Source: Branchiostoma floridae
Lineage: Eukaryota > Chordata > Leptocardii > Amphioxiformes > Branchiostomatidae
Length of the DNA: 64,000 nt
NCBI RefSeq assembly: GCF_000003815.2
Contig: NC_049996.1
Span: forward strand, 10,151,503 to 10,215,502
Direction of reading: 5' to 3'
The position numbers and the translations under genes were made by a program. Shown here in pieces: positions 1 through 64,000 of the stretch. Under the pieces are notes generated by a model. The model was not told the origin of the DNA, searched no databases, and saw only the letters and a list, made by a program, of their open reading frames with translations. Numbering within the stretch: the stretch's first letter is position 1; the number at the start of each line of letters is the position of its first letter.

Positions 1-2595
1 AGGATTGGTCCCCGGGGGGCCCAGGTGTCAGGAGGCCTTTTGTAAAGCCTGGGGCTTTGATTAGACTTCATATTGCTTGGCAAAAAGTGCCCCAAACAGG
101 GGAAAATGGTAAAATCTGCTCACCCTGTCACAAGGGGACTCTTCTCCCCCAATTTGGACCCCAAAATTTGTATTTAAAAGCGGTTCAACCCCACTTTGGG
201 GCAGATACTGGGGGGGCCCAAACAGAATGGGGGGGGGTGTAGGTGTGCCCTTGGGGGCTTATATATCCTTGGGGGCTAATGTGTTCCCCCAAATTGGTTA
301 TGTGGGCAATAGAAAGGATTTACCTGACTCAACTGACTGAAATTTCTTAAGAAATTCTGCCATTTTAGTGTTTTGGGGGCTGATTTCTTACTTTCTGTAC
401 CTTTTATTGACAATGCATTATGCACTCTCATAAAATGCTTCAAAGTGTAACCTGAGCGCTTTTCAATACAGCTTTAGGTGTGTAAATGGTTAGAGACTAC
501 TCTCCTTATGCTAGAAAGATCAGCTTTTAACTTTTTCTTCAGTTTGTGTCACTTTTTGGTGAATGCTATGGCGCCTATCAAATGCCTCAGACCACTGCCA
601 AAGCCTTGAGGAAAGTCCTCTGACACCTGCCATGAGATCTACTCCCCTGGGAGCATTCTTGGTCAGAAAGCTTTGAAACTTGGGATAATGTTTGACAACT
701 CTTACCCGCATCATGCGAGATGATTGAAATTTGTCAATTCTCAAGTTCAGGGGGGTGACATTGTCAGGGCAAATGTCAGTATTTCCGGACTTGCGCAGAT
801 GACCCAGTTTTAGTGCCCTCAGAATGCTTAGGTAGGGTTGGGAAAAGTGGCTGTAAAATTGTTTTTCTTGGGATATGTTTGGATTTTGGGGGTGCATCTT
901 ATAGGCAAGGGTTGTAGCTTCTATATTGTGTTGAAAAAACAGATTTTTAGTGATATTTGTGGTTGCAGTAGGCCTTAGAAGTTAGGTGTTTTGGTGTTGT
1001 TTACATGCAGTGAAAGGGGGTGAAAAGGTCTCCCACCTATGTTTTCATGGCGTATAATATAATTCCGCCGTAAATTTTTTCCCTTTTTTGTCGTTAAATT
1101 ACTCTTCAGAGGTCGGACAACCTTGCCAATGTGAGTTTTTCATGTTCTAAAAGTCAGGTAGGTGATTTTTGACAGCCTCTTTCTCCCATGATTCCCATTG
1201 TTAAGAATATGCATAGGAAATATTGAAATTTAGCCTGCATGCTTTCGGTAGGGTATTCTAGTTCAAAATTGGCAAGTGTCAAGACACTCCAAGTGATGCG
1301 GGAAGGGTTGTCAAGCATCGTCACAAGTTTCAAAGACTTCACGGAGACCCTACCCCTAGGATTGGTCCCCAGGGAGCACAGGTGTCAGGAGGCCTGTGGT
1401 AAGGCCTGTGGCTTTGATTAGACTTCATATTGCTTAGCAAAAAGTGACACAAACAGGGGAAAATGGTAAAATCTGCTCACCCTGTCACAAGGAGACTACT
1501 CTCCATCAATTTAGACACCAAAATTTGTATCTAAATGCTGTTCAACCACACTTTGGAGCAGATACTGGGAGTGCACAGAATGGGGGGGGGGGGTGTAGGT
1601 GTGCCCTTGGGGGCTTATATATCCTTGGGGGCTAATGTGTTCCCCCAAATTGGTTATGTGGGCAATAGAAGGATTTACCTGACTCAACTGACTGAAATTT
1701 CTTAAGAAATTCTGCCATTTTAGTGTTTTGGGGGCTGATTTCTTACTTTCTGTACCTTTTATTGACAATGCATTATGCACTCTCATAAAATGCTTCAAAG
1801 TGTAACCTGAGCGCTTTTCAATACAGCTTTAGGTGTGTAAATGGTTAGAGACTACTCTCCTTATGCTAGAAAGATCAGCTTTTAACTTTTTCTTCAGTTT
1901 GTGTCACTTTTTGGTGAATGCTATGGCGCCTATCAAATGCCTCAGACCACTGCCAAAGCCTTGAGGAAAGTCCTCTGACACCTGCCATGAGATCTACTCC
2001 CCTGGGAGCATTCTTGGTCAGAAAGCTTTGAAACTTGGGATAATGTTTGACAACTCTTACCCGCATCATGCGAGTTGATTGAAATTTGTCAATTCTCAAG
2101 TTCAGGGGGGTGACATTGTCAGGGCAAATGTCAGTATTTCCGGACTTGCGCAGATGACCCAGTTTTAGTGCCCTCAGAATGCTTAGGTAGGGTTGGGAAA
2201 AGTGGCTGTAAAATTGTTTTTCTTGGGATATGTTTGGATTTTGGGGGTGCATCTTATAGGCAAGGGTTGTAGCTTCTATATTGTGTTGAAAAAACAGATT
2301 TTTAGTGATATTTGTGGTTGCAGTAGGCCTTAGAAGTTAGGTGTTTTGGTGTTGTTTACATGCAGTGAAAGGGGGTGAAAAGGTCTCCCACCTATGTTTT
2401 CATGGCGTATAATATAATTCCGCCGTAAATTTTTTCCCTTTTTTGTCGTTAAATTACTCTTCAGAGGTCGGACAACCTTGCCAATGTGAGTTTTTCATGT
2501 TCTAAAAGTCAGGTAGGTGATTTTTGACAGCCTCTTTCTCCCATGATTCCCATTGTTAAGAATATGCATAGGAAATATTGAAATTTAGCCTGCAT
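1..2595. repeat. Two direct copies of a ~1.36 kb unit
   Basis: Bases 1-1240 reappear at 1358-2595, so the offset is about 1356 bp. Bases 1241-1357 occur only once, between the copies. From about 250 onward the two copies are almost identical. Within the first 240 bases they differ often, and the differences in copy 1 lengthen G and C runs. Each copy carries an antisense open frame of 125 codons (520-897 and 1875-2252) that differs at one residue between copies. I do not recognise that product, and near-identity of young duplicates does not by itself show coding function. No terminal inverted repeats were found. Confidence 0.9.
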
Positions 2596-3186
2596 CTCAT
2601 TTTGCGTCTCGGGACAGATTCCTAGCGATCTCTAGTGTAACTGCAGCAGCTTCTAATCTTCAAGCAGATGTGTGACACACGATATTTGGTGTGCAGATCT
2701 CTTTCCGGCGTTTTGTTCAATGTAGGAAATAATGCTGAAAAAATAAGCACACCTCAAAGGAAATGTACAAAACAAAGCAAAAGCCCAGATATTGATTGGT
2801 TTTGCCTATTTACGTAAAGCGACACGTTTTAGCTGAATCTGTAATGACTCTTTGACTTTGACTTTATTTAGATCCACTCTTTCTATATCAACTTGATACA
2901 TCTTATCGAAAATATATACAAGGGGTGTCACCAACACTACTTTAAAGTTTTTTCCATAAAAACGTCTATCTGTCGAGCTAACGCGCGACTTGAAAGTTGA
3001 GGCAAAAGTTTTAGAAACTTGAAACCTCATCCTCCTCGATGAAAATGGAATGTTCCGTCTCGCTGTGCACCTTGGGAAACCGGAAGTAAACGTGGACATC
3101 ATCGCTGGAAAATTCGTCTGTTAGCAACGCACGTTTCAGCGTTATTACAGTCTTTATAGGGCATCTAAGTTATTTCTGAGCACATA
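2596..3186. promoter_or_regulatory. UBA5 upstream/promoter region
   Basis: This is the stretch between the 1.36 kb duplication and the UBA5 start codon. ACCGGAAGT at 3079-3087 matches the Ets/GABP consensus common in TATA-less housekeeping promoters and lies about 100 bases before the ATG. A minus-strand open frame of 98 codons covers 2806-3102, head-to-head with UBA5. It is basic and has no domain I recognise. It could be the first exon of a divergent gene or chance. The promoter call is inference from position and the Ets site. Confidence 0.45.
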
Positions 3187-8514
<5,328 letters not shown>

Positions 8515-9967
8515 CAATGCATTCTGGGAGGAAGCAAGGCATTGTGGGTAGAAAAAAGTTGAACAATTTAAAGTAACAAAAAAGTTACCATTTTGTGTCC
8601 TGCAGTTCTCTCTTTACATCACTATCTTTATACAAAGTAAGTCTATAACGTACTCCACCCAGGTGTAAAAAAGTTGGACAGATAAAAGGAGAGGGATGGG
8701 CTCTGCCTTCCAATACCATGCCCAAGACACAGTGAACAACAACCTACTGTTCCTATGGCCTCAAAAAGGCTTCATTTACCTTTACCTACCTTACAAAAAT
8801 ACACAGTATGATAGTTAAAGAATTGCTATGAACATATCAAACTTAGATGTTTACAGCTTTCTTCACTTTTGTATGCTGATAACTGCTAGTCTCTTTGCAA
8901 CAAGAGACTTTTTGAGAACCCACAGCTTCTAAGTACAATTTGTTACAAAGTGCCAAGTATCTCAGACTGCTCACAAAGCTCATAACAATGTTGTGCATAA
9001 AACATTGGGAAAAACATTGACAGGATAGTCAATGTATGTGGGTTGCACTTTGCCCATGTGGCATGCTGGGATAGTAGCAAAAAGAAAAGAAAAAAGTTGA
9101 ACTGATGAAGTCTTATTGATCCCAAAGAAGGCAACTGTGGTCTTTAGAATTTGATCCATGAGTGTTGGAGGAAAGTTTAGCATTGTACTATGGTGTAGTC
9201 TTGTTGAGAATAGAAAATGGATCTCCTAAGACTCCAAAAAACACACTACATCATGAAACATTCCTTATTGCTTGAAATGCTGACAAATGAGTGTTGGAGG
9301 AAAGTTACCTTACAGTTAACTTGATGCATGGCTACCTTTATACATGCTGAGGCTGACTTCTGTGCAGTGTATGACTTAACTGCGGATTCTCTGGTATTGA
9401 AACAAAGGATATCAAATAAAAAAATCAAAATCTGACAGGAAACTGAATGTCTCGTAACAACTTAACTGTTGGAAACCTTGTGTGAAAGGTTCTTCTGAAC
9501 TTCATCCTACCAATATACAACAAATATACACCTTTATAGAAGCACTAGGCAGGATTTAAGCTCTGTTTTACTACCATTATGGAAACAGATGTAGCAACAT
9601 CGATGATTGATAATATACATGTACTTGTCGCTACACGATTTTTTGTTGAAATGCTACATTTTTTAACACACTGACAGAACCTCCATAAAATTATACAAAT
9701 GTACTTACAAATACATTATATATTTGCAAACCATAGATTATCCCTAATTGTTTGTGATGCTAAATGTGCTATACAATATTAACTTACAAAGCTAACATGA
9801 ATGTAGGTTAATTTGTCAAAGTTTGGTGTAAGCAAAGTCCTTGGGACATTCCTAGGGTTTGCCATCTCCCTGGTTTACTAATTACATGATCTACAGCTTG
9901 ATTAATGTTATTTTAATGGAAGCATTTTCATTACGTATAAACCATAATGATGATATGTCAAAAGGCG
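8515..9967. other. UBA5 3' flank and convergent intergenic region
   Basis: This holds the presumed UBA5 3' UTR and the 3' side of the globin gene, which converges from the minus strand. The phrase tgagtgttggaggaaagtt occurs at about 9161 and again at about 9290. I see no further gene or RNA. Confidence 0.6.
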
Positions 9968-12117
9968 CTAATGTGGGTCAAATCCGATCACCATCGTCTC
10001 GATTACAAAAACGATGAATCGACTGTAGATTTCCTCATACTTGATAGTGAAGCGATCTTCCAAACACTCCTGTACACCAGCGAGGAAAGCAGCCTCTATC
10101 GCCTGTAAGGCAATGAGAAAGGTGGAGAAGTTGCCTATAAACTTTTGCATGTATATGCCATTTTGCTCTGCATAAGAAATCTTTCCATTTTCCAAGAGCA
10201 CTGAAGATCGTAGTACAATAAATATTAAGACACCTAGAACTATTCTTGAATGTCTCATTCAAGAAAACGTAAATAGAGATCTAAGAAATGACCATGCACA
10301 CCAATACCCTGGGGAGCAGATTCTCTGGCAAGAACGCAATTCTGATTGATGAGGGACTATACTAGGTCTTCAACTGCAACACGTCTGACAGTAATTTGTC
10401 TGCCAGGAAGCCTTAGAATGCTTCGATTTTTTTCCTAAATAAAAACTCTGTAAAGTGGAACAACATACCCACACATCCTCCGGCGTCATGACGTTCATGT
10501 CAGAGTGCTGGCGTCCAAGTTTGGTCAGCTCACTGATCACGTGATCCAGGTCTCCCAGGTTATCTATTATGTAATCCAGGCAGTCAAAGATGCGCTCACC
10601 TGGGGTAAAACATTTCGTCATACAACATTTTGTATTGTTGTTACATGTGTATAAGATTTCTATCTTAATCGTGCAAATTAGATCATACTGTGCGAGACAG
10701 TCCTTCAGCACTAAGGAAAGGGATGGTACAGGATAGAAGAAGGTGGGGCAGGGCTATCGGCACCAAGGAAATGGATTAAACAAGATGGTATAGGATGGGG
10801 ATGGTCTTTCAGCACCAAGGAAAGGGATGGTACATGGTGGGGAAGGTCCTTCAGCACCAAGGAAAGGGATGGTGCAGGATAGTACAGGGTGGGGAAAGTC
10901 CTTCAGCACCAAGGAAAGGGATTGTATATGGTTGAACAGGTCCTTTAGCACTAAAGCTAAGGATAGTATAGGAAATGAGTGGTCTTTCAGCAGCAATGAA
11001 AGGGATTGCACATGATGGTACAACATGGGGTGGGTTTTCGGTACATGTATTAAGGACAGGCATGGCGGAGAAAAGTTCTTCTTACCTAAGAACTTAATAT
11101 AAGGGCTTGTCGGTATTTCCTCCTCGGTAAGAAGGCTGATTCTCGGCCACTTCTGCCGCAAGCCTGGATTGTCCTGCAGCATCCTGTCAGGGCAAATGTA
11201 TAATCATCATAGTTGAATATTGAATATTTTTTGTCATTAGATAAAACATAACTTCTTTGGGTCTGGCAACTTGAATCGGACTAGCTTGCTAAAGAGAATG
11301 AAATCGATCCAACAGTTTGAAAGTTGAAACGTTGTAATATAACGTTACTGGTACATGTATTTTACATCCAACGAGGAAGACTTTCGATGAAATCGCTGAT
11401 CTGACATGTTTTTCAGGGTTAAATGAACATCTTTGTGGATGGAACTTTCTTAGTGATAAACTAATCGGCTTTAGCCCATAAATAACGTGTCCTGACGGGC
11501 ACATTTGACTCAGCATCCTTGACTGGAGATAAGCAGCTTAGAAATGGTTTTATGCTGTCTATAGGCTTATACAGACATAACTGGTGTTGTAATGGCAGAT
11601 ATATTATGGTACACAAACCAAGACCGTGTAGCACGAATATAATAACCCTAGCATGGTATACATAGAAAAATAAGCCCATGGGAAAGGCTTTCCTCACTTC
11701 ACTCAGGTGAAAATGAGTACCTATCTTCGGTTAGGACCGTCCCTCTGAAAGCTTGACGTTGAATGGAGGTCCCTTGTTTGAGGAGACCCACGCCTCAAGT
11801 ACCTTAAATAACCCACCACACTTATCGAAAAGAGATGTGAGTGGATGAAATAAATCTGTCCGGATGTGCAACCTGTCCTGTTTACCAAATACGCAATACA
11901 AACAAAGAAACAAAGGCTGTTTATGCATGGTGCGTGCTTACCTCAGAAACACGGTCCTGGCCGCCTGGTCCGACTTTCTCGCCACGGTCTTCCACGACTT
12001 CTGCAGGTAAAACCTCTGCCAGGCGTCCAGGGGAAGGCGCCAGTCCTCTCTGTCACCGATACCGGGGCTTTTGTACAACTCTGAACGATCCTTCCTGGTA
12101 CATAACATAGGAACCAT
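9968..12117 (-). CDS. Globin with unusual haem-pocket residues, 4 exons
   Basis: Exons in transcript order are 12117-11942, 11183-11086, 10599-10469 and 10102-9968. All junctions are GT-AG and in phase, giving 540 nt (179 aa). The fold is recognisable: LQKSWKTV for helices A-B, NPGLRQKWP for the C-D region, FLGERIFDCLD for helix E, then NLGDLD, and LGRQHSDMNV, where H123 aligns with the proximal F8 His. The last exon AIEAAFLAGVQECL...IETMVIGF is a typical G-H helix end. Aligned by eye to neuroglobin and myoglobin, CD1 is Trp (W71), CD4 is Ile (I74) and distal E7 is Leu (L91). The first exon may start at ATG 12117 or be entered by splicing (an AG lies at the gtaccag near 12098), so the N-terminus is uncertain. 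Confidence 0.85.
10704..11010. repeat. RE1-like minisatellite in a globin intron
   Basis: About seven units of 42-52 bp lie in the second globin intron. Each centres on TTCAGCACCAAGGAAAGGGA or a variant, starting near 10704, 10756, 10808, 10850, 10902, 10943 and 10985. The units at 10808, 10850 and 10902 contain the exact 12-mer TCAGCACCAAGG that recurs elsewhere in the window, but have GGAAAG in place of GGACAG. Confidence 0.85.
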
Positions 12118-13301
12118 TATATATGTAAAATCTACCCTTAGATTTAAGCATGTATAGTGTCCTACCGTCTAATTTGCAATAAGAAAGAGTTGTCGAGAAA
12201 GTGCTTGGAAAAGAATGCATCAAGCAGTGTATGTGCGTCGGTTATGCAAGCTCTAACTCTTAGCAGAAAGCTGCACATTTTGCCAGCCAGATAGAAATCA
12301 ACGATTCTAACCAAGAAAGTCTATGACAAGGACAAGGCCGTCTGTAACGTTATACATACACCTACTGACAGTATCAGCGTTTTACCCACCTTATAACTGA
12401 CGAGAGCGCCTGTCCGTCCGTCGACATTTCACACCCCATGTTGATTCAACAGTTTTTAACGGCTTTGGTCGTACACGTTTTAACATCAGTGCTTTTACAA
12501 AGCTGACTGCCGCGTGTTTCAGGAAGATAGAATTGAAGGTTGTGCAACATTGCTTCGTTAAAGATACGCGAACTCTTAACACTTTAAGCCTATTACGCCC
12601 CTGTGTTCACAGGTAATGTTTGAATTTGTTTATTCATGAGAAGGCATGAAGTCCGCTTTTTCTTCAGGTCATGATGGCCCCAAGAAGAAGTGACATGCAG
12701 GACATCTCATGAATAAACATGAAGGATGGGGTATATCAGATCTGTTGTAGGACGTCTGAGTGGATGAGTGGAGAAAAAAATTCCATAGCAATCCGTCATG
12801 GCATCCTTGATGTCCTCGTTCAAAGTTCAAGGTAGGACGTTGACATGCATGAAAAAGGCTTAAGCTTAGCACCCATAGAGGGCATGACCTCACATTAGCT
12901 GCAGCAATGACATCATAGATTTACGCGTTAAACAAGGGTAATAAAGGCCATGAATTCATGTGTTGAACAAGGCGAAGGCCAGCTAATCTATAAGAGGATT
13001 CACTACAATTCTTCTAGTTAGGTTTCCTTTTCGCTCAAGGACGCGACAAAAATAGCATCCGCGCACGCGCTGATTTTTGCTGGTTTTTAATAAAAGATTG
13101 ATATTTCCCTCTAAAGAATGAAGGCTGGGAGGGTAGTTTGAGGACTGAACATGTTTTAGGAGAGGTACAAACCAGTGAAACTTGTCATGACATTTCCAAT
13201 ACATATAATAGAAATAAGTGTAGAGCAATACCAGACTCGCAAAAGTTCTGATATTTGGGAGGTCTGTGGTGTTACCAGAAAAATGTTTCTACTATTTCTT
13301 C

Positions 13302-13600
13302 TATCTATAATGGCATAATCGTAATAGCATTTGTAATGCAGGTTGAATAAAAAATCAATTGAATATACATTGCATTATGCATCTATAGGCAATTACAATC
13401 CGTTATCCAAAACCAGAACCATTCGACATTAATTGTTTTTACAATGCATTTAATTTGCATCGTATGAGGCTTTGAAAATTGGCCAGACTAGTATGAATCT
13501 ATTAAGCTGGAAAATCTGCTTGTAAATTTCGTGTAATGATTGTCTGCTGACGTATTTAATTGTTCCACAACTGTATGTATATACATGGTTACAAGTAGGC
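13302..13600. repeat. Upstream copy of direct repeat flanking the NHL gene
   Basis: Starting with atctataatggcataatc, this block aligns colinearly with 18946-19250 at moderate identity (tttaatttgcat, ggccagactagtatgaatct and gaatgattgtctcctgac-type phrases are shared). It lies about 450-700 bases upstream of the NHL gene start codon. The match is divergent, so the duplication is old. Confidence 0.75.
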
Positions 13601-13973
13601 CTTTGCAGCACTTATATCACAGCACCACGAACCAGCACGACTGGCATTCTCTACATAGGGAGAGTGATAGCCGAATTTCATGGTTCGTCTCTGTAGCAGA
13701 CGGAATAATCTGTTCATTTTCGAATCAGTCCAGAATCCGGTCCACTGATTTTTTAGGTCTGTTTTTTTGGACTAGTCCAACATACGACGTTTTAGTCCAG
13801 GCACCGTTCTCACAATGCATAAGCTATTTTTCTGACAGCCTATCTCTCCAGCCTTCCCGGGAGCGAAGTTAACGTAACTGAAACACCACAGAACAATTCC
13901 CCGACGTGCGCTAATGGGCCTGGGCGGGAGGGCAACACTCCCATCACCGTAGAGTTACCGGGAAGCTTCCGAT

Positions 13974-14008
13974 GGGGTGGTTAGCAGATAAGGGCTGCTA
14001 ACCACCCC
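13974..14008 (+). promoter_or_regulatory. Stem-loop just before the NHL start codon
   Basis: The arms ggggtggttagcag (13974-13987) and ctgctaaccacccc (13995-14008) are perfectly complementary over 14 bp around a 7-base loop. The stem ends 16 bases before ATG 14025, so if transcribed it is a strong 5' UTR hairpin close to the initiation codon. A role in translation is inference. It could also be a remnant of an inverted-repeat element. Confidence 0.6.
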
Positions 14009-14024
14009 TGGCGACTCAGATTCC

Positions 14025-17000
14025 ATGGATCCAATAACAGCCGACGACTCTGACTGTGGCGCCGGCTATGACATACCCACCAACATGCAGGCCGCACACG
14101 CAGACCTGTCTCATGTCCGTGACTGTCCTGACTCTACACCAGAACCTGTGGTTCAACATGAGGTTCAGCCCCAGCGCCGCTCATACCGGTCCAGTCTAGC
14201 GGGACAAACGGACGCCTCGCCCGGCCACACAGAAGACCCGTTACCGGACGTCCGTAGCGACGCTTCGTTTGAACACTCTAACCTGGATGACGGACCGTGT
14301 TTCAGTCCTAACAACATTGGAGACCGTCCATCGCAACCGGTAAGCTGTAGTTCTTATAAAGTCAGTGACACTGAACAGAATCAAGCACTTTATGTTGATA
14401 ATCCACTCGTAGAAGCAGAAGAATCCCCGTCAAAACAAATCTACGGTACTGAAGTTGAGAACGCAGAGAGCGTAGTGCAATACCAGCAGAGGGGTTCCTG
14501 TCACAAAGAAGCACTGTCCACCTGCTATCAATGCGACCGAGATGTCGACGATGCCAGTACGGACAGGCAAGATGTCGAGGACTGTGGTGCAGACAGCGAA
14601 GCCGAAAACCATGAAGTTCAAACAGAAACTGTCGCCCAACAGTCGGAGGATGTAGAAAGCTCTAGTCAGAACAGAACAGAGAGAGAAGTTATGTCTGATG
14701 ACGAGTGTATCCGTCCATATGCAGTCGCTTATAACCAGGATGACGAAGATGCCTGTGACATCCAACCATACGCCGTTACTTATGAAGAAGGCGAAGGGCA
14801 ACTCAACACCAGTTCCGGTAAGTTACATTCTACCCACTTACAGCTTACTGATCAGTAACTGATGGGTCATTACATTATACAAGTTTACTACCACTAATGT
14901 GGCAACTATCCTTTATGAAAACGAATAAGTGTCCCTTTTCGTAACGAAGCCACCATTAGGCTAAGTCTGCATTGGAAAAAGGGGTCCTGTTGGACTAGTC
15001 TCTACCAGAATCTGGGTCGCTGGAAAACGGAGTGTAGCCGGCTATATGATAAGTAGCAACCATATAGACTTTAATAACGGCCAAACCTTTTATATTTTAG
15101 ATATAGCTTCTGCAAAACAACAACGTCCCGACCCCATACACAGCGGGAACGCGTCATTTCCCAACCCCATGTACAGCGGGAACGGGAACGCGTTACATCC
15201 CAACCCTTTGTATGCCCCAAATGCTGCACAACCAATGGCAGGTAGAGGTAAGATACGTTTAAGGTTCTTCAATTTAGTTATGTTATGCCTAGGTTACACA
15301 TAGTCGAATCTAGCTCCCGACTCTCTCCTGACTATGGTTAGCAGTGATTCGGGAGCTAAGTTGGCTGGCGTTCGGCTGAGTCGGCTCGTGTTCGGCTGCG
15401 CCATCCGAATGTTTTGAAATGTTCAAAACATTCGGCTCTGAACGGCGGGTCTGGAATGGGTCGGTTGGTGGTTGGCTGGTATTCGGCGCGGTTGGCTAGT
15501 GTTCGGCTGGTGTTCGGGAGTAAGTCAGCAGTCAAATTTAAATCTTAGCCAAGCCAGAAACAACTACTGACTTACTCCCAGCTTGTTTCCAACCTACCAA
15601 CGATTCACACCCAAATTGTAGACAAGTCTCTGCTAACTCGTTCCCAAGCAAAATGACTATTACCAGGACATAGGCGAATCACCCCCGAACTTCACAAGAC
15701 CGACATCCAGCCCAAAACATAAAGAGCTAACTGTGATCCAAGTTTGATCTCTTGGTGATAGAAGAAAGGATTATTTTGATTGAAAGCAAAATAACCATTT
15801 TTTTCTTAAATCGCTGGTTATGTTCATTTCAAGTCGTGAGAGGGTCAGCAATCGGTTGGGAATCTGTCAGGAGAGATTTGGCAGTCTGTGTTAGAGGTTG
15901 GGATGGTTGGGAATAGGTTAGATAGCATTCGGGACACAGTCGGGAGTAAGTCATTTACTGGTCGGGAGATGATTAGGACATGTTCGGGACATGTTCGGCG
16001 CTAAAAGATAGGCGTGGCCTAAACTGGTCAGACTGGTCCCGAACTGACTTCCGTTTTTTTCCTTTTTTGCTTTCCAGGCCAAACGATGTCAGCGTCCTCA
16101 TTATTTTAGGTGTATCTGTTGCCGTACTGATTATCGGTACAGCTTTCTTCTTAGGAGCAGCGACAGGGAAGCAAGATAGTTTTACCTCAACGGTGAGTTG
16201 TACATTTCGATAGTAAAGATATCAAACATCAGTACCACTTGTAATTGTTATTTGTATTTGGATACATAACATAACATAACATAACATAACATAACATAAC
16301 ATAACATAACATAACATAACATAACATAACATAACGATACATACTGTGTCACTGACGAAGGATAGTGGATTCTATCCGAAACGTCTGACCGTTTCAAAAC
16401 CATATCCAGTTGCTTGAGTAACTATTTTTTGGTGTATCGTATTACCTGGATGTCTAACCTACATCGACGTATAACGATACATAGTAGTAACGTTGTGTAT
16501 TGATGTATATTTATACTATTCTCAGGTGTAGCGCGCGTAGTAAATGGCGTTAGTGTCCCTACCCCTAACCGGGAGCCAGACAGGACCGGGTAGCTAGCGA
16601 GTTTTGTTCGGGGAGCCAAGGCAGTCAGCCCTCACATTAGAGCCCCGGGGAGTTTAGGCCCAAAGACGTTGTAGGGCAGGTGGAACTAATCGGGCTTAAA
16701 TTCCCCGGGGCGCTACTAGGAGATCGGCGGGCCTGGCTGTCTTGGGCCACCGAATAAACTGCCCTAGCTGCCCTATCCCGTCTGGCCCCCAGGGTACCCT
16801 ACCTCGGACCTAGACGTCTCGTTGCTAAGCTGAACCTGTTCGAGGTCACTTTCACTCAGGTTGTTCAAGTAAGTAAACGACACTTTCTTTTTTTGTGTGT
16901 GTCAGGCATTGCCGGACCCCACCTTCACAACGGAAACGGACGGAAGCCAACATGTGGACTACACGTCATCTCATGTGGACTACACGTCACCTCATGTGGA

Positions 17001-18146
17001 CTACACGTCACCGCATGTGGGCTACACGTCACCTAGTGTGGACTACACGTCACCTCAACCAACCAGCACCACTGAAGGTAAAGAATGTACTTCGCACACG
17101 CATTAGAATAGATAGCAAATAGATATAGAATAAAACACGGTGTATTCCGTATCACCAGAGATACCAGCCCGAACCTTGGTAGGATCGCCCGACGCCAGTT
17201 CAAATGATGCTTTTCCTACTATAGTTGCTAAGCTAAAGAAACGCTCTCCTGAGCTAACATGTTTGCCTTCACAGTAGATTGATCGATGCTTTGATTTTGC
17301 TCTTTCTCAGGAAAAGAAAACGAAGAGGTGAAACAGACGACAATTGTGTTTGGTGGAAAGGGACAAGAACCGGGTATGTTCGATGAGCAAGGTGGTGTTG
17401 TCGTGTCGCCTAGCAACGAGATATTTGTAGCTGACGCCAAGGGGGTTCAAGTGTTCAGTATGAAGGGCGTCTACCTCCGGAGATTCCCGACTACGACACC
17501 AGACTACAAATGCGAAACGATGGTTCCGGAAGGCCTTTCTATCGACGGGAAGGGCCATCTGTGGGTGATAGGGGTCTGTTTTCCGACTCTTGTGAAGCGC
17601 ATTGTTCGGTACACAAAAACGGGACATCACCTAACAACATTACATCCCCCCATGTCTAGATGTTTCTATAGCATGACGGTGGACTCACTTCGCAATCGTG
17701 TCGTAGTAATAGAGCGTTTCATTACCTCTTCATATCTTACGGTTCTGCAGTTTAACGGCACTGTTCTTCACACGTTCAGAATGGGGCGGGGTGTGGCCTG
17801 GTCCGGTGGACTGGTCTCTGTAGGACGGACTGAAACCTTTTTTGTGTCCGATCGCAGGGCGGGAATTAATAATATATACGCGTTTAACGAAGCCGGCCAT
17901 TTCTTGTTTAGGTTTGAAGGTGATTTGCTGAGAAAAATCACGGGGATGTGTACGGACAGTTCCGGTAACGTTCTCGTAGCTGACGGGGCAGGAGGGAAGG
18001 TGGAACTGTTTACCGAGGACGGGCGGTACGTTCGCCGGGTCGCGTCTGGCTTGCACAGAGCTGACAGTGTAGCAGTAGCGCCGGGTGGTCAGCTTGTAGT
18101 AACTAATAATGACAACGGCACGGTCACCATATTCCCAGATTATTGA
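14025..18146 (+). CDS. Single-pass membrane protein with NHL-type beta-propeller
   Basis: Exons: 14025-14817, 15101-15247, 16078-16192, 16906-17077, 17311-18146. The protein is about 687 aa. Exon 1 is acidic and Ser/Asp/Glu-rich, ending with the repeated motifs RPYAVAY and QPYAVTY. Exon 2 carries NPMY and NPLY. These look like cytoplasmic tyrosine docking motifs. There is no signal peptide. Exon 3 encodes one hydrophobic span (VLIILGVSVAVLIIGTAFF). Exon 4 is a short stalk with five HVDYTSP-like repeats. Exon 5 is a six-bladed-type NHL propeller (for example PGMFDEQGGVVVSPSNEIFV and ITGMCTDSSGNVLVADG). By inference the propeller is extracellular and binds a ligand while the tail signals. The exon 2/exon 3 phases disagree by one base, so a small exon is probably missing from this model or the locus is shifted. 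Confidence 0.85.
15250..16077. repeat. TTCGG-rich repetitive intron sequence
   Basis: The intron between exons 2 and 3 of the NHL gene is full of short phrases such as gttcggctgg and ttcgggagtaagtcag. Several occur in inverted orientation, for example cgggagtaagtcag against ctgacttactcccag. It looks like a degraded inverted-repeat element or minisatellite. A missing small exon could hide here. Confidence 0.5.
16266..16335. repeat. (ATAAC)14 microsatellite
   Basis: Fourteen uninterrupted ATAAC units lie in an intron of the NHL gene. Confidence 0.98.
16340..16490. repeat. Dispersed repeat, copy 1
   Basis: The phrases cgaaacgtctgacc, ccagttgcttgagtaact and attacctggatgtctaa recur at 44590-44740 and, in reverse orientation and more degraded, at 24440-24590. 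This is a dispersed family of about 150 bp with no coding capacity seen. Confidence 0.7.
16941..17055 (+). repeat. Coding 21-bp minisatellite (stalk repeats)
   Basis: Five units of catgtggactacacgtcacc (period 21 bp) lie inside exon 4 of the NHL gene and encode HVDYTSP-type heptads. Because 21 is a multiple of three, copy number can vary without shifting the frame. The Thr/Ser/Pro content suits an extended, possibly O-glycosylated stalk between the membrane and the propeller. Confidence 0.9.
17125..17215 (-). repeat. Dispersed GC-rich repeat, copy in NHL intron
   Basis: Read on the minus strand, this contains ggtgatacggaatacaccgt, a GGGCGATC box and gttcgggctggta. The same elements occur on the plus strand at about 39050-39130 and 38670-38745 inside an intron of the EGFR-like gene. 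Confidence 0.65.
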
Positions 18147-18454
18147 TTAACAGTTATGTCTTTAGGTGATGAAATATATGCACCTGGAAGTAGTTTCATC
18201 ATCTCTTAATTGTCCTTCTTCTCTTTTTTTCTTCGCAATTTCCCCTGAGAATTTTAAGACATAGCAATTGATTATGGATTACAATATAGAATTGTGGCAT
18301 GGGGTTTCGCCACTAATAACACACTGATAACGTTACTGTCAGCCGTTCCTTGTGTCCACACAAAACGCCTATTCTCATTTGTATATTCTATTACGCCCGT
18401 TTCACCAGATTAATTTCGTTGATTTGGCTTGTACAGTAATCGCGTCTTGAAATT

Positions 18455-18552
18455 AGCCTGAGTACCATCCGTATTCTACCGGGGCTCCTTACACTCGCTA
18501 TCCCTGAAGTGAGTGTAAGGAGCCCCGGTAGAAATAGGATGGTACCCAGGCT
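18455..18552. mobile_element. 98-bp hairpin MITE
   Basis: The arms agcctgagtaccatcc and tctaccggggctccttacac pair with their complements on the right (ggatggtacccaggct) around a short loop. A partial copy of the same terminus, tagcctgggtaccat, occurs in a UBA5 intron near 6797. A compact, nearly perfect inverted repeat with a dispersed terminus is typical of a small non-autonomous DNA element. Confidence 0.75.
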
Positions 18553-18945
18553 ATCTTGAAATATGCCGTCTTGAGATATTTTCAAGACATCATAAGACGC
18601 AGGCGAATTTTCGTCTATGATAGAATCAATTCCAGAATGTAGGTCAGAGAATGATTATTGATGCGTCTTGTATGTGTTTTATCTATTGGCTAGACTCATA
18701 CAGATTTTTAAATGTGTATATAGCATCGTCCTGATTGAAGTAAGGATTGCCCACTGATGTCCTTTGATGAGACACACATCAACAAGATGAACGAGTTAAA
18801 AAGACACCAATGCCGACCCCTTAGTCAGATCAGTAAAATCTAGAGGGCAGACGGAAGGTAAAAATTGTGTATCTGATACATACTGTATAATAAACGTTTG
18901 TGTACATTACTGTGTTGTTGTTACTGTCATCATCAATACAGCTAT

Positions 18946-19250
18946 CTATAATGGCATAATCAACACAGCATTCGTAATGCAAGTTTTACATCAGCTAAAA
19001 ATCTATCGCATCATACATCTACAGGCATTTACAATTTGTTGTCCAAAACCTTGCAATTAAACATAGAGCCTTATAGCATCAATTGGTTTTATAATGCATT
19101 TAATCTGTGTTTATACTAAGTTTTTAATTTGCCAGACTGATACGAATCTATTTAGCTGGACAAACCGCTTCTAAATGGCATGGAATGATTGTCTCCTGAC
19201 TTATTCAAATGTTCCACACATATAGATAACGTTACAGGGTTACAAGTAGA
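18946..19250. repeat. Downstream copy of direct repeat flanking the NHL gene
   Basis: This is colinear with 13302-13600, which lies upstream of the NHL gene. No NHL coding sequence follows it, so it may be the promoter flank left from a lost tandem gene copy, or an unrelated dispersed repeat. Confidence 0.75.
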
Positions 19251-19844
19251 CAAATGAAAGGATGATGGGAAATACCGAAAAGGCTGGTCTACCCGGATTT
19301 TTACATCAGCCGTTTATATAGAAAGTATGGTGTAGAAAACGTTGTAACAACTTGTGGAATAAACAACCACAATTGATGCACGTTTCTGGAATAGTTGTGC
19401 TTTGTTGGTAGAAATAAATCAATAAAGCCAATATGCCTATCCCTATAGCATTGCTAATCTCAGCCTTTTGTCTTAGAAATGAGAAATTTGAAGTGAAAAA
19501 TGTAGAAACTATTCAAAAACATGAAGAAGTTCTTTTATTGGTCGGTTCGCTGATTGCCGTTCTTTAATTGGTTGATGTACTGATTGTCATAGGCAGTCAG
19601 GATCAGACTATTTGTAACCGCAGGTTAAATATGCACAATAAATTGTCACTGGTAATACAAAACTACAGCGTTTGTGTCTATCTGTTGTGTAAAAAAGTTA
19701 TCATCGGAACCTTTTTGTGTCAGCTCATTCAGGAAAATATGATTTACATGTGATAATTTCACACGTGTATTCGACAAATTAAATCATAATCTCATCAAGC
19801 TAATAAGAACCAATGAGGACCAAAATTAACAGGTGGCGCTAGGC

Positions 19845-19941
19845 ATGGGAAAGAAGGGCAAGATGGCGGCTTCACATGGCAGACTGGAGAAAGTTGTTGT
19901 AAAATCCGTCCTTAGAAGCCTCGTCTCGTCCGTTTTGGGTG
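19845..19941 (+). CDS. Candidate start exon of an unidentified gene
   Basis: ATG 19845 and a better-context in-frame ATG at 19863 (aagATGGCGG) open a frame MAASHGRLEKVVVKSV... of 26 codons plus one base. It ends at a good donor (GGTG|gtgagt). CCAAT-type boxes lie about 260-310 bases upstream. I found no downstream exon in the right phase, and the product is not recognised. It could also be a non-coding 5' exon for the model that starts at 20075. Confidence 0.3.
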
Positions 19942-20074
19942 GTGAGTGCTGCTTGACTTTATTCTCCATATTCATTTGACTTGATGCTGGATAGGACGAG
20001 GTGAAATATGCAATAACCGCCGCAAAAATCCTCCTAAAAGTAAGCGCGTCGCAACTCAAACAATTCAGCGCGCA

Positions 20075-23000
20075 ATGGCGTATCACTGCCCACACTTACA
20101 CACGGCTTATCCAAACTTAATGGTTCCAAACTTAAGTGTTAAGGTAAGCAATGTTATCTATAAATTTTTCCTAATACGAAATACAAGTTTAGCTCTTTAC
20201 ATCGATGCAAAGGTTCCTGAAATGAATATTGTATGTACATGTGTGTGCGTGCTTGTGTTTGTGTCTCTCTGACTAAATTTCCAAATTTAGGCCATGTTGA
20301 TGACGGATGACATCAGCGCGCGGATCAATTTTCGGGAGTTAAAAAATCTACCATGCTTTACATCGTACAAAGCAGCTGCAAAGTGAGTAAATATATGCCG
20401 TGAGTTTTAAAAAAAATGGGAAAACATATAAAATGCCAACATCATTCCAAGGTCAAAGAATATGTGAAAGAACAAAATTGAATATTATTGTTCGGTATAC
20501 CATTCTCTGTATGTTTTGGTCATTTGTTCAACCATCCTAATCACGTACATTTCATGATGGAGGCTTTTTTGGGACCAAACTCTTTCATTACTCTGAAATG
20601 TCTCATGGACTAGTTATTTTTTGTCATTTCAATTGGGTCATGTTAAATATATAAACTAGGTCCATATTTCTGTTTGGAAAATAGTAGCCATTTGAAAATG
20701 GGCCTTATTAGCAGAACAAAAATCAAGATTATAATTGTTAAAAAACAAGGCCATTTCACTTGCTACAATTATGTGTATGTTGGACAAGCAGTATGGCAAA
20801 TTTTCAAAGGACTGACCTAATAACATAAAAAGACATCCAGCATCTGATTCAGAAGGTAACAAGTAAAGCTCTTTTGCAGATTTCACCACGCTTTTGTGGG
20901 CAACAGAAATTGTAGGTGTTAGTGAAAGGCCCATGAGATGTTAACTCCTCATCATCTTAAATTCATTGAGTTGATTTTATTTTCAATTGACACTTCAGTT
21001 TACTTTTAATACTTCTTATATTATGCTTGTACATTTATGTTGACTTATGTTTTTGATTGTTTTGTAACCTTGGACTGTAAAAATGGACTCCAGGAAGAAC
21101 AGATTTTGCGAGATACTGTAAAGTCTAATGGAGATCTAAATAAACAAACAAACAAGCAGTCTTGTCTCAACCACTGTTTTGATTTGTTTTGTTTAACAGT
21201 GTCTAGAACATAATAACATCTGCAAAACTAGAAAGGCCGACATTTGCTTGAGAGCAAATACAGCATATTTCAGCCATCTCCCTCATGCAACAATAGGCCT
21301 TGAGGTCGTGGACCCCTTTGGCCATTGGAAAATGGCCAAAAAAATCCCAAATATATCATTTTAAAGTGGTCCATGCCAAAAATTATACATGGGTCATTTT
21401 AATAGATATCTAGAGCACCCCTTTACCAATTTACGGGTCATTAGGTTGTAAATCGAGGGAACAGGAGCCAAAAATGTCCAAATTTTGTCAAAAAATGGCC
21501 ATAAAATCGCAAAATTAAGCATTTTGTTGTACCGTATGGGAAAACTTTTATTGAATTTATGTGCACATAATTGAAGGGCACTTTTATACCAAATTTCAGA
21601 TCATTTGGTTGTAAAACGAGGCTACAGGAGCCAAAAATGTCCTTTTTTTGGTCAAAAAATGGCCAAAAATCGCAAAATTAAGCATTTTGTTGTACCGTAT
21701 GGGAAAACTTTTATTGAATTTACGTGCATATAATTGAAGGGCACTTTTATACCAAATTTCAGATCATTTGGTTGTAAAACGAGGCTACAGGGGCCAAAAA
21801 TGTCCTTTTTTGGTCAAAAAATGGCCAAAAATCGCAAAATTAAGCATTTTGTTGTACCGTATGCCCAAACTGTTATTGAATCTAGGTGAGCATATGATCA
21901 AGGCACCTCTGTACCAAATTTCATGTCATTCGGGTGTAATACCAGGGTACAGGAGCCCGAAATATACATAAAAATTGACAAAAACCTCAATAAAATCATT
22001 TTAAAGGTAGATATGAAAAAAATGAAAAAAACACCTAGGGGTATTGGCTTACTCTACCTTTGTGCCAAATTTCAAGTCAATCGGTTAAAAAATGGCGGAG
22101 TTGATTCGATTTGAAGATTTGACAGGAGAAAGAAAGAAAGAAAGAAACATTACGAATACAATATATTTCACCATACCTATGGTATGGCTGAAATATAATG
22201 ACAGATTTTGATGCTTGATGATGATGGAGCTTGAACCTTTGACATATAACCTGCAATCCTGTTGTGCGCACATGCATAGTAAAATCTGCAAAAGAGATTA
22301 CTTGAAAGTAATGGATTTGCAAAACAAAGTCCAGATGTGCTTTGTTTATGTCTCAGGGGCCTTCACCTTTGAGATATTACCCACATTTCCTGTTGCTGCA
22401 CATACAATGTTTGGAGTTGAAAGATCTTAACATGTAAATGAAAATATAGGGCAAGGAAAAAAGCCTTGCGTAGAAAACATGGTGTTATGTATGAACTTCA
22501 GCACCAAGGACAGGACCAATATGACTTTCATAATGCCTTCCCTCTAGAATTTCGTTGCCTTCTCCAACCTGTTGAAGTCAATTAAGGTATTTAGCAGTCC
22601 TTAGGACTAGGAAGAGATGTTGTGTTTCAGATTACGGTCTTGAAATAATTGGTCGGTGAGGGATTCTCTTTTTTTTATAGATTTCAACCGATGGGATCCA
22701 GCAAATACTCTTTAGCATTGATGATGTAAACTGAAATGCATCAAGACACCGGTAGTTTCCCCAACACACTCAAATTTCTAGTGCTGTGAAAATATCTATT
22801 CGGCCTGCTTCATTTCTATTCAAGTAAAAAAAAAACGGTTGTCCTTTCTTATAAAGAATAAATGTATCCACAGATTTGTAATCATTATTCACATAATTTA
22901 AGTTTGATATTGAAAAAATGATATAAATGTCCTTGTGCTCAAAAAAGATAATCCTAATGACCCTATTTTTCCAGGACTGAAACAGGAAACAAAACTGTTT

Positions 23001-23683
23001 TCCTTGGCCTAATCATGAAAATGACTTCTAGCAAGATAGAATGGTATTGTAGGAAACTGATTTTTTTTCTGGTAAGCAAGGTATTTCAAATCTACATTCA
23101 GTTACATGTATCTGTGAATAATTATTTCAGAGATCTTTCTCTTGATAAAAAGATCATCATAAACTCTACACTCACATCTTAGTGCACTACACTAGTACTT
23201 GTGCTGTCAAATTTCTATCTGACAGTGTTTTTATCTTAAATCTTCCGGTCAATTTATCAAGTTGAACCTTTCCTTTATGGTGCCCTTTTGTTTATAGTTG
23301 TCAAATTTGGCCAGTATCTTTGTACCCCCCTCCCATGAGGGGGGTATTAGCAACCACTCTAGATAGGTTTGACTGAATGAAGGTTTGACTGAATGAAGAA
23401 GCATAAATGAATCATGAAAGATTCTAATTGTAGTTTATCAGAGATGTAGGTGTGTAGTTAAAACATTGTCTTGTCAGCTTACTTGAAGATATACTTGGTA
23501 TGTTTAGAAGTTTGTGTGTGCATAGAATTATTAGTCGGTTCGAAAATGACATGTTAATTTTGTAATTCATACAAACATTAGTGTTTTGACTTGCTAAGAG
23601 TCTCCATGGAAAACGTCTACATAGTTTTTGTGATTTTGACTGACAGAATTGTTAATTTTTTTATTTACAAGGTGCTGAAGTAA
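20075..23683 (+). CDS. Possible small 4-exon gene, 89 aa, unidentified
   Basis: Exons: 20075-20143, 20291-20382, 22975-23071, 23672-23683. They join with GT-AG introns and consistent phases (0, 2, 0) into 270 nt ending in TAA. The protein begins MAYHCPHLHTAYPNLM, continues MTDDISARINFRELKNL and TGNKTVFLGLIMKMTSSKIE, and ends KLIFFLVLK. Exon 3 has a pyrimidine-rich acceptor and a gtaagc donor. I do not recognise the family. The 2.6 kb middle intron contains the 162-bp tandem array. Short exons can align by chance, so this is tentative, and the last 4-codon exon is the weakest part. Confidence 0.35.
21300..22150. repeat. Tandem array, ~162-bp period, about 5 units
   Basis: aaattaagcattttgttgta recurs at about 21512, 21674 and 21837, and ccaaatttcagatcatttgg-type phrases recur in step. 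The outer units are more diverged. The array ends in a (gaaa)n tail at about 22130, which suggests a retroposon-like element that expanded internally. No convincing protein was found. Confidence 0.85.
22497..22517 (+). promoter_or_regulatory. RE1/NRSE-like site
   Basis: TTCAGCACC, two bases, GGACAG, then GACC. Both half-sites of the REST consensus are intact. It lies in an intron or intergenic DNA. Binding is not shown. Confidence 0.5.
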
Positions 23684-23699
23684 GATAGAACAAGATGAA

Positions 23700-24370
23700 C
23701 GTCCACTGCAGACTGACATGCTGTGTAAGATCTGGCTGTAGAGGGCACCAGGTGATTGGATACGGCGGATACAGAGTATATAGGTGAGAAAAATCTGTTC
23801 TGCATTTTACCTACCATTTCCTTTGAGTTAATTCAGACAAGTGTGTAACTTGTAATGTCTGTATAGTTAGGTATCTGCTGACTGATGCAGTAGTGAGGAC
23901 TTCTGTCTGAACCTGACAAGACTGGATTGAACCAGACCATACTAGGTGATTAGAAGACCAAAGAAGAGTAGCAGGTGAGAAAAATGTGAATTTTGCATTT
24001 AATGTACAATTAACTGTGTATTACTTGAGACAAGTGAATAACTTATACTGTCTGCACTGTGTAGTTAGGTGGCTGCTGACTGTTGCAGTAGTGAGGACTC
24101 CTGTCTGAACCTGACAAGACTGGATTGGACCAGACCAGACCAGGTGATTTGAAGACTCAAGAGGAATATCAGGTGAGAAAAAAATTACCTACCATTTTAT
24201 TGGTGTTATTCAAGACAAATGTGTAACTTGTTCTGTCTGTATAGTTACAATGTAGGTGCTGCTGACTGATGCAGTAGTGAGGATTCCTGTCTGAACCTGA
24301 CAAGACTGGACCAGACCAGATCAGACCAGGTGATTTGAAGACAGCAGAGTGAGATCAAAGTCTACACAGG
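23700..24370 (+). repeat. ~195-bp tandem units with conserved splice donors
   Basis: Three full units (23783-23971, 23972-24171, 24172-24369), and a partial one before them, share tgatgcagtagtgaggact and cctgtctgaacctgacaaga. Each ends exactly at AG|gtgagaaa (gtgagaca in the last). They resemble a duplicated non-coding exon with its donor. The next open frame with an ATG begins at 24626. Confidence 0.75.
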
Positions 24371-24439
24371 TGAGACAATCTATGCTTTACAAGATGAGGG
24401 TCTAGCACTCTTTCACTTTCTTTTGACTGTTCATGGAAA

Positions 24440-24590
24440 CAACACGCTACGTTTGTCGATAAAGGTCAGACATCTAGCTAATTAGATATGCCAAATAGCA
24501 ATTACTCATTGACAAGCAATTAGATCTGATTTTGGAAATGGTTAGACGTTTCAAACAACATCTGCTGTGTTTCATCAGACCACACCTCAC
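24440..24590 (-). repeat. Dispersed repeat, copy 2 (degraded)
   Basis: Its order of phrases (gtcagacatctag, gcaattactcattga, ggaaatggttagacgtttc) matches the reverse complement of 16340-16490 with many substitutions. Confidence 0.55.
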
Positions 24591-24625
24591 TCATATATTG
24601 TTCACTTCTTAATACTTCTAACAAG

Positions 24626-24886
24626 ATGCAAAGTAATAGGTGCATAAAAGTGTTTATTGTGTTTATTGTGTTTTCCTTGGCACTTGTTGCCTATTCTTAC
24701 CTTGTATATATTTACAATCCTTTGATAGTGTGTCCTGATGGCCAGCTGTCCTGTAGTAACGGGGAGAAACCTGTGATGACAAGCAACTGTTGTCTAGACC
24801 AGACCAAGGCCTGGAGACAGTGGACTGTAGCATGGTGGGAGGAAGAAGACTTTTATCAACAGAGCTGTGAAAGAAGATGGGGAGTC
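24626..24886 (+). CDS. Candidate signal-anchor exon, unidentified
   Basis: ATG 24626 opens 87 codons ending at GTC|gtgagt in phase 0. Residues 6-30 are a strong hydrophobic segment (CIKVFIVFIVFSLALVAYSY) after a short basic N-terminus, as in a type II membrane protein or signal peptide. A Cys/Trp-rich part follows (CPDGQLSCSNGE, SNCCLDQTKAWRQW). The upstream exon-like repeats could supply its 5' UTR. Downstream exons were not found and I do not recognise the family. Confidence 0.35.
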
Positions 24887-27139
24887 GTGAGTATGGTTTC
24901 TTTGTTAACACAAGACAACACAACAGAACACAGTCGCTTAACTTCCTACATCGGAACCACTTCTCCAAACACTTAGAATAATTTTGACACAGAAGATTAC
25001 ACTGCATTCAATTAGCAACACAATCTTTCCAACAGTACATCACATTTTTATGCAGTCACTTTAAATACTTAAAACCACACCACCTTTTCACTTGATTCCC
25101 TACATTGGAACCACTTTCTCAAACACTTAGAATAAGACAACACTCCATACACTTAGTCAAATTTTACACAGTACGTCACACTTGATCATCCATCGTAATT
25201 AGTTGCCCAAACACTTAGAATAATTTTACTCCTGTCAGCAATGCATACAGTGTGCTCCCCAGGGGAGGTCTTTGCTAAGCTGAAGACCCGGTGCTTCGAA
25301 ACACCAGCATACCTTGGCAATGACTGATCAGGTAAATAACTTAGAATTAAAAATAGAAAAAAAAATACTTAGTAAATAAAATAAACAGTTAACTTAGCTT
25401 ATACAGATATATAATTTTAAATATACACACACAAACCAACCACCTCCTTACTATTTTAAGAACGTGTATATTATGCGTACTATCTCCCAGGAATACTGAC
25501 ATCAAGCAACCAAACCTAGCGTCGAAGCCTGGAGAAGAAAACTTCCGGGCCAGGGTAAAAAAAATCCACAAAGCCCCTCTCCGTTAGCGTAGAAGTCCTG
25601 ATGACAAACAATCGAGTTATTTGTCAACAGGACTCCTTCGCGGAATCACAGCAATGTGTAAGTTAGAACCCTGGGACAGAAGTTCCTCCTCCAGGCTAAG
25701 CCCAGGAAGTAGAAATTGTCATACAGAAAGAGAGGAATTGTGTTTTCTCATGCAGTGAGATTAACTCTCTATCAAACTTTGTAATCACTGTTAAATACAT
25801 CTAACAATTCAAACCTTCTGCTCCAAAATCTAGGCCTAAACTCACATTCATCAAATAAAGTCTGTCAGCATAACACATCACTGTCAAACTCTACTAGATC
25901 AACATGAGACGAGTCCCAAACTTTACAACAGGAGGTTGGTATTGCTACAAGTACATAAACAGTGATAACAAAGTCTGATGTTCACTACATGACTTACAGG
26001 AATCAGCCAAACAAAACAAAACTTAACCAATTATTTTCACAGATTTTTCATTTAAAAGGTCTTTCCTGTTACAATCATATTTCATCTACAACTGCTTTAA
26101 ATATTAATTGTCCTACACTACAACTGTCTCCCTACAGGAATATTATCCAGACCTAATCTAGTTGTCATGATTGCCTTGAATATTTGAAGGTTTAGATGTA
26201 TCTACCTAAACTTCTTATTACCAATGCCTGGAAAACTGAGTTTAAAACATGTTAACTTCACACTGCAGCTGTCTACAGCACCTGTCAGTTATAGTACCTG
26301 GTAACTAAACTATCTGAGGATTGCCTACATTTCAGGAAAAGAATGGATTATTTTGTTTGGCTGATTCCTTGACACAATTCCTCTCTTTCCAACATCACAC
26401 ACTGCTTACCTGTAGTACATTTCACTCTACAGAAAGAAAGCACAACATTGTCTTTTCCATTTCCTGTAAAGCAATGGAGCATATTTCCAACAATCATTAT
26501 GTAACCAAACAATTTCCCTGAAATCAGCTTCATCACTGACATGGTCACGTTCTATTGTTCACTTGTTTTTACAGTAGTTGAACACAAACTCGTTTAAACT
26601 TTTACCATTTAGTTTTCTAACATTCAACTGTTACATATCAAATAATCTTGTCTTTTACCTATCCTTCAGGCATATTTAACAGTTTCTACATATTGAGCCG
26701 TGTATCAGGGGTGATGAACTGATCACAACCACTGGTCTACAATCTATAAATCTTGAATGTGCATCCAGCTAATAGTAAGTACAATACATAATATTTCTTT
26801 AATGATGATAAATAAAGTTTTGAACGGTGAGGAATCCCCCGCGTATACGTAATTGTAAACAGGAGCAGATTTCCCGCCATGCGGTAACTCTCCTAAGCAC
26901 GTTTTTGGTGTCCTATTATTAAGCTGGAATTCCACAAAGTGTAAAACGCTTTTTGCCCGGAGGCAAAATGCTATCAGAAAATACGTGTTGTTACATACAG
27001 ATAGGAGAATATCCAATTTGTAAGGAAAGCTGAGTCAGTCTTTAGATTTTGGGGATTGTGCAAAGCCATTTATTTTCTAGTATGTCTATTCTTTCTAAAA
27101 GCTTGACGTAAAGATTAGTAGCTATTTATTTCAACATAT

Positions 27140-27450
27140 GTTTTGTCATTACACATTGTTTCTAGTTCTTCTTTATGCTTGCCATTTGTATTTGTCACAC
27201 ATGTTTATTTCTAAACCGAATAAAAGCAAAGGTTTGACTTACAGTTTTGTATCTGTCATTATTTTGAATTGGTGCAACACATTTACTGTTAATCTTCCTA
27301 CAATCTCAGTCAATAAAGTGGCTTTGCAATTTGTATTGTTACATGTCGAATCATATTATCATTTGGTAACAATGACAGAATTGCATGACAAAGAATTGCA
27401 TGACAAAAAATTGCATAAAAAATTGCATAAAAAATTGCATGAAAAATAAT
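27140..27450 (+). repeat. Dispersed block A1 (paired with 44955-45240)
   Basis: tttgtcattacacattgttt, aaagcaaaggtttgactt and gtcattattttgaattggtg are shared with 44955-45240 in the same order and orientation. Inside its 3' end (27378-27446) is a short tandem repeat of aattgcatgacaaa-like units. Confidence 0.85.
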
Positions 27451-28215
27451 CTGGGAATGATTTCAAGTGCACATATCCTCTCTTGGTTACAATTAGTTTT
27501 CCACTTGAAATACGTGGAGTACATAATTGCATTGCACTATTAGATTCCCTATACATTTTCACTATTTGGACAACCCTTTGAAAAATTGTTTACATGTATT
27601 ATGTGGATCATGATGATGTGGGTATCAGGGAAACAGTTTGAAAACAAAATGCTTTGTAAATATACTCCACTGCCATACAGAATGACACAACAGACAATAT
27701 AACAAGTGCTCCCCTCCAATAGGAAAATGTACTGTGTTCTCCAACAAACCTGCAATAAAATATTAGTCACAACCTTAAACTAGATATTAGTATAAGAAAT
27801 GTGAACTCTTTCAGAAATGACAAAGAATTGCAGGGAGGGCTGCAGAATTAGAATAAATGGATTTTAAATATTATTTGTAGTAAATATATTTGTAACTAAA
27901 ATTTAGATGATCACAGGCAAGCCCTTTCCCAACATTGCTCATTGTCATTTTCAGAGGTCTGCATGAGAGGTCACGATCTCGCATTGTGCTTAAAGGCAGC
28001 AGTCACGTATTACGCTTCATTCATGCAGGCTGGGCACTTTATACATAACGCACGGAACATGTTTAAAATAAGATCAAAGCTACCCGACTTTGAGTTACGC
28101 AAAACTAAAGCAGCTGATTACGCCTTGCGTCATGCAGACCCTATTTCTGAAAGAGTTCCAAAATCAAAAGCCAACTCACAGTCAAGTCCGATGTTCTCTT
28201 GTCTTGAGCTGACAG

Positions 28216-28420
28216 GTCCCACAGCAGTCACAGGAACATGGACAGGTCCTCCTGGAATATGGACAGGTACACAGGAACATGGACAGGTCCTCCTGGAATA
28301 TGGACAGGTACACAGGATAGCTGACAGGCCCACAGGAACACAGACAGGTCCTCCTGGAATATGGACAGGTACACAGGATAGCTGATAGATCCCGCAGCAC
28401 ACAGGAAAACAGACAGGTAC
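28216..28420. repeat. GC-richer minisatellite
   Basis: Units built from ggacaggtcctcctggaata and ggacaggtacacaggatagc alternate. The repeat explains the long open frames on both strands here. Confidence 0.85.
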
Positions 28421-30231
28421 CAGTATACAGTATCAGCTTTCACTCCCAAAAATCTTTAATACAAAGGGAAATCATATTCAGAAAAATCACATGCCAACAG
28501 CAATATCCACAAAACATGCTTGTCAGAAGACAATATATTACTTTACAAGTTCTAAAACCTGCTTTGAGTTGGGGGCAAGAAAAGATGCAACATGACCATT
28601 ATTAATATTGTTAGTGAGGCAGTATGGAAACAAAATAGAAACATTTCCCAACACCCAAAACATCTAATTAGAAAATGTCATGATCAAAGAACAAAAATAT
28701 CATATCACAAATCTCGCATAAGATATCAGATCACAACAAACAAATGACATTCAATAGAACACTTGCTTCGCACACACACAAAAGAAATATACTGCTAGCC
28801 AGGGATGAATCCGAACCAGGAATGACATGTCTCATTCAGGTATGACATGTTCTTCTGAACAGTTACACAAATGATATGAAAATACATTTAGCATCATCAT
28901 CATCATGTGCATTTAGCACAGAACATCAAAATCATTTTCAAAACATCATAATTATACTCTCAAACAAAACAGTTCTGCAATAAAAAGTCACAATATACAG
29001 CAACTCTAAGGTAATTCTTAAGTTAACTAAGTGTGCTCTAAAAGGAAAATGACAAAATAGCATCATAGCAAAAGATTCAAGAAGGATTCAACTAGCACCA
29101 TAATGTGAGATGTCCATCTCAGAAAACAAATCACAATTATGAATAATTTACCTATTGGAACATCTACATAAAACATTTCAACTAACAATTATAAAACTGT
29201 TACAGAAAATGAAAGTGGTAAAAAGTACATCCAAAAATAATGTACATTCAATAATGTCACATAAAAAAACAAACATAAACCAGTACCATGATTTTGAAAG
29301 ATGTTCAAGAAACTCACAAGCTGTACAAGTTGTTAAAACAGTGAGAAATGATAAACTACTTTGATTGTTTGAACTGACTAAATAGGAAAGACCTTCCCTT
29401 TCTATCAAATTATGCAGCATAAGTAAATGTAAAACATTCAAATGATACACAATACACAAAGCAAATATAAATGATAGTAATTCTGAATAGTTTTCATCAA
29501 CTTATCATCAACTTATTAATTACCATCTCATCGGAACATTCCATCACTTATTTTCTAATTCAGTAGGAGGATATACCTGGCAAGACCAGAGCGCCTTGAC
29601 TCTGCAACATCAGACACTTAAACCTTGAGTAAAGTCAAATTTGCACACCAGACCCAATGTGAATGTTGTCCTTACCTGAACATGGTGTTCTACACTTACC
29701 TGTCAGACATGGCAGGTAGCAGAGGTTGGTGTCTTAGACCAGTTTTATCTCCCCTGTACAATTAATGTAAGTCCACGACTCATCCACTGAAGAATACAAT
29801 CAAACATTTTTTCATAACAGAAAAGTGTTACGAGCACTAATGTGTCTCTAAGGATAAAATGATGGCAGTGATCACACATCCATTTGAATATCATAAATCT
29901 GTATGAAAAATAATTGATAAATGAAGACAGATGCCAAAAAGATACTACTTTACATAACATCTTGCAAGTTTACAATGTTGCGGCGCCATGTTGATTATTT
30001 GTATTTTCACAACAGAATCATCTTAAGCTATGCACAGAAATTCTCACAGCACGTGCGCCCGATTGTTGTTATTATTATGCAAATTAATCTAACTCAGGTG
30101 TGCCCTCTAGTATACCACGCCATAATGGTAAGAATCTCGGTCATATTTCTGCGTTGTTACTCAGTATTTCCACGGATGTTTACACAAAACATGGTCACAA
30201 AAATATAAAGTACAAAGTCATCACTTCTCAC

Positions 30232-30307
30232 CACCCAAACCAGCCGTTTGCCGTCTCCCAGGGACGGAGTTTATCAGACGTTCCTCCGCTCCAGGTTCAG
30301 CCGCCAT
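30232..30307 (-). CDS. Candidate minus-strand start exon, unidentified
   Basis: On the minus strand aagATGGCGGCT opens MAAEPGAEERLINSV... for 25 codons plus one base and ends at GGTG|gtgaga. A cluster of ATTGGT motifs (CCAAT boxes) lies at 30435-30475, upstream for this strand. The layout resembles the candidate exon at 19845-19941 (same Kozak context, near-equal length, same phase). No later exon was found. Confidence 0.3.
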
Positions 30308-30719
30308 CTTGGAGTTCGCGGGTTCGCACGGCCACATGGGTAATAGAAAGCCACGCCCACATTTCACAAAACGTTAGAAATGCAAAATAAAAACAAAATA
30401 AAGCAAATATTTGACGGACGGCCAGCAACTCTCTCATTGGTCAAACCAATAATTGACATGATATCATTGGTTGAACTGATGATTGTCATTACAACAGCCA
30501 GGATTAGTCTGTTACCACCTGTTTGTTGTTGGCTAGCTTATAAACCAACTCTGCATGCTTTGCGGTACTCTGCAAGATAATTCAATTAACTATTAGCTAC
30601 ACAGAAACCGTAAGCAGGCAGGACATATGTGTCAACAAGAAAGGCATGTTGAATGTTGAATGAATATAACTTTATAACCAAATAGCGTATGTTAAACACC
30701 ATACATTTACAGGCAAAAC

Positions 30720-30740
30720 ATCCCTGTCCTTGGTGCTGAA
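30720..30740 (-). promoter_or_regulatory. RE1/NRSE-like site
   Basis: On the minus strand: TTCAGCACC, two bases, GGACAG. It faces the plus-strand site at 31245 across ~500 bases. Confidence 0.5.
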
Positions 30741-31244
30741 CACCTTCCAGAGTCAAATCAAGTCAAATAGAACATACTGTAAGCTCTGTTATTGTTTTTC
30801 TTCATTCTTTTATCTCTTTCTTCCCTTCTTTTTGTTTCTAAATGTACGTATACATGTATCTATGTATCTGGGAACTCTGAAAGCCAAGTTTCCTGCTTCG
30901 TACTGGACTCATTTGGGCACATCCACGTCACGTGTCAGTGGGGGCCCCTAGCGACCTTTGTAAGTTTTGCAGCTGTTAGACGTGATTTGCCCTGCAATTA
31001 TTTCCTTACCTGCTAGGAGTCGCTTTTGATCCATGAAAATGACAGACATTTATAGAGCACTGTAGCAATAGGAGTGCAGAATGAAAACATAAAATAGCGA
31101 CATTTTAAAACCCTGTCATCGCATTTTTGCGTCTAGATGCGGTAAGGAAACGTAATTGTGGAATTCTAGAAGTGATCTCTTTGTAGTCGATAGAAGTGAC
31201 AAATAATATACTAAGATAGACTGTTCTGTGAATATTGTATCGTT

Positions 31245-31265
31245 TTCAGCACCAAGGACAGGGCC
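31245..31265 (+). promoter_or_regulatory. RE1/NRSE-like site, best match in window
   Basis: TTCAGCACC, two bases, GGACAG, two bases, GCC differs from the canonical RE1 at only two of 21 positions by my comparison. Confidence 0.55.
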
Positions 31266-31430
31266 AATATGAGTTAGATGATGTATTTCTTCGACCCCCC
31301 CCCCCAAACGTCTAACAACGTGAATTCAATCAAATGACATCAGTGATGAAAAAGACAAATATATCAAAGGATGGATTTTTATTTTCAACAAAAACATTTT
31401 ACAGTGATATCTGTTTCTGATATCACTGAT

Positions 31431-32607
31431 AACAGAAGGACTTTGAACAGAGACATTGGCAAGATACAAATCTCTCAGATGAGTGCAGAGAACCTTATTT
31501 GAAACTTTACCTAAGCTGCCTCCTCCCAAAGTGATCTCAATATCCTTCATATATGTGAACACCATATGATGATCCTAACATGATCCTGAGAACTTTCAGA
31601 TTTGGAACTAAGTAGACTTAGAAAGAGAAAGCTTCTTTACTTAATACGTCAAGATGATGGATAGTCTCGCCTTAATAGCTTTATCAGGTTGCAGAAACTT
31701 TCACTGCCTTCTAATGCCTCACTTCTGCAAACAATCGTTTGACATTTAGTCTGTGAGGAAAAGCAAAAGTCATCAGCTGTTATCTTGATGAGTCTGAGGG
31801 AGGCTTGTTAAATATTCAACACTGCCGGTTTCCTGGTTCCTCCATGAAGGACCAGTAAGTCTCCAGGGAACTGTAACAATGACCTTGGCAGCCCCACTCT
31901 CCTGAGTATGGTAACACCCACCTTGTCTCAGTCATGTGGGCTTTTGCTAATGAGGAAAAGAGAAGTCTTGCCAAAACTTGGTATGATGTGTAGGGCCAGT
32001 CAAATTCTATAACTTGTTTGGGGCAAATTATTCATCCCCTGAAAATATGAATTTACTCTACTATAAGTATTGCAAAAGCTGAAATATTTTATCTAAAAGA
32101 GTCTTCGAACTCTTTCTGTTCACAGCAAAATTAACCAGCCAACCAAGTAACGTTAATGTTAAAATGAATCAACCAAGCAACCATCCAAGCAACCAAGCAA
32201 CCAGACATACAGACAGGCAGACAAGACAATCAATCTACCAACTGACAAACAACCAATCTCTGAAGAAAGCTGAATACCCTTGTACACTGGGTCAATTTTA
32301 TCTAGACACTTGTTTATATAACCTACAGCTACACAAAGAAAGTGAAAGAAGTTTCTAAAACTGGAAGCCAGAAGGAATGTGTAATCCTTTCCAGAAGTTG
32401 GCAGTGTAGCTGAAATATGGGACTCCCTTTGTTTGCTGCCAGAAACTGCCAAGTAAGGACATGACACCACATCCTTAGCTCAAGCAAAAGTATGCCAGTG
32501 CAGTGTACGAGTGAGCTTGCATTGCGCCATATGTCCTGTGTTGGGAACAGGGCTTAAAGTATTATCTGAGAAGTTTTGAGTAATCTTGGAGTACAGGTGG
32601 TTCAGAA
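31431..32607. other. Upstream region of the EGFR-like gene
   Basis: No gene was recognised. A low-complexity run of aaccaagc-type tetranucleotides lies at about 32130-32210. The promoter of the EGFR-like gene should be here, but no TATA or initiator was identified with confidence. Confidence 0.5.
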
Positions 32608-35600
32608 ATGGGGTCAAGTTTTTGGATGGTGTTTGCAGGACTGTGTGTGCTGCACATGTTTACAGAAGGCACTGAAAAAGGTAAGTGGATTATCATATAA
32701 TGTTAACTCTTGTTGAATTCTCAGTAGCCGAGCCACCGGCAGTGTCTATTTTGTAACGCTTCCGTGTCTTACTGAAGGCAGAACTTACAGCTTGAATATG
32801 GCCAGCCAATCAAGTGGCAACCTCTACGTGATGACCCTCTGGCTGGTGTGACCACTTGACCACTTTTTGGTGGTCCCTTAGATTATTTTTCCCAGTGACA
32901 CAGGCACTAAGCGTATTAAACACCTGTCCACATAGACCACATTTTATAGGTCTTCCGAGTGGTCTTGATGCTGTTTTCTTAATTGACAATCATAATAATC
33001 GTAATGGCTTCATCATTGTGTTGGATACAGAAGAAGTAAACAGGGAGATGGTTCATTGCCTGTAATATGCCACCCTACATTTGCAAATGGCATCAATGTG
33101 AAACCTGAAAAGATCACAAGTGTTTTATAGGTTTCAGATGAAATAGTAAATTTCTTGTATCATACCAACATGAAGGTATATTTCATCTCAGAAGGCTTTG
33201 GGGAGTGGTGTATTAGGAAAAGCTTCATACATGAAATTCAGGTGTGGCTACGGTCATATTTCATACATGATAGAACTCATATTCGAAGTAGTGTTGAGGA
33301 GGGAATAAGAAAAAGAGTTCTGTCCTCCACTGTTGTAGTTCCTGAATGGAAGGTGATGTTGTTTTTCCAAGGGGACTAAATGCAAGGTCTGCGTTCCCTC
33401 AAAAGAAGCAGTTGTAAGCAAAATGGACAGATTGTTGACAGCTATGAATTCCAAGGTCGTAGAACAGTTGAAGGTTGCTGAAGGTTGCAGCACGTCTTTA
33501 ACAATGGCCAACTGCCAGCCATTACTTCATCAGGGATTGGGCCAAAACTAACACGAACTGTCAACACTTCAGGCTCTGTAGTTTGTTGGTATTGAAAGGG
33601 AAGGATAACATTAGGCAGAACCAAGTTCTTAACTGATTCTGGTGCTGTTTATTGGAAGAAACTAAAAATAGCACTCAAATAACGTTCACCTTTTTTCATG
33701 GACAGTATGTGAGATCGTCAAATTTTTTTGTTCCAAACCTATCTGTTCATACAATATGGATACTGGTGCATCGTTTGATTTGGTAGTCAAACTAATCAGA
33801 CATTATTGTTTTCTTTTTCCAGTTTGCCTTGGGACAGATAAGCAGTTGACATCAATAGGAGACCCCAACCATCATTACAACTTGCTGAAGAACCTGTATA
33901 CCAACTGTACCTATGTGGACGGGAACCTAGAGCTGGTGGCGATCGAGGGAACAGGCAGAGACCTCAGCTTTGTCAAGGTGAGAGGAGTCTTTCTATTGTT
34001 ATTTTTATATTTCCCCATCCCTGAAAGTGGAAATGAAATAGATTTTTTGATGTTCCTCTTTTGAATCTTATAAGCTATCTATAGTATCATATCAATAGAA
34101 AGTGTACAATTTGAGCTTCGTGCCAACACAAATATCGACTGAGAGATGATGGTGCTTCTTTTGTGTTGGAACAAAGCTCAAATTATACAACTAGACCTTT
34201 AAAGGTCAGCTTTTATTCAAATATTAGAAATTAATTTGTTGCTAAAATCTTCATGTTTATGTACATTGTAAGTAAAAGTACTAACGATGACTGTTGCTGC
34301 TTATTAATCATTGAACATTATATTTCATGATGTTTCCATGTCATCAGCATTTTCATTCTGTGCAGTACTTCCATTCTATATGTACTGCTAGGTGACACTG
34401 AAGATACAATGTAATATCATATCGTATTGGTGAAAGGGAACAAGTTTAGAAATAACACTTGTATGGAAATATTTTACATTTTCCAGTAATTAACGTGAAC
34501 TTAATCTGAAAGTAGTTATTGTCAAGTTTACCCACTAATGGCAAATTCTAGTAACATTTTTTCTCTCCACATACATCAGTCTATCATCATCATCATCATC
34601 ATCATCACTACTTTAGCCAATTTAGTGCATAGATGGATTGTTGTTGTACCAGTAGCCTCCATAGCAGGTTCAGGGCAGCGTTGTCATTTTTGTGGGTTTT
34701 TTATATACTGATCCCTGATTGCTGTCACCATGTTCTGCCTTTATTCTTTATCATTTAATTGCACTCACACACAATGATTCAGTGAGTGGGAAGTAGAAGT
34801 GGAAGATGCTTAATTAAGTACAATTTGCATGGATGTGCTGCTAGTCTAATAAAAAGGCAGACATCGGAACCATGTGCAATCAGACCACAGTACATGCATG
34901 TACAAAATGTAGTGTGCCCAAATTGATGACAATATGGAAAGTGCCTTGAGCCTGCTATATATGTACTAGGCAAACACTAAATATAAACCACCTCTCTCTC
35001 TACACACACTATAGGATATCAGGGAAGTTACCGGATATGTCCTCATAGCGTTGTCGGACATCAGCTACATTCCTCTCAAAAACCTGCGAATCATTCGCGG
35101 TAAGAACTTGTACCACGGCAGTGCTCTGTCGGTAAAGTTCAACTACAACAAGAACATTCCGACACTGGGTCTCCGAGAACTACGCTTCAACTCGCTGACA
35201 GGTGAGAAGACAAAGATTGACAGGAATGATGACAAACTGTGAAGATTGACTTGTGTTCTCTTGTTTTCCTCCCTCTTTTGTAGAGTATCACTGAAGTGAC
35301 AGGGTATGTCCTGATAGCACTTTCACATGTCAGCTCCATACCCCTCGAAAATCTATGCATTATTCGAGGAAAAACTTTGTGCCGAGGGTCCTCTTTGTAT
35401 GTTTCCACGAACATCGACACCAGGGGTTCCAAAGGCCTTTGAGAACTCAGGTTTACAAACCTGGCTGGTAAGGCAATGTTCAAGCAGAGGTCACATGGAA
35501 CTGGTTTGGCTGGTGGAAAAGGAATGTATAAGTCATGGGGAAGCAAACCTTGGACAAATTACCGTTGTATTTTCCATCCGTGGATCTAAGGGGGGTGCAA

Positions 35601-38600
35601 AAGTTTGAAATAACACAAGCTATACAATGAGAATGGTGTCTGCATAAAGTTTGCTTACAGGACATTTATAGAAAAGGGGGGATGGTGAAAATGTTTTTCT
35701 TTTGTGAAAAAGAAGCATTTCGTTTTGAATGGGAAAAATGAGGTGATGCTTGGTGAAACTTTTAGGTCGAAATTTGCATGGCAGCATTGAAGGTCGTAAT
35801 CTGGTGATTCTGAAGGATTGACATGGTGTTACAGGTGTAGAATTATTAACTATCTGCCTTTCCCATGGTTCTGACACAACCAGAAATCTTGAAAGGAAAC
35901 GTCACATTCTTCAACAACCCACAACTCTGCTACGAGAACACCATTGACTGGAAGGGGGACATCCTCGCCAATGGGTACTATGTCATATCCGACACCAAGG
36001 ATAAAGCAAGAATATGTGAGTTCTTCTTGGATTATATAGAACAGCCTTCAGATTAATTTTGGACAAATATTGAACTTTGCACAAACATTCTAATCCTTTA
36101 CAGCTAATACTTAGTACAAAGTGGATACTCTTCAGATCATATTGACCCCAGCGGGGGTTGTCACGCGTCGCTGAAAATCGAAAGATCTGGAGATTCTTTC
36201 TTAAAATCTTTTTTTTAAATCTGGAGATCAATTTTAAAAATTGTTTTAAACAATCTCCAGATTATTTCAAACAATCTAGAGATTTTCTACACTGCTTGCA
36301 AATAAATCTCCAGATTGTTTCAAACAATCTCCAGATTTTTCAATGTAATGTCAAAATTCATGTTGAATGCACGTCAGTCTGGTTTCTCCTGATTTTAGCT
36401 GCCTGGACATGTCTAATTACCAATTTGTCAACAGTTACATGTAAGTAGTTGCTTTATGTACAGATTATGACCCACATTTAGGCATGATATCTATGTCTAT
36501 GTTGTTGTCCCGTATTGGGGATTAGGGAAACATTTTGATTTTGCCGAATTTCTTAAGTACTTAAAACCATTCATAGCCTCATATCAAGCCCAAAAGATGA
36601 GTAGTTTGACAGGAAGGTTAAGCTTGGCTTGATATCCCAACGTGTTCATTAACATTCTATAATGTTACAGGTGAACCCTGTCCTGCCAGCTGTAATGGTA
36701 ACTGTTGGGGAAGCAGAGAAGAAGACTGCCAGAGCTGTGAGTAGCACATTGTTTACATAACATCGTGAAACTTTTCTAAATAAAGCCATTCAGTGTGTTT
36801 TAGGGGATTTTTGATTACCAACAGAGAAATGAGATAAATGTATTCATGTATAGTTATAATTCACATCCTTTGTAATTGTAATTGGCTTGGCAAGGGTATG
36901 AATGAATTTGTTGTTAAATGTAGAAAAACTGTCTTAAAATCAAGCCAATATAAATAGCATCACTGACGTTACACATGTTATCCCTTAGTGGTTTTATTCA
37001 CAACTACAAATAAGATTCATTTTTTTAGAATGTATTAAGTGTTACCACTGTGAGAGATATGGCTAGAAACTTGTTGATTTTAAGGAGAGATTGCTTGTCC
37101 GGAACCAGTGCTGTACACACTGTGACATCTTTGATTTTGAATTCCTTTCTGAACATTCCCTGTGCAGTTACCAGAAGGCGCGGCCTGGGCCCAGGTTACT
37201 GCAGTGAACAGTGTGACTACAGGTGTAAAGGTCCGAACCCACAGGACTGCTGCCACAAGCAGTGTGCTGTGGGCTGTATTGGCCCTCTGGCTACAGACTG
37301 TCTGGTAGGAACATCACATAATGCTAAAAGGTTTATACAATAGGAAAGTAGCTCGTCCTAAGAGTTTACAAGCTCTGAAGGACATATTCTGCAACAACAT
37401 GGCTGAGGTGTCCTCTCCATTACTGAGCGATTTTTAGAGATGGACTGATGTTTGCAGGTCTCTGATTGCAGGTCTCTGAGTCCTGTCCAATTTGACAGAC
37501 AAAAAATGCTGGAGTCTTTCTCTTCTTTGACATTGTGACACTGGCTGAATTATTTTATGTGATGTTATTTGATGCAGTTTTGTTGGTTTCTCATGTTTCT
37601 CAACACTTTGTGTCNNNNNNNNNNNNNNNNNNNNNNNNNNNNNNNNNNNNNNNNNNNNNNNNNNNNNNNNNNNNNNNNNNNNNNNNNNNNNNNNNNNNNN
37701 NNNNNNNNNNNNNNTTGACAGACAAAAAATGCTGGAGTCTTTTTCTTCTTTGACATTGTGACACTGGCTGAAAGGCTCACTGAGCAGAATTATAGGTAAT
37801 TTGATGCAGTTTTGTTGTTTCTCAACACTTTGTGTCAGTTGTCTGGTGTTAGTTCTATATCTCATGCTGTTAAGGTTACACATCTTGAATTAATATTCAA
37901 CAATTTTTAACTTCAGGGCATCCTCAAACAGATCCAGTTGTTTATAGAGTTGCTTATGAATGATAAAACATATTATGTTGTTTGTAAATCAGTGTCATAT
38001 CCCTCCCTTTATGGAATTGTCCTGCCCATATCTTCTGGCTAAAAGACTGCCTGTTTGTACTTCAGGCCTGTCTCCATTACAACAACTCCGGCAAGTGTGA
38101 GGAGCACTGCCCCCCTCCCTTTTTTTACGACACCGACCTGTTCCAGACAGTCACCAACCCTGATGCCAAATACACCTACGGGTCTCTGTGTGTGGACGAG
38201 TGTCCATGTGAGTGTCAGCCTTGCCTTTCTTTCTTTGAAAATGTATCAACGCAACAATGCTAATATCATGTCCCACACATTACAATTATGTACATTTACA
38301 CGAACACTCAATCAATAAAATAGAATGAAAAAGCAGTACAGTAAATTTTAACCATGATTGAACTGCCATGGTCCCCCAGTTGAAAACTAGTTGGAACCAG
38401 TTCAGTTGTGACGCTCTTGGAAGGCCACGAGTCTATGAGCCATGGGAGCATAAGGCTCCCTGGATCAATTAGAATCATTTAGTAATTACAAAACAGTTAT
38501 TTTAATTGTGATGTTATGAACAAACACCCCATTTCCTTTCATATCACTTATCATGTCATACCTGGGCCGCAATAACCTTCGATTATTTTCCATGTCACTC

Positions 38601-41332
38601 AGTCAGGCTTCTTAGTACATGTACAGGTTTCCATCGGTTAAATAGAGGCCACTCCACTGCAAGCAAACGGAATGACCCGTGGTCGGGCTGGTACATTTTG
38701 TTTTGTACCTCAGGTGATACAGAATACACGTTGTTGTATCATACATTATGTCTGACAGTCATACCTGTGACGCGAAAACGTTCGATACGGGTGTTCCGGA
38801 CTGGGCCATACTGTAACTTCCGTAATCGCACATGTTTGTAAGGCGTAATTTACATGGGCTTCATTCGAATAAATCGAACTGTTTTGAGCGGGCCGAGTGC
38901 AGCGCCATCGAAAGTTCAAAGACCTGATTCGGACGTTGGGACATTACTGTTGCAACACTTTTTGTTCGAGGGCACCAAATTTGTTCAGCTTCTGGCGCAT
39001 TTTGCATCAAAATAGGTGTTTTCTCAGTCGGGTCCCAGGCCTCCCGCGGGTCGGATCGCCGGGCGATCTGACCCGCGGTCGGGCTAGTGGGACCTCGGGT
39101 GATACGGAATACACCGTGTTGTATTCTATATTAATATGCCAGCTAACATTACTGTTACCATATTACAGCTCACTTACTTCAGGAAGAGGAAAACTGTGTG
39201 AAGACCTGTCGAAAAGGGAACACTGACAACGGACAGCGAGTTTGTGAGAAATGTGTTGGGGCCTGTCCCAAGAGTAAGTTGTTTCAGTTTTCATGTGGAT
39301 TTGCTGATCTAAGGATACATGTAAATTTTAATGCTTGAACCAAGTTGTTAATTAACCTGCTTAAACCATGAATAGATGCAACGATTTTGATTCTTTTGTT
39401 TCTTTTGTCTGTGCATATTCTCTTCCGTACTTCAGCCAGTTGTAATCTTTACTTTCTGTTAAAGGTCTTGAGCCTGAAAAAAATTAAAATGAGAACAAAC
39501 TTTCTGCCATCACAGAATGCACAGGATTCCAAAAGTACCAGTTTGCAGGATACATGACGATAAACGAGGCAATCCTGAGAAACTTCACCAACTGTACCAT
39601 CATAGAGGGGAGCCTGGTTATCACAAAGCAGGCATTTGAGGGGTAAGTGAACTTACATTCACTGTAACAGTTTTCACCTATAGTCTTCATCGCATTCCGT
39701 TTGCTTCTCAATGTGTGTAAAATGCGCTCTTTGCTATAGTTGTAATGTGTGGTGCGCAATACCCTGAAATTCAATCTCAAATGTCAGACTGTTTCCAGGA
39801 CCTACACAGGCCAGCTCCTCGGCTTCTGTGAGGAATAACATGCCGCTAAGTTAGGGCCTATGGTAAAGTTTTCCTTGTGAGCATGGGCCTGTTTGCCCTG
39901 GAGCTGAGGAGCTGGCCTGTGTAGGCCCTGGAAACAGTCTGGCATTCATGCTACATCAAGCCCTGCTTGGGTTCTACTTGAATTCTGCTGTAGCAATCAA
40001 AATAAGATAAAAAGATTTAGTTGCTTGTTGCCCTTCTTGAATCAGGGACCTCTGGGCAGGCTTTGGTCCCATGTCACCGTCGGAGCTGAGTGTGTTCAGC
40101 ACAGTGGAGGAAATAACAGGCTACCTGCAGATAGAAGGACAACACGAAGACTTCACGGACCTCTCCATGTTCCGCAACCTGAAGATTATACAGGGCAGGG
40201 AGCTCTACAAGTAAGGAACTTTCTCTCTACATTTCATTCTACAAAGACATGTCAAAATGATAAACCTGCTTCTGAATTAAGCCATAAACCACATCAGGTA
40301 AATAGATGAATAGTATGTGAAAAAGTGAAATGATTTTGGCTCGTAAAGTGAATTTTTGTCTACCTGCACGAGAGGACAAGTTCAATTTGTAGAAAACTTG
40401 TTAAACCCTGAAGATAGTAATTTGTTGAGTGAAACAAAACAGTGTTTTGAACATTATGCAAGAGGAATTCTTATCTCATTTGAGTGTTTTTTTTCAACAG
40501 TCAATACTCATTAGTCATCTACCAAACGTCGCTGGAAAGCCTTGGCCTGACATCTCTGCAGCAAGTGAACAATGGGAAGGTCAACATCCAAAAGAACAGG
40601 GACTTGTGCTACAACGTGGAGGATGTCGTCTGGAACCGCATTCTGAAAAACCCTGCAGAACAGGAGAGGCAGATTAACAGGAACAAAAAGAAAACCAAGT
40701 GTGGTAAGTCACAAGTCTGTATCTGTACGTACCTGTATCATAAGTCAGTATATCACCCTTCAGTGTAACATGCCAGCTTCTGCATCAGATTCTGTATTTG
40801 ACTAGCTGGTTTAACTTGCCCTTTGGTTTATCATTCCGGATTCTATACCTGTATAGCCAGCATATTCACCTTCCTTCTCCATAGTACACTGGCTTCTGTA
40901 TGTATAATAAATTAGACCCACCATCATCACATCTTAAATGCTATTGATTAACGATGATTTTGATTGATGGCTGGGATCGGTATATTGGTCTGGGCATTTT
41001 CTGATCATATCTTGACATAATTCTTTATGACACAAATAGCTCTATGTAGAGCAACATTCATATGTTTCTGTTTTTTGTCCTTTTCAGTTGTTGAAGGGAG
41101 GACTTGCTCCGACCAGTGTAACTCTGACGGCTGTTGGGGGTTCGAAGCAAGCCAGTGTATCAAGTGCGCCAATTGTGAGGCAACCACGCATTACTCAGAC
41201 AACAGGAACACTGACAACAGCCAGCAAGTTTCCGAGAAATGTGTTGGGGCCTGTCCCAAGAGAAGTTGTTTTTGGTTTTCATGTGGATTTGCTGATCTTC
41301 AAGTGTTTCAAGGACGTACATTTGTGGTCTGA
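32608..41332 (+). CDS. EGFR/ErbB-type ectodomain gene, first part (L1, Cys-rich 1, L2)
   Basis: Exons: 32608-32680, 33823-33977, 35015-35201, 35884-36015, 36671-36736, 37168-37304, 38066-38207, 39169-39273, 39516-39642, 40046-40210, 40501-40703, 41088-41332. Phases agree throughout, giving 1737 nt (578 aa). Exon 1 is a signal peptide. EGFR-like marks: VCLGTDKQL and [10 protein letters not shown] in L1, [36 protein letters not shown] and [13 protein letters not shown] in the furin-like region, [24 protein letters not shown] and [10 protein letters not shown] in L2. In ErbB receptors L1 and L2 bind the growth factor. The last exon is a chimera that lost its splice donor, so translation would run to TGA 41330-41332 and give a secreted protein. 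A cryptic donor at 41316 would keep phase into the exon at 41455. No membrane span or kinase was found. Confidence 0.88.
34583..34607. repeat. (ATC)n microsatellite
   Basis: About eight ATC units lie in intron 2 of the EGFR-like gene. Confidence 0.95.
35284..35467 (+). pseudogene. Duplicated L1 exon closed by one TGA
   Basis: This is a second copy of the preceding L1 exon (35015-35201): [20 protein letters not shown] against [20 protein letters not shown], with [11 protein letters not shown] after it. The acceptor (ttttgtag) and donor (CTG|gtaagg) are intact. Length is 184 nt (187 in the partner) and the phases are identical, as in mutually exclusive exons. One in-frame TGA at 35440-35442 replaces the CGA (Arg) of GLRELRF. 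This is the change expected from CpG decay. Inclusion would give a product truncated inside L1. Confidence 0.85.
36180..36345. repeat. Cluster of direct and inverted ATCTCCAGAT motifs
   Basis: atctggagat occurs in the first part and its complement atctccagat at least three times in the second, often as caatctccagatt. The cluster lies in an intron of the EGFR-like gene and could fold in RNA. It is probably a degraded inverted-repeat element. Confidence 0.6.
37491..37840. repeat. Duplicated intron segment split by a 100-N gap
   Basis: Bases 37491-37614 (ttgacagacaaaaaatgctg ... cactttgtgtc) reappear almost unchanged at 37715-37838. Exactly 100 Ns lie between, at 37615-37714. The gap is an assembly placeholder, so true copy number and length are unknown. 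It falls between EGFR-like exons 6 and 7. Confidence 0.95.
38640..39130. repeat. GC-rich dispersed element in EGFR-like intron
   Basis: Direct copies of gtcgggct(g/a)gt followed by ggtgata and gaatacac lie at about 38690-38735 and 39080-39120. A cccgcgggtcggatcg / cgatctgacccgcgg inverted repeat lies between. A reverse-strand copy is at 17125-17215. Confidence 0.65.
39783..39948. mobile_element. Hairpin MITE, copy in first L2 unit
   Basis: The arm gtcagactgtttccaggacc ... cagctcctcggct pairs with agctgaggagctgg ... ccctggaaacagtctgg over about 43 bp around a ~75 bp centre. The same insertion sits at the same place in the second unit, so it predates the unit duplication. Confidence 0.8.
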
Positions 41333-41454
41333 AGTTTAAATGTTTGAACCAAGGTGATAATTAATCTGCTTTAACCATGAATAGATTATACACTAATTTT
41401 AATTCTTGTTTCGTCTGTCAATTAACATGAGAACAAACTTTTTTGCCATCACAG

Positions 41455-44411
41455 AATGTGCAGGGTTCCAAAAGAACCAGTTTGCAGGATACATGACGAT
41501 AAACGAGGCAATCCTGAGAAACTTCACCAACTGCACCATCATAGAGGGGAGCCTGGTTATCACAAAGCAGGCATTTGAGGGGTAAGTGAACTTACATTCA
41601 CTGTAACAGTTTTCACCTATAGTCTTCATCGCATTCCGTTTGCTTCTCAATGTGTGTGCATTGTGCTCTTTGATAGTTGTAATGTGTGGTGCGCAATACC
41701 CTGAAATTCCAGCCCAAATGTCAGACTGTTTCCAGGACCTACACAGGCCAGCTCCTCGGCTTCTGTGAGGAATAACATGCCGCTAAATTAGGGCCTATGG
41801 TAAAGTTTTCCTTGTGAGCATGGGCCTGTTTGCCCTGGAGCTGAGGAGCTGGCCTGTGTAGGCCCTGGAAACAGTCTGATGTTCATGCTACATCAAGCCC
41901 TGCTTGGGTTCTACTTGAATTCTGCTGTAGCAATCAAAATAAGATAAAAAGATTTAGTTGCTTGTTGCCCCTCTTGATCCAGGGACCTCTGGGCAGGTTT
42001 TGGCCCCATGTCACCGTCGGAGCTGAGTGTGTTCAGCACAGTGGAGGAAATAACAGGCTACCTGCAGATCGAAGGACAACACAAAGACTTCACGGACCTC
42101 TCCATGTTCCGCAACCTGAAGATTATACAGGGCAGGGAGCTCTACAAGTAAGGAAATTTCTTTCTGCATTTCTACAGCAGTGGGGTGATAACAGATTTGC
42201 TCACAATCTAACATTCGTTATTTTCTGCTTATTTTCTGTGCAGAAGACTACCCTAAAGATCAATAGATAAATAAAATAAATAAAAGAAGACCATTTATTT
42301 CTAAATTATTGCTGTGTTGAATTCCTAGATCACTGCAATGGCTTTGGTGCTTGCAAAAACATGTTTATGCTGCAACTTAACACCTGCGGCCCCACTATCC
42401 AGCTGGCCCCAATGATTGCCAGCCCTCAATGCCTGAGGCAAGTGATAGTTGGCATGGGGCCATTTGGATCCTGGGACAGGAGTAAGCTGAGGGCTTGTGT
42501 GTGGTGGGTGGTCGGTACCAAACCCTTTCCTGTTCTGCCATGGTACATTTGTACTGTCTATCAAATTTGAAGGATAGATTTTGTCTTATAAGTTCTGGGG
42601 GCCCTTGTGCAATAATGACTAATGTTGTGATGCTGTCATCGTAAAAAGTTATCATTTGGATGTAACAAAACAGTGTTCTGAACCTTGTAAGAGGAATGTT
42701 GATCTTATTTGAGTCTTTTTCAACAGTCAATACTCACTAGTCATCTACCAAACGTCGCTGGAAAGCCTTGGCCTGACATCTCTGCAGCAAGTGAACAACG
42801 GGAAGGTCAACATCCGAAAGAACAGGGACTTGTGCTACAACGTGGACGATGCCGTCTGGAACCGCATCCTGAAAAACCCTGCAGAACAGGAGAGGCAGAT
42901 TAACAGGAACAAAAAGAAAACCAAGTGTGGTAAGTCACAAGTCTGTATCTGTACGTACCTGTATGGCAAGTATAACACCCTTTAGTGTAACATGCCAGCT
43001 TCTGTATCTGTATTAATGTCTGGCTGGTTTAACCGCCCCTTGGATTCTATATACGCTTAGCACACTGGCTTCGGTACTGTATTGAAATAGACCCTCACAT
43101 CTTAAATCTTATTAGTTAATGCGATTTTGAATGACGGCTGGGATCATCGGGGTATATTGATCTGGGCATAATTCTGTATGACAAATAGTTCTGTAACAGT
43201 CATATGTTTCAATCTGATTTTGTCCTTTTCAGTTGCTGAAGGGAGGACTTGCTCCGACCAGTGTGATTCTGACGGCTGTTGGGGGTTTGAAGCAAGCCAG
43301 TGTATCAAGTGCGCCAATTTTGAGCTGGACGGGACGTGTGTGGAAAGCTGCGAGGCAACCACACATTACTCCGACAACAAGCAGTGCCGCCCCTGCGACC
43401 CTCAGTGTGACGGCATGTGCAATGGCCCGGTAAGCTTTTGTCTCTGATTTGCACCGCACCAACTACTTATTCCTTTGTTTCATTTTTATGTCAAATAGTA
43501 TGAGTCAGAACATCATGAAAAAAGTATTAAAGTATGTGTTTGAAGATACTGTTTTTTGCTTTATTGTTGAATACTGAGAGAGATCTGTATTGTCCTGAGC
43601 TTTCTTACAGTTTGTAATGTGTTAAAACGTTTTTGTAACTTTTCTACACAGGGTTCCGACAATTGTACCAGGTGTCTGAATGTAAAGGATGGTCCCTTCT
43701 GCAAGGAGAGGTGCCCACCCATGAAATACCCGGACAGAAACAACCAGTGCCAGCTGTGCCACGAGAGCTGTGTAGCCCCTGATAGCAGGTAACGCTTTTA
43801 TATGGCACTGATAACATACTCTTCAAATTCCTTAAACTTTCTAGGAGAGTTGTTCAACCTAAAGTTAAACAGTCTCTAATGCATTTGAGTCCATTTTGTG
43901 ACTTGTGATATGAGGCTTTGAACAATATTTGTATCTGCCAGTTGGTGTAACATATCAGGTTGGTATGCCCCAAAGTGGAATAAGGCTTACTTGAAACAGT
44001 CTTTTTGGCTACTTCAATACATACAAAGGTAAACTTTACCTTTCAGTACAATGTATGTAATGTGCTACGTATTGATAGTGTGTTGACTGTTTTGTGAGTT
44101 TTGACTTTTTGAACTTAGGTGTGCAAGTAGGATAGAATGGAAAACTTTTTATCAAATTCTGCAATGGGGAAAAAAAGTGTCTAAATTTGCTGGTTTCTTT
44201 TGCACCTTCCCCAACAGCATCTTGTTCCGTGAACCAGTGTAAGGACTGCCACAGCGAGTGTGTGGACGGGTGTGTGGACGACACCAGGAGCGGCTGTTTC
44301 CGCTGCCGCCATGTCAAGGTTGGGGACGAGTGTCTGGAGGAATGTCCACAGGGATTCCAAGAAAAGGACGGCATCTGTGAACCCATCTTCAGCTGGGATA
44401 TCTTTGGCTAA
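41455..44411 (+). CDS. EGFR/ErbB-type ectodomain, second L2 and Cys-rich 2 block
   Basis: Exons: 41455-41581, 41983-42147, 42727-42929 and 43233-43429 repeat the four exons that start at 39516, followed by 43652-43788 and 44218-44411. The three L2 exons have exactly the same lengths as their partners (127, 165, 203 nt) with few amino acid changes (for example Y to N, E to K, Q to R). The exon at 43233 is the intact Cys-rich form ([29 protein letters not shown]). The final exon SCSVNQCKDCHSECVDGC ends FSWDIFG and stop, with no membrane span. The exon at 43652 with donor CAG|gtaacg is one phase off from the last exon. A weaker donor at 43770 would restore phase. This block may be spliced to the upstream part, be a separate gene, or be decaying. 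Confidence 0.8.
41718..41886. mobile_element. Hairpin MITE, copy in second L2 unit
   Basis: This is the counterpart of the element at 39783-39948, in the equivalent intron, differing at only a few bases. Confidence 0.8.
42300..42660. other. Intron sequence present only in the second unit
   Basis: The intron between the second and third L2 exons is about 580 bp here but 290 bp in the first unit. The extra ~290 bp include an imperfect hairpin (ggccccaatgattgcca / ttggcatggggcc). It was inserted after the duplication or lost from the other unit. The element type was not recognised. Confidence 0.5.
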
Positions 44412-44954
44412 GACTGAGAAGAGTTTCTCTCTCAATTTTGCTGATTGATTTATGAGGAAAGAGAGCTTACTCTCAATATACATAATATTATACAATAGCC
44501 AATTGTATGACATCATAACATATCATAATTATTGAATGATAAATACTACACAATGTGTCGCTACATACAGCAAGGAGAATTTCCGATTTTAGCATCTAAG
44601 TACTTGACTAATTCTAAATATACGCCAAAAAGCAGTTACTCATTACAAGTAACTGGATATGATTTGGAAATATGATCCAGCTGCTTGAGTAACTGCCGTT
44701 TTGCGTATCTTATTACCTGGATGTCTAATCTTCATTGACATAATTCTACATATAGCTTTAGTAGGGAAAGCACTGTCAGTCATTAAACTTGTTTGACTCA
44801 TTTATATTCTAAGTCTATGCTTTTTTAAAACTTCTTGCAAAGAAGAATTTAAAAACAACATGCAAAGTAGGACACTTACTTACTTACAAACAACTTGTAT
44901 TCTACTGCAGTTTCTTGCTGATGTAAAGATAAGTGGCAATTTGTTCTATACAAT
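44412..44954. other. 3' flank of the EGFR-like gene
   Basis: No exon for a membrane span or kinase was seen. A copy of the dispersed repeat (ccagctgcttgagtaactg, ttacctggatgtctaa) lies at 44590-44740, in an inverted-repeat arrangement with gcagttactcattacaagta. Confidence 0.6.
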
Positions 44955-45240
44955 TTGTCATTACACATTGTTTCTAGGTATTCTATATCTTTGCAATCCG
45001 TATTTTCAACACTTTTTTCTCTGTTTATTTGTAAACCAAACAAAAGCAAAGGTTTGACTTGCAGTTTTGTACCTGTCATTATTTTGAATTGGTGCAACTT
45101 GTGTTCTGTAATTATATTTATACTACCATCTCATTCAATAGCATTGTGGCTTTGCATTTTGTATAATTGTTACATGTGCCAAATAATATCATTTGGTAAC
45201 AATTACAAAGAATTGCTTGAAAAAATTTGTATAAAATTTC
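44955..45240 (+). repeat. Dispersed block B1 (paired with 27140-27450)
   Basis: This is the same ordered phrases as 27140-27450. Together with block B2 it lies directly downstream of the EGFR-like gene, whereas the paired blocks lie upstream of it. Confidence 0.85.
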
Positions 45241-45363
45241 TAAATTTGTGGTTTGCGGGTTCACAGGACTCCATGGGTAAGTAATCACCACGTTGATTGT
45301 GATCATAAACAAACTCAGTTGTGCTCAGTAAGACAACCTGATCAGTTCTTTCTATTTGTGCCC

Positions 45364-45506
45364 TTAAGCCGCCTTTACAAATCAAGAATTTGAAGACGAA
45401 GAAACTCTGCTATTTGTTCGTAGGCATCAGGGTCATGCCTCCTCGTAATTTAGAGCTCGCTGACAACTCGGCCAAGCTAAATTCTTGATTTGTAAAGGGG
45501 GCTTAA
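45364..45506. mobile_element. 143-bp MITE bounded by TTAA
   Basis: TTAAGCCGCCTTTACAAATC and its continuation aagaatt pair with aattcttgatttgtaaaggg ggcttaa at the right end, with one mismatch in 27. Both ends are bordered by TTAA, the target duplication typical of piggyBac-type elements. Since the TTAA also forms part of the inverted repeat, the assignment is tentative. Confidence 0.7.
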
Positions 45507-45635
45507 ACACAGAAAATGTGACGTGCAAACAGACAAAATATTCCAGTCACCATTCTCACGGCAGTAAAAATGGGAGAACATATAACTTAACAACCAGATC
45601 GTGCTCGGTAAACACAATTCCCTCACAGTCAAAAT

Positions 45636-45656
45636 TTCTCTGTCCTTGGTGCTGAA
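45636..45656 (-). promoter_or_regulatory. RE1/NRSE-like site
   Basis: On the minus strand: TTCAGCACC, two bases, GGACAG. It is the counterpart of the site at 30720. Confidence 0.5.
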
Positions 45657-46220
45657 TACCCTTTACACAGTCAAACAGCCCACAGTCAAACAGTACATGC
45701 AGATCTGTTATCATTGTTACTTTGTTTGTTCTGTGATATGCTCCTTTCTTTATTGTTTTGCTGCTGATGTAAATTTATCTTGGGACTCTGATGGTCATGT
45801 TTCGTTTCTTACCTCGCTCTTTCAAGAGACATTTGCAGATATTCACTTCATGTGTCAGTGGGGACGCCTAGCAACCTTTGACAGTTTTGCAGTTATCACA
45901 TAGGATATCCCCTGCAGAAGATAGGAGTTGCTTTTGATCTATGTGTAACATTGATGCTGATTGGTTCATATATTTAATGCATTCTGGTGATCAACTCAAG
46001 TTCTATTAAGGGCAGGGTTTCTCAAGCTATTGAAATCTTTGATTGAAAGTCTGAAGAATCTTTAGAATATATCTTAAAATCCAACAATCATCCAGAAGTA
46101 AGCCACAGTAGCATCTTGATATGTAATGATCTGATTTTCTTTTAATGTCTGTTTTTACACAAAAGTTTCTGTTTTCTGTCTTCTTTACTAAGACTTATCA
46201 GTAGTGTAAATAACATGATC

Positions 46221-46241
46221 GTCAGCACCAAGGACATGACT
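46221..46241 (+). promoter_or_regulatory. RE1/NRSE-like site, right half degraded
   Basis: GTCAGCACC, two bases, GGACAT. It is the counterpart of the site at 31245, with a changed last base of the right half-site. Confidence 0.4.
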
Positions 46242-46410
46242 AATACTACGTTGCCTTTTTTTCAGAACTTTGCCTCATCCTAACCTCTCTAAGCAATTTC
46301 CGTCAAATGACACCAATGATGACAATAACAACATATGGGTTTGTATTTTCAACAAAAATATCAACATTTTACAATGTTGTTACCTGTTTCTGATTTTAAT
46401 AGCACATATA

Positions 46411-48412
46411 TTCTACCATAAATCAAATTTAGTATATACCACATTAGATACAGTCAGAAATATTTGATTGCAACTATTTTCCATACCAACAAATTTCAGG
46501 AACAATTATGCATAATACAGTTTTGTACATATATTTTGTCTTGAAAGCTCAAGTGAGACTTGTGCTTCATTCCATTACTAGTAAGAAATACTATTAAGCA
46601 ATACTATAACTTAGAAACCTATACAGTGTGGCATGATATACACATTGTGAAGTTTTCAAACTATTGTCATATAATAACATCATCTTGAGTGCCAAGCTGA
46701 GCCCCATTGACTGTGATAGTAACAGAAACTTGCTCTGACTTAAAACATTTGCATTTGACAATGAGAAAGAATCCTACAAAATCTTAATCGCCTCACGTGA
46801 ATGAATGATATGCATTTGATTGCGCAAAAGATGTATCAAATGGATTGAGAAATGACAGGTAGCTGAAGATAGAAAAAAATAAAAAAAGATTGTAGTTGGA
46901 ATCCAAAAAGAATCATTTTTTTTTAAAATTCTTTTCCTCTTAACAAGTAGACCAGCTACTAATGATCCAGAGGATTGAATTACATGCCTGTTGTAATATA
47001 GCGCCTGTGCTGTGCTTTTTTGTTGCATATTTTTGGAACTGTTACACTTTCTGTAGTAAGTACATTGTAGATGTTGGCACTTTCTGTAGTACATGTAAGT
47101 ACATTTTGGCAAATTGATTGAATGGGTAATTTCTATTCTAAAATGAAAGACTTGAACGTATTAAGTCAAGTACTTTTAGTGGACTTGTTGCTGGTGTAAA
47201 AAAAAAAAACAAGAATGCAAGGACGAGATTTAGGTATATACTGTTATAAAGGGTTTGCAAAGCCCAGAAAAGAAGGATTGAGCAAAAAGCTTAAGGGTAT
47301 TCTTCTTGACATAGATAATAAAAGAAATGTGTACCCAATTTTTCCAAATAAACTGAAAAAATGATATTAAATAATCAAGGGGGGTTTTAACTGTAATTTC
47401 CAGCACAAATGAATTGGTAGCAAAGCGCCTTCAGAGTATTTCTAAATGAAATACATGAAATAAACAGCTTTGATGAAAAAAAGTTACATGCTTTATATAA
47501 ATTTTGAGGAGAAAAGCATTATCAGATTGAAACATTTTTGCTTTGGTTACCATCTATAACTATGGTGGGTAAGATCAGATGCATAATAGACTGACAGAGA
47601 AAGTTAAAGAAATTATGAAATTAGACTTTGAGAAGCGATACTTGTACCTAAACTTTAGTCCCATCAGGACAACGACACACACTTTCTAGCACACATTAGA
47701 TCACAGGAGGATTGAACCACCAGTAATGACATACATGTAGCAATAAGAAAAATATCCTTAGTTGGAGGCCAGACAATAGCTGGAAGCAACAGAATTAAAG
47801 TTTTGAACAAAAAGGCAGTTAGAATTACCGACTAAGAAGAGCAGTGAGGTAGATGTACATCTGAGACATCAGAGCATTACAACACCAAATTTGAGCATGT
47901 TTGGAGGAAAGGAAGAAGATAGTTTCTAAGTGAAAATAAAACCAAGTAGCAAGAAACACAAGACCTTCAGTACATCACATTCAGATGATATGCTCTTACA
48001 CAGGTTAGGGAGGAAAGTTGATGTTACAATAGTAAGTAACATCCATTCAAGGTTAGACACAGGTGAAGATTCTGATGAGACTGAAAGGAAGAAGAACTAT
48101 GAGTTCTAAATGAAGAGAGGTTGCAAAGAATTCAACAAAAGCAGACGTCTTCCAGCAACATCAGCTAAAGGATCAAAACTGAGACATTCAAAATTCAAAG
48201 ATTTCCCCCCAGAGAATAAAGAGCATGCTGATCAAGATTTGTGGGACAAACCTGAATTAAATGTTTTGGGTCAGAAGTTTTAATCTCAAATCAAATGTTG
48301 GTCAATCACTTTTAATCAATTTCCTTTTCTTTTGGTGACTTTTTATTTCCTTAAGTTATTTCAAAGCATCTTCATGAAGTGAGGAGCATTATGAACAACA
48401 GACTGTCTTATA
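46411..48412. other. AT-rich stretch, nothing recognised
   Basis: Both strands were read for exons with splice sites. Only short unremarkable open frames and homopolymer A/T runs were seen. Confidence 0.5.
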
Positions 48413-49459
48413 TTAAGCCCCGGTCACAAAGCGTGTACGATTCCTTACGATGGACTATTCCGCATATCGTACGATGAGCACAGTACATCGCAAGAAAATC
48501 GTAAGCATCGCAAGCCATCGCAACGCATCGGATGGTGTTCAAAATTTTTCCAGCGTCGCAAGATTTTTTACTTGTATAGCCGTCTGACCGCTTTTGTGCT
48601 TCTTTAACCAACAAAATGTGGACATAGCTGTTAAATACCTTCCTATAATATCTTTAACTGTAAAAATAAATGAAAAAAGACCATGACAACAAGAGTATTA
48701 CAAGCAAAAGTTCAAATCAAGCGTGAGTACTGGTATGGTTATCTCGGCCTGCTACGTGTCAGGCTCTTTCGAAGATCGTATCATGATATGCTATCAACAA
48801 AAAGATGTCATCATACAAAAATCATATGATAAGCATTATATCATATGTATTTCCGACTCATAGAGCCTGCCTTTATGTTCGAGTTGTCCCCATGGTTATT
48901 ACGATTATGGTAAACTGACCCAAGACCGACGAGAGCTGAGATTTGATCTAATTATAAACTCACGTGTATGAAGCGATCAAACAATTGTCTGCATCACCTG
49001 TGCGGGGCGCGCTGTTCTCTGGTTGCGACTGTGGCAGTTGCGACTGATATATTTCCCCTTTTCGTCAATATCGACAATATCAGGGAAAACTGAAACCATC
49101 ACATCATGCTAAAAAATCATAAATCTATAACCTCATCAGTAGACAAAAATTGCCCTAATGAAATCTGCTATGGGGGCTAATAAAATCTTACGACGATAGC
49201 AAAATTTTGAACATGTTCAAAATCCATTTCAGCTCTATTTTTCGCCATACGACGCTCCCCGATTTACTATGATTCACTGCGATTGATGCAGGCACGCTCT
49301 TATGACCTCATCGTACGATGCACTACGCGCTTTGTGACCACGGCTTTATATTCTTAAACCATTGCTTCCGATTCTCCCCCGACTTACGACGCACTGCGCT
49401 TATCCTGCGCATCGGAAGGAATCGCAAGGAATCGTACGCGCTTTGTGACCGGGGCTTAA
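48413..49459. mobile_element. ~1.05 kb inverted-repeat element bounded by TTAA
   Basis: The left end TTAAGCCCCGGTCACAAAGC and following gtgtacgattcctt match the complement of the right end aaggaatcgtacgcgctttgtgaccggggcttaa over about 32 bp. The subterminal regions repeat cgcaagcatcgcaag-like phrases. A second, internal copy of the terminus (gcgctttgtgaccacggctt) lies near 49328. There is no transposase frame, so this is non-autonomous. TTAA borders suggest a piggyBac-type mechanism, by inference. Confidence 0.8.
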
Positions 49460-49879
49460 GCAGTCTTGCGTTTTTTCAGCTCAGTGCTATTTGGTGAGGT
49501 AGCTGACAGCAAAATCACTTTATTAACCTGTAATACACCATGAGGTTGTCAGAAAAGTTTGGAATAAAAGAAATCTTTGAAGATGAAAAACCTCTGAGAA
49601 CAGAGAATGGAGAAGTGATAGGTAACCGTTGTAGTTTGTACACCTAATAGTATGTATTAACAAAGGTAGCTGCATGTACGACCAACCAGAGAAGAATCAT
49701 AGATATATGAAGTTTACATCATTAGATAATTGCCACAAAGATACTTCAATCTCTGTAATATCAAAGCCATATAAGTGAGACGGTTGAGGAGAAAAATTAG
49801 CACCACTTGAAGTTGCAAAATTAATGTACATAATAATGGAACTGTGCAAGGGTTGTCCCCAGCCTAGGATCAATAGATG

Positions 49880-50100
49880 ACTCAGTTGTATCAACAAACA
49901 CTGTGTACATTAGAATCAGAGGCTGTATGTCAAAGTACAATACTATAGAGGAAACATACCCCCAGCCTAGAGTCAATAGATGAGGATGAATCTTGGTGAG
50001 AAGAGAAAATCTCGAAAAACGAAGAAAAGAGTACAACACTGTGTACACCAGAATCAGAGGTCGTAGGTCAAAATACAACACTATAGAAGAAACATATCAC
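49880..50100. repeat. Two direct repeats, 136-bp period
   Basis: cactgtgtaca followed by agaatcagagg, gtcaaa and actatag starts at 49901 and again at 50037, with moderate divergence. Confidence 0.8.
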
Positions 50101-51562
50101 AAAAACCTTACCTAACCCTCATATTTGGTTACTGGTTATATGTATAGCTGTCATTCAAAAGTTTCATTCAAATTTTTTGCTCATTTTGCTATAAACATAG
50201 ACCACATTAATTTTTTTAAACAAATGGCTGAAATTCAGAGAAATTCAGTTTAAATCATCATCATAGTTTAGAGCTGGTATTTGCAGATAAAAATCAAATT
50301 CAAGTCTTAAAAGCTTTAGAGTCTTGCAGCAAAGTTTCAAAGCTGTAGAATTCCAAGGTAGACATTTCTAAAAAAAAAACACATTTTGTCTATGGCTTGA
50401 GTAGAATCCAAGGTAACTTAGCTGGCAGTTCAGCACATCGATCTTCCAATAGTAATATTTGTTTTAAATTCAACATACAAGTCAGAGATAGAGATAGAAT
50501 AATGCTTCATTATATCTACTGTGAAACAAAAAGGTATCAAAACATGGATATTTGCCTGCAATGACATTGATGAGCATTGCGTCATACAGTGGGGAAAATG
50601 CATCACTCAGAGTCTGAAAGTTAATACATCAAATAAACATGCAGATACCAATCTTTTATATACCTGCTGTTTTAGTTTTACAAACACCTTGTACAAGTAG
50701 GAATGATGTTTCTTCCATTATGATTCAGGTCTAAAGCACACATGCAAAAGTACATTGAAGCATAAGGTGTGTACAGCTTTAACTCAATGAAACTTGTAGA
50801 CATATTTGTATTAGGAAAATCAATTCTTGATAGTTTTATATGGTATAGAGTATTAAAGGGAGAGGATTGATTAAAAGATAACTAGAGTCTCAGAAACTCT
50901 AAGATGAAAAATAGCAAACAATAACATGAGAATAAGAAAGGCAACATCTACAGAAGATTTTTTTTCTGTACTTAGAGGTTAAGGGGACAAAAAGGACCAG
51001 GAGTGTGGAAGTGGAACTCAGAGAATTTGGCTCAACTAACTTATCAATCATCACACGGGATTCAGACAACCCATACTGCATGTCATAGCAGGTTCAAAAG
51101 AAGAAGGTAATGATAACAGTTGTTAAATTTCACAACTACCTAATTCAGAAGTAATTGGCACTGCCAAAACTCAATAAAAACATTCTTCAGCATGATAGGA
51201 TGTCAATGGGAGAGAATAAACAACTAGATTATAAATAAAACTCTAGAGTTCTAGAACTCTAGAACTCCACAAAAGCAAAGAGAAACATTAGGATAAGATG
51301 GCATTTGTATATATCACTACAGAAGATATCTTCTACATTTTAGAACTAAATGACAAGGAGGCAAAGAGGCAAGAATTTCCAAGAATGCCAAATCCGTTCT
51401 TTATGACAACACTGAGTTGAGTTATCAACACTCACAGAACCTGAAAATAAAAGCAGGACCAAAAGATATAAAAGATAGCAATATGATTTGTTCCATCATA
51501 ACTAAGTAATTAGCCTTGCCAAAACTCCATCGATACTTATTTCAGTGTTAGTAAACTGAGAT

Positions 51563-51583
51563 ATCAGCACCAAGGGCAGGACC
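51563..51583 (+). promoter_or_regulatory. RE1/NRSE-like site
   Basis: ATCAGCACC, two bases, GGGCAG, then GACC. The right half-site differs by A to G. Confidence 0.4.
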
Positions 51584-53085
51584 AAACGAATCAGAAAGAC
51601 GAATTAAATCTAGTCACATTTTAAATGACAATATTCTATCACACAGCCGCCAGTCAACAAACAGTCATTGCAATCTGTATATTATGGATTTCAGAACTAC
51701 ATACAGATTTAATGGCAGTTGCAATTAACAAAGCAGGAATTTAGGATTGATGGATGACCCAAAGTAAAATCCATCGTAGAAAGAAGTTATAAGAGAACAT
51801 CACATTGAATTAAGTGAGTTAACTACATGGCATAACTTGCCATGACTTTATAACAGGCTTGAATATGCATAACAAGCAGCCCTTGCATGGTTGTTATACC
51901 AGTGATATAAAGAAAGCTACTGGTTACTTTTAACAGAAATTGGTTAAGTTTGTCGGACAAAAACCTTCAGAGGAATGTCAGAAGAATTCATAACAAGGTT
52001 TGTTATTCTATTCTGTCTGTGATACGGTTTCCTTAACAAAATCTTATTCATATGAATACAGAGGAAAATGATAGAGGCAGACTCAGACTGTTTAAAACAT
52101 TACAAGCAGATATCTTAGGTAAATAGTCATTTATGTATATACACACCAGTATAGCATAGGGTTCAGAATGAATGTCAGGAATAAATGATGGCACAATTTT
52201 TCATATCTTATATCATCAATATTACTCAAATGTAAGGAGAAAAATGTTCTCAGAAAAGGGGTATCATCACATCTGCAGATTATGTTAGCAGCCAAGTCTT
52301 AAATTCATAAATGAGCAATAGTTGATCAAAAAGTAAGAGCATTCATGGAGAATGGAATAAAGGCTTGTTAAAGCCAAAGATTATTTTGGCTTACGTAAAT
52401 AGGAATTCCATGTCTCAAACCGGAAATATGACACCATCAAGATGTAATTTACTTTTAATAAATGCCAAGAAGAAAAGATATCAAGAGAAGTTGAGACAGG
52501 AAAAAATCTTACAACATGTTCCGGTATTATATCATTATTATAAGAGGATCATTATCAGTCACATCTACAACCAGCAACAAGGTATATGTTTATCATTATC
52601 ACCATACTACTAGCAATAGGTATGATTCTTGAAATCAAACATTCCGTTCATAAAACATAACCCACAGATCTAGACACATTCAAGTCTTAGACGTGGTAAA
52701 GGCTGAGAATGAGAGCATTTTAGACAGAAAAGATGATGATAACAGGAAACACAGCAAGCATCTGACAAATCTTATATCATGGCTGAATGTAAGCTCACTA
52801 TGGATTGGATTAGGAAATATAGAGCAATTAAATACTTGCAGTTCATTTTCCATCATATGCAAGGAGTTAACTTACAGATCAACATATCAAGAAATAAAGC
52901 AACAGACCTTCATGCTTGCTGTGAAAGGAGTCTTTCTGTTCAACAGTGATTAACAGTGCACAGTTCTGCTCATGAGAAATGACTTTGAAATTGAATACTT
53001 GGAGTTAATTATACACCGTGAGAAACTTCTCTACAGATCCTGCTTGGATCAAGATATCAGGAAAAAACAGCAGACCTTCATGGCA

Positions 53086-53427
53086 CACTCTGCTTTACCT
53101 AATATTGATTATGAGGAGGAAGAGAAACTGACCGCTGACATGGACATTACTCCTCATTTAGATGAGCTGCTGAACCCGAGCCCAAGAGTGGAGAGTGGGG
53201 CTATAGCCAAGTTGTTTAACAAAGCAAAAAATGCTGTGGCAGCAGAAGTGTTAAGGAGGATTAAGAACATAATAGTCTATAATATATATTTGTATGACAA
53301 ATTTTGACAAGAAATATCGTGACTCTATTTTCATGCCAAGACAATTTTATGTGATACTGTCTGTTATAAGCATTGTCTGTGAAGGAGACACACAGTCTAA
53401 CAATATATGTTTTGTGAAGTGTGTAAA
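53086..53427 (+). other. Possible inserted segment with coding-like exon
   Basis: The surrounding repeat is interrupted here: accttcatgg occurs on both sides (about 53076 and 53428), as a target duplication would. Before the right copy lies a short A run. The segment includes an open, GC-richer frame with normal codon character (ADMDITPHLDEL, GAIAKLFNKAKNAVAAEVLR). I cannot name the protein. It could be a retroposed gene fragment, an exon or chance. Confidence 0.4.
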
Positions 53428-54792
53428 AAACCTTCATGGTTGCTTTAAAAAGAAGTGCATCTGTTCAACAGAAAATGATTAACAGCACATCACTATGCTG
53501 ATTGCAGCTACAAAAGTAGTAGGAAAGACAAGATTAGAAAAGGAAGACCACAATACATCCATGCTGACACAGTCGACATCAAAACCTATCAAGCTGTGTC
53601 TGTTTCAAGGGAGCATGGAAAATTGTCCTCACTTTTCTGAGTATGATTTTCAAAACCAAGCTAGAGGACATGTCTTTAAATGGAATCATAACAGATTAAG
53701 TCTTTATAGTACTTGTTGCTTCAGAAAAGACTGAAGCATAAATTAAATTGGGGTGTGCAATGACGATTTTCTCTTTAAGTTAATTCTTCAACGTGTCATT
53801 CGTAGGCTTCTTCTTTCTGCCCATCCTAACGTACAATCATTCATGTTAAGGCCAAGGTGCTCAGCAAGAACAAACCAAAGCCATTACAATGTCTGGAACG
53901 AGACTCAATGATGCCAAAACAAGCACAAGTAAAATCATAAACAGTCCACAGATTCTAATAATCAAGCAAGTCTGTCAGGAGGAAGAAGATAGGTTTAGTA
54001 TATCAAATAATAAATCTGTCATTACATCACAAAGCTTTAAAAGAGAGATTGGTAGTTTTTCTTACAAGGTAAAGACGGATTAAACTTGTTGAAAAGTGTT
54101 TGTATCAAAGATTTTTACAGGGGGATCCATCATTTAAAGTGATATCCTAAAAATGGGGAATACATTAACCAGTGATACATGTCTTTCAATATCAGTTGAA
54201 CTTATCATATTAATTGGAAAAAGCTGTTTTATAAATCATTTCTATCAGATATGACATTATCACCACCGGTACCAGCAGCACGTTATTAACACAGATCTCT
54301 GTGCAGCAGTCTTGTTGGATGAGGACAAAACAATAATTCTGAACAAACATCATCAGGTAGCTGCAGAAAGGTGTAAGATCTAATAATAGCCTGAACAGTA
54401 TGAATAGCCATCATCAGATTGCTAATGATTATATAATTGTAATATGCATCTGTTTAGGGGGACTTACATGAGCCATAAAAACTATTGATATGATAGATTA
54501 ATTAGCAAACAATTGCAAGGAAAGATGAATATTTAATATTTGAAAACAGAAAGTTTCTTACATATACTGAACATGCTTCAGTCATTGGTATGTCTTCTGG
54601 ACAAAATTGATAAACTTGATGTTAGTGAATGAGCAGCAGAAATATGCTAAGCTGCAAAGCAATTGTTCCAAAAGATACCAAACACAATATGCCATCTAGT
54701 TCCATTACAAATTCTATTTATTACCTCATTCAGAAGGAATTAAGGAATTGCCAAAACTCAATACTTTCAAGCATGATGAGTGTAATTGAGAT

Positions 54793-54813
54793 TTCAGCAC
54801 CAAGGGCAGATCA
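54793..54813 (+). promoter_or_regulatory. RE1/NRSE-like site
   Basis: TTCAGCACC, two bases, GGGCAG. A decayed copy (tttcagttgaaggcag) follows about 200 bases later, near 54996. Confidence 0.4.
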
Positions 54814-57777
54814 AAATGAACAGATGTCATGGGAAAGAAAAGCACCAGTCACACTTTTAATGACAATGTTGAATATGACAATGACAGCAAGTCAAGAATT
54901 CCTGATGTTGTCCTGCATGGCTTGAATTGTAATCCGTGTTCCAACTCCAGTTTCTTAGCATAATTCCACAATTATTGGTGCTTAAAAGCCAAAATTTCAG
55001 TTGAAGGCAGAACCAACATAAAACCTATCACAGAGAGGGCTTATAGTTTTATTGACAACATTCCACCGTATGAGCCAAAACAGTACAAAATCCAATGACA
55101 AAAGTATATGGTTGGAATTGTCATGACTTTTATAACAGGCAGCCACAGCATGTAAGGAATATGTATATACAACATGCCTCTGACATATCTACCCATAGAG
55201 AGCGTGAACCAATGGAATGGGAAAACACCATAAATGAATATGGAAGAAAAGACCATTATCAATATTCTAGACCAATATTCTAGACCAGATACAGAAGTTC
55301 ATCTCACATCGCATCAGAGAAATATACTATCACGGTTCCAGATCCTGCTTGGATCATCATATTATGAAGGATAATAGCAGACTATAATGGTTATCAGAAA
55401 TAATTTCTCAAAAGATTGAGGATTGCACAATCATGCTGACTGAAATCATGAAAGTATCAAGAGAGACCAGATCAGAAAAGGAAGATCATGCCATCCATGC
55501 CATATTGCCACATTTTGCACTTGAGCTTATAGAGAAGACCACACATTTCTGACTGAATGTGATTTCTAAAACTTAGATGGCATGAATGGCATAACAGACT
55601 AGTTCAAGACTGTCTGGTACTAGTTAAATAACATTTAGACTGTGACATAGCTGAGCTTCTAAAGAAGTTTGAGAAACAAAAGAATGTTGGCATTCACAAT
55701 ACAGTTTGCAATAAGGTTACAGATGACTGCAAATCGTAAAAAGAAGCTGTATCAAGACTGTCTAGTTTCAGAACTAAAACTATCATCTTTCCATTGGAAA
55801 AGGATTGCAAAATAAGAGAAATATACATGCATACACTGCAGTATACTCTAGACCTGAAAAGGTAGTGCAATATAAAATGACTCAGATGTAGTTAATCTAA
55901 TATCAAGAAGTAGTTAAAGACCTGAAAAACGCTAGGCTGTCACAGCCAATATTCAAAGCCTTGTGTCATATCATTGGTCTATCTAAACATTAGGTACAAC
56001 AGCTATCAAAGATTTGAGCATAAGCCAAATTTAAACACAGGTGACCAGAGGTGTGCAAAGAAAGTCTGCATCATCAACCAATAGACTTACAGAAAATTTA
56101 TACTAATATTACAAATATCACTCAAGTCAAAATGACATTGCCGCTAGCTGAAGACAAGATCAGTTTGTCACACTGCAGGGTAAATGGCTAAAGGTAGGCA
56201 ATAAAGAGATCAAGTTTCATCACAATAAGGGTTAAGAAGGTCAATCAATTCAAACTGCATGACACAGATCTTTTAGAGTAAACAAGGCCGTCTGCTTGTC
56301 AGTTCAAGATTCATATCACATTGCCCCAAGCTTTCACTTGGTTTGTGAACCATTGAGGATTATAATAAATTGAAAAGAAATCTAATAATACCAATTTTTA
56401 TAGAAGACATTGACAACACTAGGAGCCAAGTATCATGATATGATCAAAATTTAACTCACATATTTGGTACTGAAAGGATTTTGGTCCATCAGAAAAGTTA
56501 AGTGGGAGTTCAGGGAAAGACAGAGATATAGAACAAAGCTTCATTGTTATCAAAAAGAAAAAAAATCAAAACTTGAAAGATGTTTGCTGGAAACCACATT
56601 TCTCAACATTATACCCTACAGTAGAACAAAATGCAAAATGCAAAAAGGACTCAGGTTTATTAGACCTTCTATTTATCTATTTGTCTCTTTCATAATTTGT
56701 TGAATGGAATGAATAAAAGAGGTACATGAAAATATATTTGAACTTGAGAATTAACGTTCAAAAGTTTTACTACAGGAGGATTATACTCCTTTAAGTTAAG
56801 GAGAGGGCCGTAGTCAACTATTTCTGCTCATAAGCTCAGAAAGTCGAGATGTCAAACAATCGCATGTACAGAATATCCATTCTGAATTATGGAAAGTACA
56901 TAACAACGTGATGTGACTTGAACATATATGGAGCTTATTTACTAAGCCTTATTGTAATCAGCAGGTACAAAACCACAATAAAAAATATGTATTCAGTTAG
57001 CTTCAGACAGCAGAAAGAACGGTAGCATCAGAAATCTGCTACCTTTTGAAGTATGATAAAATGATAAATAAGAATGGTCCTAGATAAAAATTTGTTAGTG
57101 TGATCTTGTGTTAGTGTGATCTTTTAGAGATGAATTTTTAACACAACAGCTTTGATCTAACAAATTCTATTTATTATAAATTATATGATAGACAAAATTT
57201 AAAAGTCTCCATGGAAATAAGGATGAGAGGCAGTTGCCTACGCAACACTTGTGAAAACCAGAAAAAACTTTAAAGCACTCCCTTTGATATGTCATACCTC
57301 AACAGCAGACAACAAGGCTGCATCTGATAACATTGAAAACATCATTTTTTTGCCATCGTAGGTACAAATCAGAGAGTGATGTTTTAGTGAGGATTGAATA
57401 ATCAAAAAGATGATAGGTTTAAGAAAATGTGAAACTTGGAGAACATGTCTTCATAAGATCAGAAAAGTCGATGAAAGAAAGTTATGTCTTGAGCCATGAC
57501 ATTCTTTCAAATGGAACAAAAATTAGTTCAGTTGATTGTGACATCATTAGGAAATGGTCCATGGGTAAAGCACTACAAGAGGTTTGATCAATTTGATGTT
57601 TGTGGAGAGCAAGATGTATAGAAAAGAAATTTGAAAAGCTTGTTGCTAGCTGTACCAAAATATCATAAAGTAAGACAACACATCTACCTAACATAGCTAT
57701 TATGAATCTCACATCTACCTAATCCAGAAGAAATTGCCCAAACTCAATAAATGTTTTTAGCTTGCAAAACCTAAGAT

Positions 57778-57798
57778 TTCAGCACCAAGGGCAGATCC
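57778..57798 (+). promoter_or_regulatory. RE1/NRSE-like site
   Basis: TTCAGCACC, two bases, GGGCAG, with the same flanks as the sites at 51563 and 54793. Confidence 0.4.
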
Positions 57799-59679
57799 AG
57801 AACAAACAGTTGATGTGGAAGTTCATTACAGTCACACTTTTGATGACAATGACGCCAGTCAAAAAACAGTCGTGATATTGCCCTACATGGGTTGAATTGT
57901 AAATGATGATTTTTTTTTAAACAAAAAGACCTAGCATGCAATATGATTCTACAATTTTGACGCTTTGTTTTGCAAAAATTCCATCAATCTGATGTCAATG
58001 TGTTCTATTGGGAAATGTCAAATGATGCAAAGCTATCAAAACTAACTCAAAAGCAGAAAAGTTACGTAAGGATTTGGTCCACCATATAGACATGCAATGT
58101 CTGCTGGGGTTAAAACTGGAGGTCAAGTAGGCATTCTCAAGGAAAGTGCAAGTATGCAAAGTAGACAAATTCTAATATACATTGTCAAGCAAATCTGTAA
58201 GGATGAAGAAGCTACAATAAAGCTAGATTAGCAATAAATATGCTTTCATATTAAGAAGTGAAAAATCATAGACTAGCAGTTCTAGTAGATGAGAACAAAC
58301 ATTATTCAACAGTTGATCTTCTAAGCAACAACTTGAAGATACAACTTAGTTATTAGATCACTTCTCACCAAAAGAAGAGGGACATTTCTCCAACTCTTGT
58401 ATACAACAGGTTAAAAAACTTTCATTTCAGACAGAAGATAAAGTGGGAAGTTTCAACATTCTAACATCAGATTAAATGTGTGCAAATGGTCCTCTATCTC
58501 AGATCTGATGAAACAACTGTACTTAATGTTTCCGGGCAGAAAATGGACAAAAGTTTAGTAGAAAAAGTTACATACAAATGTACATAATATGTATGTAGTC
58601 AATTGACAATGTAGAGCATGGAAAAACGTTGACAATTCCTGATGACTATTTATGTATTATGAAATTTATGATACACTTCAGATCAATGACTCAATTTGAA
58701 ACTCTTGATTAGTAAATGGGAGCCCTTCTATCATAGAGCATTCAAAAATGGTCCTACTAACTAAACTGCGTCAATGGAGTCCAGATGTATAGTTCCATCA
58801 CTGTGGAACAAATGGAGAACTAAAAGTGTCCATCAAATTTGACTTTGAGTTTGTTTAGCATGTGGAGTATAACAATTAAGAAGAGAAATGTAAGCGTACC
58901 AAAGGCATTCTTCAAGCTAACGAAATAAATAGGGAAATTAGTTAGATGACAAAGACGAACTCACAAAATGATCTTAACTGGATTTCTCTACCTATTAGAA
59001 TATATTCATGGTTACCACAAAAGAATGCAGGTAGCAACACATTACATAAATGACAGAAAGAGAAACTACCTGTATTAGGCTATTAGACTGTGCTGCACGT
59101 TGTGGAGAAAATATACACTGTTGACACTTTCTGCTACACAATCTTTAAAAATTTACATTAATTATCAAACAAAAGATAGAAGAAACAAATTATAAGGCCC
59201 ACATGCTATAATATTGCAAGATGAATCTCTATGACCAACAAATGTTCACAACGTGCATAGGATGCGAGTCCAGACTACTTGAGTCATCTTGCTGTGTATT
59301 ACCAGGAGGTTGATAACAGAAAACATCTTCCAGAAATGACAAAAGGAGAAGGGATAACTGAGCATATTCTCGTCAAGTTGTTGAAATCAAATGGCCACAT
59401 CCCATTATGCAACAGGAAAGTTACACGTTATTTGGAATCTTAATCGATTAAGACTACTTGACTCATTATAACAAGTAGATTTGAGGAATGGAACTACAGC
59501 TCCAGTAACAGGAGCAAAATGATAAAATTCCACTGTAATGAAATAAGATATTGTCATTCATTACCAGTATAACTGGTAACTTTCAATACCAAAAATGTTG
59601 ACAATATTATCTACTATCTTGGATCATCTGGAAACAGAACTTGACAATACATTATACCAGTGCATTGGAAAACTGAAAT

Positions 59680-59700
59680 TTCAGCACCAAGGACAGTACC
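59680..59700 (+). promoter_or_regulatory. RE1/NRSE-like site
   Basis: TTCAGCACC, two bases, GGACAG, then TACC. Both half-sites are intact. Confidence 0.45.
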
Positions 59701-60490
59701 AAATATGGTTAAACCTGATGGAAAACGGCGCTCCTGTGAAAGACACATCCAGGGAAAAATAGTCCCAATGTCAACCTAATGAAGAGATGCCGGCCCACAT
59801 GTACAATATATATTTGTCTTCAAATAGCCAGAATAGCTGGAACCGTGTCAAGGAGTAAACTTAACTTTAAAGGAATATTAGAAAACAGCTCCTCCTACCA
59901 GGATCGATCCATCCAGGGACATCTAGTCCCAATATCAACCTAATGATGAGTTTCAGGCAAAAATGAGCACATGAAAGAAGAAATGGACACAGCACAGTCA
60001 TATTTTAAATGACAACATTCCAGTAAGTCAAGAAACATCTCTGATGTTGTCCTGCATGGCATGAATGGTAATCTGTGTTCCATCTTCAGTTTCACAACAG
60101 CATAATTCCATGATTATTGGTGATTAAAAGCCAAAATTTCAGTACTAAGGCATGAACAATGAACATTATGTCCTTGGCTGTTACAGTCAAATTGTTTAAA
60201 AGCAATATTTGAGATCATTTAACAGTCTAAAGAAGAGGAAAAGGGCCCAAAAGCCTGATTATGTCTGAAGATGAAGACATAACTCACCACACTTCAAGTC
60301 AAGTGTGCAAACAAAGTTGTTATGAATCAATATGTTTAAAGAATGTAGTATATATGTAGGTTTTGGGGGCATATGTCAACCATATATCATTAAAAAATGG
60401 TCTGTTATTCAGAGTAAGTAGCCTAGTAGTTATCAGTTTGTCTCACTGAAGACTTAATGACAGACAATAATGACACAAGTTCTGTGATAT

Positions 60491-60511
60491 ATCAGCACCA
60501 AGGGCAGAACC
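60491..60511 (+). promoter_or_regulatory. RE1/NRSE-like site
   Basis: ATCAGCACC, two bases, GGGCAG, then AACC. Confidence 0.4.
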
Positions 60512-62127
60512 ATAATGACCACATTTTACATTTAGATTGTTCATTGTTAGCATCACAGTTAATTTTTTTGGGTACTTTTCGTTGAATGGAAGAACTATGG
60601 AAAAAGGTTTATATTTGGGTATTCTTCGGAGAAATTTAAAAAAGGCAGACCAACTCGACGGTCAGAAGTTTGTGACTTTCTTTGTGTTGAATCAGAATTT
60701 CAAGAACAGGAAAGAAGGCTTGGAAAGACTCAGTAATGTGGCAACAGAATCTTTCAGTACTACTGACAAGCACAGGATTAAACTCTCTCATATTTCTTGG
60801 GATAATTCCAATACCTCAGATACAGTATGTATCAAGTCTAGAGAAACAGGCATGAAAGTCATCTTCTGACAGAACATAAAAGATTTCCAATTTAGTTAGA
60901 TATGCATTTTTTAGTGTTCATGAGCCAAATGGTGAAAACATTACTCCAGTCAGAAAAAAAGAAGCATGTATAACATGTATCGCAAGAAAAAGAAGGGCAG
61001 AGTCTGCTGCAAAAGTATGTTCATCAGATAAGGCATCCCACAGTGAGTCTGATGAAAGTACAACACATTAGATACCCTTGTATCAATCTTGTAGGATACC
61101 AACTTATCAGGACAAGATGACATTTTGATCATATGTGCATGGTTGAATAGTTGTCAAAGGGAATCTAAACCAACAAAATGAATTATTGAAAAAACTTAAT
61201 ACATGTGCAGCATGTAGTAAATGTAATTAAAAATGAGTATATAGTTATAAGGAAATACTTGTCAATAGTGTATGGCATATGATGAAGCTAAAGTCTTTTT
61301 TGGCATTTAGCCTATTCAAAGACATCCAAAAGTATACAAATTATGTCCTTGACACAATGCTGGGAAGAAGACGTGATAAAAAGGCAGCCCTATATAGGGC
61401 TCAAATTGACCATCCAAAATTTGCTTACATGCATTTGAAGGCCTGTCTAAACTGGTCAATGAAGGTGAAGAATCAAGGCTTTGTATTTCCAATAGTAAAG
61501 AGTTATAACTTTTAACTATAATGGAAAAGGTTAGATTTGAAAAGCTTTCAAGACAAATAATCATTTACATACCTGTCCTTATTCAAAATGTATTTCATTC
61601 AATATAAAAACATGGGCATTTGTAAAGTCAGCTTATGATCAGCACAATTCACTGTTCTGTATTAGAATCAGATTGCATCAAAGATCAACGTGACATGCAA
61701 CATAATCTGAAGAGCTTCAATCTTTGTTGCCAAGACAAATTTCAAAATAACTGTGAGGGTAAAAACTAATTTCAAGTAGTGAAGAAAACTCATAATGCGA
61801 GGCAAATTTGTTATAAGGTGCTAAAATAAAATGCAGTATTTTATTTATCATATTTTGTTTCTCAAGAGTTATAGAAATAGAAAGGTTTAATAATTGTTTT
61901 ATTAGGCTACTTCTTTTCCCTTATATGACATATTGTAAAGCAATTTTCACAAGATGTATAGCAACAGGAATGAGGAATTCAGACAAATAGCAACTGTCAG
62001 TTGAAAAAGACTTTAGTTACAGGATTTCAGTGGCAAACCCCCAAGAGAAAGAAGGGATACAGTACTGATCAAAGAAAACTTAACTCAAGGCAAAACGAAG
62101 AAAAAAATGGAAGAGAATCTACATATT

Positions 62128-62480
62128 AGATCACAGTTGATAAGGTGTCATAGCTGCGTTACAAAAAGACCTCGTACTGAAGAGTTACAAAATAGGAACC
62201 TAAGGCATTTTCCTACTACATGTACTAGGTATATCTCCTTCAACAACTGGAAAATAATATGTTATATCGGTCAGATCACCAAGAAAAAAGAAGGAAAAAG
62301 TACTGATCAAGAAAATGGCAATGAAGAGAAGTAGATCACAGTTGATCATGCCTCAAAGCTGCATTACAAGAAGACCTTGTACTGAAGAGTCAAAGAAATT
62401 TTAAAAGGAACATAAGGCATTTTTCTATTACATGTAGGTATATCATCTTCATCAACTGGAAAATATTTTGTATGATCTTC
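62128..62480. repeat. Two direct repeats, ~204-bp period
   Basis: agatcacagttgat, gctgc(g/a)ttacaa, gtactgaagagt, aaggcatttt and caactggaaaata occur in order from 62128 and again from 62333. Confidence 0.8.
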
Positions 62481-62822
62481 AACAAATGTAAAATATCAAA
62501 ATCAAAAGAATATGGGATATTTACATAGATACAATAGATAGATTTTGAAAGGGTGATGGCTCTGAAAATGGCTGCATAGGGGACAAAAATTATAATAGGT
62601 TGAAGTATTCAACCAGTGGATGGTAATTTTGAATGCAATCATGGGTTTCACATACTTAAGAAATTTGACACAATTAGAAGTGTTGAGTATCACAAACAAA
62701 AACACAGACACACTTGATCAATGATCATATTCACAGTGCCATGCCATGCATGTCTGGGTTGTGGTTTATGATCAGACTACAGAACATAGGAAAGGGATGT
62801 TACTACTCTGAAGTAGTTTTGG

Positions 62823-62843
62823 TTCAGCACCAAGGACAGGACT
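62823..62843 (+). promoter_or_regulatory. RE1/NRSE-like site
   Basis: TTCAGCACC, two bases, GGACAG, then GAC. Both half-sites are intact. Confidence 0.5.
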
Positions 62844-63784
62844 CAGTATTCATAAATTGCAGGACTAAAAATAAGCAATGAAAATGAATTGAATCTTTAC
62901 ATTTTAAACAAAATTCCAGTATTTTCTTTAGATTTAATATACTACATGGACATACAAGAAATCTTTCGACACAAGTATTCACAAGGCCATTTGGAATAGC
63001 TACTGGCTGGATGGTCGTTTTATCAGGTATCTGTAGTGCATATTACTTACAAAGTCGCTCAGGCTGTTCCAGCCATATATCAGAATCAAGGGGAATTCTA
63101 AAGATTTCCAAGGCACTTTGTACAATTGTTCCACACAGAAATCAGGCAATTTTATCTCTAGAGAAGTCATTCAATAAAGCAAACTGTTACAACTTCTGTA
63201 CCATAGGCAGGAAACAACTAATGGAGGAACAACTTTATGTCTTAGAGTAAGGATTCGAAAGTTATTGTAATTAAATCTGGACACTTTGTAAAATTCAGTA
63301 AGAGGAAAGATGCACCACAAAAAAACAATGAAAAAGACTGTAAGTAATCGTCACATTGTACAATATCAAAAAGGGATTTTCCTTCCTTCTTGTTCACAAA
63401 AAATATTCATTTCAGAAAGAAGATCATTAAGAAGATCAATAACAAAAACAAGAAAGAATGTTATGCAGAGTTACCACTTACATCTACAATCTTGGCAGAG
63501 GAAGTAAATGATTAAGAATCAAGATGCTTTTTATGCAGACGATAATGACTTGATGAAAAATGACAACACGCTTCCAAGAATCTTTGATTGAGAGGGCATT
63601 TATGCCTCAAATTAGAAAGTTTGGTAAGGCTCAAATTTCTACGAAACAAAAAACATAGAGCAACCACCAAGCTACCAAAAGCTGGCTCTATGCGGTGCTT
63701 GTGACAATGACTCCGGATGGGGTCTAGACAGTCCTAATGGCTGGACATTTTCTATACATTTGAATAATAAAGTATAATCTTTCA

Positions 63785-63805
63785 ATCAGCACCAAGGACA
63801 GGAGT
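63785..63805 (+). promoter_or_regulatory. RE1/NRSE-like site
   Basis: ATCAGCACC, two bases, GGACAG. Confidence 0.45.
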
Positions 63806-64000
63806 CATGGTTTGATAATACCTTGGTTATGCCATATGGCAACATAATACCTAACTTGTAACATGTAAAGGAGACTTTCAAACAGAATTAGATGATAATG
63901 TTGAGGAAATACAGAGATCACAAGAACTTTTTCAGGAAGGAAAATATGCTGATCATAACTGAGATAGGTTAGATCTCCCTCTCCATTCACCATGAATTTA

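Follow-up and report, generated by a model that had tools for sequence, protein, structure and literature searches.

In the usual view REST and its RE1 sites are a vertebrate system for silencing neuronal genes elsewhere, and the question raised by the 64,000-nucleotide stretch of the Branchiostoma floridae genome analysed here (the window) is why a word resembling the RE1 recurs along it. The initial annotation offered two answers, either a repeat family that distributes REST-type silencer sites around an EGFR-like locus or the functional core of an unknown element. A domain search does find an EGFR-like gene in the window (Receptor L, Furin-like and GF receptor IV domains). All 15 exact copies of the 12-mer TCAGCACCAAGG that had been reported are present, 13 on the plus and 2 on the minus strand, three of them in a minisatellite (10809, 10851, 10903) and 12 dispersed; the coordinates of the dispersed sites below are those of the 21-mer and not of the 12-mer.

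10700 to 11006, plus strand: minisatellite adjoining a globin match; array at 10700-10951 with periods of 42, 52 and 94
22497 to 22517, plus strand: RE1-like site TTCAGCACCAAGGACAGGACC; a 39-bp stretch across the motif resembles 31245, flanks otherwise unmatched
26985 to 31421, plus strand: colinear counterpart of 44555-46394, with most aligned pieces at 64-76% identity
30720 to 30740, minus strand: RE1-like site TTCAGCACCAAGGACAGGGAT; block homologous to that of the minus-strand site at 45636
31245 to 31265, plus strand: RE1-like site TTCAGCACCAAGGACAGGGCC; closest in the window to the vertebrate RE1
44555 to 46394, plus strand: second copy of the 26985-31421 segment, by colinear alignment
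45636 to 45656, minus strand: RE1-like site TTCAGCACCAAGGACAGAGAA; paralogue of the minus-strand site at 30720
46221 to 46241, plus strand: RE1-like site GTCAGCACCAAGGACATGACT; core altered at one position, paralogue of 31245
51563 to 51583, plus strand: RE1-like site, GGGCAG form; flanks homologous to 54793 and 57778
54793 to 54813, plus strand: RE1-like site, GGGCAG form; flank group with 51563 and 57778
57778 to 57798, plus strand: RE1-like site, GGGCAG form; flank group with 51563 and 54793
59680 to 59700, plus strand: RE1-like site TTCAGCACCAAGGACAGTACC; short similarity to 51563 through the motif
60491 to 60511, plus strand: RE1-like site, GGGCAG form, from the motif scan
62823 to 62843, plus strand: RE1-like site TTCAGCACCAAGGACAGGACT; right-flank score to 51563 marginal
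63785 to 63805, plus strand: RE1-like site ATCAGCACCAAGGACAGGAGT; flanks without a match

At the 12 dispersed sites the motif is followed at fixed spacing, as had been claimed, by GGACAG (7 sites), GGGCAG (4) or GGACAT (1); seven of the 12 read exactly TCAGCACC-AA-GGACAG, and the site at 31245 indeed differs from the canonical RE1 at 2 of 21 positions. The spacer is AA at all 12, AA having belonged to the search key, and a free-spacer scan of the window at up to four mismatches found no spacer other than AA; at the unselected positions C-A-G, 35 of 36 letters are retained across these 12 sites. A scan with TTCAGCACCNNGGACAGNGCC at up to four mismatches gave 16 window sites (12 dispersed, four in the minisatellite) against 1 across eight simulated windows, which bears out the excess that had been claimed: simulated sequence yields nothing comparable, and the motif in the window is beyond chance. 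Mismatches to TCAGCACCAAGGRCAG are distributed bimodally, with 11 exact copies, four with one mismatch (three of these in the minisatellite) and three with two or three mismatches, all within or adjoining the minisatellite, beyond which lies background; intermediate decayed copies are thus missing from the window outside the minisatellite. Besides its three exact copies of TCAGCACCAAGG the array at 10700-10951 holds two decayed ones, with a further decayed copy at 10986, and since minisatellite copies mostly have GGAAAG as the second half-site they are not full RE1 matches. The adjoining globin match (minus strand, 10373-10753) scores below the curated cut-off.

The motif is genome-wide and not peculiar to the window. 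The genome-wide count for which the initial annotation had called was run against a reversed control, and gave 9,356 places in the 513 Mb genome where TCAGCACC and GGACAG stand exactly 2 bp apart with the spacer left free, compared with 1 in the control; for the exact 16-mer the figures are 5,311 and 0. The places examined individually are the first 100 listed for each search, on C1 for the motif searches and on C1-C3 for the wider spacings. Ten spacer types occur among the first 100 listed TCAGCACC/GGACAG places, so that the spacer letters vary, yet with a bias of 57% towards AA. When the 23 spacings of 3-25 bp were pooled the same half-sites were found at 605 places (control 29), and 64 among the 100 listed of these also carry a near-canonical half-site at the 2-bp spacing; non-canonical places account for 36 of the 100, at 1-3 per length except for 6 at 8 bp, three of them from one array, so there is no clear excess of wider non-canonical RE1 spacings among the 100 listed. 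A relaxed vertebrate pattern, TYAGMRCCNNRGMSAG, has 11,350 genome matches (control 65), TCAGAGCCACGGACAG and TCAGCACCAAGGAGAG being among the forms found. At up to one mismatch the 16-mer is found 14,321 times, which leaves, after subtraction of the 5,311 exact copies, 9,010 one-mismatch copies, part of them spacer variants; these outnumber the exact copies, so the dearth of decayed ones seen in the window does not hold generally. In 200 kb of random sequence (20 x 10 kb) there were no decayed copies at up to two mismatches.

The likeness to the vertebrate RE1/NRSE, the REST/NRSF site, is close. In both window and genome the left half-site TTCAGCACC and the right half-site GGACAG agree with it letter for letter, and it shares with the lancelet motif a 2-bp spacer of fixed length and free letters, a core that is better conserved than its flanks and possibly a weak GCC tail. 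Unlike the vertebrate site, the lancelet one has a spacer that is mostly AA, stands in tandem arrays in many of its copies, and comes without a detected REST ortholog and without clear non-canonical spacings, whilst the GGGCAG form that is common in the window falls outside the vertebrate RE1 pattern. The lancelet exact-core count of 9,356 also exceeds the figure of about 2,000 characterised mammalian NRSEs given in one account (PMC4777549). The controlled genome count, the fixed spacing (9,356 at 2 bp against 605 over the 23 others) and the free spacer letters strongly support the identification as RE1/NRSE that had been proposed, as far as sequence can carry it; a search of open-licence papers showed no earlier description of RE1-like sites in lancelets.

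If the motif were the conserved part of a binding site it should outlast its surroundings. In five aligned pairs from the window the 16-bp core is identical at 16/16 positions in four and 15/16 in one, compared with 64-81% identity over the ±60 bp flanks, which agrees with the earlier statement that the motif is better conserved than its flanks, with the reservation that 12 of the 16 core positions were the search key and that three of the pairs, those within 51-58 kb, depend on one another. A wider sample is provided by 35 isolated sites, exact 16-mers from the places listed on C1 up to 10.92 Mb and outside obvious clusters, a set that leaves out clustered sites and later isolated ones and keeps one site, L026, that lies in dense tandem repeats. 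Conservation at these sites extends one base past the search key on each side, with T at -1 in 30/35 and G/A at +17 in 31/35; beyond +17 it amounts to at most 0.27 bit, and positions +18 to +20 have G, C and C as plurality letters, as in the vertebrate RE1 tail. Flank homology was detected in 1 of 595 pairs among the 35 sites. A conserved core with unrelated flanks would be the signature of a protein-binding site and not of an ordinary repeat, and because the flanks of the sampled sites are unrelated the suggestion of an unknown element with a functional core survives. For comparison, GERP scores at human conserved RE1s are reported to be about 12-fold above those of the ±50 bp flanks (PMC4499139).

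From the directly observed sequence, counts, spacing, free spacer, unrelated flanks of the sampled sites and same-strand local copies we infer that a protein probably binds the sites with REST-like specificity, that selection would act on the core and that the effect may be repressive. The motif would be a candidate site of RE1 type, bound by a C2H2 protein with multiple zinc fingers; TTCAGCACC and GGACAG are its two halves, separated by a constant 2 bp whose letters are free, and roughly 9,000-11,000 strong copies are present across the genome. New copies would arise largely through local direct duplication, sometimes building minisatellites, after which the flanks would decay whilst selection for binding would keep the core of 17-18 bp. 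The sites are thus most likely RE1-type and read by a putative diverged or lineage-specific zinc-finger protein, and the whole account, an RE1-type binding site with local duplication and selection on the core, is the best explanation we can offer, held with a little over even confidence.

Relics of a single RE1-carrying transposable element family, with the core kept through selection or recent spread, would also place the word at many loci, and vertebrate RE1s have been described as element-borne, with TE-assisted RE1 expansion reported in mammals (PMC4499139). In the window the idea that repeats carried copies with them is borne out by three groups with homologous flanks (51563, 54793 and 57778; the minus-strand 30720 and 45636; 31245 and 46221). 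Flank comparison of the remaining five sites gave no match above the null beyond marginal ones; among these five, short similarities through the motif join 22497 to 31245 (39 bp) and 59680 to 51563 (59647-59703 with 51533-51586). A repeat family around the EGFR-like locus is accordingly too narrow a description, true of these three groups but not of sites that are genome-wide. Homologous flanks, which an element family should leave, are limited to the three window groups and the one genome pair; of 2,162 flank comparisons among 47 sites 8 beat the null maximum, 6 of them among the window paralogues, and the 26985-31421 and 44555-46394 pair, in which each copy carries a minus and a plus site separated by 525 or 585 bp, resembles a segmental duplication, which makes the element family unlikely. 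Still less probable, to the point that we give it very little weight, is that the sites are microRNA genes, the motif representing the mature 3p arm of miR-2060 and being conserved on account of its seed. The 17-mer is contained in bbe-miR-2060c-3p (gttcagcaccaaggacaggc), listed in a small-RNA study of B. belcheri (PMC5650284), with the complete motif present in GTTCAGCACCAAGGACAGGC; however, folding of 17 window copies, each in three windows and at minimum energy only, gave no consistent precursor hairpin, there is no Rfam family at the gathering threshold, and 9,356 copies, many in tandem arrays, are unlike microRNA loci. A microRNA cluster, prompted by miR-2060c-3p, was rejected on the folding of the window copies.

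Human hypervariable minisatellites have a shared core, and by analogy the motif could be what unites minisatellites dispersed through the genome, a core that promotes duplication or recombination, the RE1 likeness being incidental and single copies the remnants of arrays. Many copies do multiply locally, forming minisatellites whose units share one strand: of five array regions retrieved, three repeat every 43 bp and have the core in common but not the linkers, 65 of the first 100 listed sites are clustered, and a search to 500 bp from the 35 isolated sites gave 36 near-copies in the same orientation and 0 in the opposite one, at spacings that include 35, 40, 57 and about 105. These near-copies occur at 13 of the 35 sites, 19 of them at three sites, whereas the other 22 have none within 500 bp, so tandem same-strand copies with differing linkers describe part of the sites. 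Within three arrays the core is kept only slightly better than the linker (0.969 against 0.940, 0.965 against 0.890, 0.897 against 0.889). Lancelet minisatellites have been reported as unstable, and the "mirage" minisatellites of Amphioxus likewise lie within genes, globin genes included, but mirages are described as duplicating exon-intron boundaries with units of 10-160 bp (PMC3087553), whilst the arrays here are joined by a common 17-bp core despite differing linkers. That one-mismatch copies outnumber exact ones genome-wide counts slightly for a minisatellite core and slightly against the binding site. We nonetheless regard a minisatellite core as improbable: neither the window nor the 200 kb of random sequence holds more than a few decayed copies, if any, the two opposite-strand site pairs in the window do not fit it, and a spacer of fixed length and free letters between exact RE1 half-sites is unexpected of a recombination core.

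The binding-site reading calls for a protein, and the initial annotation had proposed a check for a REST-like one. No REST ortholog was detected in the genome with human REST fingers 1, 2-4, 1-8 and 9 as queries, by which a diverged ortholog could be passed over. The finger-1 model PF24540 has 21 genome matches just above its cut-off of 27, the best at 32.7 bits, compared with 93 bits on the human REST protein; fingers 2-4 gave a smooth series of scores (best 59.5 bits), and finger 9, searched without a positive control, gave no match. There are 608 matches to fingers 1-8, several per protein and with only the best candidates scored; the best, at 151.7 bits and 45% identity, stands 26 bits over the next and was judged by eye to have generic lancelet-type fingers. 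As reader, a REST relative that has diverged strongly, or a poly-zinc-finger protein specific to lancelets, would seem more likely than a close REST ortholog. Such a reader would have an invertebrate parallel in Charlatan, a zinc-finger repressor described as the Drosophila counterpart of NRSF, whose DNA complexes were reported to be competed by an RE1 fragment (PMC4777549).

So close a counterpart of the RE1, spread genome-wide in a lancelet, would put the DNA side of the REST system before the vertebrates, and the absence of a REST ortholog match would make the protein side a testable puzzle. Possible, though we hold it only tentatively, is a genome-wide lancelet RE1 code read by a lineage-specific poly-zinc-finger protein that is not a REST ortholog, in which case the RE1 word would be older than REST in its familiar form, or there would have been convergence on a 17-bp bipartite site, with homotypic arrays tethering many repressors. 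The lancelet sites offer thousands of candidate probe sequences as well as natural arrays, and the annotated lancelet microRNA miR-2060 may itself derive from RE1-like sites.

Finally, 3 stretches of a viral collection that served as outside control contain the 17-mer, a number that we take, by judgement and not from a computed expectation, to be at chance level.

A scan of the window for TCAGCACCAAGG recovered all 15 exact 12-mers claimed by the initial annotation, 12 of them dispersed and three within the minisatellite beside the globin match (10700-11006), where the second half-site is mostly GGAAAG. The right half-site of the dispersed copies is GGACAG in seven, GGGCAG in four and GGACAT in one, giving A in eight and G in four at position 13, C and A in 12/12 at positions 14 and 15, and G in 11/12 at position 16; these positions lie outside the 12-mer key, which cannot therefore have biased their conservation. 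At position 17 no letter is found in more than 7/12. The longer word TCAGCACCAAGGRCAG is present 11 times exactly and four times with one mismatch (three of these four in the minisatellite), the three copies with two or three mismatches all fall within the minisatellite or next to it, and at four or more mismatches the counts are near the simulated background. A dispersed repeat under neutral decay should leave intermediate copies.

The motif is real and genome-wide. In the 513.4 Mb genome (431 contigs, the window being G000:C18:10151503-10215502) TCAGCACCAAGGACAG occurs exactly 5,311 times and its reversed-string control 0 times, whilst allowing one mismatch gives 14,321 against 6 in the control, the 9,010 one-mismatch copies, which are partly spacer variants, thus outnumbering the exact ones. 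When the two spacer letters are freed there are 9,356 matches against 1 in the control, with an AA spacer in 57%; the first 100 matches listed have 10 spacer types, and the 35 singletons among them have eight. A relaxed vertebrate RE1 pattern gives 11,350 (control 65), and the comparison with controls that had been proposed as a check comes out strongly in favour of an RE1-type motif. Seven exact 16-mers lie in the window against 0.66 predicted from the genome average (5,311 x 64 kb / 513 Mb), although the sites are clumped, and 20 random 10-kb stretches had no copies at two or fewer mismatches, where about 5.6 are predicted from the one-mismatch count alone. Among the matches listed there are also five TCAGCACC-NN-GGAGAG variants, on both strands, within ~113 kb at G000:C1:2911277-3024001, possibly a local family.

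Mammalian RE1 is described, in excerpts of PMC4777549, as a 9-bp and a 10-bp part joined by a 2-bp linker. Judged by sequence the lancelet motif has this architecture, as first proposed for the window: against the 9,356 matches at the 2-bp spacer there are 605 in total at 3-25 bp (control 29). Among 100 listed of these 605 the optional wide spacings of RE1 show no clear excess; 64 carry, in addition to the further GGACAG, a near-canonical half-site at spacer 2, and the other 36 are spread at one to three per length, except for six at 8 bp, three of which come from one array.

The evidence for constraint on the core comes from isolated and paralogous sites. Thirty-five apparently isolated sites on contig C1 were chosen for an exact 16-mer, which leaves the positions outside it as the informative ones: T is found at -1 in 30/35 and G/A at +17 in 31/35, the next three columns have pluralities of G, C and C, as in the vertebrate tail, at 0.12-0.27 bit only, and farther out there is no clear pattern. 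Flank homology is seen in 1/595 pairs of these sites (L023/L024, 2 kb apart), and against window flanks L017 with site 31245 is slightly above the null maximum, with about one such expected by chance in 2,162 comparisons. One isolated exact site (L022, G000:C1:4329153-4330168) lies within a 192-codon open frame that is coding-like by eye.

With the motif masked and 200 bp compared on each side, clear flank homology in the window is confined to {30720-, 45636-}, {31245, 46221} and {51563, 54793, 57778}, the first two groups being parts of one colinear segment in two copies (26985-31421 and 44555-46394). Remaining scores are marginal, the best (31245/57778 and 51563/62823, right side) having p ~0.003 uncorrected in some 130 tests; unmasked BLAST joined 22497 to 31245 (39 bp) and 51533-51586 to 59647-59703 through the motif. 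Of five aligned window pairs, four agree at all 16 bp of the core and one at 15/16, with ±60 bp flanks 64-81% identical, which upholds the observation that the motif is better conserved than its flanks in several pairs, although nominal probabilities make the case look stronger than it is because 12/16 core positions were pre-selected as the search key. The suggestion that a repeat family distributes sites around an EGFR-like locus (coding blocks with EGFR-type domains lie at 35.0-44.4 kb) agrees with the flank homology in three groups, but is too narrow for a motif found genome-wide. Between the two segment copies, the patch 27202-27289 / 45022-45109 is 89% identical, compared with mostly 64-76% elsewhere.

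RE1-like copies often arise through direct local duplication. Within 500 bp of the 35 isolated sites there are 36 near-copies (up to four mismatches in 17), all on the same strand as the site and 0 on the opposite, at 13 loci with 19 at three of them, where random expectation is ~0.6 per strand for all 35 loci together. Two opposite-strand pairs in the window, 525 and 585 bp apart, show that direct orientation, though strongly favoured, is not universal. A period of 43 is shared by arrays L047, L048 and L049, whose linkers differ and whose core is only marginally better preserved than the linker; other loci have periods of 35 (L036), 105 (L043) and 163 (L050) or mixed (L026), and three loci given to the same program had none. 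Changes among 70 near-copies at 18 loci are most frequent at positions 1, 3, 6, 11 and 17 of the 17-mer.

The small RNA bbe-miR-2060c-3p, gttcagcaccaaggacaggc, listed in a microRNA study of B. belcheri (PMC5650284), contains the whole RE1-like word. It consists of the 17-mer with one extra base in front and two behind, as found in array L047, and we suspect that it is a product of RE1-like sites, perhaps of an inverted pair; window copies gave no consistent precursor hairpin and an Rfam search nothing at threshold.

Binding, function and a reader protein we infer for the motif. The human REST sequence matched PF24540, the first finger of REST, with 93 bits along its first 30 residues, and the genome has 21 matches, all just above cut-off (best 32.7 bits), eight of which, read by eye, are lancelet-type zinc-finger genes, poly-finger or short-array. 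Human fingers 1-8 gave 608 matches (best 147 of 3,707 candidates scored), topped among those scored by C15:4002011 at 151.7 bits, 26 above the next; judged by eye, C15:4002011 resembles generic poly-finger proteins of the YxCxxCxY kind. Fingers 2-4 gave 151 in a smooth series starting at 59.5 bits, and finger 9 no genome match, a search without positive control and hence uninformative. A close REST ortholog is therefore not evident; the reader may be a diverged one, with which these searches are compatible. Many of the 608 cluster on contigs C158, C10, C16 and C323, and L073 (C16) and L076 (C10) read as YKCDQCDYSA-type poly-zinc-finger genes.

Charlatan complexes are reported, in excerpts of PMC4777549, as competed by an RE1 fragment, and excerpts of PMC4499139 put RE1s at about 12-fold the constraint of their flanks and cite TE-assisted expansion. 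The lancelet mirage minisatellites (excerpts of PMC3087553) are different from the RE1-like sites. Portions of PMC3902484, PMC3145563, PMC3485006 and PMC2206037 mention REST and do not describe lancelet RE1 sites, and the whole words REST, NRSF and RE1 are absent from the main text of PMC6292497.

Elsewhere in the window, an EGFR-like gene block is tandemly duplicated (39217-41179 and 41205-43324, pieces 87-97% identical), and 1-613 and 1358-1968 form a repeat pair ~1.36 kb apart with 87% then 100% identity over 300 bp, either a recent duplication or an assembly duplicate. A tandem repeat of four 163-bp units spans 21318-21963, and a 21-bp tandem repeat, open in frame, at 16951-17057 comes just before an NHL-repeat reading frame (17295-18143).
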